From the NCBI GenBank assembly GCA_002082585.1, contig CP020563.1, positions 1,978,001-2,042,000 on the forward strand: a stretch of 64,000 nucleotides of DNA, written 5' to 3'. This document shows, one piece after another, positions 1 through 64,000 of this stretch. This DNA comes from Kitasatospora albolonga (lineage in GTDB: Bacteria; Actinomycetota; Actinomycetes; Streptomycetales; Streptomycetaceae). Under the pieces are notes generated by a model, which was given only the letters and a program-made list of their open reading frames with translations, ran no database searches and was not told the origin of the DNA. The position numbers and the translations under genes were made by a program. The first letter of the stretch is position 1, and each line of letters begins with the position of its first letter.

Positions 1-427
1 CCGCCGGGCGGGGAGCGGTCCGGACGCCCCGGCGACGGTATGTGTGCTGTCCGGGGACGTGCACCACGCCTACATCGCCGAACCCCGCTGGCCCGCCGCC
101 ACCCCCGGCGGCGCTCCGGAGGCCCGCGTCCTCCAGCTGACGTGCTCACCCCTGCACAACGCGGTGCCCCGGTCGATCCGGCTGGGTTTCCGCTTCGGCT
201 GGAGCCGGACGGGCCGGTGGATCGGGCGGCTGCTGACGCGCCACGGACGCACGGAGCGCTCGCCGGTGACCTGGAGCAGGACGGGCGGCCCCTGGTTCGG
301 CAATCAGCTGATGACGTTGACGTTACGTGGCCGGAACTCTGCGCTGACATTGGTCCAGGCCAAGTCGACCAGAGGGGAAGACCAGCTGAGGGGCGTTCTT
401 GAGCGTTCGCTCACCAGCGAGGGTTAG
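1..427 (+). CDS. PhoD-like phosphatase, C-terminal part
   Basis: The reading frame is open from base 2, so only the last 141 codons are present and the start lies before the window. The stretch LSGDVHHAY followed by LTCSPLHNAVP is typical of the C-terminal part of PhoD-like/metallophosphatase-fold phosphatases, where the Asp-His pair binds metal. These enzymes are usually exported phosphodiesterase/alkaline phosphatases. A rare TTA leucine codon at 323-325 (in MTLTLRG) would make translation depend on the bldA tRNA in Streptomyces. The gene ends at TAG 425-427. The exact substrate cannot be told from the fragment. Confidence 0.75.
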   Translation, partial: RRAGSGPDAPATVCVLSGDVHHAYIAEPRWPAATPGGAPEARVLQLTCSPLHNAVPRSIRLGFRFGWSRTGRWIGRLLTRHGRTERSPVTWSRTGGPWFGNQLMTLTLRGRNSALTLVQAKSTRGEDQLRGVLERSLTSEG

Positions 428-541
428 TCGCTTTTCAGCCACTCGACAGGATGTTGAAGTTGCAAGTACTAGTGAGGTGTCCCTAACCTGAGGCGCTCAG
501 TCGGTTCACGTCCCCACCCAGACCGAAGGAGCCACCCCCAC

Positions 542-991
542 ATGCTCATCCGCCTGAACGCGGCCCAGCCCTATGCGCTCGGCCTCTTCCGCTTCGTCAT
601 CGGCCTGATCTTCGCGATCCACGGCGCCTCGTCCCTCTTCGGGGTGTTCAACGGCCGGGACACGGAGGTCGGAGCCTGGCCGGGCTGGTACGCCGCCCTG
701 ATCCAGCTGGTCTGCGGCACCTTCGTGGCCCTCGGCCTCGGCACCCGCATCGCCGCCTTCCTGGCCTCGGGCTCGATGGCCTACGCGTACTTCGTGGTCC
801 ACCAGCCCGAGGCGCTCACCCCGGTGGAGAACGGCGGCGAGACATCGGCCATCTTCTGCTGGGCGTTCCTGCTGCTGGTCTTCACCGGCCCGGGCGCGCT
901 GGCCCTGGACCGGCTGTTCAAGGCAGGGACGACCGCACAGGCCCCCGCCGACGAGACCCGGCGGGAGCAGTCCCCGGCCGTATCGGTCTGA
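542..991 (+). CDS. DoxX family membrane protein
   Basis: A 149-residue protein with four predicted membrane helices (about residues 12-35, 52-72, 75-95 and 112-132). The pattern LGLFRFVIGLIFAIHG, a polar loop, then a GLGTRIAAF segment matches the DoxX/DUF417-like family of small quinone- or thiol-linked membrane proteins. Family members are linked to thiosulfate/quinone chemistry or oxidative stress, but substrate cannot be assigned here. The ATG follows a good GAAGGAG site at 527-533. The gene is alone; its 3' end is followed directly by an 11-bp tandem repeat and then a strong hairpin. Confidence 0.8.
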   Translation: MLIRLNAAQPYALGLFRFVIGLIFAIHGASSLFGVFNGRDTEVGAWPGWYAALIQLVCGTFVALGLGTRIAAFLASGSMAYAYFVVHQPEALTPVENGGETSAIFCWAFLLLVFTGPGALALDRLFKAGTTAQAPADETRREQSPAVSV

Positions 992-992
992 C

Positions 993-1025
993 GCTCCGGT
1001 ACGGCTCCGGTACGGCTCCGGTGCG
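993..1025. repeat. 11-bp tandem repeat after doxX-like stop
   Basis: Three adjacent copies of GCTCCGGTACG (the last with one change, GTGCG) begin two bases after the TGA of the DoxX gene. One of about ten tandem duplications in this window that sit at gene 3' ends. Confidence 0.9.
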
Positions 1026-1030
1026 TACGG

Positions 1031-1071
1031 GTGCCCCGTCCCCGCGCGAACGTTGCGCGGGGACGGGGCAC
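1031..1071. terminator. Bidirectional hairpin terminator
   Basis: Perfect 17-bp arms (1031-1047 and 1055-1071, GTGCCCCGTCCCCGCGC and its complement) around a 7-base loop. It lies between the convergent DoxX and SOD-like genes and can serve both. There is no T-run, as is usual for Streptomyces. Confidence 0.85.
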
Positions 1072-1085
1072 CGCCCGTATCGCCC

Positions 1086-1121
1086 GCCTGCGCCTGTGCC
1101 TTTGCCTGCGCCTGCGCCTAC
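1086..1121. repeat. 6-bp tandem repeat at SOD-like gene stop
   Basis: Six 6-bp units (GCCTGC, GCCTGT, GCCTTT, GCCTGC, GCCTGC, GCCTAC) run into the stop codon of the SOD-like gene (minus-strand TAG at 1118-1120), the last unit containing the stop. Confidence 0.85.
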
Positions 1122-1957
1122 GCCGAGAACGGCACCGTGAAGCAGGCCACCCGCTTCCCCGCGCCGCCCTGCACATCGTGGACGATCACCGACCGGGCGC
1201 CGCCGTCACGGAACCCCCAGTCGTGCCGCGCCTCCGCCGTACCGTCGCCGTTCCCGTCGGTACGGAAGTCCAGCCACACCTCGTTGACCGGGTCCGCGGT
1301 GGCCGAGGTCCGGTGCTGGTAGTGCGGCCCCGCCGACGCGGGATCGGCCGCACAGGGCGAGGTGTGGACGTGCATCCCGTACGCACGGTCGGGGACGAGG
1401 CCCCGCAGCCGGGTGGAGACACGGGTGGTGGTCCGGTCCGCGTACTGCGTGACCTCGATCCGCGCGGCGGCCGGTACGAGACGGGTGTCGTACGTCAGGG
1501 CATCGGACGGGACAAAGGAGCCGGGCGGGGAGAAGACCCCGTCGACCCGCATCCAGAGGCCACCACTGCGCGAGGCACCCCCGACCATCCCCGCTTCCCC
1601 GGCCGCTCCGCTCGCGTCTCCGGCCGTCCCACTCCCTTCCCCGGCCGCTCCGCTCCCTTCCCCGGGGGCGCTTGCCTTCCCCGGACTGTGGGCCGCGTGG
1701 CCCGCGTGCCCGGCGCCGTCCGGGCCGGGCGTGCCGTCCGAACCGTCCGCCGTGCCGTGGGCCATGCCGACGCCGCCGGTGAGCATGAGCAGGGCAGCCG
1801 CCCCCACCAGCACCCTCCGCCGCCTCCGCGCTCCGAGCACCCCGCGTCCCCCGCGTACTCCGCCTCCCGCTCCCGCTCCTGCCTCGGCTTCGCCTGCCGG
1901 TCCTGCGAGTCCTGCCGGTCCTGCCGTTCCCGCTGCCTGGCCCGCCCCTGCTGTCAT
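1118..1957 (-). CDS. Secreted Cu/Zn superoxide dismutase-like protein
   Basis: Residues from about 150 form a Cu/Zn-SOD-like (SodC/CHRD-type) domain: GMHVHTSPC (His196, His198, Cys202), GPHYQH (His212, His215), VIVHD (His260) and a second cysteine Cys272 that could pair with Cys202. SodC enzymes dismutate superoxide outside the membrane. A hydrophobic segment at about 48-66 after RRRRR is a signal or membrane anchor. The regions before and after it are Gly/Ala/Ser-rich and built from short codon repeats (for example GEGSGAAGEGSG), so the first 40 residues are doubtful; a GTG at 1840 is an alternative start. Whether the domain is catalytic or only SOD-like cannot be decided. Confidence 0.75.
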   Translation of the reverse strand: MTAGAGQAAGTAGPAGLAGPAGEAEAGAGAGGGVRGGRGVLGARRRRRVLVGAAALLMLTGGVGMAHGTADGSDGTPGPDGAGHAGHAAHSPGKASAPGEGSGAAGEGSGTAGDASGAAGEAGMVGGASRSGGLWMRVDGVFSPPGSFVPSDALTYDTRLVPAAARIEVTQYADRTTTRVSTRLRGLVPDRAYGMHVHTSPCAADPASAGPHYQHRTSATADPVNEVWLDFRTDGNGDGTAEARHDWGFRDGGARSVIVHDVQGGAGKRVACFTVPFSA

Positions 1958-2157
1958 ACGCTGCTGCTCCTCGCTCGTACCGGTCGCTTCGCCTGCCTAA
2001 CGCGCGTACCGCCCGTGAGGTGTACGTGACCGGCGGAACATCACCCGACCCTGAGCGATCTGCGCGGAACCCTCACGCGTACGCTGTACAGCTGAACCTG
2101 CCGCCCATGCCGCTCCCCTGCGACGTCGCGGCGTTGACACGATCGGGGAGTCGACGG

Positions 2158-2949
2158 GTGCTCGAGAGTCTGGCCGCGCTGACCAGCAGTCCATGGATCT
2201 ACGTCGTGGTCGCTGTGTCGGTGCTCCTGGACGTCTTCCTCCCCCTGCTGCCCAGCGGCGTCCTCGTGATCACCGCCGCCACCGCCGCAGCCGCGGGCTC
2301 GACCGGTGTCAACGGCTCCGGCAACGCGACCGGTGAGGTGCCCTCGCTCGTCGTCCTCATCCTCTGCGCGACCACCGCTTCGGTGCTCGGCGACCTCGTC
2401 GCGTACCGCCTCGCCTGGCGCGGGGGCGACCGGCTGGACCGGGCGATCGCCCGCTCACGCCGTCTCACCAGGGCGCAGGAACGTCTCGGCGTGGCCCTGA
2501 GCCGGGGCGGCGGCGCGCTCGTCGTCATCGCCCGGTTCGCCCCCGCCGGGCGGTCCGTGGTCTCCCTCGGGGCGGGCGCCGCCCACCGCAGGGTGCGGGA
2601 CTTCCTGCCGTGGTCGGCCCTGGCGGGCCTGGCCTGGGCGGGCTACAGCGTGGGGCTCGGCTACTTCGGGGGCCGGTGGCTCGGTTCGACCTGGTTCGGG
2701 ACGGCCGTCTCGGTGCTGGCCCTGTTCATGGCGGGTGCGCTGGCCGCGTTCGTCGTGAAGCGCCCGGCCGGCCGACGGGCGGCGATGGCCGAGGCGACGT
2801 CACAGACCCAAGCCCAGGTACGGGCCCAGGCACAGGCCCTCCAGGGCTCCTCCGCAGCGGCCTCCGCGCCCCGGACCGTCCCGGGCACGGTCCCCGGTCA
2901 GGCGGGCGGCCCGGCCCCGGTCACGGCCCCGGCGCCGGTCTCCCCCTGA
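2158..2949 (+). CDS. DedA family membrane protein
   Basis: About 263 residues if started at GTG 2158, chosen because GGGGAG lies 9 bases upstream (2145-2150); upstream ATG codons at 2020 and 2107 are in frame but lack such a site. The N-terminal helix with DVFLPLLPSGVLVITAA, the loop LGDLVAYRLAW and the segment FAPAGRSVVSLGAG match the DedA/SNARE-associated family, membrane proteins with re-entrant loops involved in lipid flipping and envelope homeostasis. The C-terminal 70 residues are a charged then Ala/Pro/Gln-rich tail. Three to four further hydrophobic helices are visible. The downstream neighbour is convergent. Confidence 0.75.
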   Translation: MLESLAALTSSPWIYVVVAVSVLLDVFLPLLPSGVLVITAATAAAAGSTGVNGSGNATGEVPSLVVLILCATTASVLGDLVAYRLAWRGGDRLDRAIARSRRLTRAQERLGVALSRGGGALVVIARFAPAGRSVVSLGAGAAHRRVRDFLPWSALAGLAWAGYSVGLGYFGGRWLGSTWFGTAVSVLALFMAGALAAFVVKRPAGRRAAMAEATSQTQAQVRAQAQALQGSSAAASAPRTVPGTVPGQAGGPAPVTAPAPVSP

Positions 2950-2986
2950 GCCTGCTCGGCCCCCTCGGTCTCTCCCCCTGGCGGGC

Positions 2987-3232
2987 TCAACGTCCGACGG
3001 TGGCGCTCCGAGCGGCGGCGCCGCCCCCGCGTATCTCCAGGCCGTCCAGCAGCTTCATCGTGGCTGCGGTGATCTCGTCGACGGCACGGTCGAACACCTC
3101 CCGGTTGTGCGCGGCGGGTGCGCGGAAACCGGACACCTTGCGCACGTACTGAAGGGCTGCGGCCCGCATGTCCTCCTCGGTGGCCTCTTCGGGGAGGGCG
3201 GGCGGTCGAAGGGTCTTGATGCTGCGGCACAT
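2987..3232 (-). CDS. DUF2277 family small protein
   Basis: An 81-residue protein that begins MCRSIKTLRPP, the characteristic N-terminus of DUF2277 proteins; this decides the start at 3232 rather than the ATG at 3292. The rest, with EATEEDMRAAALQYVRKVSGF and a predicted long helix, fits the family. Function is unknown. It stands alone, convergent with the DedA gene and in the same direction as the membrane protein gene upstream of it. Confidence 0.75.
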   Translation of the reverse strand: MCRSIKTLRPPALPEEATEEDMRAAALQYVRKVSGFRAPAAHNREVFDRAVDEITAATMKLLDGLEIRGGGAAARSATVGR

Positions 3233-3392
3233 GACTCCAGTGTGGACCGCACCACTGACAACGGCCCGGCACGAGCACCGGCCCTCTCCCACCCGGCCCC
3301 CTCACCCGACCCGCTCGATGGCGGGGATCTCGTAACTCCCGTCGAGGACGGCAGCCCCCGTGCTGCCTGCCCTCTCGGTGCCGCTGGCCGCC

Positions 3393-3845
3393 TCAGAACA
3401 CCGGCTTGGAGCGGTCGGTGCACAGGGCCCAGATGATGAAGACGTCGATGGCGATGGTGACGATGGCCCAGATCGGCGTGTACGGGAGCCACATGAAGTT
3501 GGCGATCAGGTTGAGGGAGACGAGGGCGATGCCCACGGCCCGGGCCCAGGTCGCGCCCTTGAGGATGCCCCAGCCGACGAAGATCAGGACCACGCCGAGG
3601 ATGAGGTGAATCCATCCCCATGTGGTGACGTTGAACTTGAAGACGTAGTCGTTGACCGCCGCGTACACGTCGTTGGTGGCGATCCCCGCGATGCCCTTGA
3701 TCACTCCGAGGACACCGTCCACGAGGAGCAGGAAACCGGCGAACAGCGTTCCGCCACCGGCCCACGGGTTGCCGGAGTCCTCGTCGGAGGCGGGTCCGGC
3801 GGGGCGGGAGGCGCTGCCGGGCGTCGGTGCGGTGGGCTGGGACAT
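3393..3845 (-). CDS. Four-helix membrane protein (DUF7144-like)
   Basis: A 150-residue protein. A Pro/Gly-rich cytosolic start of about 30 residues is followed by four predicted membrane helices (about 34-55, 74-95, 103-122 and 125-143). The composition and the segments LFAGFLLLVDGVLGVIKGI and WGWIHLILGVVLIFVGWGI match a widespread actinobacterial membrane family (DUF7144). Function is unknown; the fourth helix ends shortly before the C-terminus. The ATG is followed upstream by GAGGAG on the minus strand (3847-3853 region), a convincing ribosome site. Confidence 0.7.
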   Translation of the reverse strand: MSQPTAPTPGSASRPAGPASDEDSGNPWAGGGTLFAGFLLLVDGVLGVIKGIAGIATNDVYAAVNDYVFKFNVTTWGWIHLILGVVLIFVGWGILKGATWARAVGIALVSLNLIANFMWLPYTPIWAIVTIAIDVFIIWALCTDRSKPVF

Positions 3846-3974
3846 GAGGACTCCTCGGCCGGGGCAGACGACGGCTCGCCTGCGCTCCTGACCTGCGCTG
3901 ATGGTGTGCGCAGATCAACTCCGACGTTCCCTGCGGGCCGTCCGCCCAGCCACTTGGACGCACCCGTTCGGGTG

Positions 3975-4135
3975 ACGGCTCACGGGTGCGCGTACAGGTG
4001 CTTCCGCGCACAGGTGCTTCACAGGCTCACGAACCACGGGCTCCCGGACCACGGACTCACAGCTGCTTTACGGGCTCACGGCCGGTCACGGGCTCACGGC
4101 TGCTTCACGGGCCTACAGCGGTCACGGGTTCACGG
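3975..4135. repeat. Degenerate tandem repeats at 3' end of small ORF
   Basis: The 3846-4121 gap is filled with diverged copies of CACGGGCTCACGGC-like units, e.g. CACGGGTTCACGGC, CACGGGCTCACGGC, TACGGGCTCACGGC and CAGGTGCTTC blocks. They begin at the stop codon of the downstream minus-strand ORF (4122-4124) and extend away from it, with the longest degenerate array in the window. No gene is seen inside. Confidence 0.7.
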
Positions 4136-4355
4136 CCGGGCTCCAGGTGTCGAGGTCGCCGCCACGCCATTCGATCAGCCCCGGCCGGTCCAGCTCGATG
4201 ACCTCGTCCGGTCCCGGCGCGAACCCGGCGGCCCGCAGCAGGGCGGCCACATCCCCCCGCCCGTGCGCCAGCCCCACGATCTGCCCGTGCACAGTGACCC
4301 GCCGCCCTCCGGTCGCGGAGGGCGGGTGGACGATCACAGGCGGATGCGCGGCCAT
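4122..4355 (-). CDS. Small conserved hypothetical protein
   Basis: A 77-residue protein starting MAAHPPVIVH. The N-terminal HPPVIVHPP... and a compact body with GRRVTVHGQIVGLAH, then a helix GDVAALLRAAGF and an acidic C-terminal part ending WRGGDLDTWSPAVNP suggest a small soluble alpha/beta protein. I do not recognise its family. The longer frame to 4535 is rejected because it would overlap the DksA-like gene region and has repeat-like arginine-rich sequence. It lies downstream of the DksA-like gene on the same strand and may be cotranscribed with it. Confidence 0.55.
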   Translation of the reverse strand: MAAHPPVIVHPPSATGGRRVTVHGQIVGLAHGRGDVAALLRAAGFAPGPDEVIELDRPGLIEWRGGDLDTWSPAVNP

Positions 4356-4438
4356 GTCTCCACGGTGCCTTGGGCGCTGCGGGACCGCATCCCGGGAGGG
4401 AACTCCCGGTCGCTGCGCGGAGCAGGTACGGGGCACCC

Positions 4439-4837
4439 TCAACGGCGACGGCCCGCGCGTCCGTCGGCGCAGCCGACGCAGGTGGTAGCCGCCGGGCGCA
4501 CCTCCAGCCGCGCGGCCGGAATGGGCCTGCCGCACTGCTCGCAGAGCCCGTAGTCGCCGGTCTCCAGCCGTTCCGCGGCGAGGTCCAGCTCGGCCAGGTG
4601 CTCGCGCGCCCGCGCCAGCAGGGCGGCGACATGGGCCCGCTCGAAAGCGGTGCTCGACCCCTCGGGGTCATGCTCGTCGTCGACCGCCACCAGGGCGTTC
4701 GCCTCGACGATGGCCTCGAAGTCCCGGCTCAGCGCGGCCATCTGCTCGGCCGTACCGGCACGTTCGGCCGCGATCCGCTCCCGTACCGCTTCACGCTCGG
4801 CCGGGGTGTACGGGGAGCCACCGGTGCTGTCGGTCAC
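4439..4837 (-). CDS. TraR/DksA family zinc finger protein
   Basis: About 132 residues. A long coiled-coil helical hairpin (about 15-85) with FERAHVAALLARAREHLAELD is followed by a four-cysteine zinc finger, CEQCGRPIP...CVGC, the signature of DksA/TraR C4 proteins that enter the RNA polymerase secondary channel or act in stress and development. ETGDYGLCEQCG is diagnostic. The start is uncertain: GTG at 4837 has GGAG only 3 bases upstream, GTG at 4846 is an alternative, and anything further upstream runs into the tRNA terminator. The C-terminus is arginine-rich. Confidence 0.8.
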   Translation of the reverse strand: MTDSTGGSPYTPAEREAVRERIAAERAGTAEQMAALSRDFEAIVEANALVAVDDEHDPEGSSTAFERAHVAALLARAREHLAELDLAAERLETGDYGLCEQCGRPIPAARLEVRPAATTCVGCADGRAGRRR

Positions 4838-4905
4838 CCACTCCACAACACCGGGCCGGGGGCGCCCATTCCGGCCACAGGGCCCGGCTGCCTTCGCGAT
4901 CCATC

Positions 4906-4946
4906 GGCAAACGCCCCCGCAACGGCTCGTTGCGGGGGCGTTTGCC
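4906..4946 (-). terminator. Terminator of tRNA-Val
   Basis: Arms of 18 bases (GGCAAACGCCCCCGCAAC and its complement) around a 5-base loop, starting 6 bases past the 3' end of tRNA-Val on the minus strand. Confidence 0.85.
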
Positions 4947-4951
4947 GACAC

Positions 4952-5026
4952 TGGTGGGCGCGGACGGTTTCGAACCGCCGACATCTGCTTTGTAAGAGCA
5001 GCGCTCTACCCCTGAGCTACGCACCC
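4952..5026 (-). tRNA. tRNA-Val (anticodon TAC)
   Basis: On the minus strand the sequence folds as a complete cloverleaf: acceptor GGGTGCG paired with CGCGCCC (one G-T pair), D arm with AGCTCAGGGGTAGAGC, anticodon stem CTGCT/AGCAG with loop CTTACAA (anticodon TAC, reads GTA), and T loop GGTTCGAAACC. Discriminator A is followed by an encoded CCA at 4952-4954. Without CCA it is 72 nt. Confidence 0.95.
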
Positions 5027-5286
5027 GTGGATGAGGCAACAGCGTACATGGACCGGTGCCCCTGCTCATAAACCGGCCGGAGCGGCCCGACCCGCGGAGC
5101 CGGTACGGGATTCCGGGACGGGGAGCGGGGAGGGGAAAGCCAGGCCCGGAGTGGGGGGATAACCCCACCCTGGAGACGGTAGCCGTCCGGATGCCCTCGC
5201 AGGGGTGCCAGTACATACGGTTCGGATACATCGGCAGCGACGGCCGATGGCACCGTCCGGCTGCACCTCCTGGGGGACCGATCACC

Positions 5287-6087
5287 ATGGACATCCGTAC
5301 CGACGCACCGGCCCGCGAGCGACGCGGGACTCCCGGCCGGGCCCTCGCCGTGGCGAGCGGGGCCGTGCTGCTCGCGCTGGCCCTCACCGGGTGCGGGAGC
5401 ACCGATGCCGATGACGCGCCCGTGGAGCGCAAGTCGTTCGCGTTGAAGGGGAAGACGCTGACCATCGACGCCGAGGACTCGACCGTGACGCTCGTGCCGG
5501 CCGATGTCGAGGAGGTCGAGGTGGAGCGGCGGGCCGACGGGTGGGTCTTCCTGGGCAGTGGACCCGATCCCGTCTGGCGGATGGAGAACGACACCCTGAC
5601 GCTCCGGGTGAAGTGCAGCGGCATGATCAGCGACTGCGCCGCCCGGCACGAGGTGAAGGTGCCCCGCGGGGTGACCGTGCGGGCCGAAGCGGACAACGGC
5701 AGGGTCACCGCGAGCGGGTTCGACACCGAGCTGCGGCTCTCCGCCGACAACGGGGACATCGTCGTACGGGATTCGGGCGGGCCGCTCGACCTCAAGAGCG
5801 ACAACGGGTCGGTCCTCGCCGAGCGGATAGGCACCAAGTCCGTGGTCGCCCGGTCGGACAACGGGGAGGTCCGGCTGGAGTTCAGCGGCGTCCCCGATCT
5901 GGTGGACGCCGTGAGCGACAACGGGAGCGTCGTCATCGACCTTCCGCGGGGCGGACAGAAGTACGCCGTGAACGCGAGCGCCGACAACGGGGAGGTCGAT
6001 ATTGCGGTGCCGCGCAGCGACCGCAGCACCCATGTGGTGAAGGTCCGCAGCGACAACGGGGAAGTCAAGGTCAGAAGCGCGAACTAA
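5287..6087 (+). CDS. DUF4097-like lipoprotein with SDNG repeats
   Basis: A 266-residue predicted lipoprotein: a basic N-terminus, hydrophobic helix (about 18-34) and lipobox LTGC with Cys36. The mature part has at least seven evenly spaced (S/A)DNG motifs (ADNGRV, ADNGDI, SDNGSV, SDNGEV and so on), about 20 residues apart, as expected for the stacked strands of a right-handed beta-helix of the DUF4097/adhesin-like type. The ATG at 5287 is chosen because it follows GGGGGAC and opens directly on the signal peptide; the longer frame from 5056 overlaps the tRNA promoter region. Biochemical function is unknown; it is anchored to the outside of the membrane. Confidence 0.8.
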   Translation: MDIRTDAPARERRGTPGRALAVASGAVLLALALTGCGSTDADDAPVERKSFALKGKTLTIDAEDSTVTLVPADVEEVEVERRADGWVFLGSGPDPVWRMENDTLTLRVKCSGMISDCAARHEVKVPRGVTVRAEADNGRVTASGFDTELRLSADNGDIVVRDSGGPLDLKSDNGSVLAERIGTKSVVARSDNGEVRLEFSGVPDLVDAVSDNGSVVIDLPRGGQKYAVNASADNGEVDIAVPRSDRSTHVVKVRSDNGEVKVRSAN

Positions 6088-6159
6088 CCGACCCGTGTGT
6101 TCGTCCTTACCTGGTGGGACAATGTACCGGGCAGGGGCGGAACAGCACGGGAGAGGGAT

Positions 6160-7710
6160 GTGACGGCGACACACACGCGGCCAGAGGCAGGAGCGGGTGG
6201 AAGTTCCGCCGTCAAGAGCGTCGAGAGCGTTGTCGAGCCCGTCCCGGATGCCCGGGGCGAGCGCGAGCAGGGCCTGCGCAGGCACAGGGGGACCCACAGC
6301 GGCGGACAGGGGCTCCGGGACGTCGGAGGCGGACAGGCCGTCCGGGATGCCCGCGGCGGACAGCGGGTCCCGGACGGCGGAGGCAGCCGGGGGCTCCGGG
6401 ATGTTCTGGGGCTTGTGCTGCTGCCCGTGCCCCTTCTCGTCGCCGCGCTGCCCGCCGCCTTCGCCGGGGGCGGTACGCGACGGTGGTTCGGCGGGCGGGG
6501 GGAGAGCCAGCGGGCCGAGGCCCAGGCGGCCCGGGACGCGGCGGCCGAGGCTTTCTACGAGCTGGACACCGCCCAGCGCGACCTCCAGATCTCCATCGAG
6601 ACCATCAACGCCGTGGACAACTCCCCGCGGGGCCGCAAGGCGGCGGAGGACTTCGCCGCGCTGGGGCGGCGCATCGACGAGGTCAGCCACGCCTACATCA
6701 CCGCCGTCGACGCCCACGATCTGGACCGGGACGATCTGGAGCCCTCCGTCGCCTCCCGTGCCCGCACCGAGCTGACCCGGGCCAAGGACGATCTCGTACG
6801 GGTCAAGGGTGAGCTGGACCGGTTCGGGCAGGGGCTCGGGACCCTGCTGGGCAGTGCGGAGACCCAGCTCGCCCGGCTGGCCCCCGCCGTGGAGCGGGCC
6901 CGGCAGGCGCTGCTCGGGGCGAGCAACGCGCTCGATGCCGTACGGGCGGCGGGGCTGCGCGCCGATGAGCTCGCGGCCCGGCTCGCCGCCCTCGCCCCCG
7001 AGCTGACCAAGCTCAACCAGGGCGCGGGGAAGCACGGTGTCGCCGAGACGCTCCAGCGGGCCGATGTGGTCCTGCGCGATGCGGAGTCGCTTCGGGCCGA
7101 GGCGGAGCGGCTGCCGGAGCGGGCCGCCGAGATCGACCGGCGTCTGGTGTCGCTGCGGACCCGCGCCCAGGCCCTGACCACGCGGGCGGGCTCCGTGGAG
7201 CCGGTGCTCAGCGAGCTGCGGCGGCGCTTCTCGGCCGCCTGCTGGCAGGACCTCCAGCCGGTGCCGGAGCAGGCCGCCGTCAACGTACGGCAGGCCGAGG
7301 AGAAGCTCGCGGAGGCGGCGAAGGCGCGGGAGGAGCAGCGCTGGGCGGATGCCACCTCCCGGCTCTCCACGGTCCGCGCCTTGCTGAACGCGGTCGACGA
7401 AGCGGTCTCCGCTGCCGGGGACCGGTTGCAGCGGCTGGACGCCGTGGCGAAGGACCCGCAGCAGGAGATCGAGCGGACGCGGTTCGCCGTACGGGACGCG
7501 CAGCGCCTCGCCATGGCCGGCCGCCATACGCCCGATCCCCGGCACGCCCGGCCGCTCGACGACTCCGTGGCACGGCTGGACCGGGCCATCGCCGGTCTTG
7601 AGGGCCGTCACCCCGACTACTGGCACTTCCTGACCGAGACCGAGGCCGTTCGGCAGACCGCTGCCCGGGTCGTCTCCGACATCCGTGAGGAGCGTGGCGG
7701 CGGGGCCTGA
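6160..7710 (+). CDS. Membrane-anchored coiled-coil protein
   Basis: A 516-residue protein from GTG 6160 (GGGAGAGGG just upstream). The first 75 residues are Gly/Arg-rich with repeated GLRDVGGGQ-like units; one membrane helix follows (about 81-103, LGLVLLPVPLLVAALPAAF). The remaining 400 residues are almost entirely charged helix rich in Ala, Glu, Arg and Leu, with heptad patterning typical of long coiled coils, and include two cysteine-poor linkers. It could be a cytoplasmic scaffold tethered to the membrane. I do not recognise a named family beyond conserved Streptomyces hypothetical proteins. It follows the DUF4097-like gene by 72 bp and may be cotranscribed. Confidence 0.7.
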   Translation: MTATHTRPEAGAGGSSAVKSVESVVEPVPDARGEREQGLRRHRGTHSGGQGLRDVGGGQAVRDARGGQRVPDGGGSRGLRDVLGLVLLPVPLLVAALPAAFAGGGTRRWFGGRGESQRAEAQAARDAAAEAFYELDTAQRDLQISIETINAVDNSPRGRKAAEDFAALGRRIDEVSHAYITAVDAHDLDRDDLEPSVASRARTELTRAKDDLVRVKGELDRFGQGLGTLLGSAETQLARLAPAVERARQALLGASNALDAVRAAGLRADELAARLAALAPELTKLNQGAGKHGVAETLQRADVVLRDAESLRAEAERLPERAAEIDRRLVSLRTRAQALTTRAGSVEPVLSELRRRFSAACWQDLQPVPEQAAVNVRQAEEKLAEAAKAREEQRWADATSRLSTVRALLNAVDEAVSAAGDRLQRLDAVAKDPQQEIERTRFAVRDAQRLAMAGRHTPDPRHARPLDDSVARLDRAIAGLEGRHPDYWHFLTETEAVRQTAARVVSDIREERGGGA

Positions 7711-7722
7711 GCAAGCCCGTCG

Positions 7723-7749
7723 TCGGGGGCCGTAGCCGTCGGCCCCCGA
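7723..7749 (+). terminator. Hairpin terminator
   Basis: Arms TCGGGGGCC (7723-7731) and GGCCCCCGA (7741-7749) with a 9-base loop, 12 bases after the stop of the coiled-coil gene. Confidence 0.7.
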
Positions 7750-7767
7750 TGGCTCTAGCCTGAGGTC

Positions 7768-7986
7768 ATGCCTCGCTATGAATTCCGCTGCCGCACCTGC
7801 GGCGACACGTTCGAGCTCAGCCGCCCCATGGCCCAGTCCTCGGACCCGGCCTCCTGCCCCGCGGGCCACGACGACACCGTGAAGCTGCTCTCCGCCGTGG
7901 CCGTGGGCGGCGCCGCCGCGTCCGCGCCCGCGCCGTCCGGTGGCGGCGGGGGCGGTGGCTGCTGCGGCGGCGGGTGCTGCGGCTGA
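7768..7986 (+). CDS. FmdB-type zinc ribbon protein with Cys-Gly tail
   Basis: A 72-residue protein. The start MPRYEFRCRTCGDTFE is the FmdB/CxxC zinc-ribbon regulator signature, with Cys8 and Cys11 as one metal pair. The expected second CPxCG pair is only half present (SCPAGH), while the C-terminus is a glycine run followed by Cys-Cys-Gly-Gly-Gly-Cys-Cys-Gly, four extra cysteines. The tail may complete the metal site or be a metal-binding appendix. FmdB-type proteins were first linked to formamidase regulation but most are uncharacterised. The ATG has no strong ribosome site. Confidence 0.8.
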   Translation: MPRYEFRCRTCGDTFELSRPMAQSSDPASCPAGHDDTVKLLSAVAVGGAAASAPAPSGGGGGGGCCGGGCCG

Positions 7987-8020
7987 GTCCGGCCGCGTAG
8001 AAGCGGGAAAGCCTCGCGCG

Positions 8021-8080
8021 CTACTTCTCGCGTGAGAGCGTCACTTCTCGGGTGAGAGCGTCACTTCTTACGCGCGAGCG
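8021..8080. repeat. 20-bp tandem triplication spanning a stop codon
   Basis: Three adjacent 20-bp units (8021-8040, 8041-8060, 8061-8080; TCACTTCTCGGGTGAGAGCG-like). The third unit is the end of the O-methyltransferase gene; on the minus strand each copy repeats the gene's final AAGTGA or AAGTAG stop context. Confidence 0.9.
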
Positions 8081-8720
8081 TCAGACCGTCCGCGACCGTG
8101 AGCAGCACGCTGTCCATCCGGGCGTCGGCGGTCACATGCTCGTTGAACTCCTTGATCGCCGCCGTCGGACCGGTCGCCTCCGGATCGGTGACCCCGCCGT
8201 GGAAGAGCACGTTGTCCACCGCGATGAGCCCGCCCTGCCGCATCCGGGGCACCAGCTCCTCCCAGTACGCGATGTATCCGCCCTTGTCCGCGTCCAGGTA
8301 GGCGAAGTCGATGTGCGGCTCGGCGGGCATCGCGCGCAGGGTGTCCAGGGCCGGGGCGATACGCAGGTCGATCCGGTCCGCGACGCCCGCCTTCGCCCAT
8401 GCCTCGCGGCCGTACGCCGTCCACTCCTCCGAGATGTCGCAGGCGATCAGCGTGCCGTCGGCGGGCAGCGCCTGGGCCATCGCCAGGGCGCTGAACCCGG
8501 TGAACGTACCGACCTCCACCACATGCCGGGCGCCCACCAGCCGGACGAGGAAGGCCAGCAGCGGGGCCTGTTCCTCGGCCGACACCATGCCCGCGTGGTC
8601 GGGGAACCGGGCGTACGTGGTCTCCACCAGCTCCCGCTGGACCGGGTCCAGCGGCGGGTTGTGGGCCAGCATGTAGGCGTACAGCTCGTCGGTGATCGTG
8701 GTCTCGTTGCCCTTGGTCAT
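8061..8720 (-). CDS. O-methyltransferase (family 3, SAM-dependent)
   Basis: A 219-residue class I methyltransferase. Motif I is VVEVGTFTGFS (about 73-83), the acidic SAM-ribose residue follows in GTLIACDIS, and DFAYLDADKGGY with LIAVDNVLFHGGV are the metal- and substrate-site motifs of catechol/caffeoyl-CoA-type O-methyltransferases. The usual length of the family is about 220 residues, so the gene is complete. ATG 8720 follows GGGGG at the expected distance. It lies 56 bp downstream of the HAD phosphatase gene on the same strand and could end the Ter operon, but its role there is inference. Substrate unknown; divalent metal dependence is expected from the family. Confidence 0.85.
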   Translation of the reverse strand: MTKGNETTITDELYAYMLAHNPPLDPVQRELVETTYARFPDHAGMVSAEEQAPLLAFLVRLVGARHVVEVGTFTGFSALAMAQALPADGTLIACDISEEWTAYGREAWAKAGVADRIDLRIAPALDTLRAMPAEPHIDFAYLDADKGGYIAYWEELVPRMRQGGLIAVDNVLFHGGVTDPEATGPTAAIKEFNEHVTADARMDSVLLTVADGLTLARKK

Positions 8721-8776
8721 GCCCCCAGCCTTCCCCAAGCCTCGCCCTCGCGCAGCCGAACCCGCCGGAGAGGTGA

Positions 8777-9601
8777 TCACGCCGCCGAGGCCGCCAGGAA
8801 CCGGCGCAGGATCTCCTCCCCCGCCGCCCCGCCCCGCTCCTCCAGCGCCACGACGTGCGGGGCCTGCCAGTCGTCCTCGGCCAGTTCGCCGTGGCCGGGG
8901 CGCCAGCCGAGGTCGGCGGCCAGGAGCAGGTCCGCGTCGAGGAGGGAGTCCCCGGCGGCGAGCGTGCGGGTGGCGCCGGAGCGGCGGGCGACCTCGTTCA
9001 TCGCGGCGCTCTTGGTGAGCGGGGCCGGGACCGCGTAGATCTTGCGGCCCTGGAGCGAGACCGTCCAGCCGCGCTCCTGCGCCCAGACCGCCAGCTCCTT
9101 CACCCACTCCTCGGGGAGGAGGGAACGCTCCACGACCAGATAGGCGAAGAGGTCCTCGGCCACCCGGTCCTTGAGGAGCCAGGCCGGGTCGGCGGTGGTG
9201 GCGAGGTGGGCGCGGATCTCGGTGAGGGGTGCGCACTCCTCGGCGATGCGTGTCTCCACCTGCCGCTGCCAGTCCCGGTCGGAGACCCCGTCGACCAGGA
9301 TGTGGCCGCCGTTGGCGCAGATCGCGTACCGGGGGGCGGGGCCGGGGAGGTGGATGCGGTGGTACTGCTCACGGGTGCGGGTGGTGGTCGGCACGAAGAC
9401 CGTGGAACCGGCCACCTCGGTGAGGAGGGCGGCGGCCGTCTCCGTCATGTACGACAGGGGCTTGTGGCCGTACACCTCGACGCAGAGGAGCCGGGGGGCC
9501 TCCGCGTCCGGCATCGCCAGGCCGAGCGCTGCCGCCGAGTAGATCAGCGTACGGTCGAGGTCGCTCGCGACCAGCGTGGCCGGTGATGAAGTCACGCTCA
9601 T
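8777..9601 (-). CDS. HAD phosphatase of the Ter biosynthetic module
   Basis: A 274-residue HAD-fold hydrolase. Motif I is DLDRT (nucleophile Asp14, acid/base Asp16), motif II is a Thr in VPTTTRT, and motif IV is GDSLLDADLL near residue 217, so all catalytic motifs are present. ATG 9601 overlaps the stop of the phosphoribosyltransferase gene as ATGA, implying translational coupling. In the Ter systems described by Anantharaman, Iyer and Aravind, a HAD phosphatase, PRTase-TRSP protein and CitE-like aldolase are proposed to make a nucleoside-like metabolite; this gene is the predicted dephosphorylation step. Confidence 0.85.
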   Translation of the reverse strand: MSVTSSPATLVASDLDRTLIYSAAALGLAMPDAEAPRLLCVEVYGHKPLSYMTETAAALLTEVAGSTVFVPTTTRTREQYHRIHLPGPAPRYAICANGGHILVDGVSDRDWQRQVETRIAEECAPLTEIRAHLATTADPAWLLKDRVAEDLFAYLVVERSLLPEEWVKELAVWAQERGWTVSLQGRKIYAVPAPLTKSAAMNEVARRSGATRTLAAGDSLLDADLLLAADLGWRPGHGELAEDDWQAPHVVALEERGGAAGEEILRRFLAASAA

Positions 9602-12150
9602 GCGCCCTGCACCGCCTTGCCGTCCGCGCCCGTCGCACCGCGCGTGAAGCGGGGGTGGATCAGACCGACACAGCTGTACGGGAGGCCGTCGACCTCCTCG
9701 ACCGGGACGCCGCGCTGCTCGGCCAGCAGCCGGATGTGCGTCAGGTCCGCGCCCGCGCCGCGCTTGGCGAGGATCTTCCAGGGGACCCGGCGCAGCAGGA
9801 CCCGGGTGGTCTCGCCGACGCCCGGCTTGACCAGGTTGACGTCGTGGATGCCGTACTCCTCGCTGATCCGCTCGACGGCCGCCCAGCCCTCCCAGGTCGG
9901 GGCCCGGTCGGCGGCGAGCAGCTCCTTGGCCGCCGCGTCGACTTCGTCCGCCACCTCGTCGAAGCGCGCGGCAACGGTGTCGAGGAAGTGGCCCGAGACG
10001 TCGGACTCCGCCAGCTCCCGGTAGAACTTCCCGCCGTGGAAGTCGTCGGGCCCGACCAGGTCGGCGCGGAGCACCGTACGGGAGATGAGGCCGGAGACCG
10101 TGGAGTTGAGGCAGGCCGAGGGGATCAGGAAGTCCTCGCGGGTGCCGTACGTACGGACGCAGCCGCCCGGGTCCGCGAGCACCGCGATCTCCGGGTCGAA
10201 GCCGGTGATTCCGCTCGACGCCTCGAACGCGCTGATCGCCGCCGCCAGTTCGCGGGTGATCGCGCCCTTCCCCGTCCAGCCGTCGACAAACACCACGTCG
10301 GCCGGGTCGTGGTGCGCGGCCAGCCAGCGCAGGGCGGTGGCGTCGATGCCCCGGCCCCGGACGATGGAGATCGCGTAGTGCGGCAGGTCCAGGCCGTGCC
10401 GGTGGCGGGCCCAGTGGCGCATCAGGACCCCGACGGGCGTTCCGGCGCGGGCGAGCGAGACGAGGACCGGGCGCGGGCCGCGTTCGGCGAGGACCGTCTC
10501 GGTGACGGTGCCCACCGCGCGGGCCATGCGCGCGGCGGAGGCGTCCAGGGCGGCGGTGAACAGGGCCTGGTACTCGGCGCTCGGCTGGTACTCGACGGGC
10601 AGCGACTCGGCGTAGTGCGCGCCGCCGCTCTGGATCGCCTCCTCGCGCTCCTCGGTGGGCGCCTCCAGCTCGGTGTCCGAGAGGTCCTGGAGCAGCCAGC
10701 CGACGTCCTCCGGCGCGTAACTGGAGAAGTCGGGGCCTCGGAGGGGCTCGGGCAGCACGGCGGGCTCCTGAACAGATGGGGGGGTGTACGAGGGGACCAC
10801 CGCGAGAAGCACCTGGCCGGTGTGGGCCGCCAGGCGGGCGGGCAGTCCGTCGGGGGCGTGCAGTCCGGGGGTGTCGGCGGTGGAGTCGACGACGGCGACC
10901 ACCGCGTCGAAGCCCGCTCCGGCCACGTTGTACGCGTACCGGTCGCCGGGGCCGTCCGCCGGGTCGTCGTGGGCCGGGAAGACGAGGCGGGTGCGTATCG
11001 CGTAGCCGGGGTCGTCGACGGCGAGGACGGGTGAGCGGGTGGTGGTGGAGTACCGGACCTCTGCGTCCGCCCCCAGCAGCGCTTCCAGGGCGGTGCCCAG
11101 GCGCAGCGGCGCGTACATCAGCTCCTCGAAGCCGAGGACGAGCACCCGGCGGGCGCCACTGTCCAGCGCGGCGGCGATCCGCTCCGCCATCCCCGGGAGC
11201 GCCGCTTCGAGCGCCGCCCGGTGTGCCGGGGTGAAGCCGTGCCGGCCGCCGTCGGGGACGCCCGCGGGCCAGCCGAGGTCGACGCGGGTGACGGGGGCGG
11301 GGCCCTCCGGGGCCTCCCCGGACCGGCCCGTAGCGACTCCCGCACCGGCTCCCCCGGCCCGGGTCTCCATCCGGGTCCCCGCCCGGGCACCCGTCTGCTG
11401 CGCCTCCTGCTCCTTCTCCTGCGCCGCGACCAGCGCCCGGCCGCGTTCCAGTACGCCGTCCGGCAGCGACACCGTTCCGGCGGCGCGGGTCACCAGGTCG
11501 ACGCGGGCGCCGATCTCGGCGGCGAAGGCGGTCAGCCGGTCGCGGTCCCCCGCCGAGCGCATGTCGACCAGGGCGACGATCACGTACCGCTCGCGCGGGT
11601 GCAGCGCGTGCAGGGCACGGATGGTGTTCAGGACCGTGTTGCCGGTGGAGAACTCGTCGTCGACCAGCACCAGGGCGGAGGCGCCCCCCGCGAACAGCTC
11701 GGGGTCCTCCGGCAGCAGCAGGTGCGAGGTGGCGTGCGAGTGGGACTCCTCGAAGCCGCCCGCCGGGGCGACGCCCGCGACCGGGCGCCGGGTGGAATGG
11801 AGGTACGGGGCGTCCCGCAGGCCGTCCGCGACGGCGTGGCCGAGGCCGGTGGCCGTTTCCGCGTACCCGAGGACGACCGCGCGGCGGGCCTCCTCATCGC
11901 CGAGGAGGGCCCGTACGCGCTCGCCGAGCCCGTACCCGGCCCCGTACACGACCGAGGGCTTCTGGGGTACGTGTTTGCCCAGCACGTTGGAGACCAGCAG
12001 GTGGGCCCGCTTGGGGTTGCGGCGCAGGGCGAGGCCCAGCAGCCCCTGGAGCTCCCCGTCGCCCTCCAGGGCCACGCCCAGCCGCTCGGCCACCCAGTCG
12101 CCCGACCACACCACGTCCACGGCCTCTTCTCTCCTCGCGCGCTCGCTCAT
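9598..12150 (-). CDS. PRTase-TRSP-StiP-PELOTA fusion protein
   Basis: An 850-residue multidomain protein. Residues about 40-230 are a phosphoribosyltransferase with the PRPP loop VDDEFSTG (163-170). About 285-465 is the TRSP domain (LGWPAGVPDGGRHG at its start). About 470-745 is a second PRTase-like/StiP-type domain with VSLARAGTPVG and VVFVDGWTGKGAI, the latter again resembling a PRPP loop. The last 80 residues (NLVKPGVGETTRVLLRR onward) resemble the PELOTA-type RNA-binding domain. In other bacteria these domains occur on separate neighbouring Ter-system genes, so this is a fusion of two or more steps. It is 10 bp downstream of the aldolase gene and overlaps the HAD gene. A Gln/Glu/Ala linker (245-285) separates the first two domains. 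Confidence 0.8.
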   Translation of the reverse strand: MSERARREEAVDVVWSGDWVAERLGVALEGDGELQGLLGLALRRNPKRAHLLVSNVLGKHVPQKPSVVYGAGYGLGERVRALLGDEEARRAVVLGYAETATGLGHAVADGLRDAPYLHSTRRPVAGVAPAGGFEESHSHATSHLLLPEDPELFAGGASALVLVDDEFSTGNTVLNTIRALHALHPRERYVIVALVDMRSAGDRDRLTAFAAEIGARVDLVTRAAGTVSLPDGVLERGRALVAAQEKEQEAQQTGARAGTRMETRAGGAGAGVATGRSGEAPEGPAPVTRVDLGWPAGVPDGGRHGFTPAHRAALEAALPGMAERIAAALDSGARRVLVLGFEELMYAPLRLGTALEALLGADAEVRYSTTTRSPVLAVDDPGYAIRTRLVFPAHDDPADGPGDRYAYNVAGAGFDAVVAVVDSTADTPGLHAPDGLPARLAAHTGQVLLAVVPSYTPPSVQEPAVLPEPLRGPDFSSYAPEDVGWLLQDLSDTELEAPTEEREEAIQSGGAHYAESLPVEYQPSAEYQALFTAALDASAARMARAVGTVTETVLAERGPRPVLVSLARAGTPVGVLMRHWARHRHGLDLPHYAISIVRGRGIDATALRWLAAHHDPADVVFVDGWTGKGAITRELAAAISAFEASSGITGFDPEIAVLADPGGCVRTYGTREDFLIPSACLNSTVSGLISRTVLRADLVGPDDFHGGKFYRELAESDVSGHFLDTVAARFDEVADEVDAAAKELLAADRAPTWEGWAAVERISEEYGIHDVNLVKPGVGETTRVLLRRVPWKILAKRGAGADLTHIRLLAEQRGVPVEEVDGLPYSCVGLIHPRFTRGATGADGKAVQGA

Positions 12151-12160
12151 CGACGCGCGC

Positions 12161-13333
12161 TCACTTCGCCAGTCCGGCGGCCAGCAGGTCGACGAAGCCG
12201 ACGTCCTCGCCCGCCACCCCGAAGACCTCGGCCCGCTGGAGCGTGCGTTCGGCCCAGGCCCGGTGGGGCTTCACTTCGTTCATCTTGTTCGTATACGCGG
12301 AGCGCAGCACTCCGCCGCCCCCGCGCTCCGGCCGCAGGATGTCCTGCGCGTCGGTGAACTCCTCGTGGCTGACCACGGACAGTGCGTGGACGGGTGCCAC
12401 GTGCGACGGGTGGATGCAGGTCTTGCCGAGCAGTCCGTTGGCCCGGTCGAGCTCGATCTCCCGCAGCAGGCCGTCGAGGTCGTGCTCGATGAGTGCCGTA
12501 CGCAGCTCCTCGGCGCTGCCCTCCAGGAAGGGGCTGCGGCGCAGCTGGGGCTTGAACATGCGCTCCTGGCGGCGGAAGTACTCCCAGACCGGCCCGGTGA
12601 TCGTGAAGCCGGTGCCGTCCGCCCGGCCCAGCACGTTGACCACGTCGGCGATGACGGAGCCGACGATCTGGACGTCGTACGCCGTCATGTCGGGTGCACG
12701 GCGCAGTCCGTATGCCGAGCAGAAGTCGGTGACGCCGAGCCGCAGGGCCAGGACCCGGTCCCGGTACTTGTCGACGGAGCGCGCGATTCCCTGGAGGACC
12801 TCGCCGCGCGTCTCCAGGTGGAGCAGCTCGGGCGATTCGAGGACGGGCATGGCGAACAGCCGCCGCCCGCAGGCCGCTTCGGCTTCCGCCAGGGCTTCCA
12901 GGAAGAGGGTTCCGCGCTCCTCGGTGAATTTGGGAAGTACAAAACCGGACAATGTCCGGACCGAGGGGCCGAGCCGCCGCACCAGGTCAGTGATCTGGCC
13001 CGGCTCGCGGACCCGGACGAAGAGCAGCGGCAGTCCGGCGCCCGTCGCGTCCCGCGCCGCGAGCTCCGTGAACTGCCGGACCAGGTTGGCCTCGGCCCCG
13101 ACGACCTCGGCGTCGTCGATCGAGTCCTCCAGGCACAGGACCATGGAGACGACTCCGCGCCCGGCCTGCTTCATCACGTCGTCGGCCAGGGTGGGCCGGG
13201 TGGCCGGGGAGTAGAGCGTGGCACCCAGGGCGACGGAGAGCAGGCTCGCGGGCGAGTCGGCGCTGAACTCGCACGGCTCGCGGAAGAACAGCCCCTCTCG
13301 GGCAGCGGGCGATATGTACCCGAAGTGACGCAT
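12161..13333 (-). CDS. HpcH/HpaI aldolase, CitE-like, Ter module
   Basis: A 390-residue TIM-barrel protein of the citrate lyase beta/HpcH-HpaI family. MVLCLEDSIDD carries the acidic CitE-type motif, FVRVREPGQ the arginine that binds carboxylate/CoA, and GKTCIHPSHVAPVH the C-terminal motif. It is longer than classical CitE (about 290) because of insertions typical of the Ter-associated subgroup. It is the first gene of the predicted aldolase-PRTase-HAD operon, where it would form or cleave a C-C bond of the precursor. ATG 13333 follows GGGGGAA; the longer frame to 14482 is antisense to the TerD-like gene and rejected. Confidence 0.85.
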   Translation of the reverse strand: MRHFGYISPAAREGLFFREPCEFSADSPASLLSVALGATLYSPATRPTLADDVMKQAGRGVVSMVLCLEDSIDDAEVVGAEANLVRQFTELAARDATGAGLPLLFVRVREPGQITDLVRRLGPSVRTLSGFVLPKFTEERGTLFLEALAEAEAACGRRLFAMPVLESPELLHLETRGEVLQGIARSVDKYRDRVLALRLGVTDFCSAYGLRRAPDMTAYDVQIVGSVIADVVNVLGRADGTGFTITGPVWEYFRRQERMFKPQLRRSPFLEGSAEELRTALIEHDLDGLLREIELDRANGLLGKTCIHPSHVAPVHALSVVSHEEFTDAQDILRPERGGGGVLRSAYTNKMNEVKPHRAWAERTLQRAEVFGVAGEDVGFVDLLAAGLAK

Positions 13334-13375
13334 GAGATTCCCCCGACCTGCCTGGCCTGCCGAACAACGCATGGC

Positions 13376-13404
13376 CGGTAATAGTACGTACGGACGAGTG
13401 TCAA
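13376..13404 (-). promoter_or_regulatory. Candidate promoter of the Ter biosynthetic operon
   Basis: On the minus strand, TTGACA (13404-13399) is followed after 15 bases by TATTAC (13383-13378), a vegetative-type promoter with a short spacer, about 45 bp upstream of the aldolase start. The region 13334-13609 is shared with the divergent TerD-like gene. Confidence 0.45.
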
Positions 13405-13609
13405 CAGTTCCCGATGTACATGAATTTCCGGTTGCCCAGCCTTCGCCCGGCCTCTCCTCGCGGTACCGTTCGGTCTTCCTTCCACCCTCGCTCCGATACC
13501 CGTTCGACCCCCGCTCCGATCCTCTTCCGCCCGGCACCGGCACCTCGGGACCCGGCCGTTGCGGCCCCCGCGTTGTCCGCACGTGCCGCCAGCAGGCAGG
13601 ATGACGCCC

Positions 13610-14506
13610 ATGACGCACACGATGCTGAAGGGCTCGAACGTCCAGGTCGACGCCACGGCCGTACGGGCCGTGCTGCGCTGGACACCGGGCGCCGACGTCC
13701 CCGACGTGGACGCCTCCGCCCTGCTCCTCGGCGCGTCGGGTCGTGTGCGGTCCGACGAGGACTTCGTCTTCTACAACCAGCCGCGCCACCCCTCCGGCCT
13801 GGTCCGGCGGCTGCCGAAGCGCAGTGTCGCCGAGGGGCTCACGGACACGATCGAGGCGGATCTGGGCGGGCTCGACGCCTCGGTGGACCAGGTGGTCATC
13901 GCCGCCTCGTCCGACGGTGCCGCCTTCGCGAGCGTGCCGGACCTGCGGATACTCATCTTCGACGCGGCATCCGCCGACGGGGAGCCACTGGCGCTCTTCG
14001 ATGTGCGGCCGGAGACCGGGGAAGAGACCGCGATCATCTGCGGGGAGCTCTACCGGCGCGGCGAGGGGTGGAAGTTCCGGGCGGTCGGCCAGGGCTATCC
14101 GACCGGGCTGATCGGGCTGGCCACCGCCTTCGGGATCTCCGTCGACGACTCGGAGACCGGGGACGGGGCGGCCGAACCGGCTCCCGCGCCCGCTCAGCAG
14201 GCGCCCGGTGCCCCGCACACGGCCCCCGCCCCGACGCCCGACTCCCAGGCCACGGTCCAGCACCGGCAGCCCGCCTACGGCTATCCGCCGCCCGTCGCAC
14301 CGCCTGCCGTACCCCCCGTCGCACCGCCCGCCGCGCCTCCGGTGCCCGCGCCGCCGCCCGCCGCCCCGCAACCGGCGTACGGCTACCCGCAGGGGGCGGG
14401 CGCGCCGCCCGCGTACGGCTATCCGCAGCCCGCGGCAGCCGCCGCGCACGCACCCGACCCGCATTTCGTCCTGCCTCCGCAAGGTCCGCAGTTCATCCGC
14501 TCCTGA
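13610..14506 (+). CDS. TerD domain protein with YGYP-rich tail
   Basis: A 298-residue protein: a TerD-like beta-sandwich (about 3-180) with DVDASALLLG, DEDFVFYNQP and the closing [25 protein letters not shown] pattern, then a 110-residue Ala/Pro-rich tail with three YGYP motifs. The calcium loop seen in the two canonical TerDs here ([12 protein letters not shown]) is replaced by PSGLVRRLPKRSV, so calcium binding at that site is unlikely. The tail resembles low-complexity tails that bind membranes or partner proteins. It is divergent from the biosynthetic operon and convergent with terA. ATG 13610 is 9 bases after CAGG; ATG 13601 is less well placed. Confidence 0.85.
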   Translation: MTHTMLKGSNVQVDATAVRAVLRWTPGADVPDVDASALLLGASGRVRSDEDFVFYNQPRHPSGLVRRLPKRSVAEGLTDTIEADLGGLDASVDQVVIAASSDGAAFASVPDLRILIFDAASADGEPLALFDVRPETGEETAIICGELYRRGEGWKFRAVGQGYPTGLIGLATAFGISVDDSETGDGAAEPAPAPAQQAPGAPHTAPAPTPDSQATVQHRQPAYGYPPPVAPPAVPPVAPPAAPPVPAPPPAAPQPAYGYPQGAGAPPAYGYPQPAAAAAHAPDPHFVLPPQGPQFIRS

Positions 14507-14561
14507 TCCCGGCAGACCGGTCGGTCCCGCTCCGCGTGCGGACCGGGGAGCGGCGGGGCGC

Positions 14562-15296
14562 TCAGGTGCGTGACTTGTAGCCGCGCCCCCACTGCATGCC
14601 GTAGCCGTAGAGTCGGTCCAGCTCGGACTGGAAGCCGTAGACGAACTTCACCTCGCGCCGCACGATCAGTTCGCCCTTGACGTTCTCCATGGTGAACACC
14701 GCGCAGGAACGGGCCTGCGGCGCGCGTTCGTCCAGTTCGATCTCGATCCGGGGGCCGTTGCCCGGGTAGAGCGTGATCTTGGCGTGCGTACGGTCGAACG
14801 CGGGTGTCCGGTCGTAGATGTAGACGAAGAACAGCAGCCGCTTGAACTGGTCGCGCTGATCGAGATTGACGTAGACCGTCTCCCCGGAGGGGGCTCCGAA
14901 GCGGTCGTCGCCGCTGAGCCGGATGTAGGGCGGGCTGTTCAGGTCGCCGAGCAGGTTGCCCAGGGGCTGCACGACCCCCTTGGTGCCGTCCGTCAGCTCG
15001 TACATGCAGCCGAGGTCCAGGTCGACGTTGACGACGCCCTGGGTGTGTGCCTGGACCACCTCGGGCTGGAAGAGCTGGAGGGGGCGCCGCAGCCGGCCGC
15101 TCTGGCGCGAGCGGCCCTCGATGTCCGAGGTGCGCATCCGCCAGGACAGGTTGACCCTCAGGTTGCCCGAGAGGGCACCCTGCTTGCTGAGGGAGACCGT
15201 GGCGTTGCGTTTCGAGAGCACGACGGCGCTCGATGTGCCGTTGCCCGAGTCGAACTGTGCCGCGCGCGCCGGCCACAGGCCGTCGAAGAACCCCAT
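14562..15296 (-). CDS. TerA-like stress protein
   Basis: A 244-residue protein opening MGFFDGLWP. It has the TerA-type central region: a beta-rich segment VNVDLDLGCMYELTDG, the GDDRFG acidic turn, and FKRLLFFVYIYDRTPAF, which matches the TerD/TerA superfamily strand that precedes metal ligands. TerA proteins pair with TerD and TerC at the membrane in the Ter stress response. ATG 15296 is chosen for the conserved MGFFDG start and GTGGGGG upstream; the frame extends to 15389 without support. It is 174 bp downstream of the DUF475 gene in the same direction. Confidence 0.75.
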   Translation of the reverse strand: MGFFDGLWPARAAQFDSGNGTSSAVVLSKRNATVSLSKQGALSGNLRVNLSWRMRTSDIEGRSRQSGRLRRPLQLFQPEVVQAHTQGVVNVDLDLGCMYELTDGTKGVVQPLGNLLGDLNSPPYIRLSGDDRFGAPSGETVYVNLDQRDQFKRLLFFVYIYDRTPAFDRTHAKITLYPGNGPRIEIELDERAPQARSCAVFTMENVKGELIVRREVKFVYGFQSELDRLYGYGMQWGRGYKSRT

Positions 15297-15470
15297 CCCA
15301 ACCCCCACCTGTTCTCTCGCCCTGTCGCCTGCTGCGGCGCCTTGTCGCCTGCTGTCCGCCGGTCCCGTACATCGCTGCGGGGCGGCCACCGGGCCGGGTC
15401 CGGGTGGTCCCGGAGAGCCGTCGCCGTGTGGGCCGCCCCGCAGAGAGAGCGTTCCTCAATCCCTACCGGG

Positions 15471-16631
15471 TCACACCCCGGAGTGGACGTGGGCCTTGGA
15501 ACCCGCGCCTCCGCCTGCGTCCCCGCGGCCGCCGCCCGCCGCCGCGATGGCCTTGTTGCGGCGGAGCGAGGACCAGAAGGAGAGGCCGATGAGGACGACG
15601 CCGATCAGGCCGGTGATGATCTCGTTGATCTCGTACCGGATGGTGACCAGCAGGATGACGGAGAGCGCGCCGATCGCGTAGTGCGCGCCGTGCTCCAGGT
15701 AGACGTAGTCGTCCAGCGTGCCCTGGCGGACCAGGTAGACGGTGAGCGAACGGACGTACATGGCGCCGATACCGAGGCCGAGGGCCATCAGCACGATCTC
15801 GTTGGTGATGGCGAAGGCCCCGATGACGCCGTCGAAGGAGAAGGAGGCGTCCAGGACTTCCAGGTAGAGGAAGAGGAAGAACGCGGCCTTTCCGGCGAGG
15901 GCGACCCCGGTGACGGGCTTGCCCGCCTTCCTGGCCTTCTCCTCGGCCTCGTGCTCGCGCTCCTCCTCCTCTTCGAGCTTGCCCTCGAAGTAGCTGGAGA
16001 GCCCGCCCACGACGAGGTAGGTGATCAGGCCCGCGACACCCGAGAGCAGGACGGTCGACGTCTTGTCCACGTGCCCGCCGCCGTGCTGGTGGGCCTGGGT
16101 CGCGAAGGTCATCGCGCTGACCAGCAGCACGATCAGCGCGACGCAGACCGACAGCATGTCGACCTTGCCGAGCTTGGCGAGCGGACGCTCGATCCAGCGG
16201 AGCCACTGGATGTCACGGTCCTCGAAAATGAAGTCCAGGAAGATCATCAACAGGAACATGCCACCGAAGGCGGCGATCGCCGGGTGGGCGTCCGTGACCA
16301 GTTCCTTGTACCTGTCGGGGTCGTTGAAGGAGAGGTCGATGGCCTCGATCGGGCCGAGCTGCGCGCTCACGGCCACGATCACGACGGGGAACACCAGCCG
16401 CATACCGAAGACGGCGATGAGAATGCCGATGGTGAGGAAGATCTTCTGCCAGAAGGCATTCATCTTCTTCAGGATTCCGGCGTTGATCACCGCGTTGTCG
16501 AAGGAGAGCGAGATCTCCAGGATCGTCAGGATCGCGACGATGCCGAAAGCCTGCCACCCCCCGTAGAAGAAGGCTGCGACCAGGCCGAGCGCGGTCACCG
16601 CGAACGACCAGCCGAAGGTTTTCAGAACCAC
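15471..16631 (-). CDS. DUF475 / TerC family integral membrane protein
   Basis: A 386-residue protein with about nine membrane helices. It carries the TerC-superfamily motif EISLSFDNAVINA near residue 39 and its repeat EVLDASFSFDGVIGA near residue 270, acidic residues inside helices that are thought to bind or transport metal. A central cytosolic loop (about 225-250) is Glu-rich. A histidine-containing segment (HQHGGGH) lies between helices and the C-terminal tail is Gly/Ala-rich with HVH. It sits 97 bp after terD and is likely cotranscribed with it. Known TerC-like proteins act in tellurite resistance and metal (manganese) export; which applies here is not visible. Confidence 0.85.
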   Translation of the reverse strand: MVLKTFGWSFAVTALGLVAAFFYGGWQAFGIVAILTILEISLSFDNAVINAGILKKMNAFWQKIFLTIGILIAVFGMRLVFPVVIVAVSAQLGPIEAIDLSFNDPDRYKELVTDAHPAIAAFGGMFLLMIFLDFIFEDRDIQWLRWIERPLAKLGKVDMLSVCVALIVLLVSAMTFATQAHQHGGGHVDKTSTVLLSGVAGLITYLVVGGLSSYFEGKLEEEEEREHEAEEKARKAGKPVTGVALAGKAAFFLFLYLEVLDASFSFDGVIGAFAITNEIVLMALGLGIGAMYVRSLTVYLVRQGTLDDYVYLEHGAHYAIGALSVILLVTIRYEINEIITGLIGVVLIGLSFWSSLRRNKAIAAAGGGRGDAGGGAGSKAHVHSGV

Positions 16632-16684
16632 TGGTACCTCATCGTGTTGGGTAAGGGTCTCCCCTGGTGCGACCGGGGTTCCCC

Positions 16685-16740
16685 CGCGCCATGCGTGGCG
16701 TTATGAAACGTTCGCGCCGTGCGTGGCGTTATGAAACGTT
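16685..16740. repeat. 28-bp tandem duplication including the terD stop
   Basis: Two adjacent 28-bp units, 16685-16712 and 16713-16740, differing at one base (CGCGCCATGCG versus CGCGCCGTGCG). The second contains the last codons and TAA of the terD gene; the first repeats them after the stop, giving a second GTTTCATAA. Confidence 0.95.
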
Positions 16741-17304
16741 GACGCCGAAGTCTAGAGCGATGCCGCGCAGCCCCGACGCGTACCCCTGGCCGACCGCACG
16801 GAATTTCCACTCGCCCTGGTAGCGGTAGAGCTCGCCGAAGATCATGGCGGTCTCCGTGGAGGCGTCCTCGCTGAGGTCGTACCGCGCCAGCTCCTGGCCG
16901 TCCGCCTGGTTCACCACGCGGATGAAGGCGTTGCTCACCTGGCCGAACGCCTGGCCCCGGTTGTCGGCGTCATGGATGGAGACCGGAAAGACGATCTTGT
17001 CGCAGTGTGCGGGGACCTGGTCGAGCCGGACGATGACCGACTCGTCGTCGCCGTCGCCCTCACCCGTCAGGTTGTCACCGGTGTGCTCGACGGAACCGTC
17101 GGGGCTGGTGAGGTTGTTGTAGAAGACGAACCACTCGTCACCGAGCACCCGGCCCGACTGGCACAGCAGCGCGCTGGCGTCGAGGTCGAAATCGGCTCCG
17201 GTGGTGGAGCGTGCGTCCCAGCCGAGCCCGACCAGCACCTGGGTGAGGTTGGGTGCGACCTTGGAGAGGGAGACATTGCCTCCCTTGGCGAGCGTGACGC
17301 CCAT
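16729..17304 (-). CDS. terD: TerD family protein, second copy
   Basis: A 191-residue canonical Ter[16 protein letters not shown] start, [10 protein letters not shown], the calcium site [13 protein letters not shown] and the C-terminal [16 protein letters not shown]. It is the same length as its neighbour (17481-18056) and very similar to it, so the two are tandem paralogues. TerD proteins bind calcium and are part of stress and tellurite responses. GAGGA precedes the ATG at the right distance. The stop is TAA after an extra serine codon (GVNVS), unlike the paralogue's GVNV-TGA, and lies inside a tandem duplication. Confidence 0.92.
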
Positions 17305-17336
17305 GTGTGTCCTCCCCGAGTCGTGGAAACGCGGAC

Positions 17337-17377
17337 GGGCGCTTTCGGGCGCCCGTGCTCGGGCGTCGAAAGCGCCC
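17337..17377 (-). terminator. Hairpin between the two terD genes
   Basis: Eleven perfect base pairs (GGGCGCTTTCG with CGAAAGCGCCC) continue after one bulged base into seven more pairs, with a 4-base loop. It lies in the 176-bp gap downstream of the first terD and upstream of the second, so it could partly terminate or stabilise the upstream message. A second dyad, CGTCCGGCG with CGCCGGACG, follows at about 17389-17420. Confidence 0.6.
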
Positions 17378-17480
17378 GGTTGAGCGCGTCCGGCGCCGCA
17401 GCAGGTGCGACGCCGGACGGGGTGGTGCGTGAGCGCTGTGCGCCCGGTACTGCTCGGTGCTGCCGGAGTGAGCGCCGTCC

Positions 17481-18056
17481 TCAGACGTTGACGCCGAAGT
17501 CCTGCGCGATGCCGCGCAGGCCCGAGGCGTAGCCCTGGCCGATGGCGCGGAACTTCCACTCGGCACCGTTGCGGTAGAGCTCGCCGAAGACCATCGCGGT
17601 CTCCGTCGAGGCGTCCTCGCTCAGGTCGTAGCGGGCGAGCTCGGTGTTGTCGGCCTGGTTCACCACGCGGATGTACGCGTTGCGGACCTGGCCGAAGCTC
17701 TGCTGGCGGCTCTCGGCCTCGTAGATCGAGACCGGGAAGACGATCTTGTCGACGTCGGCCGGGACACCGGCGAGGTTCACCTTGATGACCTCGTCGTCGC
17801 CCTCGCCCTCACCGGTGAGGTTGTCACCGGTGTGCTCGACGGAGCCGTCGGGGCTCTTGAGGTTGTTGAAGAAGACGAAATTGCCGTCGGCCGCGACCTT
17901 GCCCTCGGCGTTCGCCAGCAGCGCACTGGCGTCGAGGTCGAAGTCACCACCGGTGGTGGTGCGGGCGTCCCAGCCCAGACCGACGATGACCGCGGTCAGG
18001 TTGGGCGCGGCCTTGGTCAGCGAGACGTTGCCGCCCTTGCTGAGGCTGACTCCCAC
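17481..18056 (-). CDS. terD: TerD family protein, first copy
   Basis: A 191-residue canonical Ter[28 protein letters not shown], calcium site [13 protein letters not shown] and [17 protein letters not shown]. The first gene of the sensor/membrane half of the Ter cluster (terD, terD, DUF475/terC, terA). GTCGTCC... upstream on the minus strand includes GGAGGA 5-10 bases before ATG 18056. An ECF-sigma-like promoter lies about 70-95 bp upstream. The protein is expected to be cytosolic and to associate with the TerC-like membrane protein. Confidence 0.95.
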
Positions 18057-18124
18057 GAGTCCTCCAGATAGTTTCTCAGGGGCCGGCAGACACCAGCGTC
18101 CCCGTCGTTCGTTGGCATCGGATC

Positions 18125-18152
18125 AACGATTGGATACTAGTGACCGGTTCCC
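18125..18152 (-). promoter_or_regulatory. Candidate ECF sigma (SigR/SigE-like) promoter of terD
   Basis: On the minus strand GGGAAC (18152-18147) is followed after exactly 18 bases by CGTT (18128-18125). This matches the -35 GGGAAT/C and -10 CGTT layout described for thiol-stress and envelope-stress ECF sigma factors of Streptomyces. It lies about 70 bp upstream of terD and partly overlaps the hairpin after the peroxiredoxin gene. TAGTAT at 18141-18136 is an alternative vegetative -10. Confidence 0.5.
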
Positions 18153-18176
18153 GGCCAAAACAGGCTTTTGGCCGGG
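18150..18176 (-). terminator. Terminator after peroxiredoxin gene
   Basis: CCCGGCCAAAA (18150-18160), 5-base loop, TTTTGGCCGGG (18166-18176), starting 19 bases beyond the peroxiredoxin stop on the minus strand. Confidence 0.8.
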
Positions 18177-18194
18177 GGTCGCCAGAAGATCGGC

Positions 18195-18653
18195 TCAGAG
18201 CGCTTCGAGCGCCTTGACGTAGTCGTTCAGGTCACGCGCGTCCGGCAGGCCGTTGACGACGCTCCAGCGGACGGTGCCCGCCTTGTCGATGATGAAGGTG
18301 CCGCGCACCGCGCAGCCCTTGTCCTCGTCGAAGACGCCGTAGGCCCGCGAGGTCTCGCCGTGCGGCCAGAAGTCGGAGAGCAGCGGGTACTCCAGGCCCT
18401 CCTGCTCGGCGAAGACGCGCAGGGTGTGGATGGAGTCGTTGGAGACGGCGAGCAGCTGGGTGTCGTCGTTCTCGAAACGCGGCAGCTCGTCGCGGAGCGC
18501 GCACAGCTCGCCCGTGCAGACCCCGGTGAAGGCGAACGGGTAGAAGAGCAGGACCACGTTCTTCTCGCCGCGGAACTGCGAGAGCTTCACGGTCCGGCCG
18601 TGGTTGTCCTTGAGCTCAAAGTCCGGGGCCTCGGTGCCGACCTCGATCGCCAT
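18195..18653 (-). CDS. Peroxiredoxin (AhpE/BCP type)
   Basis: A 152-residue thioredoxin-fold peroxidase. [15 protein letters not shown] holds the peroxidatic Cys (P-x3-T-x2-C) and, four residues later, a second Cys as in BCP/AhpE-type enzymes; the conserved catalytic Arg follows in the [23 protein letters not shown] region. It reduces peroxides with a thiol donor in the cytosol. ATG 18653 gives the family N-terminus [12 protein letters not shown] and follows GAAGGGA; the frame extends to 18731 without homology. It lies between terD and the DUF3052 gene on the same strand, but a hairpin separates it from terD. Confidence 0.92.
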
Positions 18654-18835
18654 GGAACGCGTATCCCTTCGCCGTTTCCCTCTTCCCGGACTCCATCGGT
18701 CCGTCCGGGTTCCCGGAGCCCATCCGTCCATCCGGGTGACGCTCCCACCCTACGCACGGCCGGTGGGAGCGCGTACGAAGGCCCCCGGCAGCGCCTGAGC
18801 GCCGTCCGGGGGCCCCGGTGGGTCCTGCGAGTGGT

Positions 18836-19273
18836 TCAGCGCTTGGCCTTGGCCGCCCTGGGGGTGACCAGGCGGCTGCCCGACCAGTCCTTGCCCACGC
18901 TGATGCTCTTGGTCTGGGCGAGACCGGCCGTCTGGGCGGCCTCGTTGATGTCGCTCGGCTCGACGTATCCGTCACGGCCGGTCTTCGGCGTCATCAGCCA
19001 GACCGTACCGCCGTCCTCGAGCAGACCGATGGCATCCACCAGCGCGTCCGTAAGGTCGCCGTCCTCGTCGCGGAACCAGAGCAGGACGACGTCTGCGACA
19101 TCGTCGTACTCCTCGTCGACGAGTTCCTGGCCGGTAGTGGCCTCAATGCCCTCACGGAGCTCCAGCTCGACGTCTTCGTCGTAGCCGATCTCCTGGACCA
19201 CCTGTCCGGGCTCGAACCCCAGGCGTGCTGCCGGGTTGGTCCGCTCCTCCGCGTGGTCCGCGGTCGCGCTCAC
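18836..19273 (-). CDS. DUF3052 family protein
   Basis: A 145-residue acidic protein from GTG 19273, chosen because AGGAGG lies 7 bases upstream. Segments LGFEPGQVVQEIGYD, DDVADVVLLWFRDEDGDL, TVWLMTPKTGRDGYV and a C-terminal AQTAGLAQTKSISVGKDW are those of DUF3052, a conserved actinobacterial cytosolic family seen next to aceE. Its fold resembles a Rossmann-like alpha/beta protein; function is unknown. It is transcribed away from aceE, with 503 bp between the two starts. Confidence 0.85.
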   Translation of the reverse strand: MSATADHAEERTNPAARLGFEPGQVVQEIGYDEDVELELREGIEATTGQELVDEEYDDVADVVLLWFRDEDGDLTDALVDAIGLLEDGGTVWLMTPKTGRDGYVEPSDINEAAQTAGLAQTKSISVGKDWSGSRLVTPRAAKAKR

Positions 19274-19392
19274 GGGATGCCTCCTGATCATGTCTTCGGA
19301 AAATGCTGCCACGCGCGTGCGCGGGGCGTAGGCCGTAGTCCACACGGGCCCGGCGAATCGCGCAAGTACCCGGCGGCCGAGACCGCCTAAAC

Positions 19393-19416
19393 GGTGACGT
19401 TCCCTGCCACGTCACC
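19393..19416. promoter_or_regulatory. Palindrome in the aceE upstream region
   Basis: GGTGACGT (19393-19400) and ACGTCACC (19409-19416) form a perfect 8-bp dyad around an 8-base spacer in the 503-bp gap between the DUF3052 and aceE starts. The size and symmetry suit a dimeric regulator. No gene is visible in this gap. Confidence 0.5.
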
Positions 19417-19711
19417 GCAAGTTCCGGCATGTCTCGCCGGGACCTGGGGCTGCCCCTCCGGGGCTCCGCGAGGTCGCCCCGTCCGTTTACGTCCTTCCTC
19501 AGCTTATGCCGTTTCGCTCCGCCAATCGGAGCCGAACAGCCTTTGGGAACACTTGGACGCCTTGGGCGTAAGGTTGCGGTTTGCCCGTACCCAGCCGTGC
19601 ACTGCCCATACTCGTGCCCCGCAGAAGAAATTTCGGAACCTCGGGGTTACCCCACGGTAGAGATGACGTCCGGGGCTTCGCGGTAGCACGATGGAGGCGG
19701 CGCGCACACAG

Positions 19712-19739
19712 TTGTCCCGGGGGTACGTTCCCGTAACAA
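19712..19739. promoter_or_regulatory. Dyad just upstream of aceE
   Basis: TTGTCCCGGG (19712-19721) matches the complement of CCCGTAACAA (19730-19739) at 8 of 10 positions around an 8-base centre, 38 bp upstream of the aceE GTG. Candidate operator or mRNA leader structure. Confidence 0.4.
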
Positions 19740-19776
19740 GACCCCGCAGAGCACCACCGAACAGCGAAGGAACAGT

Positions 19777-22509
19777 GTGGCTTCCGGATCCGATCGCAAC
19801 CCGATCATCATTGGCGGCCTTCCGAGCCAGGTCCCGGATTTCGATCCCGAGGAGACCCGGGAATGGCTCGACTCCCTCGACGCCGCCGTCGACGAGCGAG
19901 GCCGTGAGCGGGCCCGCTACCTGATGCTCCGCCTCATCGAGCGCGCGCGTGAGAAGCGTGTCGCCGTGCCGGAGATGCGCAGCACGGACTACGTGAACAC
20001 GATCGCCACGAAGGACGAGCCGTTCTTCCCCGGCGACGAGGAGATCGAGCGCAAGGTCCTCAACGCGACCCGCTGGAACGCGGCCGTGATGGTCTCGCGG
20101 GCGCAGCGCCCCGGGATCGGTGTCGGCGGCCACATCGCCACCTTCGCCTCCTCCGCCTCGCTCTACGACGTGGGCTTCAACCACTTCTTCCGGGGCAAGG
20201 ACCAGGGCGACGGCGGCGACCAGATCTTCTTCCAGGGACACGCGTCCCCGGGGATCTACGCCCGCGCGTTCCTGCTGGACCGGCTGAGCGAGGCCCAGCT
20301 CGACGCCTTCCGCCAGGAGAAGTCGAAGGCGCCGAACGGGCTGTCCAGCTACCCGCACCCGCGGCTGATGCCGGACTTCTGGGAGTTCCCGACGGTCTCG
20401 ATGGGCCTCGGCCCGCTCGGCGCGATCTACCAGGCGCGGATGAACCGTTACATGGAGGCGCGCGGTATCGCCGACACCTCCAAGTCGCACGTCTGGGCCT
20501 ATCTGGGCGACGGCGAGATGGACGAGCCCGAGTCGCTGGGCCAGCTGTCCATCGCCGCCCGTGAGGGCCTGGACAACCTGACCTTCGTCGTCAACTGCAA
20601 CCTCCAGCGGCTCGACGGCCCGGTGCGCGGCAACGGCAAGATCATCCAGGAGCTGGAGTCGCAGTTCCGGGGCGCCGGCTGGAACGTCATCAAGCTGGTC
20701 TGGGACCGTTCCTGGGACCCGCTGCTGGCGCAGGACCGCACGGGCATCCTGGTCAACAAGCTGAACACCACGCCGGACGGGCAGTTCCAGACGTACGCCA
20801 CCGAGACCGGCGCGTACATCCGCGAGCACTTCTTCGGTGACGACCCGCGGCTGCGGGACATGGTCAAGGACATGACCGACCAGCAGATCCTGCACCTGGG
20901 GCGCGGCGGTCACGACCACCGCAAGGTGTACGCGGCCTACGCGGCGGCCAAGGCGCACAAGGGCCAGCCGACCGTGATCCTCGCGCAGACGGTCAAGGGC
21001 TGGACGCTGGGGCCGAACTTCGAGGGCCGTAACGCGACCCACCAGATGAAGAAGCTCACGGTCGAGGACCTCAAGCGGTTCCGCGACCGGCTGCACATCC
21101 CGATCACCGACAAGCAGCTGGACGAGGGCTACCCGCCCTACTACCACCCGGGCCGCGACTCGGAGGAGATCCAGTACATGCACGACCGCCGCAACAGTCT
21201 GGGCGGCTATGTGCCGACCCGGGTGGTGCGTGCAAAGCCCCTGCCGCAGCCCGAGGAGAAGACGTACGCGGCTGCGAAGAAGGGTTCGGGTTCGCAGTCG
21301 ATCGCCACCACCATGGCGTTCGTCCGCATCCTGAAGGACCTCATGCGGGACAAGGAGATCGGCAAGCGGTTCGTGCTGATCGCCCCCGATGAGTACCGCA
21401 CGTTCGGCATGGACGCGTTCTTCCCGAGCGCGAAGATCTACAACCCGCTGGGTCAGCAGTACGAGGCGGTGGACCGCGATCTGCTGCTCGCGTACAAGGA
21501 GTCGCCGACGGGTCAGATGCTGCACGACGGCATCTCCGAGGCGGGCTGCACGGCCTCGCTGATCGCCGCCGGTTCGGCGTACGCGACGCACGGCGAGCCG
21601 CTGATCCCGGTGTACGTCTTCTACTCGATGTTCGGGTTCCAGCGCACCGGTGACCAGTTCTGGCAGATGGCCGACCAGCTCTCGCGCGGTTTCGTGCTGG
21701 GTGCGACCGCCGGGCGTACGACCCTGACCGGCGAGGGTCTCCAGCACGCGGACGGCCACTCGCAGCTGCTCGCCTCGACGAACCCGGGCTGTGTCTCCTA
21801 CGACCCGGCCTTCGGGTACGAGATCGCGCACATCATGCAGGACGGGCTGCGCCGGATGTACGGCGAGGCGAACGAGGACGTCTTCTACTACCTCACCGTC
21901 TACAACGAGCCGATCCAGCACCCGGCCGAGCCGGAGAATGTGGACGTGGACGGCATCCTCAAGGGTGTCTACCGCTTCAAGCAGGGCGAGGCGGGCGAGA
22001 TCCCGGCGCAGATCCTGGCGTCCGGTGTGGCGGTCCCCTGGGCCGTCGAGGCGCAGAAGATCCTCGCCGAGGAGTGGAACGTCAAGGCGGACGTCTGGTC
22101 GGCGACCTCCTGGAACGAGCTGCGGCGCGAGGCCGTGGACGTGGAGCGGTACAACCTGCTCCACCCGGAGGAGGAGCAGCGCGTCCCGTACGTGACGCGG
22201 AAGCTGGACGGGGCCGAGGGCCCGTTCGTGGCGGTCTCGGACTGGATGCGTTCGGTGCCGGACCAGATCGCGCGCTGGGTGCCCGGCACCTATCAGTCGC
22301 TGGGCGCGGACGGCTTCGGTTTCGCGGACACGCGTGGTGCGGCGCGCCGGTTCTTCCACATCGACGCGCAGTCGATCGTCCTCGCGGTGCTCACCGAGCT
22401 CGCGAAGGAGGGGAAGATCGACCGGTCGGCCCTGAAGACGGCGCTGGACCGCTACGACCTCCTGGATGTGGCAGCGGCCGATCCGGGCGCGGCGGGCGGC
22501 GACGCGTAG
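19777..22509 (+). CDS. aceE: Pyruvate dehydrogenase E1, homodimeric (AceE)
   Basis: A 910-residue protein, the normal length of AceE. It decarboxylates pyruvate with thiamine diphosphate and acetylates the E2 lipoyl domain. The ThDP site [10 protein letters not shown] starts at residue 244 and is followed by the metal ligand region [10 protein letters not shown]. Other conserved blocks are [26 protein letters not shown] and [18 protein letters not shown] 19777 follows AAGGA. It is monocistronic: a strong hairpin follows, and the neighbours are divergent or convergent. High-abundance codon use (almost all GC-ending) is in keeping with strong expression. Confidence 0.98.
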
Positions 22510-22530
22510 CCGGAGAGCTGCTGTACGGGC

Positions 22531-22568
22531 CCGAGGGGCGGTGGCGCGGGTGCGCCGCCGCCCCTCGG
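22531..22568 (+). terminator. aceE terminator
   Basis: CCGAGGGGCGGTGGCGC (22531-22547) pairs with GCGCCGCCGCCCCTCGG (22552-22568) with one G-T pair and a 4-base loop, 21 bases after the aceE stop. Confidence 0.85.
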
Positions 22569-22625
22569 CGTGTCCGGAGGCCCCGGCGTGTCCGGGGAGC
22601 TCGCGCGTCCGGAGAGGGCGCGGGA

Positions 22626-23024
22626 TCAGTTCTCCCAGATCTTGAACGCCCGCACCTGGTACGGGGAGTGGGGCAGCCAGGTCCCGCCGCCCGGGTAGGT
22701 CTCGAACTCGCCCGTCTCCCGGCACTCGGCCGACTGGTAGGTGGTGACGGGCCGCCCGGTGCGGTTGGCGAGGGACTGGGCGTCGCCGCCCTTGGGGAGC
22801 GGGGTGCAGCTCTCGATGTCGACGGTGGAGAGCTCGTAGGTCCGGCGGGCGCCCGCGAAGTCGGGCTTCTTCCAGAGACAGAGCCGGCCCGCCTCGCAGG
22901 TGCCGAGCCGGGCGTCCGATGCCGGGTGCGCGTCCGCCCGGGAACGGTCCTGGGCGAGGGCCTGCGGGACGAGCGCGGTCAGTGCGGTGACGGCCAGGCC
23001 CGCGGCGAGAAAGGTCGTACGCAT
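22626..23024 (-). CDS. Secreted peptidase inhibitor I36-like protein
   Basis: A 132-residue protein with a signal peptide (MRTTFLAAGLAVTALTALVPQALA, cleavage after about residue 24). The mature part has CLWKKPDFAGARRTYEL, SLANRTGRPVTTYQS and a GTWLPHSPYQVRAFKIW end, the beta/gamma-crystallin-like pattern of peptidase inhibitor family I36 (Streptomyces metalloproteinase inhibitor). Four cysteines (CEAGRLC, ESC, SAEC) can form two disulfides. It is exported and alone. Confidence 0.75.
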   Translation of the reverse strand: MRTTFLAAGLAVTALTALVPQALAQDRSRADAHPASDARLGTCEAGRLCLWKKPDFAGARRTYELSTVDIESCTPLPKGGDAQSLANRTGRPVTTYQSAECRETGEFETYPGGGTWLPHSPYQVRAFKIWEN

Positions 23025-23146
23025 GGTGGATCAACCCCCGTGGTCGTGTGCGCGGCGCCGACATGGCGCCCCGCTGTAGCGACCACCCTGACCGGCGCGG
23101 CGGTGCTCGGGGAAGAGGTGAAGGGCCCGGGCCACCCTGATAGGCG

Positions 23147-23178
23147 ACAGCCCCGCCGAAAGGATTCGGCGGGGCTGT
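23147..23178 (-). terminator. Terminator of the MFS exporter gene
   Basis: Perfect arms ACAGCCCCGCCGAA (23147-23160) and TTCGGCGGGGCTGT (23165-23178) around AGGA, about 77 bases past the MFS gene stop on the minus strand. Confidence 0.85.
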
Positions 23179-23254
23179 GGTGTGCGCCGTGTTGACGGCG
23201 TACGGGGGTTGGCCCCCCGGTTGTACGGGGGCAGGCCCCCGGTGCGCGCGCTTC

Positions 23255-24874
23255 CTAGATGTGGCCGACTCCGGCGCCCGCGTCCGCGTTCGCGCCCCGC
23301 TTGGTCAAGGTGGCGACCAGGGCCGCGACGACGGCGACGCAGCCCGCGACGGTGAAGGCCAGGCCCATGCCGGACATGAACGTGTCCCGGATGACGCCGC
23401 CGATACCGGCGATGATCTCCGGCGTCATACCGGGCGCCTGGGAGAGGGCGTCGACCGGGACCATGCCGAACTCGGCGGACTTCTCCAGCCCCGGGGCGGG
23501 CTCGCCGGGCAGCCCCGCGGCCGTCCAGTTGTCCGCGAAGTCGGCGCTGACCTTGGAGGACATGACCGCGCCGAGGACGGCGGTGCCGAGCGCGCCGCCG
23601 ACCTGCATGGCGGCCTGCTGGAGGCCGCCGGCCACGCCGGAGAGCTCCAGGGGCGCGTTGCCGACGATGACCTCGGTGGCGCCGACCATGACCGGGGCGA
23701 GGCCGCAGCCGAGCAGGGCGAACCAGAGGGACATGGTGAAGGTGCCGGTGGACTCGCTGAGCGTCGTCATGCCGAACATCGCGACGGCCGTGCAGACCAT
23801 GCCGCCGACCAGCGGGACGCGGGGGCCGAACTTGGTGATCAGCACACCGGCGACCGGCGAGGAGACGATCATCATGGCGGTCAGCGGCAGCAGGTGCAGT
23901 CCGCTGTCGACGGGGCTCAGTCCGTGGACGCCCTGAAGGAAGAACGTCACGAAGAAGAGGCCGCCCATGAAGGCGAACGCCATCAGCACCATGAGGATGG
24001 TTCCGGCCGTCAACGGGACGGAGCGGAACATCGCCAGCGGGACGAGCGGTTCGCGCACCTGCGTCTGCCAGACGCCGAAGGCGAGGAAGAGCGCGAGCGC
24101 GAGGCCGAGGAAGACCCAGGTCCAGGTGCCGCCCCAGCCCCAGGACTCACCGGCCTTGATGATGCCCCAGATGAGGGAGAACATCGCGCCGGAGAGCAGC
24201 AGGATGCCGAAGATGTCGAAGGAGCGCGGCGCGTTGGCGGCGCGGTGGTCCTTGAGGATCACCAGGCCGAAGACGAGCGCGATGATGCCGACCGGCACGT
24301 TGATGAAGAAGACCGACTGCCAGCTGACGTGCTCGACGAGCAGACCGCCGACGATGGGACCGCCCGCGGTGGACGCGCCGATGACCATGCCCCAGATCCC
24401 GATGGCCATGTTCAGCTTCTCGGCGGGGAAGGTGGCCCGCAGCAGACCGAGCGCGGCGGGCATCAGCAGGGCGCCGAAGAGGCCCTGGAGCACCCGGAAG
24501 AGGACGACCAGGCCGATCTCGCTGGAGAGGCCGATCGCGGCGGAGGCGGCGGCGAAGCCCGCGATGCCGATCAGGAAGGTCTGCCGGTGGCCGAAGCGGT
24601 CACCGAGTTTGCCCGCGGTGATCAGGGCGACGGCGAGCGCCAGGAGGTAGCCGTTGGTGATCCACTGGACGTCGGCGAGCGAGGCGTCCAGGTCTTCCTT
24701 GATCGCCGGGTTCGCGATGGCGACGATCGTGCCGTCGAGCGCGACCATCATCACACCGATGGCGACGGCGAACAGGGTCAGCCAGGGGTGGCCGCGAAGT
24801 CCCTTGGCAGCGGCGGGTACGGGGCCGTTCCCGGGCTCCCGCGGCGCCTTGTCAAGGGTGGTCTGACTAGTCAT
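23255..24874 (-). CDS. DHA2-family MFS drug exporter
   Basis: A 539-residue protein with about 14 membrane helices. Motif A-like GDRFGHRQTFLIG follows helix 2, and LGLLRATFPAEKLNMAIGIWG and GPIVGGLLVEHVSWQSVFFINVPVG (motif C-like, after helix 5) are standard EmrB/QacA (DHA2) elements. It is expected to export drugs or toxic metabolites with proton antiport. It is divergent from a TetR regulator with a shared 114-bp operator region. No ribosome site precedes ATG 24874, but a promoter fits directly upstream, so the mRNA may be leaderless. Confidence 0.92.
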   Translation of the reverse strand: MTSQTTLDKAPREPGNGPVPAAAKGLRGHPWLTLFAVAIGVMMVALDGTIVAIANPAIKEDLDASLADVQWITNGYLLALAVALITAGKLGDRFGHRQTFLIGIAGFAAASAAIGLSSEIGLVVLFRVLQGLFGALLMPAALGLLRATFPAEKLNMAIGIWGMVIGASTAGGPIVGGLLVEHVSWQSVFFINVPVGIIALVFGLVILKDHRAANAPRSFDIFGILLLSGAMFSLIWGIIKAGESWGWGGTWTWVFLGLALALFLAFGVWQTQVREPLVPLAMFRSVPLTAGTILMVLMAFAFMGGLFFVTFFLQGVHGLSPVDSGLHLLPLTAMMIVSSPVAGVLITKFGPRVPLVGGMVCTAVAMFGMTTLSESTGTFTMSLWFALLGCGLAPVMVGATEVIVGNAPLELSGVAGGLQQAAMQVGGALGTAVLGAVMSSKVSADFADNWTAAGLPGEPAPGLEKSAEFGMVPVDALSQAPGMTPEIIAGIGGVIRDTFMSGMGLAFTVAGCVAVVAALVATLTKRGANADAGAGVGHI

Positions 24875-24935
24875 ACGGGGAGACTAGTGACAGTCGCTGA
24901 CAGTTGACAAACGCATTCATGAGTCAGTGGCTGTC
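24864..24935. promoter_or_regulatory. Divergent promoter/operator of MFS and TetR genes
   Basis: Contains the palindrome TGACTAGTCA (24864-24873, at the MFS start codon), a second GACTAGTGA at 24882-24890, and an inverted repeat GACAGTCGCTGAC (24889-24901) with GTCAGTGGCTGTC (24923-24935), 11 of 13 matching. On the minus strand TTGTCA (24910-24905), 18 bases, then TAGTCT (24886-24881) is a good promoter for the exporter, with transcription starting at about the ATG. TTGACA on the plus strand at 24904-24909 is a possible -35 for the regulator. Confidence 0.6.
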
Positions 24936-24988
24936 GCATCGCTCACAGGTAAGCTGACCTGGACAAACAAGCGGAAAGAGGCGGGTAC

Positions 24989-25681
24989 GTGACCCACGGG
25001 CAGAGAGCCGGAAACCGGCCCGGACTGCGTGAGCGCAAGAAGCAGCGCACCCGTGACGACCTGTTGCGCGCCGCACTCGAACTCTTCACCACCCAGGGGT
25101 ACGAGCAGACCACCGTCGACGAGATCGTCGAGGCGGTCGACGTCTCCCAGCGCACCTTCTTCCGCTACTTCGCGAACAAGGAGGACACCACCTTCGCCGT
25201 ACAGGAGATGGTGGAGTCCCGCTTCATCGCGGAGCTGCGCGCCCGTCCGGCCGACGAGGCCCCGTTCGAGGCCATGCGCCGGGCGGTGCTCAGCGCCTGG
25301 AACAGCATCGGCGAGGCGATCGAGGAGGTCATCACGGTCGACCTCCACATGCGGACGTACCGGATGATCGAATCGACCCCCTCCCTGCTCGCCGCCCATA
25401 TGCGGCGCGGGGTCGCCCTGGAGAACCAGATCGCCCGGCTGATCGCGGAGCGCGAGGGCCTCGACGTGGACCGGGACCCCCGGCCCCGGGTGGCCGTCGC
25501 CGCGTTCTCCGGAGTGATGCGGGTGACGGGCCAGCTGTGGGGCCAGGGCCAGGACTCGAGCGTGGAGGCGCTGCGCGACCTCACGGAGGAGTACCTGGAC
25601 CAGCTCGTCCCGGCCCTGGCGAGCGACTGGCGGCAACCGGCCCAAGAGGCGGCCGGAGAGTCAGCTCAAGGGGTGAGCTGA
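24989..25681 (+). CDS. TetR family repressor of the adjacent exporter
   Basis: A 230-residue regulator. The N-terminal HTH (about 18-60) has the TetR signature TTVDEIVEAVDVSQRTFFRYFANKED. The C-terminal ligand-binding domain is helical with EYLDQLVPALASDW near its end. The divergent arrangement with the MFS exporter predicts that it represses both genes until a drug or metabolite binds. GTG 24989 is preceded by GAAAGAGG. The last 17 bases form a tandem repeat that continues after the stop. Confidence 0.9.
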   Translation: MTHGQRAGNRPGLRERKKQRTRDDLLRAALELFTTQGYEQTTVDEIVEAVDVSQRTFFRYFANKEDTTFAVQEMVESRFIAELRARPADEAPFEAMRRAVLSAWNSIGEAIEEVITVDLHMRTYRMIESTPSLLAAHMRRGVALENQIARLIAEREGLDVDRDPRPRVAVAAFSGVMRVTGQLWGQGQDSSVEALRDLTEEYLDQLVPALASDWRQPAQEAAGESAQGVS

Positions 25682-25708
25682 CTCAAGGGTGAGCCGAGGG
25701 CGAGCTGA
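25665..25708. repeat. 16-17-bp tandem repeat spanning the tetR stop
   Basis: CTCAAGGGGTGAGCTGA (25665-25681, ending in the TGA), CTCAAGGGTGAGCCGA (25682-25697) and a shortened GGGCGAGCTGA (25698-25708). Confidence 0.85.
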
Positions 25709-25803
25709 CCCTCCGTGAAGATTTCCGGTTGAATCCTCGCAGCCGGGTGATGTCCCTCACGTGGATCACGGGTGTCCGCGCACGTCTCCTAGGGTGTGAC
25801 GCA

Positions 25804-27021
25804 GTGACTTCCTTCGACACCTCCCCCACGGTGACCGCATGGCGCGCGCTGCTCGCCCTCGCGGTCGTGTTCGTGATGCTGGCGACCACGGGCTGGTCCG
25901 CCGCCCACCACCGTCCCGCCGACGGGCCCCGCGAGATCGCCCTCGCCGCCTGGGCCCGGGACCGAGCAGCGGGCCACCCGCTCCCCGATGCCGGGGCGCC
26001 GGCCCAGCGGCTGGCCCGCTTCTTCGCCGCGCTCACCGCGGGGCAGCGGATCGCGCTCGCGGACAAGTACCCCTCGATCGTGGGGAATCTGAACGGTGCC
26101 CCGGTCACCCTGCGCTACCGCGCCAACCGGCTGGCCCTGAAACAGGCGGCGGCCGTGGAGAAGCGGCGGACGTACGACGAGGCGCTCTCGGCGAACGGCC
26201 GGAGCGAGGCGACCCGCCGGATGCACCGCTTCCGGTCCCTGCTCGGGGAGGGCCGGCAGATCCTGGCCTTCGACCCCTCCGGGAGAGGCCGCGCCGCCGA
26301 GGTGTTCGGAGACCTCGACCGGGCCGACCGGGTCTCCGTGGTCGTCCCCGGCGTCGACACCGACCTCCTGACCCTGGAGCGGAGCAACCGCGTCAACTCC
26401 GCGCCCGTCGGCATGGCGAAGTCCCTGTACGGGGCGGAGCGCGCGGCCGCACCCGCCACCCGTACCGCCGTCATCGCCTGGGCCGACTACACCGCCCCGG
26501 CCGGTCTCGGCATGGACGCGGCGCTCGGCGTGCTCGCGGCGCAGGGTGCCGTACGGCTGAACGCGCTGGTCGGGGCGTTGCCCGGCGCATCGGACGTCTC
26601 GCTGGTCTGCCACAGTTACGGCTCCGTGGTGTGCGGGGTGGCCGCCGACGACGCCCCCGCCCGGGTGACCGACATCGCGGTGGCGGGCAGCCCCGGCATG
26701 CGGGCCGAGAGCGCCGCGCGGCTGAGGACGGACGCCCGGATCTGGGCGATGCGGGACGAGGACGACTGGATCGGGGACGTACCGCACATGGAGTTCGGCG
26801 GTATCGGCCACGGCGCCGATCCCGTGGACCCGGCCTTCGGCGCCCGGCTCGTCTCGGCGGCCGGGGCGGCCGGGCACAGCGGGTACTTCGAACCCGGCAC
26901 CGAGAGCCTCGGCAACCTCGCCGCGATCGGTGTCGGCGCGTACGGATCGGTCAGCTGCGCAACGGCCGATGGCGCTTGCCGCCGTGGTATTTCCGGTGAA
27001 CGGGAGGGCCGACGCGCGTAG
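25804..27021 (+). CDS. DUF1023 alpha/beta hydrolase, membrane-anchored
   Basis: A 405-residue protein from GTG 25804. A hydrophobic helix (about 13-32) is a signal or anchor. The catalytic part has PSIVGNLNGAPVTLRYRAN, ILAFDPSGRGRAAEVFGDLD, the nucleophile elbow CHSYGS within SLVCHSYGSVVCG, and HGADPVDPAFG with a C-terminal HSGYF, features of DUF1023 alpha/beta hydrolases (a lipase/esterase-like fold, often cell-surface). The nucleophile is Ser in the CHSYG motif where most have GHS. It is a paralogue of the gene at 30301 (same motif order). Substrate unknown; a surface-lipid or ester substrate is inference. Confidence 0.8.
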   Translation: MTSFDTSPTVTAWRALLALAVVFVMLATTGWSAAHHRPADGPREIALAAWARDRAAGHPLPDAGAPAQRLARFFAALTAGQRIALADKYPSIVGNLNGAPVTLRYRANRLALKQAAAVEKRRTYDEALSANGRSEATRRMHRFRSLLGEGRQILAFDPSGRGRAAEVFGDLDRADRVSVVVPGVDTDLLTLERSNRVNSAPVGMAKSLYGAERAAAPATRTAVIAWADYTAPAGLGMDAALGVLAAQGAVRLNALVGALPGASDVSLVCHSYGSVVCGVAADDAPARVTDIAVAGSPGMRAESAARLRTDARIWAMRDEDDWIGDVPHMEFGGIGHGADPVDPAFGARLVSAAGAAGHSGYFEPGTESLGNLAAIGVGAYGSVSCATADGACRRGISGEREGRRA

Positions 27022-27098
27022 AGAGGCGTGACAGGCCGATTAATTGCGACTTACGCCGAGGGGGGACGTGCGCGCCTCAGCCGCATACGATGAGGCAC

Positions 27099-27965
27099 AT
27101 GGGTGATGTGCTGGCCGGAATTCATACCACCTGGGAGTTCGACACCGACTCCGTGCTCATCCGCTTCGAACGGGGTATCCGCACGCCGAAGCTCCTGCAG
27201 AGCCTGCGGGAGCGCCGCATACCGCATGCTGCGCTGTCGTCGGTGACGCTGACCCCGGGCAAGCGGGACACGGTGGTGCTGCGTGCCGTGCCCAGACCGG
27301 GTGCCGACCCGCTCCTGGAGGCTGCCGCGGGGCAGCTCAAGGAGGGGTGCGACCCCTACCGCCTCGTGCTTCCGGCCGAGCGGGAGCTGCTCGCGGAGTA
27401 CTACGCGGACGAGCTGCGGTCCTGTCTGGGCCCCGCGTCCGACGAGCCCGCCGACCGCTTCATGGTCACGGCCCCCGAGGCTCCGTTGCAGTTCAAGGCG
27501 TACGACGGGCGGGCCGCCTTCGACGGGGAGCGGGTCTCGTTCCGGTGGTTCTGGACGGGGGCCTCCAGCGCCAAGTGGAAGGCCGGTGACCAGACGTACC
27601 GGGTGGGCGAGCTGGCCGGAATCGAGTGGCGCTCCCCCGAGGCCCTGGACGGCTACCTCCGTCTGGTGCCCCGCGCGGCCGAGGCCGGGCACGTGGCGGC
27701 GGACCAGGACCCGGCGGCCGTCGTGTTCGGCCTGGGCTACGGGCCGGTGCACGAGTCGCTGCCCTTCGCCGCCGCCGTACTGGAATCCGTCCGCCGGAGC
27801 CAGAACGCGCCGGTGGTTCCGGCGCCGGTCCTGGTGAACGCCGGGCGGCGCGATCCGGCGGACATCGCCGAGCGGATACATCACCTCGGGGAGCTGCACC
27901 AGGCGGGGCTGGTCACGGACGACGAGTACAGCGCGAAGAAGGCGGAGCTGCTCGCGGAGCTGTAG
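27099..27965 (+). CDS. DUF4429 protein with SHOCT C-terminus
   Basis: A 288-residue protein with two similar halves: GIHTTWEFDTDSVLIRFERG (about 5-24) and LQFKAYDGRAAFDGERVSFRW (about 132-152) are the repeated starts of DUF4429 domains (PH-like/bPH fold). The last 35 residues, DIAERIHHLGELHQAGLVTD then YSAKKAELLAEL, form the SHOCT oligomerisation motif. It is probably soluble. ATG 27099 (MGDVLAG) is the family start; ATG 27090 is in frame. It lies between the two DUF1023 hydrolases, upstream of the two-component system. Function unknown. Confidence 0.8.
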   Translation: MGDVLAGIHTTWEFDTDSVLIRFERGIRTPKLLQSLRERRIPHAALSSVTLTPGKRDTVVLRAVPRPGADPLLEAAAGQLKEGCDPYRLVLPAERELLAEYYADELRSCLGPASDEPADRFMVTAPEAPLQFKAYDGRAAFDGERVSFRWFWTGASSAKWKAGDQTYRVGELAGIEWRSPEALDGYLRLVPRAAEAGHVAADQDPAAVVFGLGYGPVHESLPFAAAVLESVRRSQNAPVVPAPVLVNAGRRDPADIAERIHHLGELHQAGLVTDDEYSAKKAELLAEL

Positions 27966-27982
27966 ACCCCGGCGAGGCAGGT

Positions 27983-28028
27983 GGGGCAGGCGCGACAGAC
28001 GGGGCAGGCGGGGCAGGCGGGGCAGGCG
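27983..28028. repeat. 9-bp tandem repeat after DUF4429 stop
   Basis: GGGCAGGCG occurs three times in perfect tandem (28002-28028) plus one nearby copy (27984-27992), starting about 18 bases after the TAG at 27963-27965. Confidence 0.85.
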
Positions 28029-28142
28029 AGGTACGGGGCAACGGCGACCCCACCCCGTACTCCGGTATGAGGTGGGCCGGACGCGGTTCACGTCCCCGGT
28101 ATGACGCCCCGGCGGGGCCCGCCCTTCTAGGCTGACCCGGTC

Positions 28143-29477
28143 ATGTCCACTTCCCCCGCCGGGCCCCCGGCGCCCGCCGACGGCCTGCTGAGCGCCGCCC
28201 GCCGCAATCTGCGCGAGCTCGCCCACGCGCTGTCCCACGCCTCCCATCCGTCCACGCCGTTGCTGGCCCACGCCCCGAAACGGTGGCAGCGGCTCCTCCC
28301 GTACGTCGTGGTCCTCGCGCTGGCCTCGACCTTCATCCCGGTCACCATCACCAACCTGACCGAGGAGTACGGCGTCCCCGGCGCACTGGCGGGGGCGCTC
28401 GGCGTGGCCCAGGCGGCACCGCTGCTGATGCTGGCCCACCGGCCCCTCCAGGCGTGGTGGATCATCCTGCCCGCCGACATCCTGGGCGCGGTGGTGCTGC
28501 TGGCGCGGCCCGCCGAGCCGCACCATGTCTGGCCGTGGACCCCGCCGGTGATCGTCGCCTACCTCTTCCTGCTGCTGGCGCTCGGGCTGCGGGAGACCCG
28601 GCGGACGGTGATAGCCGTCTGGGCGGTGACGGGCGCCGCCGGAGCCGTCCTGCACCTGGTCGCACCGGACCGCAGCAGCGGCAGCGCCCTGCTCCTGACA
28701 ATCCTGGGCGCGGTGGTGCTGGTGATCGGCGGGGCGGTACGGGAGCGGGGCGTGGCACAGCGTCGGCTCGCCGAGCAGGAGACGATCAGCGAGGCCGAGC
28801 GGGCCCAGCGCACGCTGCTGGAGGAGCGGACCCGGATCGCGCGCGAGCTGCACGACGTGGTGGCGCACCACATGTCGGTGATCACCGTGCAGGCCGACTC
28901 CGCCCCGTACCGGATCAGCGGACTGCCAAAGGCCGCCGAGGAGGAGTTCACGGCTATCGCGGCGGCGGCGCGGGAGTCGCTGGGCGAGATGCGGCGGCTG
29001 CTGTCGGTGCTGCGCAGCGAGGGGGCGGAGGGCGACCGGGCGCCGCAGCCGGGGCTGGACCGGCTCCAGCAGCTGGTGGAGGCGACGGTCCGGGCGGGGC
29101 TGCCGGTGGAGCTGTCGCTCGCCAGGGAGTTGGGCGAGGTGCCGCCGGCCGTGGATCTGTCGGCGTACCGGATCGTGCAGGAGGCGCTGGCCAATGTGGT
29201 GCGGCACGCGCCGGGGGCCCGCACCCGCATCCTCGTCGCGGCGGCCCAGGGCCATCTCATCGTGCTCGTCGTCAACGGGCCCGCCGCCGCGCCCGGTTCG
29301 CCGCTGGAGACGAGCGGGACCGGGCACGGGCTGGTCGGGATGCGGGAGCGCGTACGGTTGACCGGCGGCACGCTGGACACCGGTCCGCTGCCCGACGGCG
29401 GGTTCCGGGTCGCCGCCCGGATACCGCTGCCCCCGGCCGCCGAGCCGTCCGCCCATCTGCCTCCGGAGGCCCCATGA
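28143..29477 (+). CDS. Two-component sensor histidine kinase
   Basis: A 444-residue NarL/DesK-class kinase. Five or six membrane helices lie between about 50 and 200; HisKA_3 has the phosphoacceptor in ARELHDVVAHHM (His237), and the HATPase region has NVVRHAPGA (N box) and GTGHGLVGMRERV (G boxes). The sensor part is only membrane helices with short loops, suggesting detection within the membrane. Its stop overlaps the response regulator start as ATGA, so the two are translated together. Signal unknown. Confidence 0.93.
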   Translation: MSTSPAGPPAPADGLLSAARRNLRELAHALSHASHPSTPLLAHAPKRWQRLLPYVVVLALASTFIPVTITNLTEEYGVPGALAGALGVAQAAPLLMLAHRPLQAWWIILPADILGAVVLLARPAEPHHVWPWTPPVIVAYLFLLLALGLRETRRTVIAVWAVTGAAGAVLHLVAPDRSSGSALLLTILGAVVLVIGGAVRERGVAQRRLAEQETISEAERAQRTLLEERTRIARELHDVVAHHMSVITVQADSAPYRISGLPKAAEEEFTAIAAAARESLGEMRRLLSVLRSEGAEGDRAPQPGLDRLQQLVEATVRAGLPVELSLARELGEVPPAVDLSAYRIVQEALANVVRHAPGARTRILVAAAQGHLIVLVVNGPAAAPGSPLETSGTGHGLVGMRERVRLTGGTLDTGPLPDGGFRVAARIPLPPAAEPSAHLPPEAP

Positions 29478-30163
29478 CCATCCGCGTGATCATCGTCGAC
29501 GACCAGGCCATGGTGCGGGCGGGGTTCGCGGCGCTGCTGGCGGCGCAGAGCGACATCGACGTGGTGGGCGAGGCGGCGGACGGCAAGCAGGGGGTGGAGG
29601 TCAGCCGCCATCAGCATCCGGATGTGGTCCTGATGGACGTGCGGATGCCGGAGATGGACGGACTGGCCGCCGCCCGCGAGCTGTTGAACCCTCCGATCGG
29701 GGTGGTGCACCGGCCGAAGGTGCTGATGCTGACCACGTTCGACGTGGACGACTATGTGTACGAGGCGCTCCGCGCCGGGGCCTCCGGGTTCCTGCTGAAG
29801 GACGCCCCGCCCGCCGATCTGATCGCGGCAGTACGGGTGGTGGCGGCGGGCGACGCGCTGCTGGCGCCCTCGGTGACGCGGCGGCTGATCGCGGACTTCG
29901 CGGCACAGCGCCCCTCGGGGGCGAAGCGCGGCGGCCAGGCACTGCGGCTGAACGGCCTGACCCCGCGTGAGACGGAGGTGCTGGAGCTGATCGCCCGGGG
30001 GCTGTCGAACCAGGAGATCGCGGGGCGGCTGGTGCTGGCCGAGCAGACCGTGAAGACGCACATCGGGCGGGTGCTGGCCAAGCTGGATCTGCGGGACCGG
30101 GCGCAGGCGGTGATCTTCGCGTACGAGTCGGGTCTGGTGACGCCGGGGGACGCGGGATCGTAG
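29474..30163 (+). CDS. NarL/LuxR-type response regulator
   Basis: A 229-residue regulator: receiver domain with Asp9-Asp10, phospho-Asp55 (VVLMDVRMPE), Thr/Ser and Lys in LMLTTFD and FLLKDAPP, then a LuxR-type HTH (about 160-215: LTPRETEVLELIARGLSNQEIA). It pairs with the kinase whose stop overlaps its ATG by 4 bases. Likely targets are the neighbouring hydrolase/acyltransferase operon or DUF4429/DUF1023 genes, but no repeated operator was identified, so this is inference. Confidence 0.93.
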   Translation: MTIRVIIVDDQAMVRAGFAALLAAQSDIDVVGEAADGKQGVEVSRHQHPDVVLMDVRMPEMDGLAAARELLNPPIGVVHRPKVLMLTTFDVDDYVYEALRAGASGFLLKDAPPADLIAAVRVVAAGDALLAPSVTRRLIADFAAQRPSGAKRGGQALRLNGLTPRETEVLELIARGLSNQEIAGRLVLAEQTVKTHIGRVLAKLDLRDRAQAVIFAYESGLVTPGDAGS

Positions 30164-30300
30164 AGCTCCACGGCTTCCCCCACCCCCTACCCCAGTAGTA
30201 CTTCGCAGTTGGCCCCCCGGTGTGACGCCCCCTCACCCACCTTGTTCCTACCTTCCTGATCGTCGCACCGGTCGGTGCGGCAGCGGAGAGGGAGGGCACG

Positions 30301-31365
30301 ATGCTCCGATATGCGAGGGGCGTGGTCGCGGCGGCGCTGGCCACTGCCGTGGTGACAGGAACGGCAGGCTGGGTCACGGGGGACGCGCAGCCGGTGCTGG
30401 CCGGGCCGCCGCCGGGCAGTGCGTCCTGGCGGGCGGACCCGGTGCTGGGCGAGGAGCTGCCCGATCCGGCGCGGTCCACGCCCGCCGAAGTCGCCGCGTT
30501 CTTCTCCGGTCTGAGCGCCGCGGAGCGGCAACTCCTTCTCCTGCGCCACCCGTCCGTCGTCGGGAATCTCGACGGGGCGCCCGTGGAGCTCCGTTACCGC
30601 GCCAACGCGCTGGCCCTCGCTACCGAGGACGACCCGCGCTACCACTCGCTCGCCGCCCCCGGGCGCCAGATCCTCGCGTTCGACCCGCGCGGGCGCGGCC
30701 AGGTCGCGGAGGTCTTCGGGGACCTGCGCTCGGCCCGCCGGGTCTCCGTGGTGGTGCCCGGCTCGGACACCGACGCCGGGACCTTCGACCGGGAGGGCGA
30801 TGTGTACGGGACACCGGCGGGCATGGCCAGATCCCTGCACGCGGAGGCCGGTCCGGGGACCGCCGTCATCGCCTGGGCCGGGTACACCACCCCCGTGGGC
30901 GTCGGGGTCGATGCCGCGACCGGGCGCCTCGCGGAGGCGGGCGCCGGGCGGCTGACCCGGTTCGCGGAGGGCCTGACCGCCGACGGGCTGCCCGAGCCGG
31001 CCGTCTTCTGCCACAGTTACGGCTCTGTCGTCTGCGGCCTCGCCGCCCCTCGCCTGCTCGCCACCGACCTGGTGGTCCTGGGCTCCCCCGGGATGCGGGC
31101 CGACGATGTGGACGCGCTGCGGACCCGGGCCCGGGTCTGGGCGGCGAAGGACCCGACCGACTGGATCGACGACGTGCCGAGCGTGCGGTTCGCGGGGCTC
31201 GGCCACGGCACGGACCCCACGGACCCGGCATTCGGGGCCCGCCGCGTCCCAGCGGACGACGCCCAGGGCCACACCGGCTACTTCGCCCCGGGCACGGACT
31301 CGCTCCGGGCCTTCGCGGCCATCGCCCGGGGGACGGCTGTGGACACGGAAGGGGCACTCCGATGA
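30301..31365 (+). CDS. DUF1023 alpha/beta hydrolase, second copy
   Basis: A 354-residue paralogue of the gene at 25804: signal helix (about 8-24), HPSVVGNLDGAPVELRYRAN, ILAFDPRGRGQVAEVFGDL, nucleophile elbow FCHSYGSVVCG and HGTDPTDPAFG with HTGYF at the end. The shared motif order and sequence indicate duplication; the copy lacks about 25 residues between the helix and the RYRAN block. GGGAGGG precedes ATG 30301. Its stop overlaps the start of the membrane acyltransferase gene (ATGA), suggesting the two proteins work on the same surface substrate. Confidence 0.82.
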   Translation: MLRYARGVVAAALATAVVTGTAGWVTGDAQPVLAGPPPGSASWRADPVLGEELPDPARSTPAEVAAFFSGLSAAERQLLLLRHPSVVGNLDGAPVELRYRANALALATEDDPRYHSLAAPGRQILAFDPRGRGQVAEVFGDLRSARRVSVVVPGSDTDAGTFDREGDVYGTPAGMARSLHAEAGPGTAVIAWAGYTTPVGVGVDAATGRLAEAGAGRLTRFAEGLTADGLPEPAVFCHSYGSVVCGLAAPRLLATDLVVLGSPGMRADDVDALRTRARVWAAKDPTDWIDDVPSVRFAGLGHGTDPTDPAFGARRVPADDAQGHTGYFAPGTDSLRAFAAIARGTAVDTEGALR

Positions 31366-32615
31366 CAGCCCGCACCAGCACACCGGCCCACGTATGCGCG
31401 CGCATGCGGCGCCTCGCCGACCGTGTCGATGCCGCCACCCCGGCCCACCGCGACCGCGCCATCGACGGGCTGCGCGCCCTGGCCCTGCTCGCCGTGCCTG
31501 CCGGTCACTGGATGCTCGGCGGCTTCCGGCTCGACGCGGACGGCCTGCACAACGCGAGCCCGCTCTCGGCGTTCGGCGCCCTCGCCCCGTTCAGCTGGGT
31601 GCTCCAGATGCTGGGGATCTTCTTCCTGGTCGGCGGGTACGCCTCCGTCCTCTCCTACCGCCGACGCCCCTCGACCACGGCCGCCTGGCTGCGCGGCCGA
31701 CTGGTCCGGCTCGGCAGGCCCGTCCTCGGGGTGACCGCCGTGTGGGCGGTGCTGCTGGCGGCGCTCTCCTGGCTCGGCGTGCCCGGCGACACCCTGCGTA
31801 CGGGGTCGACGCTGGTGATCCAGCCGCTGTGGTTCGTCGGGGTGTACACCGTGGTCACCGCGCTCACCCCGCTCTGCATCCGCCTCGCGGGAAAGCTCGG
31901 CGGGTGGGCGGCGCTGCCGTTGCTGGGGTCGGTCGCGGTGGTGGACTTCCTGCGGTACGGGCCGTTCGCCGATGCGGTGCCGTCCTGGCTGAGCGTGCTC
32001 AACATCCTGCCCGGTTGGCTCTTCGCCTATCAGCTCGGCGTGTCGTGGGGCGAGGGGCGGATAGGGAGGCGGGGCGCCCGGCTGCTGCTCGTCGGGGGCG
32101 CGGTGCTCTTCGCCGTACTGCTGCTGGCCTTCCACTACCCGGCGTCGATGGTCGGCGTGCCCGGCGAGGTGCGGACCAACTCCCACCCGCCGTCGCTGCT
32201 GGTGGTGGCCCTGGCGGCGGCCCAGAGCGGGGCGGCGATCCTGGTGCGGGACCGGCTGGGTCGGCTGCTGCGCAGGCCGGTGCTGTGGGCGCCGGTCGTC
32301 GTGGTCAACCTCTCCGCGATGACGATCCTGTGCTGGCACCAGAGCGCGATGCTGGCCGCCGCCGTACCGGCCTCGTTGCTGGGGGACGGTACGGCGACGG
32401 TGGCGGGGCTGACGACCGGCCCGGACACGGTGGGCTGGGTGCTGGCCCGGATCGTGTGGCTACCGGTGTTCGCGGGGCTGCTGGTGCTGATAGCCCGGTA
32501 CGCACGCCGGTTCGACGCCCCCTGGAAGGCGGGCACCCGCGCGGCGAACGCCCGCCGCGCGGTGGCGGGGGTGCTGGCGGCGGGGTTCGCGGTGTTCGCG
32601 CTGGGGCTGGCGTGA
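31362..32615 (+). CDS. Membrane acyltransferase 3 family protein
   Basis: A 417-residue protein with about ten membrane helices. The N-terminal region IDGLRALALLAVPAGHWMLGG has the arginine and histidine that are catalytic in acyltransferase-3 (OafA/NolL-like) enzymes, which move acetyl or other acyl groups across the membrane to glycans or lipids; FFLVGGYASVLSYRRR is the second conserved block. ATG 31362 overlaps the stop of the DUF1023 hydrolase gene. Acceptor unknown. The C-terminus is a run of hydrophobic residues after an arginine-rich loop. Confidence 0.82.
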   Translation: MTARTSTPAHVCARMRRLADRVDAATPAHRDRAIDGLRALALLAVPAGHWMLGGFRLDADGLHNASPLSAFGALAPFSWVLQMLGIFFLVGGYASVLSYRRRPSTTAAWLRGRLVRLGRPVLGVTAVWAVLLAALSWLGVPGDTLRTGSTLVIQPLWFVGVYTVVTALTPLCIRLAGKLGGWAALPLLGSVAVVDFLRYGPFADAVPSWLSVLNILPGWLFAYQLGVSWGEGRIGRRGARLLLVGGAVLFAVLLLAFHYPASMVGVPGEVRTNSHPPSLLVVALAAAQSGAAILVRDRLGRLLRRPVLWAPVVVVNLSAMTILCWHQSAMLAAAVPASLLGDGTATVAGLTTGPDTVGWVLARIVWLPVFAGLLVLIARYARRFDAPWKAGTRAANARRAVAGVLAAGFAVFALGLA

Positions 32616-32647
32616 GGGGGGCGGGGCGGCCGGTGGCCGAGTGCCCG

Positions 32648-33715
32648 CTATTCCCGGGCCGCCGAGGTGTTGCTCATGTCTGGGTAGCGGTCGCCCGCGA
32701 CCCGGCTCGCGATCGGCTCCAGCAGGGTCAGGTCCTCCGGTGTCAGGGTCAGGTGGGTCGCCGCCACGTTTTCCTGGAGGCGGCTGCGCTTGCGGGTGCC
32801 GGGGATGGGGACCACCGTCAGGCCGTGCACCTCCGCGCGCTGGTGGACCCAGGCGAGGGCCACCTGTGCGGCCGTTGCCCCGTGAGCGGCGGCGATCTTG
32901 TGGACCGGTTCCAACAGGGCCGCGTTCGTGCGGGCGTTGTCTCCGGTGAAGCGGGGCTGGCGCTTGCGGAAGTCGCCCTCGGAGAGGTCCCTGCCCGCAT
33001 CGGTGAAGGAGCCGGTGAGGAAGCCCCGGCCGAGCGGCGAGTACGGGACGAGCGTGACGCCCAGCTCCGCCGCCGCGCCGACCGCGCTCCGCTCGACGTC
33101 CCGGCTGAAGAGGGACCACTCCGACTGGAGGGCGGCGATCGGGTGCACGGCATGCGCCTCGCGGAGTTCGGGGCCGGTCACCTCGCTCAGCCCGAGCTGC
33201 TTGACCTTGCCCTGCTGGACCAGTTCCGCCATCGCGCCGACCGATTCGGCGAAGGGGACGGCCGGGTCGTGGCGGTGCATGTAGTAGAGGTCGATGACGT
33301 CGGTGTTCAGGCGGCGGAGGCTCGCCTCGACGGAGGTGCGGATGTAGGCGGGGTCGTTGCGCACCACCCGGTGGTGCGGGTCGTCGGTCCGCTCGATGGC
33401 GAACTTGGTGGCGAGGGTGATCTCGTCGCGGTGGGCTCCGACGAACGGGGCGAGGAACTCCTCGTTGGCCCCGCGCCCGTAGATGTCGGCGGTGTCGAAG
33501 AGCGTGACGCCCGCCTCCAGCGCCGCGTCGAGGGTGTCCCGGGCGGAGAGCTCGTCGGTGTCGCCGTAGAACTCGCTGATGCCCATGCAGCCGAAGCCCT
33601 GGACGCCGATTCGCGGTCCGCCGGGGCCGCCCAGCTCGACCGTGGCGATGGGGGCGGAGGAGGCGGGGGCGGGGGTGGCGGAAGCAGCGGTCGTGTTCGT
33701 GTCGTTGTCCGTCAT
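32648..33715 (-). CDS. Aldo/keto reductase
   Basis: A 355-residue protein; residues about 30-340 are an AKR (beta/alpha)8 barrel. The tetrad is visible: Asp74 and Tyr79 in FDTADIYG, Lys104 in ATKF, His147 in YYMHRHD. GFGCMGISEFYG and the C-terminal PIPGTRKRSRLQEN (NADPH site) match the AKR11/13-type. A 25-residue Thr/Ala/Pro-rich N-terminal tail precedes the barrel. It reduces aldehydes or ketones with NADPH. Its ATG overlaps the stop of the MerR gene (TGATG), so the regulator and enzyme form one operon. Confidence 0.9.
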   Translation of the reverse strand: MTDNDTNTTAASATPAPASSAPIATVELGGPGGPRIGVQGFGCMGISEFYGDTDELSARDTLDAALEAGVTLFDTADIYGRGANEEFLAPFVGAHRDEITLATKFAIERTDDPHHRVVRNDPAYIRTSVEASLRRLNTDVIDLYYMHRHDPAVPFAESVGAMAELVQQGKVKQLGLSEVTGPELREAHAVHPIAALQSEWSLFSRDVERSAVGAAAELGVTLVPYSPLGRGFLTGSFTDAGRDLSEGDFRKRQPRFTGDNARTNAALLEPVHKIAAAHGATAAQVALAWVHQRAEVHGLTVVPIPGTRKRSRLQENVAATHLTLTPEDLTLLEPIASRVAGDRYPDMSNTSAARE

Positions 33716-34218
33716 CAGGCGCTGTGCCTTTCCGGCGCCCGGCGGGCGCCCGCGTAGAACTCGATCTTGTGGTCGAGGACGGCCAGGGTGTCGTGGAGCT
33801 CCGCGATCCGCGTGATCACATCGCGGCGGGTCGACTCCAGCAGTTCCTGCCGCTCCTCGAAGGTGGACTCGCCCGCGCGCAGCAGTTCCGCGTACCGCAC
33901 CATGTCGGCGACGGGCATCCCGGTCAGCCGGAGCTTGCCGACAAAGGTGAGCCAGTCCAGGTCGCGGTTGGAGAAGCGGCGCTGGCCGGTGTGCGAGCGG
34001 TCGACGTGCGGCATCAGCCCGATCCGCTCGTACCAGCGCAGGGTGTGCGCGGTGAGCCCGGTGAAGGCGACGACCTCGCTGATGGTGTAGCTGTCCTGAC
34101 CGGCCGGACGGGGGTGCGGTCTGGGCGGGGCCGTACAGGCGTTCAGCCCGGTGAAGAGCTGCGGGGGTGGAGTGGTGGTGGCGGGGGTGGTCCGGGACGT
34201 TCCGTCGATCACCGTCAT
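33715..34218 (-). CDS. MerR family regulator of the AKR operon
   Basis: A 167-residue regulator. The HTH is TISEVVAFTGLTAHTLRWYERIGLMP (about 42-67), followed by the MerR wing (RRFSNRDLDWLTFVGKLRLTGMP) and a coiled dimerisation helix (about 112-150). No cysteine cluster is present for metals, so an organic inducer is likely. ATG 34218 sits at the predicted transcription start of a promoter with a MerR-type 19-bp spacer, so the mRNA is probably leaderless. The N-terminal 40 residues are Thr/Pro-rich. Confidence 0.88.
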   Translation of the reverse strand: MTVIDGTSRTTPATTTPPPQLFTGLNACTAPPRPHPRPAGQDSYTISEVVAFTGLTAHTLRWYERIGLMPHVDRSHTGQRRFSNRDLDWLTFVGKLRLTGMPVADMVRYAELLRAGESTFEERQELLESTRRDVITRIAELHDTLAVLDHKIEFYAGARRAPERHSA

Positions 34219-34225
34219 GCGCTCC

Positions 34226-34256
34226 ACGCTAAATCCTTGGAGTGCACTCGAAGCAA
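34226..34256 (-). promoter_or_regulatory. MerR-type promoter with operator palindrome
   Basis: On the minus strand TTGCTT (34256-34251), exactly 19 bases, TAGCGT (34231-34226): the elongated spacer that MerR proteins remodel. The spacer holds an 18-bp palindrome, CTTGGAGTGCACTCGAAG (34236-34253), symmetric at 8 of 9 half-site positions. Transcription would start about 34219, one base from the merR ATG. Confidence 0.75.
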
Positions 34257-34303
34257 GCCGAATCGTCTTGGGCGTGGGCAGCCGACACCCCGGGCCCCGT
34301 ACT

Positions 34304-34331
34304 CCGGGTCCCGGGTCCCGGGTCCCGGGTC
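34304..34331. repeat. 7-bp x 4 tandem repeat abutting a stop codon
   Basis: Four perfect CCGGGTC units end exactly where the stop codon of the small membrane protein gene (34332-34334, minus strand) begins. Confidence 0.95.
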
Positions 34332-34547
34332 TCAGGGCTGCCCGGTCTTCCCCCTCTGGACGAAGAAGTACGCGACGGCGCACATGGAGGCGATCATCAC
34401 GAGCAGGGCCCATCCGCCGGAGTTCCCCGACACGATGAGGAACACCGACAGGACCACCCCCACGGCGACGAAGGCCCCCATGAACTGGAGGTACCTCTTC
34501 ACGACCGCCCTCTGCTCCAGAGACCATCCAACACGCGGCATGTCCAT
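34332..34547 (-). CDS. Small two-helix membrane protein
   Basis: A 71-residue protein MDMPRVGWSLEQRAV..., with two predicted membrane helices (about 22-42 and 46-65) and a basic C-terminus RGKTGQP. A single charged N-terminal region precedes the first helix. No family is recognised. GGAGGGG upstream of ATG 34547 on the minus strand supports the start. Its stop abuts a 7-bp tandem repeat; no obvious terminator hairpin follows. Confidence 0.7.
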   Translation of the reverse strand: MDMPRVGWSLEQRAVVKRYLQFMGAFVAVGVVLSVFLIVSGNSGGWALLVMIASMCAVAYFFVQRGKTGQP

Positions 34548-34684
34548 CTCCCCTCCGTCTGCTCCGTCGAAGCGAAAAGAGAGTGCCCCCGGACTCCCGG
34601 TCGAACCACCGGTCGAGGCATCCGAGCCGCCCGAGCCGCCCGAGCCACTGGTGCCGCAGCGGCGGGCTCCGCTTGGATGACCGT

Positions 34685-35119
34685 ATGACTGATGTGTCCC
34701 TCATGGTTGCTGACGTGCACCTCGCTGCCGCCATCTCGGCCTACTTCCTGCCGCATGCCCTGCTGGCGCTGGGTGTCTCCGCCGTGCTGGCCCTCGTCGC
34801 CCGGCGGATGTTCGTCCTGCGCCTCAGGGGCGTCCGGGTCAGCGGGGTCTGCGTCCGGCACACCTATGCCAGGGACGGTGTGGCCGAGGTTGCGAAGTTC
34901 CAGGCGGCGTCGGGCGAGACGTTCCGGTGTCTGGCCGCGCCGAAGGCCGCCGCTTCCGCGCGGGTGGGGGACCCGATGGAGGTGGTCTACGACCCGCGCA
35001 ACCCGAAGAACGCCAAGGTTCTGCCGGTCAGTTACGGAGGGGCGTACGCGTTGTCGGTCATCTCGCTCATCGTCGCCGTCCCGGGAATCTGGTTGCTGAT
35101 CCGGATCTTCGGTACGTAG
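34685..35119 (+). CDS. DUF3592 membrane protein
   Basis: A 144-residue protein with a helix near each end (about 18-38 and 120-139) and a beta-rich middle. VRVSGVCVRHTYARDG, FRCLAAPKAA and VGDPMEVVYDPRNPKNAKV are the DUF3592 pattern (an extracytoplasmic beta domain between two helices). Function unknown. ATG 34685 was preferred over 34583 because it begins the first helix region and the upstream part is repeat-like (PPEPPEP). The stop at 35117-35119 is 11 bases before a GNAT remnant. Confidence 0.72.
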   Translation: MTDVSLMVADVHLAAAISAYFLPHALLALGVSAVLALVARRMFVLRLRGVRVSGVCVRHTYARDGVAEVAKFQAASGETFRCLAAPKAAASARVGDPMEVVYDPRNPKNAKVLPVSYGGAYALSVISLIVAVPGIWLLIRIFGT

Positions 35120-35130
35120 CCTCGCCGCCC

Positions 35131-35232
35131 ATCAGCACCGCACGCCGCGCCACCCCCGAAGACGCCGAGCCGCTGTACGCCTCGCTCGGCTTCGTCCGCA
35201 CCCCGGACCCGGCGATGCGCCTCCGCCTCTGA
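35131..35232 (+). pseudogene. Internally deleted GNAT acetyltransferase remnant
   Basis: A 33-codon frame reading ISTARRATPEDAEP then LYASLGFVRTPDPAMRLRL and TGA. The first part resembles the N-terminus of GNAT acetyltransferases (RRATPxDAEPL) and the second the very C-terminal strand (LYxSLGFxxTxxxAMxLxL); about 110 residues of the usual 150 are missing between them and there is no start codon. It fits a deletion relic between the DUF3592 and serine hydrolase genes. Confidence 0.6.
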
Positions 35233-35249
35233 ACGTTAGGCTCGGGTCC

Positions 35250-36065
35250 ATGGAGAGCCTGCGGATCATCGACACCTGGCCGGTCCCGACGGCGGCAGCC
35301 GCCGTCGTACGGGCGGACGGCACCGTCCTCGGCGCCCACGGGCCGACCGCCCACCGCTTCCCCCTCGCCTCGGTCACCAAGCCGCTCGCGGCCTACGCGG
35401 CGCTCGTGGCGTACGAGGAGGGGGCGATCGAGCTGGACGAGCCGGCCGGGCCCGAAGGGTCGACCGTACGCCACCTCCTCGCCCACACCAGCGGCCTCGC
35501 CTTCGACGAGCACCGGGTGACGGCCCCGCCCGGCAACCGCCGCCTCTACTCCAACGCGGGCTTCGAGGTGCTGGGCGACCACATCGCGAAGGCGTCCGGC
35601 ATCCCGTTCGCGGAGTACCTGCGCCAGGCCGTCCTGGAGCCGCTGGCCATGACGGCGACCTCGCTGGACGGCTCCCCCGCCCGCGACGGCGTCTCCACCG
35701 TGGACGACCTGGTCCGCTTCGCCGCCGAGGTCCAGGCCCCCCGCCTGCTCGACCCCCGTACGGTCCTCGAAGCCCAGACGGTCGTCCACCCGGGCCTCAA
35801 GGGCGTCCTCCCCGGTTACGGCCACCAGAGCCCGAACGACTGGGGCCTCGGCTTCGAGATCCGCGACTCCAAGTCCCCGCACTGGACGGGCGCTTCCTCC
35901 TCCCCGGCGGCCTTCGGCCACTTCGGCCAGTCGGGCACCTTCCTGTGGATCGACCCGGCGGCCGGAGTCGCCTGCGTCGCCCTGACCGACCGCGCCTTCG
36001 GGCCGTGGGCAGCCGAGGCGTGGACCCCGTTCACGGACGCGGTCCTGGCTGAGGTCGCGGGCTGA
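35250..36065 (+). CDS. Serine hydrolase of beta-lactamase/PBP fold
   Basis: A 271-residue protein of the AmpC/esterase EstB family. The motifs are SVTK (Ser41, Lys44), YSN (Tyr100, Asn102) and HFGQSG near residue 232, which replaces the KTG triad motif. It lacks an export signal, so it is likely a cytoplasmic esterase or peptidase rather than a resistance lactamase. Its 3' end overlaps the convergent HATPase gene by 35 bp. ATG 35250 has no ribosome site within 12 bases. Confidence 0.88.
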   Translation: MESLRIIDTWPVPTAAAAVVRADGTVLGAHGPTAHRFPLASVTKPLAAYAALVAYEEGAIELDEPAGPEGSTVRHLLAHTSGLAFDEHRVTAPPGNRRLYSNAGFEVLGDHIAKASGIPFAEYLRQAVLEPLAMTATSLDGSPARDGVSTVDDLVRFAAEVQAPRLLDPRTVLEAQTVVHPGLKGVLPGYGHQSPNDWGLGFEIRDSKSPHWTGASSSPAAFGHFGQSGTFLWIDPAAGVACVALTDRAFGPWAAEAWTPFTDAVLAEVAG

Positions 36066-36513
36066 ACCTGGCACGGACGCCTGTGGACTTCTTCCGGTCC
36101 ACGCACTCGAACCAGACGGTCTTGCCCTTGCCGTCCCACCGCTTCACCACCCCCCAGTCGTCGGTGACGGCGTTGACCAGAATCAGCCCTCGCCCGCCCT
36201 CGTCGAACTCGTCACCCCTGATCGCGAGCGGTACGACCGGGCTGTTGTCCGCCACCTCCACCCGTACACCGTCACCCGTCGGCAGCCGGAAGATGAAGGT
36301 CTGGCAGCGGCGGCCCGGCACATGCCGCACCACGTTGGCGATCAGTTCGGTGAGCGCGAGCTCGGCCGCCGGGGCGAGTTCGAGCAGGTCCCACGTGGTC
36401 AGGTAGAGCCGGATGATGCGGCGCAGATGCCCGGCCGAGTGCTCACCCATGGCGAGGTCGGCGTGGTACACGGGCTCCCCCGGATCAATTCGGGGGATGG
36501 ATACACGATTCAT
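36031..36513 (-). CDS. HATPase_c anti-sigma-like kinase of the aba/whiJ locus
   Basis: A 160-residue ATP-binding protein of the RsbW/SpoIIAB type. ALTELIANVVRHV contains the N box, VEVADNSP the G1 box and GGRGLILVNAVTDDWG the G2 box. Such proteins bind or phosphorylate partners in Streptomyces developmental control. It is divergent from the Scr1-HTH gene, as in the WhiJ/AbaA-type loci (HATPase, HTH, DUF397) that occur in many copies. The last 12 codons overlap the serine hydrolase gene on the other strand, so the C-terminal RPQPGPRP tail is unusual. Confidence 0.88.
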   Translation of the reverse strand: MNRVSIPRIDPGEPVYHADLAMGEHSAGHLRRIIRLYLTTWDLLELAPAAELALTELIANVVRHVPGRRCQTFIFRLPTGDGVRVEVADNSPVVPLAIRGDEFDEGGRGLILVNAVTDDWGVVKRWDGKGKTVWFECVDRKKSTGVRARFSPRPQPGPRP

Positions 36514-36595
36514 GCCTCCAGCGTGCGAGCGGATAGCTACGCTCGGCTACACCGTGAAACGAACGCCGCAAGGCGTTGCACCGGAGGTCCGCGCT

Positions 36596-37420
36596 GTGCC
36601 CAACATCCAGACGCTCGACCCGAGCGCTTCCCCTCTCAGTTACTTCGGCGCGGAGCTACGGCGCGTGCGCGAGGCACAGGGCCTGAAACAGGCCGAGTTG
36701 GGCGAGAAGCTCTTCTGCTCGGGGTCGCTGATCGGCCAGATCGAGACGACGAAGAAGGTCCCCACCCGCGAGTTCGCCGAAGCCCTGGACAGAGCGCTCC
36801 GCACGGACGGGCTGTTCTCCCGGCTCATCGGCCTGGTTCTGCGAAGCCAACTGCCGAGCTGGTTTCGTCCGTACGCGGACATGGAGGAGAAGGCCGCGTT
36901 CATCTCCACCTTCCAGTCGCAGGTGGTTTACGGCCTGTTGCAGACGGAGGAGTACGCGCGGGCCGTTCTGGCCACCGGTATGCCGGACGATCTGGAGACC
37001 CTCGTGGCCGCTCGCATGGAGCGGCAGCTCATCCTGGAGCGGGAGCAGCCGCCGCTGGCCTGGGCAATTCTGGACGAGGCCGTCCTGCACCGGCCGATCG
37101 GCGGCCATAAGGTGATGCGAGCCCAACTGGGCAGGCTGTTGGAGTTCGCCACGAACCGCTGGATGCGTATCCAGGTGCTGCCCTTCGAGGCAGGTGAACA
37201 CGCCAGCTTGGCTGGCTCGTTCAACCTCCTGCGCTTCGACAACGACCCGGACATCGTCTACACCGAGGACCTCATCTCCGGCCATATGACGGCCAACCCC
37301 GACACGATCAGGGAGGCTTCGCTCCGATACGCTCACCTCCAGGCCACCGCACTCTCCGTCGAGGAATCGGTGGCGCGGATCAGCCGCGTGATGAAGGAGC
37401 GTTATGGAGACCGGCCCTGA
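36596..37420 (+). CDS. Scr1/WhiJ-type helix-turn-helix regulator
   Basis: A 274-residue protein. The HTH_31 domain (about 14-70) has YFGAELRRVREAQGLKQAELG; the remaining part is the DUF5753/Scr1 domain with FQSQVVYGLLQTEEYARAVL and a C-terminal LPFEAGEHASLAGSFNLLRF, typical of WhiJ-like developmental regulators. GTG 36596 has GGAGG 9 bases upstream. DUF397 follows with a 17-bp overlap (37404-37420). The partner small protein is thought to relieve the regulator. Confidence 0.9.
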   Translation: MPNIQTLDPSASPLSYFGAELRRVREAQGLKQAELGEKLFCSGSLIGQIETTKKVPTREFAEALDRALRTDGLFSRLIGLVLRSQLPSWFRPYADMEEKAAFISTFQSQVVYGLLQTEEYARAVLATGMPDDLETLVAARMERQLILEREQPPLAWAILDEAVLHRPIGGHKVMRAQLGRLLEFATNRWMRIQVLPFEAGEHASLAGSFNLLRFDNDPDIVYTEDLISGHMTANPDTIREASLRYAHLQATALSVEESVARISRVMKERYGDRP

Positions 37421-37670
37421 CCTGAAGAGCGTGGAGTGGCGCAAGTCCAGCTACAGCGGCAACACCGGCGGCGACTGTGTCGAGTGCACCGTGACCGGTG
37501 GCGCCGCCTGGCAGAAGTCCTCGTACAGCGGCCCCACCGGCGGCGAGTGCGTCGAGATGGCCCCCGCTCCCTGCGGCTCCGTTCCCGTCCGGGACAGCAA
37601 GAACCCCACCGGCCCCGTCATCACCATCGGCGCCCCCGCCTGGCGGGTGTTCGTGGACGGGCTGCGCTGA
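37404..37670 (+). CDS. DUF397 protein with duplicated motif
   Basis: An 88-residue DUF397 protein, longer than the usual 60-70 because the conserved motif is present twice: WRKSSYSGNTGGDCVECT (about 12-29) and WQKSSYSGPTGGECVEMA (about 36-53), 24 codons apart. The normal end, PVRDSKNPTGPVI...WRVFVDGLR, follows. DUF397 proteins are the small partner of Scr1/WhiJ regulators. AAGGAG precedes ATG 37404. Confidence 0.9.
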   Translation: METGPDLKSVEWRKSSYSGNTGGDCVECTVTGGAAWQKSSYSGPTGGECVEMAPAPCGSVPVRDSKNPTGPVITIGAPAWRVFVDGLR

Positions 37671-37752
37671 GGAAACGAAGCCCCCTGAGCGACAGCGGCG
37701 GTACGGAGGTGAGTCACCCCGTGCCGCCGCTGCCTTCTTTTGCCGCTGCTTT

Positions 37753-37950
37753 TCAGGGACCGGCAGCCGTCCGCTTTCGGCGCCGCCTGACGAGTTCGGC
37801 GAGCAGGAATCCCGCGCACAGCGTTCCCAGCGCCCCTCCGGACACCCGGGTGTAAAGCGGATAACCCGAACTCGCCGCGCCCCAGATACCGGAGATACCC
37901 CACAGCACGATAAAAGCGGGCGTCTCGGTGAAATCCCGTTTCCTGGCCAT
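37753..37950 (-). CDS. Small membrane protein
   Basis: A 65-residue protein MARKRDFTETPAFIV... with one or two hydrophobic helices (about 11-30 and 36-52) and a basic C-terminus RRRRKR. Resembles short, unnamed Streptomyces membrane proteins. The ATG 37950 has a GGGGAGC site upstream. The larger antisense frame is not credible. Confidence 0.6.
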   Translation of the reverse strand: MARKRDFTETPAFIVLWGISGIWGAASSGYPLYTRVSGGALGTLCAGFLLAELVRRRRKRTAAGP

Positions 37951-38097
37951 GACCGCTCCCCGCCCCTTTGTCTTTCCCGCCGTCGCGTGCGCATCATAAT
38001 TCGGTTGCCTGAGGTCGGAGCAGGCCGTAGCTTCTCCGCTGGCCCCGGATGGTCTGGACCAAGCCCGGGGTGTCGAGCTACCGCCACGGGGGCGCAG

Positions 38098-39510
38098 ATG
38101 ACAGCGAAGCAGGCCGTTCAACCACCGAAGGACACCGAGCCGGGGATCTTCTCCCGGCGGTACGCGGCGGCCTCGCTGACGTTCGCCGCGGTGATGTTCC
38201 TGACCGGGTTCGCCGCGCTGGCCGTGGTGCCCACCCTGCCGACGGCGGCCCAGGACCTGGACGGGGTGTCCCTGTTCCCCCTGGTGGCGGGCAGTTTTGT
38301 GGCTGCCAGTCTGCTCGGGGGCGTACTGGGCGGGCATTGGGCCGACCGTTCCGGGGCCCGGCGTCCGCTGGCGCTGGGGATGGTGCTCTCCGTGCTGACG
38401 CTGCTGGTGTCGGCGTCCAGTGTGTCCATCTGGCAGTTGGTGATCGGGCGCTTCGTGGACGGGCTGTCGGCCGGGATGGTCGCGGTGTCGGTGACGACCG
38501 CCATCGGCCAGTCGTATCCGGAGTCCCTGCGGCCCCGGATGCTCGCGATGCTGAGTACGTGCTGGATCATTCCGTCGCTGATCGGCCCGCCGATCGCCGG
38601 GGTGGTCGCCGAGGCGTGGTCCTGGCGGGCGGTGTTCTACGGGCTGGCCGCGCTCACCGCGCTGCCCGCGCTCGCTCTGGTGGCGGTGTTGCGCAGGGCT
38701 CCGGCGGGGGACGGGGACGGCGGCCCGGTGGTGCCCGATCTGCCGCCTGCGGAGGAACGCGCCTCCCGGCCGCCGCTGTTCGTCGCGGCGATGCTCAGCC
38801 TGGGGGCGGCGCTCGGTCAGTACGGCGTCTCCGGGTGGGACGTACGGCATCTGCTGTTCGTGGTCGCGGGGGTGGTGCTCCTGGTGGTGTTCGCGCCGCG
38901 TCTGCTGCCGAAGGGCACCTGGAGCAGTGCTCGCGGGCTGCCCACGGCGGTGCTGATGCGGGGGCTGACCTCGGGTACGTACTTCACCGTCGAGGCGCTG
39001 GTGCCGCTGATGCTGATCACGGAGCGGCGGGTGGCCGCCGTGACGGTCGGGGTGGCGTTCACCGCGTCCGCCGTGCTGTGGGCGGGGGCGTCATGGGTGC
39101 AGGGGAAGCTCCTCCAGCATGTCGCCCGGCACCGGCTCGTCGTGGTGGGGGCACTGGTCATGGCGGCGTCGGTCGTGTTCGCCGTGGTGGGCAGCTTCTC
39201 GGGGGTGTCCCCGCTGGTCGCCATGGTGGCCATGCCGCTGGCGGCGGTCGGGATGGGGCTGCTCGACCCCTGCGTGACGGTGCTCTCGCTCTCCCACAGC
39301 GCGCCGGACCGGCTGGGCCACACCACCAGCGCCATGCAGACGAACATGAACCTGGGGCAGGTCGTCGTCCTGGGGGTCGCCACCGCCGCGCTCAACGTCG
39401 GCCTGGCGGCCGGGGCCGGCCAGCTCGGCGGCTATGCGGTCACCTTCTCGATCCTGCTGGTGCCGCCCCTGCTGGTCGCCGTCCTGGCCGTCCGGGCGCG
39501 CAACGACTGA
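38098..39510 (+). CDS. MFS transporter (DHA1-like)
   Basis: A 470-residue protein with 12 predicted helices. Motif A HWADRSGARRPLALG follows helix 2 (about residues 84-98), with a second arginine-rich loop after helix 6 and LDPCVTVLSLSHSAPD late. A GDGDGG spacer loop separates the two halves. Family members export small molecules; nothing in the sequence fixes the substrate. The longer upstream frame is rejected; ATG 38098 lies 8 bases after GGGGG. Confidence 0.85.
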   Translation: MTAKQAVQPPKDTEPGIFSRRYAAASLTFAAVMFLTGFAALAVVPTLPTAAQDLDGVSLFPLVAGSFVAASLLGGVLGGHWADRSGARRPLALGMVLSVLTLLVSASSVSIWQLVIGRFVDGLSAGMVAVSVTTAIGQSYPESLRPRMLAMLSTCWIIPSLIGPPIAGVVAEAWSWRAVFYGLAALTALPALALVAVLRRAPAGDGDGGPVVPDLPPAEERASRPPLFVAAMLSLGAALGQYGVSGWDVRHLLFVVAGVVLLVVFAPRLLPKGTWSSARGLPTAVLMRGLTSGTYFTVEALVPLMLITERRVAAVTVGVAFTASAVLWAGASWVQGKLLQHVARHRLVVVGALVMAASVVFAVVGSFSGVSPLVAMVAMPLAAVGMGLLDPCVTVLSLSHSAPDRLGHTTSAMQTNMNLGQVVVLGVATAALNVGLAAGAGQLGGYAVTFSILLVPPLLVAVLAVRARND

Positions 39511-39530
39511 GGGGCCCGGACCCGGGCCCC
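39511..39530. terminator. Convergent hairpin
   Basis: GGGGCCCGG and CCGGGCCCC around two bases (a smaller stem with a larger loop forms in RNA), directly after the MFS stop and 8 bases before the end of the convergent small ORF. Confidence 0.65.
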
Positions 39531-39537
39531 TGCCGTC

Positions 39538-39726
39538 TTACCTCCATCCCCCGCTGTTACGCCGCTTCCGCCGCTCCTTGATCCTCGAACCGACGATCAC
39601 GGCGACTATTCCGACGAGGAACGGGCCGACGGCCATGCCCGCCCAGCCGTCCCCAAGAAGGACGGACAGCCCTGCCGCCGCGAATATCGCGGCGACCATG
39701 ATCAGTACATCGGACAGCTTCACCAT
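39538..39726 (-). CDS. Small membrane protein
   Basis: A 62-residue protein MVKLSDVLIMVAAIF... with two hydrophobic segments (about 7-25 and 30-47) and a basic tail RIKERRKRRNSGGWR. No family recognised. The frame opens at 39918 but the ATG at 39726 begins the hydrophobic protein and has a plausible GGGGGAAC upstream. Confidence 0.6.
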   Translation of the reverse strand: MVKLSDVLIMVAAIFAAAGLSVLLGDGWAGMAVGPFLVGIVAVIVGSRIKERRKRRNSGGWR

Positions 39727-39868
39727 AGGTTTCGTTCCCCCCTCGCGCGCCCGGGCAACCGGACCGCCACCTGTCGTGGCGGTCACCCGGGATATGAGGG
39801 CATTGTGCACCATCCCCATCTTTGCCCACCTCAGTGGGGCGCGTACGGGCTTGATAGGTTCCTGCGCC

Positions 39869-40279
39869 ATGCGATCACTGGCGTACGACCTCGAATTCCG
39901 GGAGCAGTCCACCCGCATACGCGACTGGGGAGCCGGTCTCCTGCTCCTGGCGGCCCTGCTGTGGGGCTGGTGCGGGTTTCTGCTCCTGACGGACTACTCT
40001 GCCGAAACCTCCGGCGGCCGCACGGTCGCGTGCTCATCGCGGTTGTTCACGGAAGGCAGCACGGCCAACGAAGGCCGGGCACGTGGCGATTACTGCGCGG
40101 CCGAACGCGACTGGCCCGAGGTGCTGGCCGTGCTGTGGCTCTCCGTACCGGTGTCGATCGTGGGAACGGCGCTGTTCACGACCGGTCTGGTGAGCAAGCG
40201 GATGAGCGCCCACGCCCAGGCGGTACGTGAGCTGGACCGGCTGGCGGAGAGGCCGGCGCGGGGCCCCGACCCCTCCTGA
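39869..40279 (+). CDS. Two-helix membrane protein
   Basis: A 136-residue protein with two membrane helices (about 20-40 and 90-113) and a periplasmic loop with two cysteines (VACSSR and GDYCAAERDW) that could form a disulfide. The C-terminus is charged, ending RGPDPS. No family is recognised. ATG 39869. The stop lies inside a 15-bp tandem repeat. Confidence 0.65.
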   Translation: MRSLAYDLEFREQSTRIRDWGAGLLLLAALLWGWCGFLLLTDYSAETSGGRTVACSSRLFTEGSTANEGRARGDYCAAERDWPEVLAVLWLSVPVSIVGTALFTTGLVSKRMSAHAQAVRELDRLAERPARGPDPS

Positions 40280-40320
40280 ACCGGCCCCTCCTGGTCCGGC
40301 CCTTCCTGATCCGGCCCGCG
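40266..40320. repeat. 15-bp tandem repeat including a stop codon
   Basis: Units CCGACCCCTCCTGAA (40266-40280, containing the TGA), CCGGCCCCTCCTGGT, CCGGCCCTTCCTGAT and a partial CCGGCCCGCG. Confidence 0.9.
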
Positions 40321-40345
40321 CTCGCCGACGCCCCGCCCGCTTCGG

Positions 40346-41692
40346 CTACTTCGCCGCCAGCAGCTTCTCGTAGCCGACGAGCCGTACGCAGGCCGTGACG
40401 CCCGCGATGGCCTTCTCCAGCTCGTCGGGGGCGGGGAAGCTGGGCGCGATCCGGATCACCGCATCGTCCGGGTCCTGGCCGTGCGGGTGGGTGGCGCCCG
40501 CGGGCGTGAGGACGATCCCGGCCTCGGCGGCGCGGCGCACCACCTCGCGGGCGCAGCCGTCGAGCACCTTGAGCGTGATGAAGTACCCGCCCTTGGGGTC
40601 GGTCCAGGTGGCGAGACCCGTACCGCCCAGCTCGGCTTCGAGGATGCGCAGGACGGCGTCGAACTTGGGGCGGAGCTCGGCGCGGTGGAGATCCATGTGG
40701 GCGTACACGCCTGCCTCGTCCTTGAGGAAGAGCGCGTGGCGCAGCTGGTTGATCTTGTCCGGGCCGATGGTGCGCTTGGCCATGTTGCCCAGCAGCCAGG
40801 TGACGTTGGCCGGTGAGGCGCCGAAGAAGCCGACGCCGCTTCCGGCGAAAGTGATCTTGGAGGTGGAGCCGAAGACGAAGGCGCGGTCCGGGTTGCCGTG
40901 GTCGGCGCAGGCGGCGAGCAGGTCGGCGATCTCCACGCGCTCGTCGGTCAGGTGGTGGACCGCGTAGGCGTTGTCCCAGAAGATCCGGAAGTCCGGGGCG
41001 GCGGTGGGCATGGCGGCGAGCCGGGTGACGGTCTCGTCGCTGTAGCTGATCCCGTCCGGGTTGCTGTACTTCGGGACGCACCAGACGCCCTTGACGGAGG
41101 CGTCCTCGGCGACGAGCCGCTCGACGGTCTCCATGTCCGGGCCCTCGTCGGTCATCGGGACCGGGATCATCTCGATGCCGAGGCGTTCGCACACACCGAA
41201 GTGGCGGTCGTATCCGGGAACGGGACAGAGGAAGGCGATGCGCTCCTCGTCCACCCACCGGGAGGTGGCCCCCGGCAGGACGCTGAGCAGCGCGTGGACC
41301 AGGCTGTCGTGCATCAGCTCCAGGCTGGAGTTGCCCGCCGCCACGAGCTGCTCGACGGGCACCTGGAGGGGGCCGCTGAATATCTCCCGCAGCTCCCGCA
41401 GGCCGTGGAGACCGCCGTAGTTGCGGGTGTCCAGGCCCTCGGCGGCCTTGTACGTGTCGCCGGGCAGGGCGAGCAGCGGGGCGGAGAGGTCGAGCTGGTT
41501 CGCGGCGGGCTTCCCGCGCGTGAGGTCGAGGGAGAGGCGCCGCGTGACCAGCTCGGCGTAGTCCTGCTGCGCGCGGTCGCGGTGGGCGGTCAGGGCATCG
41601 GTGCTGGACTCGATGGGATTGATGAGGATCTCCTTCGAACACGCGGCGTCCGGAATGTGGCGCCGCCAGCAGAAATGTGGCGTCGCCAGCAC
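40346..41692 (-). CDS. Aspartate-type PLP aminotransferase (MocR-like fold I)
   Basis: About 425-448 residues of a class I/II-fold aminotransferase of the Aminotran_MocR/AspT-like group. SKYSNPDG, FWDNAYAVHHL (Asp and Tyr of the PLP site) and SSTSKITFAGSG-like GSTSKITFAGSG, with the PLP-binding Lys, are clear; TRGKPAANQLDLS is near the N-terminus. The only standard start is GTG 41692, inside palindromic repeats and with no ribosome site. AAGGAG (41635-41630) is ideally placed 6 bases before an ATC codon at 41623, where homology begins, so the true start is probably there. Confidence 0.85.
   Translation of the reverse strand: MLATPHFCWRRHIPDAACSKEILINPIESSTDALTAHRDRAQQDYAELVTRRLSLDLTRGKPAANQLDLSAPLLALPGDTYKAAEGLDTRNYGGLHGLRELREIFSGPLQVPVEQLVAAGNSSLELMHDSLVHALLSVLPGATSRWVDEERIAFLCPVPGYDRHFGVCERLGIEMIPVPMTDEGPDMETVERLVAEDASVKGVWCVPKYSNPDGISYSDETVTRLAAMPTAAPDFRIFWDNAYAVHHLTDERVEIADLLAACADHGNPDRAFVFGSTSKITFAGSGVGFFGASPANVTWLLGNMAKRTIGPDKINQLRHALFLKDEAGVYAHMDLHRAELRPKFDAVLRILEAELGGTGLATWTDPKGGYFITLKVLDGCAREVVRRAAEAGIVLTPAGATHPHGQDPDDAVIRIAPSFPAPDELEKAIAGVTACVRLVGYEKLLAAK
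41658..41688. promoter_or_regulatory. Twin 11-bp palindromes before the aminotransferase
   Basis: TGGCGCCGCCA (41658-41668) and TGGCGTCGCCA (41678-41688), each TGGCG-N-CGCCA, with centres 20 bp apart (two helical turns), inside 19-bp direct repeats AATGTGGCG(C/T)CGCCAGCA. Candidate tandem operator. Confidence 0.6.
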
Positions 41693-41797
41693 CCTACAAA
41701 GGCGTGCGCGGGAGGTTCTTCCCGGTGCCGGGGTCGGTGCTCGGGGCGGTGCCGGGGCCGGTGCCGGGGGCGGTGCCGGGTCGGCGTGCTGCGGCCG

Positions 41798-42466
41798 TCA
41801 ATCCGCCAGCTCCCACACCACCAGCTCCGCACCCTCCCCCTCCCCCACCGCGGCGACCGCCTCCAGGCCCTCCGCCCCGGTGATCCGGGCCGCGTCGCCG
41901 GGGCCCAGCTCCTCCCCGGCCACCTCGACCCGTCCCCGTACGACATGCACGTACAGGCGCGCCGCGTCCGGCAGAGCTGTGCGCCCGCCCCCGGCCAGGC
42001 GCCGCACGTGGAGCACCGCACCGGCCTCCGGCAGGGCGTACGGGGTCGTGTCCGCGAAACCGGGGACGACCCGGTACGAGGGGTCGCCGCCGGACTCCTG
42101 AGGGGCCAGCCACATCTGGAGGAAAGTCAACGGGGCGTCCCCGTCGTTGCGTTCGACGTGGCGGACTCCGGCGGCGGCGCTGAGGTGGGCCAGGTCTCCG
42201 GCCCGTACGACGGTGGAGTGGCCGGCCGAGTCGCGGTGGGTCAGCTCCCCCTCGACCACCCAGGTGACGATCTCCGTATGGCTGTGCGGATGCTCGTCGA
42301 AGCCTGCGCCGGGGGCGAGCCGCTCCTCATTGCAGGCCAGGACCGGGCCGAAGCGGAGGTTGTCGGGGTCGTAGAAGGGGCCGAAGGAGAGGGCGTGCCG
42401 GGTCTCGATACCGGCGTCGGGCTCGCCGCCCCGGTAGCGGTCCTCGGAGCGGTGTACGGAGATCAC
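41798..42466 (-). CDS. Pirin family protein
   Basis: A 222-residue bicupin. Cupin motif 1 has FDEHPHSHTEIVTWVVEGELTHRDS with the metal-binding His-His-His-Glu set; the second cupin is shorter. Bacterial pirins act as quercetinases or redox-sensitive regulators of enzymes such as pyruvate dehydrogenase. GTG 42466 begins ISVHRSEDRYRGG, the family start; the frame to 42595 adds an arginine-rich part without support. It is downstream of the RHS promoter region, divergent from it. Confidence 0.88.
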   Translation of the reverse strand: MISVHRSEDRYRGGEPDAGIETRHALSFGPFYDPDNLRFGPVLACNEERLAPGAGFDEHPHSHTEIVTWVVEGELTHRDSAGHSTVVRAGDLAHLSAAAGVRHVERNDGDAPLTFLQMWLAPQESGGDPSYRVVPGFADTTPYALPEAGAVLHVRRLAGGGRTALPDAARLYVHVVRGRVEVAGEELGPGDAARITGAEGLEAVAAVGEGEGAELVVWELAD

Positions 42467-42722
42467 GGGGCCACGGTAGCCGGTTGCGGGGCGGGGGCGA
42501 CGGGACGGCCGGACCGGGCGGCACACCCGCGACCCAACTCCGCCCGGAACCAACCGTGTTCGAGCCGACACACGATCGATTGACATGTGATGCACATCAC
42601 ATGAGCAAATTTCCAGTTGCTATCCCTCCTGCACGACCTTGCCCGCTCTGCACCATTTCGATCTTCGCTATCTTCACACCGTCGCCATATGTGTGGCGAA
42701 ACTGAGCACAAGAGACCGAGGA

Positions 42723-45700
42723 ATGATGACGGCTCATATACCTGCGCCACACGAGCGCAGGCGGCTCAGGTCCGGGGGAAGTTCTCGCACTGTCGTGGGG
42801 ATACTTTCGCTGGCCCTGGCCGCCGGACTGATTCAGGGCGTCGCGGTCGCGGCGCCTGTGCCCGAGACAGTCGGCGAGAAGCCCGCGGCACCGCCCCGCG
42901 CGGTCACCGAAGCCGCCGACCTCCCGTCCGCCCAGGTGGCGGCGCGGTTGTCCGGCAAGCGGGTCGAGGCCCTGTCGGAGCGTACGGAGTCCTCGACGAC
43001 CTGGGCGAACCCGGACGGGTCGGTGACGCTGGACGCCGCGTCCGGGCCGGTGCGCTTCCGGGACGGGGAGACGGACAAGTGGCGGGACATCGACATCGAC
43101 CTGGTGAAGAAGCCGGGCGGTGAAGTGGCGGCCGAAGCACACCCGTTGGGGCTGAAGCTGGCGGGGCGGACGCCCGCGGCCAAGGCGGCGAAGGTGCGGG
43201 CATCGGGCCCGGCCGGGGAGACACAGACCCTCCCGGTCCCCTTGGTCACGCTGGAAGCGGGCGACGACCGGGCGATGACCCTGTCGTGGCGGGGTGCCCT
43301 GCCCGAGCCCACGGTGTCGGGCACGAAGGCCCGGTACGCGAACGCCCTGCCGTCGACGGACCTGATCATCGAGTCGACCCGTACGGGGTTCGAGCAGTTC
43401 CTTGAGCTGAAGGACCGCTCCGCCGTCGACGCGAACGGGTCCACAACGCTGACCCTCGACGCCAAGGGCATCAAGGCCCGCGCCAACGCGGACCGTTCGG
43501 TGACCTTCCTCGACGCGGAGTCCGGCAAGCAGGTGGGCGTGCTGCCCGCGCCGGTGATGTGGGACGCGACGGTCGACCCCGGCTCCGGGGAGCACACCCG
43601 CCGGGCCGATGTCGGGCTGAAGGTGGTCCAGCGCGGTGACGCCGTCGACCTCACCTTCACCCCGGACGCCGAGTTCCTTGCCGATCCGGCAACGAAGTTC
43701 CCCGTGACGGTCGACCCGGCCGTCAACATCGGCGTCGGCTTCGACACGTTCGTCCAGCAGGGGTACGCCACCGATGTGTCGGCCCAGACGGAACTGAAGC
43801 TGGGCAACAACGGGTCGGGTCAGGTGGCCCGTTCGTTCCTGGCCTTCCCGATGGCGAAGATCAAGAACAAGCAGATCCTGGGCGCGAAGCTCAATCTGTG
43901 GAACTTCCACTCCTGGTCCTGCTCGGCACGGAGCTGGGAGGTGTGGACCACCAACTCGGCCTCCACCGCCACCCGGTGGACCGCGCAGCCGAGCTGGAAC
44001 AAGAAGTGGGCCACCTCCACCGCCACGAAGGGTTTCTCGTCCTCGTGCGCGGACGGCTGGGTCAACCAGGACGTCACCGCGATGGCGGCGCACTGGGCGT
44101 CCAACGGGAACAACACCAACACCCTGGGCATCCGGGCGACGAACGAGAGCGACTCGTACGGCTGGAAGCGGTTCAACTCCGGCAACGCGGCCTCCAACAC
44201 CCCGTACCTGTCGGTGACGTACAACACCAAGCCCGGTGCGGCGACCCCCGTCTCCCCGCTGTCGGGCACGGCGACCAGCAACACCCGGCCCACCATCACG
44301 GGCAAGGCCACCGACGCCGACGGCAACACCGTCCAGCTGACGTACGAGATCTGGACCTCCACCGGCACGTCGGCGCTCCAGACCGGCAAGTCGGCCTTCG
44401 TGGCGTCCGGGGCGAACGCCCCGTGGACCCCGCCGACCGCGCTGCCCCAGGGCGCGTACAAGTGGCGGGCCTCGGTCCACGACGGGCAGGCGGCGAACGG
44501 GTCCTGGTCGGCCTGGCAGAACTTCACCGTCGACACCACCGCCCCGGCGAGGACCACCGTCTCCTCCACCGACTTCCCGGCCAGCACCTGGTCGGGTGAG
44601 CCGGACGCGAACGGCGGTTTCTCCGGCTCCTTCACCTTCACCCCGCCGACGAGCGACGTGAAGACGATCGAATACAAGCTGGACAACGGCGCGTGGACCT
44701 CCGCCGCCACGACCGGCGCCGCCGTCACCCGCACACTGAACTTCCCGGCGGGCAAGCACACGGTGGCCACCCGCACCCGGGACGCGGCGGGCAACCTCTC
44801 CGCCGAGAACGCGTACGTGTTCTACGCCGGTTCCGGCGCCGCGCTGGTCTCCCCCGGACAGGGCGACCGCCCGGCGCGCCGGGTGAGCCTGGCGGCCGAG
44901 GGGCAGGCGTCCTACACCGGGGTGACCTACCAGTACCGCCGGGGTGAGACGGACACCTGGAAGAACGTCCCGCTCGCCGATGTGCGCCGGGCCTCGGGCG
45001 GTGCGGCCGTACCGTCCTGGCCGGTCGCGACGGTGAGCGGCCGTCCCGCCGAGCTGACCTGGAACATCACGGACACGCTGGCCGAGGACGGCCCGATCGA
45101 CGTCCGCGCCGCGTTCACCGACGGCTCCACCTCCGCGTACTCGCCGGTCGCCACGGTCACCGTGGACCGCAACGCGGGCACGGCCCCCTCGCAGGACGCC
45201 GGGCCGGGCTCGGTCAACCTGCTGACCGGTGACTACTCCCTGTCGGCGACCGACGCGTCGCTGTTCAGCCTGTCCGTCACGCGTACGGCGTCCTCGCGCC
45301 GCCCCGGGGCGGGGGCCGAACAGGAGGGCCAGGCACCGATCTTCGGTCCGCAGTGGACCTCCGGGACCACGGCCGAGATCACCGAGTCCGACTGGTCCTA
45401 TCTGAAGAAGACCTCCGCCACCTCCGTGGCCCTGGTCGACGTGGACGGTGAGGGGACCGGCTTCACCGCGACCAGCGGCGGCGGCTGGAAGCCGGAGCCG
45501 GGGTCCGAGGACCTGACCCTGACCGGTTCGCTGACCGGCTCGTTCACCCTCAAGGACACCGAAGGCACCCTGACCGTCTTCACCAAGCCGGACGCGGCGG
45601 CCACCGCCTGGCAGGTGGCCACCACGAGCGAGGAGGGCATGGCGCAGTCGACGACCACGGTGATCTCCGAGACCGTGACCGTCGGCGGGAAGAAGCTCGC

Positions 45701-48700
45701 CCGCCCGAAGCGGATCATCGCGCCGACCTCGGCCGTCTCCGCGGCCACCTGCGCGGCCTCGCTGACCGCGAAGGGCTGCCGGGCGCTGGAGTTCGTCTAC
45801 GCCACCGCCACCACGGCCACCGGCACGGACCTCGGCGACTTCGCCGGGCAGGTCAGCTCGATCCGGGGCTGGTCCACCGAACCCGGCGCGGCGGTCGCCG
45901 AGTACAAGACCCTCCAGGTCTTCCGCTACGACACCTCCGGCCGCCTGCGCGAGGCGTGGAACCCCCGCATCACCCCCTCCCTCAAGACCCAGTACACCTA
46001 CGACAGCGCGGGCCGCATCACCTCCCTGACCCCGCCGGGCGAGCTGCCCTGGTCGTTCACCTACGGCAAGGCGGGCAACGCCGCCACCGCCGGTGACGGC
46101 ATGCTGCTGAAGGCCAACCGCAGCGGCCTCCAGCAGGGTTCCAAGGACATCGTGTCCGGGACCGCGTCGACGAGCATCGTCTACGACGTACCGCTGACCG
46201 GCGCCAAGTCCCCGTACCAGCTGGGCGCTTCGGACGTGGCGGCGTGGGGCCAGAGCGACGCCCCGACCGACGCGACCGCCGTCCTCCCGGCCGACGCGGT
46301 CCCCTCCGCGCACTCCGGCGACCAGCTGGGCGTGAGCGACTACCGCCGTGCCTCGATCACCTACACCAACGCCTCCGGGCGCCAGGTGAACGCGGCCGAG
46401 CCGGGCGGGAACATCACCACGACCGAGTACGACCGCTTCGGCAACACCGTGCGTGAGCTGACGGCGGGCAACCGGGCGCTCGCGCTCGGCGCCACGGCCG
46501 CCGACCGGGACACCCTGACCGACCTGGACATCATCGGCCTGTCCACCCAGGACCGCGCCGACCTGCTCGCCACGGTCTCCGTGTACGACGCCAAGGGGAT
46601 GCGGGAACAGCAGGAGCTGGGCCCGCTGCGCCGGATCGCGGTGAACGGGAGCGGCGGTTCGGCCGTGGCCCGCGCCTGGACGGTCAACGAGTACGACGCC
46701 GGGCGTCCCACCGACGGCACGGCGACCGTGGAACACCAGGTCACCAAGGCGACCACCGGCGCCCAGATCCTCGGCACCACCACGATGACCGAGGGCCGCA
46801 CCACCCAGACCGTGTACGACTGGGTCAAGGGCCTGCCGGTCAGGACCGTCAAGGACCCGGGCGGCCTGGCCATCACGGACACCACCGAGTACGACGCCCA
46901 GGGCCGCGTCACCAAGCAGTTGCTGCCCGGGGCCACCGGCACCGACGCCGGAACCCGGGTCACCACCTACTGGTCCGCCACCGGCACCGGCGCCTGCCAG
47001 GGCCGCCCCGAATGGGCCGACCAGGTCTGCACGACCGGACCGGCCGGGGCCGTCACCGGCGGCGGCTCCCATCCGTCGCAGCTCCCCGTCACCACCACCG
47101 AGTACGACTGGTGGGGCAGCCCGGCCAAGGTCACCGAGACCGCCAACGGGGTCACCCGCACCACGGTGACCACGTACGACAACGCGGGCCGCTCGGTCCG
47201 GAGCGCCACGACCGGCGGGCTCGGCCAGGCGGTCCCGGAGTCCACGACCGCGTACGACCCGGCCACCGGCCAGACGGTGCAGACCGTCTCGCCGACCGGT
47301 GGGACGATCACGAAGGAGCTCGACAAGCTCGGCCGCCAGATCTCCTACACCGACGCCGACGGCGGGGTGACCCGGACCGAGTACGACCTGCTGAACCGGC
47401 CGGTCAAGACCACCGACTCGGTGCCGTCCACGGTGACGCACACCTATGACACGGCCGTGGAACCCCGCGGTCTGGTCACCCGGACGACGGACTCGGTCGC
47501 CGGCACCTTCGAGGCGCGCTACGACGCCGACGGGTCCGTCGCCACCGAGAAGCTGCCCGGCGGCTACACCCTCACCATCGAGGAGGACACCGCGGGAGCG
47601 GCCGTCTCCCGCGTCTACACCCGCGACAGCGACGGCCTGGTCGTCACCGCCGACACGGTCGACCGTTCGGTCCACGGCCAGGTCACGGCACACTCCGGCT
47701 GGTCCTCCCAGGAGTACGCCTACGACGCCACGGGCCGTCTGACCACCGTCGCCGACACCGACGGCGAGGTCTGCACCCGCCGTGCCTACGCGTTCGACAA
47801 GCGCACCAACCGCACCTCCCTGACCACCGCGGAAGGCGCCGAGGGCGCCGACTGCCCGACCACCGGAGGGACCTCCACCACCTACACCTACGACAGCGCC
47901 GACCGGCTGCTCGGCACCGGATACGTCTACGACGCCTTCGGCCGCACCACCGCTCTGCCCGGGGTCCAGATCGGCTACTACGCCAACGACCTGGTCCACC
48001 AGGAGACCGCGGGCGACCGGCGCCAGACCTGGCAGCTCGACGCGGACCTGCGCCTGCGCTCGTGGACCGTCGACGAGCGGACCGACGGCACCTGGAACCG
48101 TACGGCCGCCAAGGTCAACCACTACGGCGGCGAGGGGGACAACCCCCGCTGGATCACCGAGAACGCCACCGAGGGCACCGTCAGCCGCAACGTGACCTCG
48201 GCGGGCGGCGATCTCGCCGCCACCACGGGCGGGACGGGCGACACCGTCCTCCAGCTGACCAACATCCACGGCGACGTCGCCCTCCAGCTCCCGCTGGACC
48301 CGGCCGACGCCCCGCTGGTCCTGGACAACGACGAGTACGGCAACCCGCGCGCCGACCAGCCCGCCGTCCGCTACAACTGGCTCGGCGGCAAGCAGCGTTC
48401 CACCGAGACCCTCACCGGCCTCACGCTCATGGGCGTCCGCCTCTACAACCCGGTCACCGGACGCTTCCTCTCCATCGACCCGGTGTACGGCGGCGGTGAC
48501 AACCGCTACGGCTACCCGGGCGACCCCGTCAACCAGTTCGACCTGGACGGCAAGGCGTGGTGGACGAAGCGCGCCAAGAGGAAGGCCAGCTGGTGGGGCG
48601 GCCGGATCTACCGCGCGTACAACCGCTACCAGGCCCGCGGGGCCGGCGTCGTCACCGCCGGATTCAGCCGGAACCTGGGATACCGGTGCACCTACCGGCA

Positions 48701-48959
48701 CGGAATGCGGCACTGCTCCGGCGGGATGCTGCTCCACAACCGCAAGGGGACGACCGTGGGAACGACCTTCCTCTCCAGGGGCTCCAGACACGCGTCCCCG
48801 GAGTTCATGAGGCACGAGAAGCGCCACCGCAGCCAGTGGAAGCGCTACGGGCTGAGATTCGGCTACATGTACTTCCGAGCGGGCGTCGACCCGTGCCACA
48901 ACAAGTGGGAGCGGCGCGCCGGATACCAGGACGGGGGCTATAAGCAGTGCATCCGCTAG
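42723..48959 (+). CDS. Secreted RHS-repeat protein with HExxH toxin tip
   Basis: A 2078-residue protein. A signal peptide (about 1-45, ending AVAVAAP) is followed by a DNRLRE-type beta domain (about 330-500), fibronectin-like domains (about 510-720), and a long RHS/YD-repeat barrel (about 1050-1920: repeated TTEYDxxGNxxxxT, TYDSAGRL motifs) that ends in the conserved GVRLYNPVTGRFLSIDP at 1904. Residues about 1944-2078 are a variable tip: basic segment, CTYRHGMRHCSGG, then HEKRH (2031-2035, an HExxH zinc-protease motif) and a DPCHNKWE that may supply a further ligand. Such proteins are cleaved and deliver the tip to neighbouring cells. The ATG pair at 42723/42726 follows GAGG. Confidence 0.92.
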   Translation: MMTAHIPAPHERRRLRSGGSSRTVVGILSLALAAGLIQGVAVAAPVPETVGEKPAAPPRAVTEAADLPSAQVAARLSGKRVEALSERTESSTTWANPDGSVTLDAASGPVRFRDGETDKWRDIDIDLVKKPGGEVAAEAHPLGLKLAGRTPAAKAAKVRASGPAGETQTLPVPLVTLEAGDDRAMTLSWRGALPEPTVSGTKARYANALPSTDLIIESTRTGFEQFLELKDRSAVDANGSTTLTLDAKGIKARANADRSVTFLDAESGKQVGVLPAPVMWDATVDPGSGEHTRRADVGLKVVQRGDAVDLTFTPDAEFLADPATKFPVTVDPAVNIGVGFDTFVQQGYATDVSAQTELKLGNNGSGQVARSFLAFPMAKIKNKQILGAKLNLWNFHSWSCSARSWEVWTTNSASTATRWTAQPSWNKKWATSTATKGFSSSCADGWVNQDVTAMAAHWASNGNNTNTLGIRATNESDSYGWKRFNSGNAASNTPYLSVTYNTKPGAATPVSPLSGTATSNTRPTITGKATDADGNTVQLTYEIWTSTGTSALQTGKSAFVASGANAPWTPPTALPQGAYKWRASVHDGQAANGSWSAWQNFTVDTTAPARTTVSSTDFPASTWSGEPDANGGFSGSFTFTPPTSDVKTIEYKLDNGAWTSAATTGAAVTRTLNFPAGKHTVATRTRDAAGNLSAENAYVFYAGSGAALVSPGQGDRPARRVSLAAEGQASYTGVTYQYRRGETDTWKNVPLADVRRASGGAAVPSWPVATVSGRPAELTWNITDTLAEDGPIDVRAAFTDGSTSAYSPVATVTVDRNAGTAPSQDAGPGSVNLLTGDYSLSATDASLFSLSVTRTASSRRPGAGAEQEGQAPIFGPQWTSGTTAEITESDWSYLKKTSATSVALVDVDGEGTGFTATSGGGWKPEPGSEDLTLTGSLTGSFTLKDTEGTLTVFTKPDAAATAWQVATTSEEGMAQSTTTVISETVTVGGKKLARPKRIIAPTSAVSAATCAASLTAKGCRALEFVYATATTATGTDLGDFAGQVSSIRGWSTEPGAAVAEYKTLQVFRYDTSGRLREAWNPRITPSLKTQYTYDSAGRITSLTPPGELPWSFTYGKAGNAATAGDGMLLKANRSGLQQGSKDIVSGTASTSIVYDVPLTGAKSPYQLGASDVAAWGQSDAPTDATAVLPADAVPSAHSGDQLGVSDYRRASITYTNASGRQVNAAEPGGNITTTEYDRFGNTVRELTAGNRALALGATAADRDTLTDLDIIGLSTQDRADLLATVSVYDAKGMREQQELGPLRRIAVNGSGGSAVARAWTVNEYDAGRPTDGTATVEHQVTKATTGAQILGTTTMTEGRTTQTVYDWVKGLPVRTVKDPGGLAITDTTEYDAQGRVTKQLLPGATGTDAGTRVTTYWSATGTGACQGRPEWADQVCTTGPAGAVTGGGSHPSQLPVTTTEYDWWGSPAKVTETANGVTRTTVTTYDNAGRSVRSATTGGLGQAVPESTTAYDPATGQTVQTVSPTGGTITKELDKLGRQISYTDADGGVTRTEYDLLNRPVKTTDSVPSTVTHTYDTAVEPRGLVTRTTDSVAGTFEARYDADGSVATEKLPGGYTLTIEEDTAGAAVSRVYTRDSDGLVVTADTVDRSVHGQVTAHSGWSSQEYAYDATGRLTTVADTDGEVCTRRAYAFDKRTNRTSLTTAEGAEGADCPTTGGTSTTYTYDSADRLLGTGYVYDAFGRTTALPGVQIGYYANDLVHQETAGDRRQTWQLDADLRLRSWTVDERTDGTWNRTAAKVNHYGGEGDNPRWITENATEGTVSRNVTSAGGDLAATTGGTGDTVLQLTNIHGDVALQLPLDPADAPLVLDNDEYGNPRADQPAVRYNWLGGKQRSTETLTGLTLMGVRLYNPVTGRFLSIDPVYGGGDNRYGYPGDPVNQFDLDGKAWWTKRAKRKASWWGGRIYRAYNRYQARGAGVVTAGFSRNLGYRCTYRHGMRHCSGGMLLHNRKGTTVGTTFLSRGSRHASPEFMRHEKRHRSQWKRYGLRFGYMYFRAGVDPCHNKWERRAGYQDGGYKQCIR

Positions 48960-49495
48960 AAGCACGGAGGAGACGCGAACGCACGGTCCTCATCTCCGTG
49001 TTCGCGTCCCTCGGTGTGGTGGTGCTGGCCGCTGTCGGGTTCTTCGTGTACCTGATCCACATCATGTCCGATCCGATCAGCCCCGCTCTCCTGGGAATGC
49101 GGATCGACGGCGACAGAGTCACGGTCAAGGCCGGTCAGTGCCCGGAGGAACGGGTGCGACGGGTCGAGGTCTGGGACTCGGACACGGAGCGCCTTCTGTG
49201 GCGCGGCGGCAAGCCGGTCACCGACGAGGGCAAGCGTGGTCTGCTCACCCTCTGGGACGGGGAGGCGTACCGGACGTCCAGCCCGGCGGCCCAACCGTCC
49301 GAGCTGCCCGAGGCGCTCGACGTCCTCGTCGAATCCGATCCCTACGGCGGGCCGGACGGAGTGTTCAGCATCACCGAGGTACGGGCCGCCGACCTGGGTC
49401 CCGGGTCGTACTGGACCCGTGACGGCGTCAGGACGGCCGCGGAGCTCGACGCCGTCCAGGACTGCGGAGGTACGGACGAGTCACCGGAGCCGTAA
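48947..49495 (+). CDS. Candidate RHS immunity protein, membrane-anchored
   Basis: A 182-residue protein from GTG 48947, overlapping the end of the RHS gene by 13 bp, with GGGGG about 9 bases upstream. A charged N-terminus MHPLEARRRRERT is followed by one membrane helix (about 14-37), then an extracytoplasmic domain rich in Asp/Glu with two cysteines (GQC and QDC). No family is recognised. Its position directly after the toxin tip and coupled translation are the standard arrangement of immunity genes; function is inference. A strong terminator follows. Confidence 0.7.
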   Translation: MHPLEARRRRERTVLISVFASLGVVVLAAVGFFVYLIHIMSDPISPALLGMRIDGDRVTVKAGQCPEERVRRVEVWDSDTERLLWRGGKPVTDEGKRGLLTLWDGEAYRTSSPAAQPSELPEALDVLVESDPYGGPDGVFSITEVRAADLGPGSYWTRDGVRTAAELDAVQDCGGTDESPEP

Positions 49496-49521
49496 CACCG
49501 GGCCCTGGTGACGGAAACACG

Positions 49522-49561
49522 GTTCGGCGCGGCACCTGCATCGGCAGGTGCCGCGCCGAAC
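49522..49561 (+). terminator. Terminator of the RHS/immunity operon
   Basis: Perfect 18-bp arms GTTCGGCGCGGCACCTGC (49522-49539) and its complement (49544-49561) around a 4-base loop, about 26 bases after the stop. Confidence 0.9.
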
Positions 49562-49705
49562 GCGTTCCACCGTCGGGAGCCGTGCCGTCAGGTCCTGCCG
49601 GTCGGGCCCCGCCCCTTCGGGCAGGAGTGCGGGCAGCCCCGATATCGGATGCCCGGGTCCACCCGCCCCACCGATCCCCCGGCCCGATAAGGCAGTCTTG
49701 TCCTC

Positions 49706-50905
49706 GTGCCCCGACCCGATCCTGAGCAGCCCCCCGCCCACGACGCCCACCTGCATGCCGCGACCCTGAAACGGCTGGAGCAGTCCTCCGGCCGACTGGC
49801 CGCGAACGCGATTGCCCGTATGGACGAATCGCTGCCGTGGTACCGGGCGATGCCCCCGGAGAACCGGTCCTGGATCGGCCTGGTCGCCCAGGCCGGTATC
49901 GCGGCGTTCACCGAGTGGTTCCGGCATCCGGAGACCCCGCAGGCGATCTCGACCGATGTGTTCGGCACCGCCCCGCGCGAGCTGACCCGGGCGATCACCC
50001 TGCGGCAGACCGTCGAGATGGTGCGGACGACGATCGAGGTCATGGAGGCCGCGATCGAGGAGGTGGCGGCGCCGGGCGACGAGTCGGTGCTGCGGGAGGC
50101 CCTGCTCGTCTACGCGCGGGAGATCGCCTTCGCCACCGCCCAGGTCTACGCCCAGGCCGCCGAGGCCCGGGGCGCCTGGGACGCGCGGCTGGAGTCGCTC
50201 GTGGTGAACGCGGTGCTCTCCGGCGAGGCCGACGAGGGGGCTGTGTCCCGGGCCGCCGCGCTCGGCTGGAACTCGCCCGAGCACGTCTGCGTCATCCTCG
50301 GCACCGCGCCCGACGGGGACAGCGAGCTGACCGTGGAGGCGATCCGGCGGGCCGCCCGGCACGCCAAGCTCCAGGTCCTCACCGGGGTGCTCGGCAACCG
50401 GCTCGTCGTCATCGCGGGCGGCAGCGACAACCCGCTCCAGGTGGCGAAGGGCCTGATCGGGCCGTACGCGGCCGGGCCGGTGGTCGCCGGACCCGTGGTG
50501 CCGGACCTGCTGGCCGCCACCCGGTCCGCGCAGGCGGCGGCGGCCGGGCTGAAGGCGTGCCTGGCGTGGCAGGACGCGCCGCGCCCGGTCCTGGCGGACG
50601 ATCTCCTGCCGGAGCGGGCGATGGCCGGGGACCCTGCCGCGCGGGACCAGTTGGTGGAGGAGATCTACAGACCGCTGGAGGAAGCCGGTTCGGCGCTCCT
50701 GGAGACGCTGAGTGTCTATCTGGAGCAGGCGAGCAGTCTGGAGGGAGCGGCACGGATGCTTTTCGTGCATCCCAACACCGTGCGCTACCGGCTGCGACGT
50801 GTGACCGACGTCACCGGGTGGTCACCCTCCGATGTCCGATCGGCGTTCACCCTGCGGATCGCCCTGATTCTGGGGCGCTTGGCCGCGGCGGATCAGCAGT
50901 CCTAG
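49706..50905 (+). CDS. fasR: FasR, PucR-type activator of fatty acid synthesis
   Basis: A 399-residue PucR/CdaR-like regulator. Its N-terminal part is a GAF-like/PucR sensor region and the C-terminal HTH (about 365-395) is GAARMLFVHPNTVRYRLRR. Position directly before fabD-fabH-acpP-fabF identifies it as FasR, which in S. coelicolor binds the fabD promoter and activates the fab genes. GTG 49706. A perfect palindrome follows in the 84-bp gap to fabD. Confidence 0.93.
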   Translation: MPRPDPEQPPAHDAHLHAATLKRLEQSSGRLAANAIARMDESLPWYRAMPPENRSWIGLVAQAGIAAFTEWFRHPETPQAISTDVFGTAPRELTRAITLRQTVEMVRTTIEVMEAAIEEVAAPGDESVLREALLVYAREIAFATAQVYAQAAEARGAWDARLESLVVNAVLSGEADEGAVSRAAALGWNSPEHVCVILGTAPDGDSELTVEAIRRAARHAKLQVLTGVLGNRLVVIAGGSDNPLQVAKGLIGPYAAGPVVAGPVVPDLLAATRSAQAAAAGLKACLAWQDAPRPVLADDLLPERAMAGDPAARDQLVEEIYRPLEEAGSALLETLSVYLEQASSLEGAARMLFVHPNTVRYRLRRVTDVTGWSPSDVRSAFTLRIALILGRLAAADQQS

Positions 50906-50909
50906 ACTT

Positions 50910-50926
50910 TTGTTGAACTTCAACAA
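50910..50926. promoter_or_regulatory. Perfect palindrome upstream of fabD, candidate FasR site
   Basis: TTGTTGAA-C-TTCAACAA is a perfect 17-bp palindrome starting 5 bases after the fasR stop and about 70 bases before fabD. Its AT-rich, symmetric sequence stands out in the GC-rich surroundings. Confidence 0.7.
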
Positions 50927-50994
50927 TTCCCCTGACGGTTCTTCGTCCCTGTCCCCACGGGCGTACCGAGCCGTCCACAAGAGAGAGTGTGAGG

Positions 50995-51912
50995 GTGCTC
51001 GTACTCGTCGCTCCCGGCCAAGGCGCTCAGACGCCCGGCTTCCTGACTCCCTGGCTCGACCTCCCCGGTGCCTCCGACCGCATCGCGGCCTGGTCCGACG
51101 CCATCGGGCTCGACCTTGCCCACTACGGCACGCAGGCCGACGCGGACGAGATCCGCGACACGGCCGTGGCCCAGCCGCTCCTGGTCGCCGCCGGACTGCT
51201 CTCGGCCGCCGCCCTGGACGCCGTCTCCCCCGATGTCGTCGCGGGTCACAGCGTCGGTGAGATCACCGCCGCCGCGATCGCGGGCGTCATCGACGACGAG
51301 GCGGCGCTCCGCTTCGTCCGTACCCGGGGGCTCGGCATGGCCGAGGCCGCCGCGGTCACCGAGACCGGGATGGCGGCCCTGCTCGGCGGCGACCCCGCCG
51401 TGACGGTCCCGCACCTGGAGAAGCTCGGCCTGACCCCCGCCAACGTCAACGGGGCCGGCCAGATCGTCGCCGCCGGTACCGCGGCCCAGCTCGCCGCCCT
51501 GGAGGCCGACAAGCCCGAGGGCGTACGCCGGGTCGTCGCGCTGAAGGTGGCGGGCGCGTTCCACACGCACCACATGGCCCCGGCCGTGGAGAAGCTCCGC
51601 GCGGCCGTCGGGGACCTCACGGTCACCGACCCGACCCTGCGGTACGTGTCCAACGCCGACGGCCACACCGTCGCCACCGGTACCGAGGTCATCGCCCGGC
51701 TGGTCGGCCAGGTCGCCAACCCGGTCCGCTGGGACCTGTGCATGGAGACGTTCCAGGAGCTCGGCGTCACCGCGCTGGTGGAGCTGAGCCCCGGCGGCAC
51801 CCTGACCGGACTCGCCAAGCGCGCGCTGCCCGGTGTGAAGACTCTCGCGCTCAAGACCCCCGACGACCTCGATGCCGCCCGCGCGCTCATCTCCGAGCAC
51901 GCGGGCGCCTAA
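50995..51912 (+). CDS. fabD: Malonyl-CoA:ACP transacylase
   Basis: About 305 residues. FabD loads malonate onto AcpP. The GHSVGE elbow places the acyl-enzyme Ser at 86 and the partner His in GAFHTHHM at 190; PGQGAQTPGF starts the family. GTG 50995 is preferred because GAGAGAG lies 7 bases upstream, giving VLVLVAPGQ; GTG 50989 is in frame. First gene of the operon with fabH, acpP and fabF; gaps of 13, 65 and 76 bp follow. Confidence 0.96.
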   Translation: MLVLVAPGQGAQTPGFLTPWLDLPGASDRIAAWSDAIGLDLAHYGTQADADEIRDTAVAQPLLVAAGLLSAAALDAVSPDVVAGHSVGEITAAAIAGVIDDEAALRFVRTRGLGMAEAAAVTETGMAALLGGDPAVTVPHLEKLGLTPANVNGAGQIVAAGTAAQLAALEADKPEGVRRVVALKVAGAFHTHHMAPAVEKLRAAVGDLTVTDPTLRYVSNADGHTVATGTEVIARLVGQVANPVRWDLCMETFQELGVTALVELSPGGTLTGLAKRALPGVKTLALKTPDDLDAARALISEHAGA

Positions 51913-51925
51913 GGAGCCCGAGAGC

Positions 51926-52957
51926 ATGTCGAAGATCAAGCCCAGCAAGGGCGCCCCGTACGCGCGCATCCTGGGAGTCGGCGGCTACCGCCCGACCCGG
52001 GTCGTGCCGAACGAGGTGATCCTCGAAACGATCGACTCCTCCGACGAGTGGATTCGCTCCCGCTCCGGCATCGTCAGCCGCCACTGGGCCTCCGAGGAGG
52101 AGACCGTGGCCGCGATGTCGATCGAGGCGTCCGGCAAGGCCGTCGCCGACGCGGGCATCACGCCCGAGCAGATCGGCGCGGTCGTCGTCTCGACCGTCTC
52201 GCACTTCAAGCAGACCCCGGCCGTCGCCACGGAGATCGCGCACCGGATCGGCGCGGGCAAGCCCGCCGCCTTCGACATCTCGGCCGGCTGCGCGGGGTTC
52301 GGCTACGGCCTGACCCTCGCCAAGGGCATGGTCGTCGAGGGCTCGGCGGAGTACGTGCTCGTGATCGGCGTGGAGCGGCTCAGCGACCTGACCGACCTGG
52401 AGGACCGCGCGACGGCCTTCCTGTTCGGTGACGGCGCGGGCGCGGTCGTCGTCGGCCCCTCCCAGGAACCGGCCATCGGCCCGACCGTGTGGGGCTCCGA
52501 GGGCGACAAGTCCGAGACGATCAAGCAGACGGTCGGGTGGAACGAGTTCCGCCTCGGCGATGTCTCGCAGCTGCCGCTCGACTCGAAGGGCGAGGTCAAG
52601 TTCCCGGCCATCACGCAGGAGGGCCAGGCGGTCTTCCGCTGGGCCGTCTACGAGATGGCGAAGGTCGCCCAGCAGGCGCTGGACGCGGCCGGGATCGCCC
52701 CGGAGGACCTGGACGTCTTCATCCCGCACCAGGCCAACATGCGGATCATCGACTCGATGGTGAAGACCCTGAAGCTGCCGGAGCACGTCACGGTCGCCCG
52801 TGACATCGAGACCACCGGCAACACGTCCGCCGCCTCGATTCCGCTCGCGATGGAGCGGCTCCTGGCGACCGGTCAGGCGAAGAGCGGCGACACCGCGCTC
52901 GTCATCGGCTTCGGGGCGGGTCTCGTCTACGCCGCGACGGTCGTTACCCTCCCCTAG
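51926..52957 (+). CDS. fabH: Beta-ketoacyl-ACP synthase III
   Basis: A 343-residue FabH, which condenses an acyl-CoA starter with malonyl-ACP and begins fatty acid chains (branched starters in Streptomyces). The triad is Cys122 (SAGCAGFG), His268 (IPHQAN) and Asn299 (TGNTSAAS). AAGGAG precedes ATG 51926 by 9 bases. Thirteen bases separate it from fabD. Confidence 0.97.
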   Translation: MSKIKPSKGAPYARILGVGGYRPTRVVPNEVILETIDSSDEWIRSRSGIVSRHWASEEETVAAMSIEASGKAVADAGITPEQIGAVVVSTVSHFKQTPAVATEIAHRIGAGKPAAFDISAGCAGFGYGLTLAKGMVVEGSAEYVLVIGVERLSDLTDLEDRATAFLFGDGAGAVVVGPSQEPAIGPTVWGSEGDKSETIKQTVGWNEFRLGDVSQLPLDSKGEVKFPAITQEGQAVFRWAVYEMAKVAQQALDAAGIAPEDLDVFIPHQANMRIIDSMVKTLKLPEHVTVARDIETTGNTSAASIPLAMERLLATGQAKSGDTALVIGFGAGLVYAATVVTLP

Positions 52958-53022
52958 GCAACACCGGACCTTTCGGGTCCGTACGCACAACCCCTGAAGA
53001 AACCCACCGAAGGAGCGCCAAG

Positions 53023-53271
53023 ATGGCCGCCACGCAGGAAGAGATCGTTTCCGGTCTCGCCGAGATCGTCAACGAGATCGCCGGTATCCCGGTCGAGGAC
53101 GTCCAGCTGGACAAGTCCTTCACCGACGACCTGGACGTCGACTCGCTGTCCATGGTCGAGGTCGTCGTCGCCGCCGAGGAGCGCTTCGACGTCAAGATCC
53201 CCGACGAGGACGTCAAGAACCTCAAGACGGTCGGCGACGCCGCCGACTACATCCTGAAGCACCAGGGCTGA
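53023..53271 (+). CDS. acpP: Acyl carrier protein
   Basis: An 82-residue acidic ACP; the phosphopantetheine Ser41 lies in DVDSLSMVEV. It carries chains between FabD, FabH and FabF. GAAGGAG precedes ATG. Codon use is strongly biased, as expected for one of the most abundant proteins. Confidence 0.98.
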   Translation: MAATQEEIVSGLAEIVNEIAGIPVEDVQLDKSFTDDLDVDSLSMVEVVVAAEERFDVKIPDEDVKNLKTVGDAADYILKHQG

Positions 53272-53347
53272 TCCCAGCCCGGCTGTGTCGCCACCCGGCG
53301 GTGGCGCCGCTGATTCACGACCCTCTACACGTGGAGAAGATTTTCCA

Positions 53348-54610
53348 GTGAACTCGACCAATCGCACCGTGGTCGTCACCGGTATCGGCGCAACCACTCC
53401 GCTGGGTGGCGACTCCGCATCGACCTGGGAAGGTCTGATGGCCGGCCGGTCCGGCGTCAAGCCTCTCGAAGGCGAGCGCTTCGCCGAACTGCCCGTCCGG
53501 ATCGCCGCCCTCGCGGCTGTCGACCCGGGCGACGTCCTGCCCCGCCCGCTCGCCCGCAAGCTGGACCGCTCGGCGCAGTTCGCGCTGATCGCGGCCCGCG
53601 AAGCCTGGGCGGACGCGGGCTTCACCGCCAAGGCCGGTGAGGACGAGCAGATCGCCCCCGAGCGCCTCGGCTCGGTCATCGCCTCCGGCATCGGCGGCGT
53701 GATCACCCTGCTCGACCAGTACGACGTGCTGAAGGAGAAGGGCGTACGCCGCGTCTCCCCGCACACCGTTCCCATGCTCATGCCCAACGGCCCGGCGGCC
53801 AACGTCGGTCTTGAGGTCAACGCCCAGGCCGGTGTCCACACGCCGGTCTCCGCCTGCGCGTCCGGCGCGGAGGCGATCGGGTACGCCGTCGAGATGATCC
53901 GCACCGGCCGGGCCGATGTGGTCGTGGCGGGCGGCACCGAGGCGGCGATCCACCCGCTGCCGATCGCGGCCTTCGCCAACATGATGGCGATGTCCAAGAA
54001 CAACGACGAGCCGGAGAGGGCCTCGCGCCCGTACGACACCGGCCGGGACGGCTTCGTCCTCGGTGAGGGCGCGGGCGTCGTCATCCTGGAGTCGGCCGAG
54101 CACGCCGCCAGGCGCGGTGCCAAGGTCTACTGCGAGGTGCTGGGCCAGGGTCTGTCGGCCGACGCCCACCACATCGCGCAGCCCGAGCCGACCGGGCGCG
54201 GTATCGCCGCCGCCATGCAGAACCTGCTGGACTCCAGCGACCTCAAGCCGTCCGAGGTGGTTCACCTCAACGCGCACGCCACGTCGACGCCGCAGGGTGA
54301 CATCGCGGAGATCAAGGCGCTGCGGAAGGTGCTGGGCGACGACCTGGACCATGTCGCGATCTCGGCGACGAAGTCGATGACGGGGCACCTGCTGGGCGGT
54401 GCGGGCGGCATCGAGACGGTGGCCACCGTGCTCGCGCTGCACCACCGGATCGCCCCGCCGACCATCAACGTCGACGACCTGGACGAGGCGATCGACGCGG
54501 ACGTCGTACGCGGGGAGCCCCGGGTGCTGCCCGAGGGTCCGATCGCGGCGATCAACAACTCGTTCGGGTTCGGCGGGCACAACGTGGTGCTGGCCTTCCG
54601 GTCGGTGTAA
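53348..54610 (+). CDS. fabF: Beta-ketoacyl-ACP synthase II
   Basis: A 420-residue FabF, the chain-extending condensing enzyme. The active-site Cys170 is in TPVSACASG; the two histidines are in NAHATSTPQGD and TGHLLGGAGG. GTG 53348 is preceded by GGAGAAG. It is the last gene of the operon and is followed by a strong hairpin. Confidence 0.97.
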   Translation: MNSTNRTVVVTGIGATTPLGGDSASTWEGLMAGRSGVKPLEGERFAELPVRIAALAAVDPGDVLPRPLARKLDRSAQFALIAAREAWADAGFTAKAGEDEQIAPERLGSVIASGIGGVITLLDQYDVLKEKGVRRVSPHTVPMLMPNGPAANVGLEVNAQAGVHTPVSACASGAEAIGYAVEMIRTGRADVVVAGGTEAAIHPLPIAAFANMMAMSKNNDEPERASRPYDTGRDGFVLGEGAGVVILESAEHAARRGAKVYCEVLGQGLSADAHHIAQPEPTGRGIAAAMQNLLDSSDLKPSEVVHLNAHATSTPQGDIAEIKALRKVLGDDLDHVAISATKSMTGHLLGGAGGIETVATVLALHHRIAPPTINVDDLDEAIDADVVRGEPRVLPEGPIAAINNSFGFGGHNVVLAFRSV

Positions 54611-54627
54611 CCCCTGCTCTTACGGGT

Positions 54628-54662
54628 GAAGCCCGCTTCCCGGTTGCCGGGGAGCGGGCTTC
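54628..54662 (+). terminator. fab operon terminator
   Basis: GAAGCCCGCTTCCC (54628-54641) pairs with GGGGAGCGGGCTTC (54649-54662), one mismatch region at the loop, 18 bases after fabF. Confidence 0.85.
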
Positions 54663-54689
54663 GTCGTTCAGGGGGTCCGCCCTGGGGGG

Positions 54690-55184
54690 CTACACCACCT
54701 GGTGCAGCCAGCGGACGGGCGCGCCCTCGCCCGCGTGGCGGAAGGACTCCAGCTCGTCGTCCCACGGCTTGCCGAGCAGGGAGGCGATCTCCGCCTCCAG
54801 GTCGCTCTCGCCGCGCGTCGAGCGGGCCAGCGCGGCGCGCAGGCGGTCCTCGGGGATCAGGATGTCACCGTGCATGCCGGTGACGGCGTGGAAGATGCCC
54901 AGGCCGGGGGTGGAGCTGTAGCGCTCGCCCTCGGCGGTGGGGCACGGCTCGGCGGTCACCTCGAAGCGCAGCAGATCCCAGCCGCGCAGGGCGGAGGCGA
55001 GCTGCGATGCGGTACCGGCCCGTCCCTTCCAGGAGAATTCGGACCGCCAGGTGCCGGGCGCGGCCGGCTGTCTGATCCAGTCCAGCTGGACCCGCACACC
55101 GAGGACGCCCGCCACTGCCCATTCGACATGTGGGCACAGCGCGCGCGGTGCGGAGTGAACGTACAGGACTCCACGTGTCGTCAC
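54690..55184 (-). CDS. DUF3145 family protein
   Basis: A 164-residue conserved actinobacterial protein. MTTRGVLYVHSAPRALCPHVEWA, QLDWIRQPAAPGTWRSEF and FRHAGEGAPVRWLHQVV are DUF3145 segments. The gene is found beside the fab operon in Streptomyces; function is unknown. GTG 55184. It is soluble, with a predicted alpha/beta fold. Confidence 0.88.
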   Translation of the reverse strand: MTTRGVLYVHSAPRALCPHVEWAVAGVLGVRVQLDWIRQPAAPGTWRSEFSWKGRAGTASQLASALRGWDLLRFEVTAEPCPTAEGERYSSTPGLGIFHAVTGMHGDILIPEDRLRAALARSTRGESDLEAEIASLLGKPWDDELESFRHAGEGAPVRWLHQVV

Positions 55185-55238
55185 CGGAACCTCCCGTGTG
55201 GGACGAGGTACGCCTTCCCCAGCGGCCTCGCGTCCGTA

Positions 55239-55283
55239 CCGTCTCTTTCCGGACCGACTTCTTCCGGACCGTCTCTTTCCGGC
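55239..55283. repeat. 15-bp x 3 tandem repeat in a 403-bp gap
   Basis: CCGTCTCTTTCCGGA, CCGACTTCTTCCGGA and CCGTCTCTTTCCGGC in direct tandem, in the gap 55185-55587 between the divergent DUF3145 and GDSL genes. The rest of the gap holds no gene; a more AT-rich stretch at 55298-55360 with GTGTGTGACGTGACG is a likely promoter region. Confidence 0.85.
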
Positions 55284-55587
55284 CAGGGCCCGAGGTTGTC
55301 ATCAGTAAACAGCATCGGGAGTTAATCTCCTGAAAAGGGACAGTGTGTGACGTGACGTAATGTACCGGAGCCACCCGTCGTGGCGAGGGTCGCGGCGGCA
55401 CCACTGGTTCGACGGGGAAAAGCTACCGTGCGCGGGGGCCGTCCGTGTGACGTACCGTCGGTCCGGGCCCCCTGATTCGCCGGCTTTCACCCGGCAGGGC
55501 GCGCACGCCCACGACCTGGGGATCGTGGGCTTGCCGGGGGCATGACCAGAGGCATAAACCAGGGGTTGACCGGAGGGGATCGGCGAG

Positions 55588-56535
55588 ATGGCGGAGCGTG
55601 CGACACGCCCTCGGATGCGTACGGCCACGGCGGCGCTGACGGCGCTCTCGTTCGTGGGCGTGGCCGCGCTGGCGGGATGCGGCAGCGGGAGTTCGGGTGA
55701 CGGCGTGTCACGGAACGCGTCCGCCTCCTCCGCCCCGCCCTCCGCGTCCCCGTCCCCCTCCCGCTCCCCCGCCTCCGCCTCCGGCTGGGACCCGCGCCCG
55801 GGGTCGGTCGCGGCCGTCGGGGACTCCATCACCCGGGGCTTCGACGCCTGCTCGGTGCTGGCGGACTGCCCCGAGGTGTCCTGGGCGACCGGGAGCGACG
55901 CCGGGGTGCGGAGCCTCGCCGTCCGGCTGCTCGGCGCGTCGAAGGCGGCGGAGCGGAGCTGGAACCACGCGGTGTCGGGGGCCCGGATGGTGCAGCTGCC
56001 GGAGCAGATGGCGCTGGCGGCGAAGGAGCGGCCGGATCTGGTCACGGTGATGATGGGCGCGAACGACGCCTGCCGGGGCTCGGTGCGGCTGATGACGCCC
56101 GTGGCGGACTTCCGGGCGTCGTTCGAGGCGTCGATGCGGCAGCTGCGGGCCGGGGCGCCGAAGGCTCAGGTGTACGTGGCCAGCGTGCCGGACCTGAAGC
56201 GGCTCTGGTCGGAGGGGCGGCAGGACGAGAGCATCCGGAAGGTCTGGAGCCTCGGCATCTGCCCCTCCATGCTGGCCGACGCGGACGACCTGGGCCCGGC
56301 CGCCGTGGCGCGGCGGGACGCGGTGCGGGACCGGGTGGTGGCGTACAACGAGGTGCTGCGGGACGTCTGCGCGAAGGACCGGTACTGCCGGTACGACGGC
56401 GGGGCGGTCTTCGGCTTCCGCTTCACCGGGGCGCAGCTCAGCCCGTGGGACTGGTTCCACCCGAGCCGTGACGGCCAGGCCCGGCTGGCGGAGATCGCGT
56501 ACCGTACCGTCACGGCCGCCGAACCACCGGCGTAA
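55588..56535 (+). CDS. SGNH/GDSL hydrolase lipoprotein
   Basis: A 315-residue protein. Signal peptide and lipobox LAGC (Cys31), a Ser/Pro-rich linker (about 35-65), then an SGNH esterase with GDSITRG (Ser80), GANDACRG (block III) and DWFHPSRDG (Asp/His). It is membrane-anchored outside the cell; esters or acylated glycans are typical substrates. Six cysteines in the catalytic domain (ACSVL/DCP, DAC, GIC, DVC, RYC) could form three disulfides. GGAGGGG precedes ATG 55588. Confidence 0.88.
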   Translation: MAERATRPRMRTATAALTALSFVGVAALAGCGSGSSGDGVSRNASASSAPPSASPSPSRSPASASGWDPRPGSVAAVGDSITRGFDACSVLADCPEVSWATGSDAGVRSLAVRLLGASKAAERSWNHAVSGARMVQLPEQMALAAKERPDLVTVMMGANDACRGSVRLMTPVADFRASFEASMRQLRAGAPKAQVYVASVPDLKRLWSEGRQDESIRKVWSLGICPSMLADADDLGPAAVARRDAVRDRVVAYNEVLRDVCAKDRYCRYDGGAVFGFRFTGAQLSPWDWFHPSRDGQARLAEIAYRTVTAAEPPA

Positions 56536-56647
56536 CGCCTTCGTGGTGCCCCGGCGCCGCACGGCGGGCGACGGGTGGCGCGAACTCTGTTCCGCCGTTC
56601 ACCATGGGTAGCGTGACGTGCCCGTCGGCGACCGAGGGTGGTTGATC

Positions 56648-57781
56648 ATGACGACAGTGGAGCAGAGGCCGGGTGTCCCCGAGTCCGAGGACACCGCCCC
56701 ACTCCTCTCCCCGGTCAGCTCCCACAACGAGTGGGACCCGCTGGAGGAGATCATCGTCGGGCGGCTCGACGATGCCACGATCCCCTCCAGCCATCCGGTG
56801 GTCTCCTGCAACATCCCGCCGTGGGCGGCCCGCTTCCAGGGGCTCGCGGCCGGTCACAAGTACCCGCGTCGGCTGATCGAGCCCGCGCAGGAGGAGCTGG
56901 ACGGGTTCGTCTCGCTGCTGAATTCCCTCGGGATCACCGTCACCCGTCCGGACGCCGTCGACCACCGGCAGCGGTTCGCCACCCCCGACTGGTCCTCGCG
57001 CGGCTTCTGCAACACCTGTCCGCGCGACAGCATGCTGGTGATCGGTGACGAGATCATCGAGACCCCGATGGCATGGCCGTGCCGGTACTTCGAGACGCAC
57101 TCCTACCGCCGCCTCCTCAAGGACTACTTCCGGCGCGGGGCCCGCTGGACGGCCGCGCCGAAACCGCAGCTGACGGACGAGCTGTTCGAGCAGGAGTTCC
57201 GGACGCCGAAGAAGGATGAGCCCATGCGGTACATCCTCACCGAGTTCGAGCCGGTGTTCGACGCCGCCGACTTCGTCCGGGCCGGGCGCGACCTCTTCGT
57301 CACGCGCTCCAACGTCACCAACGCGATGGGCATCGAGTGGCTGCGCCGCCACCTCGGCCCCGGCTACCGCATCCACGAGATCGAGAGCCGCTGCCGTACG
57401 CCCATGCACATCGACACGACGTTCCTGGTGCTGGCGCCCGGCAAGGCGCTGGTCAACCCCGAGTACATCGACGTCGACCGGCTGCCGTCCGTCCTGGACT
57501 CCTGGGACATCCTGGTCGCCCCCGAGCCCGAGCCCGTCAAGGACCTGGTGCTCCGGACGACCTCGATGTGCGGGAAGTGGCTCAGCATGAACATCCTCAT
57601 GGTCGACGAGAAGCGGGTCATCGCCGAGCGCCACCACACGGGGATGCTGCGCGCGCTCGAAGGGTGGGGCTTCGAGCCGATCCCGTGCGATCTGATGCAC
57701 TACGCGCCGTTCGGCGGCTCCTTCCACTGCGCGACGCTCGACGTGCGGCGGCGCGGGACGCTGGAGTCCTACTTCGGCTGA
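56648..57781 (+). CDS. Amidinotransferase (glycine amidinotransferase type)
   Basis: A 377-residue pentein-fold enzyme. The nucleophile Cys361 is in FHCATLDV near the C-terminus, His254 in PMHIDTTF, and an Asp in EFEPVFDAADF. SSHNEWDPLEEIIVGR is the family start. These enzymes move the amidino group of arginine to an amine, as in StrB1 of streptomycin synthesis and glycine amidinotransferase; the acceptor is not visible. The convergent GH3 gene overlaps its last 13 bases. The frame continues to 56618 but ATG 56648 fits. Confidence 0.9.
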   Translation: MTTVEQRPGVPESEDTAPLLSPVSSHNEWDPLEEIIVGRLDDATIPSSHPVVSCNIPPWAARFQGLAAGHKYPRRLIEPAQEELDGFVSLLNSLGITVTRPDAVDHRQRFATPDWSSRGFCNTCPRDSMLVIGDEIIETPMAWPCRYFETHSYRRLLKDYFRRGARWTAAPKPQLTDELFEQEFRTPKKDEPMRYILTEFEPVFDAADFVRAGRDLFVTRSNVTNAMGIEWLRRHLGPGYRIHEIESRCRTPMHIDTTFLVLAPGKALVNPEYIDVDRLPSVLDSWDILVAPEPEPVKDLVLRTTSMCGKWLSMNILMVDEKRVIAERHHTGMLRALEGWGFEPIPCDLMHYAPFGGSFHCATLDVRRRGTLESYFG

Positions 57782-60309
57782 TCCGCCGTGACCGTGACCG
57801 TCGTGGTGGCCCGGACGTCGGCCAGGGAGCGGGCCGCCTGGACGGTGTAGGTGCCGGGGACCGTCGTCCAGCCGTACGCCTCCTCGTCCCAGACCTGGTA
57901 CGCGCGCGGCTCGACGGGGACCGTGACCTCCACGCTCTCGCCGGGGGCGGCGGTGACCCGGGCGAATCCGGCCAGCCAGCGGGCCGGGCGCTCGGGGGTT
58001 CCCGGGGCCGGTGCGGGCGCCAGATAGACCTGGACGGTGTCACCGCCGGGGCGGGGGCCGGTGTTGCGGACGCGCACGGTGACCGTGTCGGGGGTGGCCG
58101 TGACGGTGTCGTACGCCCAGGTGGTGTAGCCGAGGCCGTGCCCGAAGGCGTACGCGGGGACGGTGCCCGCCTTCTCCCAGGCGCGGTAGCCGATGAAGAC
58201 GCCTTCGGTGTAGGGGAGTTCGCCGTTCGTGGGGGTGGTGGCGGTGACCGGGGCGTCGGCGAGGACGGCGGGCCAGGTGGTGGGGAGCCGGCCGCCGGGC
58301 TCGTACGCCCCGGTGAGCACGTCGGCGAGCGCGTGGCCCGCCTCCTGGCCGGGGAACCAGGCGAGGAGGACCGCGGCGACCTCGTCGCGCCAGGGCAGCT
58401 CCACCGGGGAGCCGGAGTTGACGACGACGACCGTACGGGGGTTGACGGCGGCGACCGCGTGGACCAGGGCGTCCTGGTGGCCGGGGAGGCGCAGGTCGGT
58501 GCGGTCGAACCCTTCGGACTCGACGCGTTCGGTGGTGCCGACGACCACGATCGCGGTGTCCGCGCGGCGGGCCGCCTCGACGGCCTCGGCGATCAGCTCC
58601 TCCGGGTCGCGGAGCGGGGCGAGGTGGACGAGCGAGAAGGCGATGCCCTTGAGCGGGTGGCCGGTGGCGGGGCCGGGGCGGTGGTTCAGGGAGACCCGGA
58701 CGGGGGCGCCTTCGGTGAGAGAGAGGCTGCCGCGGGCGACCGGCTCGTTGAAGAAGGCGCCGAGCGGGTCGGTGCCGGGGGCGCGGTCCTGGGTGCCGTC
58801 GAAGAGGGGGCGGCCGTCGACGGTGAGGGCGAAGGAGCCGGTGCCCCGGGTGCCGAAGGTGTGCTCGCCGCTCTCGCGCGGGGTGAAGGTGCCGGTGATC
58901 TCGACGGTGTCCAGGGTGGTGTGGGTGACGCCGTCGGGCAGGTCGGCGCCGATCCACTGGATCTGGCCGCTGGGCAGCGGGACGGTGGCGAGGACGGCCC
59001 CCTCGGCGTCGCGGCAGACGGCGGTGAGGTCGAACCCGGCATCGGCGGTGGCCAGTTCGTCGCTGGGGTCGGCGCCGACCTCGTACGACAGGGTGCCCTC
59101 GGGGAGGGCGGCGGTGAGCCCGTCGAGCGGGGAGACCACATGGTCGGGGAAGACCAGGGCCGAACCGCCGCCGAGCACCCGGGCGTCCCGGGCCAGCGCG
59201 CCGGAGAGGGCGACGGTGGGGCCGGGGGCGAGGGGCAGGACGGCGGCCTCGCGACGTACGTCGCTGTCTGCCCCCTCGCGTACCTCGCTGCTTGCCCCTT
59301 CTCGTACCTCGTTGCGTACGAGCACGAAGGAGCGGCGGGCGATCTCGCGGGCCAGCGCCTCGCCGTCCACGGGCGCGGGGAGGTCGGCGGAGGCCACGGC
59401 GGGCGGGGCGGACTCCAGGGCTCCGGTGCGGGCGGCCAGCAGCAGGATGTTCCGTACGGCGAGGTCGACGAGCTTCTCGTCCACCTCCCCGGCCCGGACG
59501 GCGTCGGCCAGCGCCTGGCCGTAGACCGTGCGCGGGCCGGGCATCGCGGCGTCCAGGCCGCCGGTGACGGCGCCGACGGTGGAGCGGGCGGCGAGCCAGT
59601 CGGAGACGATGAAGCCGTCGAAGCCCCATTCGCCGCGCAGGACGGCGTTCTGGAGGTAGCGGTGCTCGGTCATCGTCGAGCCGTTGACCTGGTTGTAGGC
59701 GGCCATGATGCCCCAGGGGCGGGCGTTCTTGACGATCCGCTCGAAGGGGGCGAGGTAGAGCTCGCGCAGGGGGCGCGGGGCGACGACGTTGTTGACGGTG
59801 AAGCGGTCGGTCTCGGCGTCGTTGGCCACGAAGTGCTTGACGGTGGTGCCCACCCCGCCGTCCTGGACGCCCTGGACATAGCCGGTGCCGATCTCCCCGG
59901 TGAGGTACGGGTCCTCGCTGTACGCCTCGAAGTGGCGGCCGCCGAGCGGGGTGCGGTGCAGGTTGACGGTCGGGGCGAGCAGCACGTGGACGCCCTTGCG
60001 GCGGGCCTCCTGGGCGAGGAGGTGTCCGGCGCGGCGGGCGAGCGCGGGGTCCCAGGTGGCGGCGAGGGCGGTGGGCGAGGGCAGGGCGACCGAGGGGTCG
60101 GCGGCGGTCCAGCGGACGCCCCGGACGCCGATCGGGCCGTCCGACAGCACCAGGGAGCGCAGGCCGATCGCGGGGAGGGCGGGCAGCGACCACAGGTCCT
60201 GACCGGCCAGGAGGCGTGCCTTGTCGTCGAGGCCGAGGGCGGCGAGGGCCGCGTCGACGGCGGTCCGGCGGAGGGCCTCGGAGTTGCTGGTGCTGGATGC
60301 GGCTGCCAC
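57769..60309 (-). CDS. GH3 beta-glucosidase with PA14 and FnIII domains
   Basis: An 846-residue protein. The GH3 N-terminal barrel (about 20-290) has SDGPIGVRGVRW, KHFVAND and FDGFIVSDW with nucleophile Asp237. A PA14 domain (about 380-530) follows, and a C-terminal fibronectin-like domain with VYLAPAPAPGTPERP ends the protein. It hydrolyses beta-glucosides; no signal peptide, so intracellular. GTG 60309 has AGGAGG directly upstream. A 24-bp tandem repeat (59256-59320) in the linker gives EVREGASS-EVREGADS. Divergent from a TetR gene. Confidence 0.9.
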   Translation of the reverse strand: MAAASSTSNSEALRRTAVDAALAALGLDDKARLLAGQDLWSLPALPAIGLRSLVLSDGPIGVRGVRWTAADPSVALPSPTALAATWDPALARRAGHLLAQEARRKGVHVLLAPTVNLHRTPLGGRHFEAYSEDPYLTGEIGTGYVQGVQDGGVGTTVKHFVANDAETDRFTVNNVVAPRPLRELYLAPFERIVKNARPWGIMAAYNQVNGSTMTEHRYLQNAVLRGEWGFDGFIVSDWLAARSTVGAVTGGLDAAMPGPRTVYGQALADAVRAGEVDEKLVDLAVRNILLLAARTGALESAPPAVASADLPAPVDGEALAREIARRSFVLVRNEVREGASSEVREGADSDVRREAAVLPLAPGPTVALSGALARDARVLGGGSALVFPDHVVSPLDGLTAALPEGTLSYEVGADPSDELATADAGFDLTAVCRDAEGAVLATVPLPSGQIQWIGADLPDGVTHTTLDTVEITGTFTPRESGEHTFGTRGTGSFALTVDGRPLFDGTQDRAPGTDPLGAFFNEPVARGSLSLTEGAPVRVSLNHRPGPATGHPLKGIAFSLVHLAPLRDPEELIAEAVEAARRADTAIVVVGTTERVESEGFDRTDLRLPGHQDALVHAVAAVNPRTVVVVNSGSPVELPWRDEVAAVLLAWFPGQEAGHALADVLTGAYEPGGRLPTTWPAVLADAPVTATTPTNGELPYTEGVFIGYRAWEKAGTVPAYAFGHGLGYTTWAYDTVTATPDTVTVRVRNTGPRPGGDTVQVYLAPAPAPGTPERPARWLAGFARVTAAPGESVEVTVPVEPRAYQVWDEEAYGWTTVPGTYTVQAARSLADVRATTTVTVTADQPK

Positions 60310-60389
60310 GGCCGTACCTCCTGGTCGAGTCCGGTGGATGTCCCCGGTGGATGTCTCCATGGTGTCGCGGTGGCAGGTAGATCGGTAGG

Positions 60390-60410
60390 TTTTGTTATGT
60401 TTTCGTTATG
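60390..60410. promoter_or_regulatory. AT-rich direct repeats between GH3 and TetR genes
   Basis: TTTTGTTATG (60390-60399) and TTTTCGTTATG (60400-60410) form a direct repeat in an otherwise GC-rich 185-bp intergenic region (60310-60494). Candidate operator or -10 region; the minus strand reads CATAAC twice. Confidence 0.5.
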
Positions 60411-60494
60411 ATGGTGGGGTGCGGGCCGGACAATGACGTACGGTCCTGCTGAGAGCCGTCCGCGTGGGGCCGGGCGGTACGGAAGGCGGCGGCG

Positions 60495-61085
60495 ATGGCA
60501 CGGGCCAGGAGCGAGGAGCGGCGGGCCGAGATCCTGCGGGCCGCCCTCGAAGTGATCGCCGAACGCGGCTACCGGGGCGCGACGCTGGGCGCGGTGGCCG
60601 AGCGGGTGGGGCTGAGCCAGCAGGGGCTGCTGCACTACTTCCCGACGAAGGAAGCGCTGCTGGTGGCGGTGCTGGAGGACCGGGACCGGTGGGACACCGG
60701 CGGCGGCCGGGGCGGAGCCGGGGGCGAGGACGGGGCCTGGCGGCTGGAGCTGCTGGGCTCGCTGGTGGAGTACAACGCGATGCGGCCCGGAATCGTGCAG
60801 ACCTTTTCGGCGCTGCTCGGCGAGAGCGTGACGGAGGAGCACCCGGCGCGGGAGTTCTTCACCCACCGCTACACCCAGGTCCGGGCCGCGATGGCGGCCA
60901 CCCTGCGCGCCGAGTACGGCGACGCGCTGCCGGGCGGGCTGAGCCCGGAGCGGGCGGCGGTGCTGCTGGTGGCGGTGATGGACGGGCTCCAGTACCAGTG
61001 GCTGCTGGACCCGGAGGCCGTGGACATGCCGGAGGCGTTCGGTGACTTCCTCGGGCTGCTGAAGGGGGCTGCCGAGAAAGGCTGA
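60495..61085 (+). CDS. TetR family regulator of the GH3 gene
   Basis: A 196-residue regulator: HTH about 12-55 (GATLGAVAERVGLSQQGLLHYFPTK) and a helical C-terminal domain with MDGLQYQWLLDPEAVDM, typical of TetR_C sugar- or small-molecule regulators. Divergence from the beta-glucosidase gene suggests it controls that gene. A glycine-rich insert (GGGRGGAGGEDGA) lies between helices. GGAAGG precedes ATG. Confidence 0.88.
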   Translation: MARARSEERRAEILRAALEVIAERGYRGATLGAVAERVGLSQQGLLHYFPTKEALLVAVLEDRDRWDTGGGRGGAGGEDGAWRLELLGSLVEYNAMRPGIVQTFSALLGESVTEEHPAREFFTHRYTQVRAAMAATLRAEYGDALPGGLSPERAAVLLVAVMDGLQYQWLLDPEAVDMPEAFGDFLGLLKGAAEKG

Positions 61086-61178
61086 GAGGCCGTGAGCCTA
61101 GGCTGTCGGAAGATCAGAACGTTGTACGACGGGCCGCATCCGTCACACGGTCGCCCGTCACGATCGCCAGGGGGATAC

Positions 61179-61655
61179 ATGTCTTTCGAAGAGGAGTGGG
61201 CCGGACTCAAGGCGGATGCCGCCGCCCGGATGCAGCTCAACAGCGCGCCGGGGAGGGACCCGGACGCCTCACCGACCGGCGCGGACCTCGTCGCCTACGA
61301 CGACGAGCTGGGAAGGATCGGCCACCTCGCCTATCTGCTGCACAACAACCTCAAGGCCGACGGCAAGCACGCCGGGTCCACCACCGAGGCCGCGGGCACG
61401 AGCCTGAACTCGGACGGGTTCGAGACGGGCAAGGCGCTGACCTCCGCGGGCACGGCCTGGACGAAGCAGGTCGGGGCGCTGCTCTCCGCCTGCGCGCACA
61501 TCTCCAACCACCTCGACTACACGAAGGCGTCGAAGAAGAAGGACGACGACTGGGTCGTCGCCCAGCTCAGCGTCTCCAAGATCTCCGGCTACTACGACGT
61601 CCCCGGCAGGGACGAAGGACGTGCGGTGCCGAGGCCACAGGGCCCGGTCATATGA
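61179..61655 (+). CDS. ESX-like helical protein, first of a three-gene cassette
   Basis: A 158-residue protein MSFEEEWAGLKADAA... made of two long helices joined near GKALTSAGT, with a basic-acidic tail KASKKKDDD. WAG occurs near the N-terminus rather than in the usual turn. The type resembles small helical-hairpin (AG1/ESAT-6-like) partners of type VII substrates. GGGGGAT precedes ATG 61179. Fifty-three bases before the next gene. Confidence 0.65.
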   Translation: MSFEEEWAGLKADAAARMQLNSAPGRDPDASPTGADLVAYDDELGRIGHLAYLLHNNLKADGKHAGSTTEAAGTSLNSDGFETGKALTSAGTAWTKQVGALLSACAHISNHLDYTKASKKKDDDWVVAQLSVSKISGYYDVPGRDEGRAVPRPQGPVI

Positions 61656-61707
61656 TCCGCTCCGCTTCCCCTTCGTGTCCTTCCTCTTCACTCAGGCGAG
61701 GTGCCCT

Positions 61708-62649
61708 GTGCCAACGTTTCAGCAGCTTCTGAATCTCAGGACGAAGCCACTCGACTCGGCGATCGAGGACTGGGTGGCCATGACCAAGAAGCTCAAGGAG
61801 CTCGCCAAGGACGCGGAGGACATGCGTACGTATACGCAGGGAACGTCCTGGAAGGGCGAGAACGCCGCCGTCACCAAGCCGTTCGTCACGAGGACGGCGT
61901 CCCAGTTCCAGAACGCCGCGATCCAGGCCGGGAGCATCACCACGCTGCTCAAGGGCGTCCAGAGCGAGTTGACGGCGGCCAAGGCCGAACTCGTGGCGAT
62001 CTACGAGACCCCGCCCTACGGCGTCAAGATCTCCCCGGTCGGCGTCATCACCTACGTGGAGAGCGCCGATCCCGGCCGGAGCGACATCGACGCGCTCGTC
62101 ACCCGTATCGAAGCCATACTCCAGCGCGCGGCCGACGCGGACGCGCGCTGCGCCGGGGGGCTGGCGGCCCTCACGAAGGACCCGCACCGGTTCAGCTCCG
62201 AGCACTACGACTCCTTGAAGGACGCGGAGACGGTCAAGGAGCAGGAGACCCGGGCGAAGCTGAACGCGGTCGACTTCACGCCTCCCGAGAAGTGGGGCAG
62301 CGGCACCATCAAGCCCGCCGCCGAATTCCTCGGTTACCGCTCCTGGATAAGCGGCGGCCAGGCGTACCTGCGCGGAGACTGGAAGGGCGCGTGGGAGGGG
62401 TTCCACGGCGGCGAGCCGGCCGCCGCGGCGGGCAAGGGAGCCGATTTTCTCGAGAAGGCCACGGCTCCTGCGGCGGGGGCTCGCCCCGGGGTCCTCAACA
62501 TGGTGAGCAAGTTCGCGGGCAAGGTGCTCGGTACGCCCGTCGCCATCGGCGCGACGGCCGTCGACCACTACTACACCCCGGAGGACGAGAGACTGAACGA
62601 GACCCGGGTGGACGCTCCCAGGGCGCCGGGGAAGGTGCGATACCAGTGA
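61708..62649 (+). CDS. WXG/LXG-like type VII substrate protein
   Basis: A 313-residue protein. Residues 1-100 form a helical hairpin with WKG at 48-50 (TYTQGTSWKGENA), the WXG turn of type VII secretion substrates; the middle (about 110-230) is a folded region, and the C-terminal 60 residues include a hydrophobic segment and GTPVAIGATAVDHYYTPEDE. No toxin motif is recognised. GTG 61708; its stop overlaps the next gene (GTGA). Confidence 0.65.
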   Translation: MPTFQQLLNLRTKPLDSAIEDWVAMTKKLKELAKDAEDMRTYTQGTSWKGENAAVTKPFVTRTASQFQNAAIQAGSITTLLKGVQSELTAAKAELVAIYETPPYGVKISPVGVITYVESADPGRSDIDALVTRIEAILQRAADADARCAGGLAALTKDPHRFSSEHYDSLKDAETVKEQETRAKLNAVDFTPPEKWGSGTIKPAAEFLGYRSWISGGQAYLRGDWKGAWEGFHGGEPAAAAGKGADFLEKATAPAAGARPGVLNMVSKFAGKVLGTPVAIGATAVDHYYTPEDERLNETRVDAPRAPGKVRYQ

Positions 62650-62894
62650 CGCCCCCCGCGGGCCCACCGCCGCTGTCCGGCCGTCGCCGCACGGGCCCGG
62701 GGGGCCTGCTGCGGCCCCGGAGTTCGCGGACGTTCGTCCTCGGTCTGTGCATGTCCGTCGGCGGGCTCGGCGGCGGGGTGCGCGCCGCGATGGACGGCGA
62801 GGGGATCTGGCGGGCCCTCGGCACCTTCGGCGTCGGGCTTCTCGGGCTGGCGCTCACCGTCGCGTGGGTCATGACGTACGCGCGGGAGCGCTGA
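62646..62894 (+). CDS. Small two-helix membrane protein, third of cassette
   Basis: An 82-residue protein with a Pro/Arg-rich start and two hydrophobic helices (about 31-48 and 57-75). GTG 62646 overlaps the stop of the WXG-like gene by 4 bases. In type VII toxin cassettes such a position is often an immunity gene; here that is inference. Its stop lies in a 39-bp tandem duplication. Confidence 0.65.
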   Translation: MTPPAGPPPLSGRRRTGPGGLLRPRSSRTFVLGLCMSVGGLGGGVRAAMDGEGIWRALGTFGVGLLGLALTVAWVMTYARER

Positions 62895-62947
62895 GGCTCG
62901 CGAAGTGTCGTGACGTACGCGCCGGAGCGCCGAGGCTCACGAAGTCG
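62872..62947. repeat. Tandem duplication of a gene 3' end
   Basis: TGACGTACGCGCGGGAGCGCTGAGGCTCG... (62872-62910) is repeated as TGACGTACGCGCCGGAGCGCCGAGGCTCA... (62911-62947), including the last codons and TGA of the membrane protein gene. Downstream, GGTCACG recurs four times (62952-62988). Confidence 0.9.
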
Positions 62948-62984
62948 TGAGGTCACGAAGCCGCGAGGTCACGGGGTCACGCGG

Positions 62985-63797
62985 TCACGAGCCGGGCGCT
63001 GTCCACTCCTTGGCGGCCACCGCCGTGTCACCGGTGCCGGTGCCGGGGGTGTTGCCCTCGCCCGGCTCCACCAGGTCGCGGGCGAGGAGGGTGGCCCCGG
63101 CGACCGCGCCCGGCATCAGGAACACCGCGACGAACGGGACCAGGAACGACAGGGCGAGCGGAACGCCGAAGCCGAGCACCAGCAGCCGACGGCGGCGCAG
63201 CAGGCCGAGCCGCTTCTTCAGGACCAGGCCCCGGCGCTGGAGGGCCACCCCGGTCAGCTCCTCGGCCAGGAAGAAACCGGAGACGCAGACACCGATCGCG
63301 GGTACGACGGTCTGGCCGACCACCGGGATGAAACCGCAGGCGAAGAGGATGATCCCGAAGAACGCGACGCGCAGCAGGATGCGTACGGAGTCACGGGCGG
63401 AGATCCACAGTTCGCGCCAGAGCGGCAGCCCCGACTCATGGACCTCGCCGCCCTCGCTGCGCTCGACCTCCTCGGAGAGCGAGTCGTAGAACGGCTGGCC
63501 GACCAGGAGGGTGACGGCGGTGAAGGTGACGACCGCGAGGAACAGGCCGAAGAGGAAGACGAGCGCGGTCAGCGTGGTGCGGAGCAGCCCGAGCCACGGC
63601 GAGGACCAGTCGTCGGCGAACGGGGTGGCCCAGGCGACGAAGTCGTCGGCGCCGTAAGCGAGTCCGACCAGGGCGCCCGCGTACACGACGAGGGTGATGA
63701 GCCCGGGGAGCAGCCCGAAGCCGAACCACCGTCCGTGCCCGGCGACCCAGCGCTGCCCCTTCACCAAGTAGCCGAAGCCTGCCCCGAGATCGTTCAT
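62985..63797 (-). CDS. EI24 domain membrane protein
   Basis: A 270-residue protein with about six helices. YLVKGQRWVAGHGRWFGFGLLPGLI starts the EI24/CysZ-like family, followed by a large amphipathic segment, SLSEEVERSEGGEVHESGLPLW, and hydrophobic helices with FGFGVPLALSFLVPFVAVFL. CysZ proteins transport sulfate; the actinobacterial EI24 group is largely uncharacterised. ATG 63797 begins MNDLGAGFGY; a frame extends to 63839. Confidence 0.85.
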   Translation of the reverse strand: MNDLGAGFGYLVKGQRWVAGHGRWFGFGLLPGLITLVVYAGALVGLAYGADDFVAWATPFADDWSSPWLGLLRTTLTALVFLFGLFLAVVTFTAVTLLVGQPFYDSLSEEVERSEGGEVHESGLPLWRELWISARDSVRILLRVAFFGIILFACGFIPVVGQTVVPAIGVCVSGFFLAEELTGVALQRRGLVLKKRLGLLRRRRLLVLGFGVPLALSFLVPFVAVFLMPGAVAGATLLARDLVEPGEGNTPGTGTGDTAVAAKEWTAPGS

Positions 63798-63829
63798 GGA
63801 CGTCAGCGTACTGGCGTACGGAAGCGGCG

Positions 63830-63860
63830 AGGACCGCACCCCGGTGCGGGGTGCGGTCCT
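63830..63860 (-). terminator. Hairpin between EI24 and Ohr genes
   Basis: AGGACCGCACCCC (63830-63842) and GGGGTGCGGTCCT (63848-63860) around 5 bases; placed to end the Ohr transcript. Confidence 0.85.
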
Positions 63861-63878
63861 CGGACGGCGGTGCGGTGA

Positions 63879-64000
63879 TCAGGCCACGGACAGCTCGACC
63901 TTGATGTTGCCGCGGGTCGCGTTCGAGTACGGGCAGACCTGGTGGGCCTTCTCGATGAGCGACTGGGCGGTGGCGGCGTCGACGTTCGGGATGGTCGCGC
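63879..64000 (-). CDS. Organic hydroperoxide resistance protein (Ohr/OsmC), 3' part
   Basis: The last 40 codons of an OsmC/Ohr-family gene: AHQVCPYSNATRGNIKVELSVA contains the second active-site cysteine of Ohr (CPYSNATRGN). Ohr reduces organic hydroperoxides using lipoyl partners. The start lies beyond the window. Confidence 0.9.
   Translation of the reverse strand, partial: ATIPNVDAATAQSLIEKAHQVCPYSNATRGNIKVELSVA

Follow-up and report, generated by a model that had tools for sequence, protein, structure and literature searches.

Phase-variable simple repeats have units of about 1–6 bp and lie in promoters or early coding sequence, and MIRUs belong to a common sequence family; neither description fits the Streptomyces arrays considered here, which have a median period of 19–21 on the stop side and show no family sharing. 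Among the nearest known systems are the bacterial VNTR and mycobacterial MIRU-VNTR loci, which are likewise tandem arrays between genes; at rnc-fpg1 the repeats start 40 bp past a stop codon, the spacer is only a few bp long in species outside the complex, and a link has been drawn between the array and how strongly the gene downstream is expressed (PMC2734929). In the same genus, strains of S. venezuelae differ in tandem-repeat copy number in upstream and intergenic regions of one gene cluster, for which a regulatory reading was offered, but the available text gives no positional rule (PMC7357120). A survey of prokaryotic satellites places S. coelicolor among the satellite-rich genomes, with 38 satellites or 4.2 per Mb, although it counts only arrays of at least four repeats and its available text gives no relation to stop codons (PMC6749651).

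The tandem repeats of Borgs evolve rapidly and arise independently, as do those described here, and their genic units are multiples of three (PMC9879509). Borg repeats are, however, near perfect and rich in A, whereas the Streptomyces arrays are G+C-rich (A content 0.12), are enriched past stop codons and have copies about 85–87% alike (mean match 84.6–87%). Two further reports concern other kinds of repeats (PMC4447401; PMC4679880), those of the latter lying mostly ahead of start codons, and no report of a stop-side rule was found in the available text of the open-licence literature searched. Such a rule emerges from the present comparison, in which new short tandem repeats are about three times as frequent just past Streptomyces stop codons as ahead of genes.

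Arrays at gene ends in the window

The window is a 64,000-nt stretch of the Kitasatospora albolonga genome (CP020563.1). An initial annotation had named ten tandem arrays at gene 3′ ends in it, and nine of these appear at about the same places in the Tandem Repeats Finder (TRF) list; the tenth, assigned to tetR at 25665–25708, has no entry even down to a score of 30, and its sequence is chiefly an inverted repeat across the stop; the 61-nt stretch there folds at z −3.8. The features are listed below under the gene names of the initial annotation, among which only TerD was tested here.

993–1022, + strand: array of 11 bp × 2.7 (DoxX), beginning 1 nt past the stop at 989–991, with no stop copy
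1023–1084, no strand: very stable hairpin between both arrays of a convergent gene pair, −54.9 kcal/mol, z −7.7
1085–1124, − strand: array of 6 bp × 6.7 (SOD-like), including the TAG of gene 1118–1813
3989–4139, − strand: overlapping degenerate arrays with units of 15–37 bp, covering the stop of the ORF with its end at 4122 and reaching past it
8023–8083, − strand: array of 20 bp × 3 (O-methyltransferase), including the TGA at 8061–8063
16685–16747, − strand: array of 28 bp × 2.2, including the stop of the TerD gene 16729–17304
25658–25684, + strand: terminator-like inverted repeat (tetR), spanning the stop at 25679–25681; not a TRF array
27971–28028, + strand: array of 9 bp × 6.4 (DUF4429), 5 nt past the stop at 27963–27965
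34304–34331, − strand: array of 7 bp × 4, directly adjoining the stop of a 71-aa ORF (34332–34547) that is not in the gene calls
40266–40317, + strand: array of 15 bp × 3.5, including the TGA at 40277–40279
41723–41784, − strand: array of 24 bp × 2.6, 13 nt past the stop of gene 41798–42466; missing from the initial annotation
62868–62945, + strand: array of 39 bp × 2, including the TGA at 62892–62894; copy 2 reads CGA

Five of the nine TRF-confirmed arrays contain the stop of a called gene (gene ends 1118, 8061, 16729, 40279 and 62894), a sixth contains that of the uncalled ORF with its end at 4122 (alignable in G005 and G064 among the matches listed), and the last three begin 0–5 nt past a stop. 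Where an array covers a stop, the copies vary: those at 1085–1124 show CAG or AAG in place of the TAG, while in the array at 8023–8083, the period of which is not a multiple of three, stop triplets reappear in further copies. Among the matches listed and as aligned by eye, the site at 993–1022 carries other repeats in G123 and G355 and none in G074, and the stem of the adjacent hairpin, likely a two-way terminator of the convergent pair, is recognisable in the aligned sequences of relatives. The site at 27971–28028 has no array in G005 and, by eye and among the matches listed, a different repeat that copies the stop region in G074.

The set of ten was selective, in that window arrays scoring at least 50 also lie within genes (for example at 1592, 55718 and 59255) and on the start side (6299, 18683, 55233 and 60331). 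Taken by itself, the window displays no stop-side excess, with arrays at 8 of 38 3′ ends and 8 of 44 5′ ends that have a spacer of at least 60 nt.

Array excess downstream of stop codons

The bias of arrays toward gene 3′ ends put forward by the initial annotation does hold at larger scale, both in a sample of 80 stretches of 20 kb from the same genome, the window left out (arrays at 155 of 689 3′ ends vs. 77 of 885 5′ ends; Fisher p 2e-14), and in 80 named Streptomyces loci (157 of 887 vs. 60 of 1087; p 9e-18). Within 150 nt of the gene, arrays cover 13.1% of the stop side and 4.0% of the start side in the own-genome sample, a ratio of 3.3 (95% 2.6–4.2), and 9.2% and 2.6% in the 80 loci, a ratio of 3.5 (2.7–4.9). 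By species, stop-side arrays are the more numerous in 53 of these loci and start-side arrays in 9, with 18 ties, and arrays are spread evenly along the chromosome. A comparison of stops, starts and shuffled sequence with a tandem-repeat finder, as had been proposed beforehand, finds in these samples an excess on the stop side and above shuffles: intergenic arrays are 17–45 times commoner than in dinucleotide shuffles (40–79 seen vs. 1–4), and such head-to-tail copies beyond chance place them with bacterial intergenic tandem arrays of the minisatellite/VNTR type. One subset runs the other way, as in 119 aligned spacers the tandem start-side bins at 150–300 nt consist of 25–28% array, more than on the stop side (about 1.3 kb).

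Coverage is greatest 25–150 nt downstream of the stop and highest in convergent spacers, so that position relative to the stop, proposed at the outset as the common factor, is borne out as a 3′-end bias but has to be moved from the stop itself to the sequence beyond it. Arrays contain 78 of 2408 stops (37 of 1139 in the own genome, 41 of 1269 in the 80 loci) and 16 of 2423 starts.

Arrays scoring at least 50 number 36.8 and 34.1 per 100 kb in Streptomyces (summed by hand), as against 10.7 in a Rhodococcus plasmid, 9.0 in a Cupriavidus megaplasmid, 5.5 in a Methylorubrum megaplasmid and 2.4 in E. coli; high G+C alone therefore appears not to be enough, although three of the four comparators are plasmids. 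The side difference has the same direction in Cupriavidus (7 of 109 stop side vs. 2 of 135 start side, p 0.08) and E. coli (2 of 87 vs. 0 of 121) and is not seen in Methylorubrum (1 of 75 vs. 1 of 85); for Rhodococcus the gene caller worked badly (coding 0.55–0.58), which voids the side counts. No MutS_I match was found in the own genome, which has one match to Ku and two to NucS_C, one of them barely above the cut-off, a set compatible with poor indel repair.

Origin and maintenance of stop-side arrays

At the same orthologous stops, arrays occur at 144 of 676 ends, and the 154 arrays fall into 117 unit clusters, from which it follows that most arose independently; orthologous starts carry arrays at 42 of 826 ends, 42 arrays in 40 clusters. 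Clusters were formed by shared 6-mers, a crude rule, and genes that had under 10 usable orthologs were dropped (15 genes in the per-gene unit comparison; 14 on the stop side and 16 on the start side in the orthologous-end counts). Both the presence of an array and its unit vary between species at the same gene. Past gene 8061, units are common to several arrays (23 of 32 ends, 6 clusters), which counts against independent insertion. A dispersed family of MIRU-like repeats inserting at gene ends is hardly credible: position would suit it, but the units are unrelated beyond composition, with 137 pairs sharing at least three 10-mers among 259 arrays vs. 100 for shuffled units, as the initial annotation had judged in stating that this is not one mobile repeat. 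An artefact of gene calling or of base composition is a distinctly improbable source of the bias. Stop-side spacers are indeed richer in G+C (0.71–0.73 vs. 0.675–0.69), and the caller recovers 37 annotated stops and 21 exact starts among 42 of the 44 annotated rows (the first and the incomplete last omitted), yet shuffled sequence yields few arrays and high-scoring genes alone still give coverage ratios of 3.0–3.1. Retention of the repeats as back-up stop codons, for which the earlier idea of selection for extra stops would call, is very improbable: although 49 of the 67 in-register copies downstream retain a stop triplet, identity is 89.6% in stop columns (0.896 of 201 cells) and 88.7% in the others (0.887 of 1173), so that extra stop copies are preserved no better than the rest of the unit, 32 of the 78 stop-covering arrays have a period divisible by three (p 0.15), near chance, and those 78 stand among 2408 stops. 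Selection for the arrays as working mRNA 3′ ends, whether as terminators or as decay barriers, is also improbable. They do sit where 3′ UTRs lie, beside or overlapping terminator-like hairpins (the best hairpin overlaps the array at 34 of 71 array ends), but in some 200 tandem spacers array windows fold little or not at all beyond shuffles (4–31 windows per position), unlike array-free windows (−2.6 kcal/mol at +15, −1.9 at +30), and a given gene has different units in different species; a terminator function is accordingly rejected as a rule. Strong hairpins are equally frequent at array ends (71 of 169) and array-free ends (369 of 835), which points to the persistence of terminators. The median hairpin start is +27 at array-free ends and +106.5 where the hairpin lies downstream of the array (22 of 71), a late start partly by construction, which falls to +34.5 once array length is subtracted (tandem spacers only, ends with at least two arrays omitted). 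Against a simple displacement of terminators, the best hairpin overlaps the array at 34 of these 71 ends and precedes it at the other 15.

A different account regards 3′ ends as a mutational hot spot, at which duplications past stops are triggered when polymerase is released, R-loops form or forks stall at terminators; it is possible but unlikely. The coverage peak at +25 to +150 falls roughly where the 3′ UTRs of S. clavuligerus end, their commonest length being 70–79 nt (PMC8269248), and array purity is alike on the stop and start sides (84.6 vs. 85.1%; 87.0 vs. 86.4%), as a raised birth rate would allow and as longer retention beside stops would not. On the other hand, leading and lagging genes do not differ (tandem 56 of 269 vs. 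31 of 166, convergent 31 of 127 vs. 37 of 127, with the origin taken as dnaA at 3.974 Mb), so that replication–transcription conflict was rejected. Arrays show no strand skew (mean −0.015, p 0.62, for 100 on the stop side; mean −0.013, p 0.78, for 47 on the start side), which, like their even chromosomal spread, speaks against a hot spot. Comparison with the relative G005 (fourfold-site identity 0.834; 220 of 306 spacers of 20–2000 nt aligned) showed no stop-side enrichment of tandem-type indels of 8–150 nt, in alignments that are poor past stops (16 of 132 vs. 23 of 98 at starts with the loosest cut, 0 vs. 5 with the strictest), and slippage or template switching where transcription ends, as first proposed, thus gained no positive evidence. 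Arrays also hold the same share of indels of at least 6 nt on both sides (36 of 152 beside stops, 26 of 110 beside starts). Per substitution, such indels are 1.7-fold more frequent on the stop side outside arrays (0.043 vs. 0.026) and likewise inside them (0.0134 vs. 0.0080), and arrays cover 11.3% vs. 5.7% of the same spacers within 150 nt. This ratio of 2.0 lies close to the indel ratio, so that a general tolerance of insertions would account for the larger part of the excess in this region. Over the whole genome the ratio is 3.3, to which the match may not extend, a surplus that favours the hot spot. In the first 25 nt, 0.27–0.33 of sites differ from G005 past stops and 0.10–0.11 ahead of starts. 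Against the tolerance reading, at similar substitution (0.15–0.21) array bases make up about 6–21% of stop-side bins and 2–7% of start-side bins, by two measures on different stretches. The stronger version, in which Streptomyces 3′ ends are a true birthplace of tandem duplications, at a rate raised by transcription or replication events at terminators and with a genus-specific, ongoing lengthening of 3′ UTRs, is about equally unlikely.

The reading preferred here, with a probability of roughly 0.6, treats most arrays as tandem duplications that arose independently and do not last long, gathering in the 3′ untranslated stretch that separates stop from terminator because insertions cost little there. 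Duplications may form by slippage or by fill-in end joining, the genome having a match to Ku but none to MutS_I. One that covers the stop would leave the protein unchanged, because translation still ends at the first stop, whereas one past the stop would only lengthen the spacer, perhaps displacing the terminator hairpin downstream, and would thus be near neutral; one ahead of a start would disturb the promoter, leader or ribosome site and would presumably be purged.

The arrays consequently look, for the most part, like tolerated, near-neutral spacer insertions without a working role, in a genus where tandem arrays abound. They amount to a location rule for tandem repeats in a major bacterial genus, concerning about one fifth of 3′ ends with a spacer of at least 60 nt and mostly differing between species, and the rule bears on the interpretation of 3′ UTR length, VNTR typing sites and terminators. 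Stop-side arrays are, in addition, a natural place for separating mutation bias from constraint.

Positional bias in the genome and the window

Short tandem arrays, detected with Tandem Repeats Finder (TRF), were mapped in the single 8.03-Mb contig carrying the window at positions 1,978,001–2,042,000, using 80 evenly spaced 20-kb stretches, in which genes were called with a self-trained codon model before TRF was run; on a named Streptomyces plasmid the caller recovered 37 of the 42 stops annotated. At a TRF score of 50 or more, arrays per 100 kb numbered 25 in coding sequence, 66 in divergent spacers and 149 in convergent spacers, and rose within tandem spacers from 75 in the start half to 161 in the stop half. 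Dinucleotide shuffles yielded 1–4 arrays per intergenic compartment against 40–79 observed. Array coverage was 8–11% in the first 25 nt after stops, 13–22% at +25 to +100 and about 2–7% farther than +150, a peak matching the commonest 3' UTR length in S. clavuligerus (70–79 nt in the accessible text of PMC8269248). Upstream of starts it stayed near 1–7%, except for 10.6% at 200–300 nt in tandem spacers. The stop-to-start coverage ratio within 150 nt, 3.3 (2.6–4.2), bears out on this larger sample the stop-side excess proposed in the initial annotation, and climbs to 4.9 with arrays of score 80 or more.

The nearest named relatives include the Streptomyces S. sp. man185, S. fimicarius, S. anulatus and S. 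rubiginosohelvolus (86–89% identity for the protein of gene 9598–12120). Nine of the ten stop-side arrays originally named in the window are in its TRF list; the tenth, at tetR, has no TRF array and is mainly an inverted repeat across the stop, folding as a hairpin. A called gene's stop lies inside five of the nine, and that of the ORF at 4122, which was not called, inside a sixth; the other three begin 0–5 nt past a stop. The window alone, with gene calls lacking two small ORFs used earlier, displays no 3' bias (arrays at 8/38 3' ends versus 8/44 5' ends). Two of its start-side sites are as follows.

6299–6403: array of 54 bp x 1.9 directly before a start, mostly missing in aligned relatives; a start-side counterexample
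60331–60355: clean 13-bp tandem duplication 5' of a start; one copy in related genome G005, a different partial duplication in G064

Orthologous gene ends and array turnover

The stop-side positional bias is real and genus-wide. Across 80 named Streptomyces loci centred on one conserved window gene, array densities per 100 kb were 236 in convergent spacers, 105 in stop halves, 61 in start halves and 22 in divergent spacers, with 53 species leaning towards stops and 9 towards starts. Arrays occurred at 144/676 orthologous stops (154 arrays in 117 unit clusters) and 42/826 orthologous starts (42 arrays in 40 clusters). A first count, made without the half-spacer rule, gave 173/757 stops, including 24 of 70 species 3' of gene 6415–7710, with 26 unit clusters. 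Units are unrelated across loci, in agreement with the earlier view that this is not one mobile repeat. Rates vary by gene (chi-square 111, 14 df), from a low of 5–7% behind genes 15471, 16729 (TerD) and 18195 up to 72% behind gene 8061 (23/32 orthologs of gene 8061–8720, minus strand, in only 6 unit clusters), where common units mean that not every array is independent. This last array is older and common to orthologs, unlike the others. TerD-family matches number seventeen genome-wide, three of them within the window. At three loci (L199, L201, L205) a single array spans the called stops of two opposed genes, so that two gene ends have one repeat in common.

Array turnover is directly visible in alignments, read by eye, at the gene ending at 991. 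The window carries an 11-bp array behind this stop, G123 an 18-bp unit copying the gene end including TGA, G355 other repeats and G074 none. Between this gene, its convergent neighbour and their two arrays lies a very stable, near-perfect hairpin of 62 nt (1023–1084, -54.9 kcal/mol); its stem can be made out by eye in relatives while the adjoining arrays differ.

Stop codons, hairpins and the stop-terminator spacer

Selection for extra stops had been suggested as a cause, but stop triplets in downstream copies are no better kept than other columns. The periods of stop-covering arrays are in frame in 32/78, not above expectation, compared with 293/321 for coding arrays, and a back-up stop codon role was rejected on both grounds. 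Among non-coding arrays of the sampled genome stretches, 92/214 have a period divisible by three (p 0.004), which small genes overlooked by the caller or coding ends that have decayed may explain. No strand skew, chromosomal gradient or leading/lagging effect (origin set at dnaA) was found. In about 200 tandem spacers, folding stability exceeds that of shuffles at +15 and +30 in array-free 3' regions, and barely or not at all in windows holding arrays, of which each position had few.

Strong hairpins are equally common at array ends (71/169) and array-free ends (369/835). In 22 of the 71 the hairpin lies downstream of the array, starting at +106.5 versus +27 in array-free ends, or at +34.5 once array length is subtracted; it overlaps the array in 34 and precedes it in 15. 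This shift, its lateness being partly by construction, is compatible with a model in which arrays would be insertions placed in the spacer between stop and terminator.

Tolerance and duplication beside stops

Array density is about three to fifteen times higher in Streptomyces than in four other sampled replicons, so that the genus seems unusually productive of, or permissive for, arrays, within a small and mostly plasmid comparison set. Ku and NucS_C are matched in the genome and MutS_I is not, a combination compatible with, though no proof of, weak insertion control. In the accessible text of each source, S. coelicolor is counted among satellite-rich genomes (PMC6749651), tandem repeats differ among S. 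venezuelae strains (PMC7357120), a mycobacterial array is located 40 bp past a stop (PMC2734929), and Borg repeats start in gene ends (PMC9879509). The word "tandem" is absent from the accessible text of an S. griseus Term-seq paper (PMC8914203), and no report of a stop-side rule was found in the accessible free-licence literature.

The cause of the bias is likely ordinary. In a comparison with G005 (220/306 spacers aligned), the least conserved spacer positions are the first nucleotides past the stop. Per substitution, indels of at least 6 nt are 1.7 times commoner beside stops than beside starts. This excess is equal for array and non-array indels (inside arrays, 36/152 on the stop side and 26/110 on the start side), and array coverage within 150 nt in the same spacers is 2.0 times higher after stops. 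Tandem-type indels are not commoner beside stops, and array purity is equal on both sides. Together these results favour tolerance on arrival over a duplication process specific to stops. Tolerance may not account for the whole bias: the genome-wide ratio of 3.3 exceeds the 2.0 of the indel-test region, that test covers one region, and in one small subset the array share is higher on the start side at 150–300 nt.
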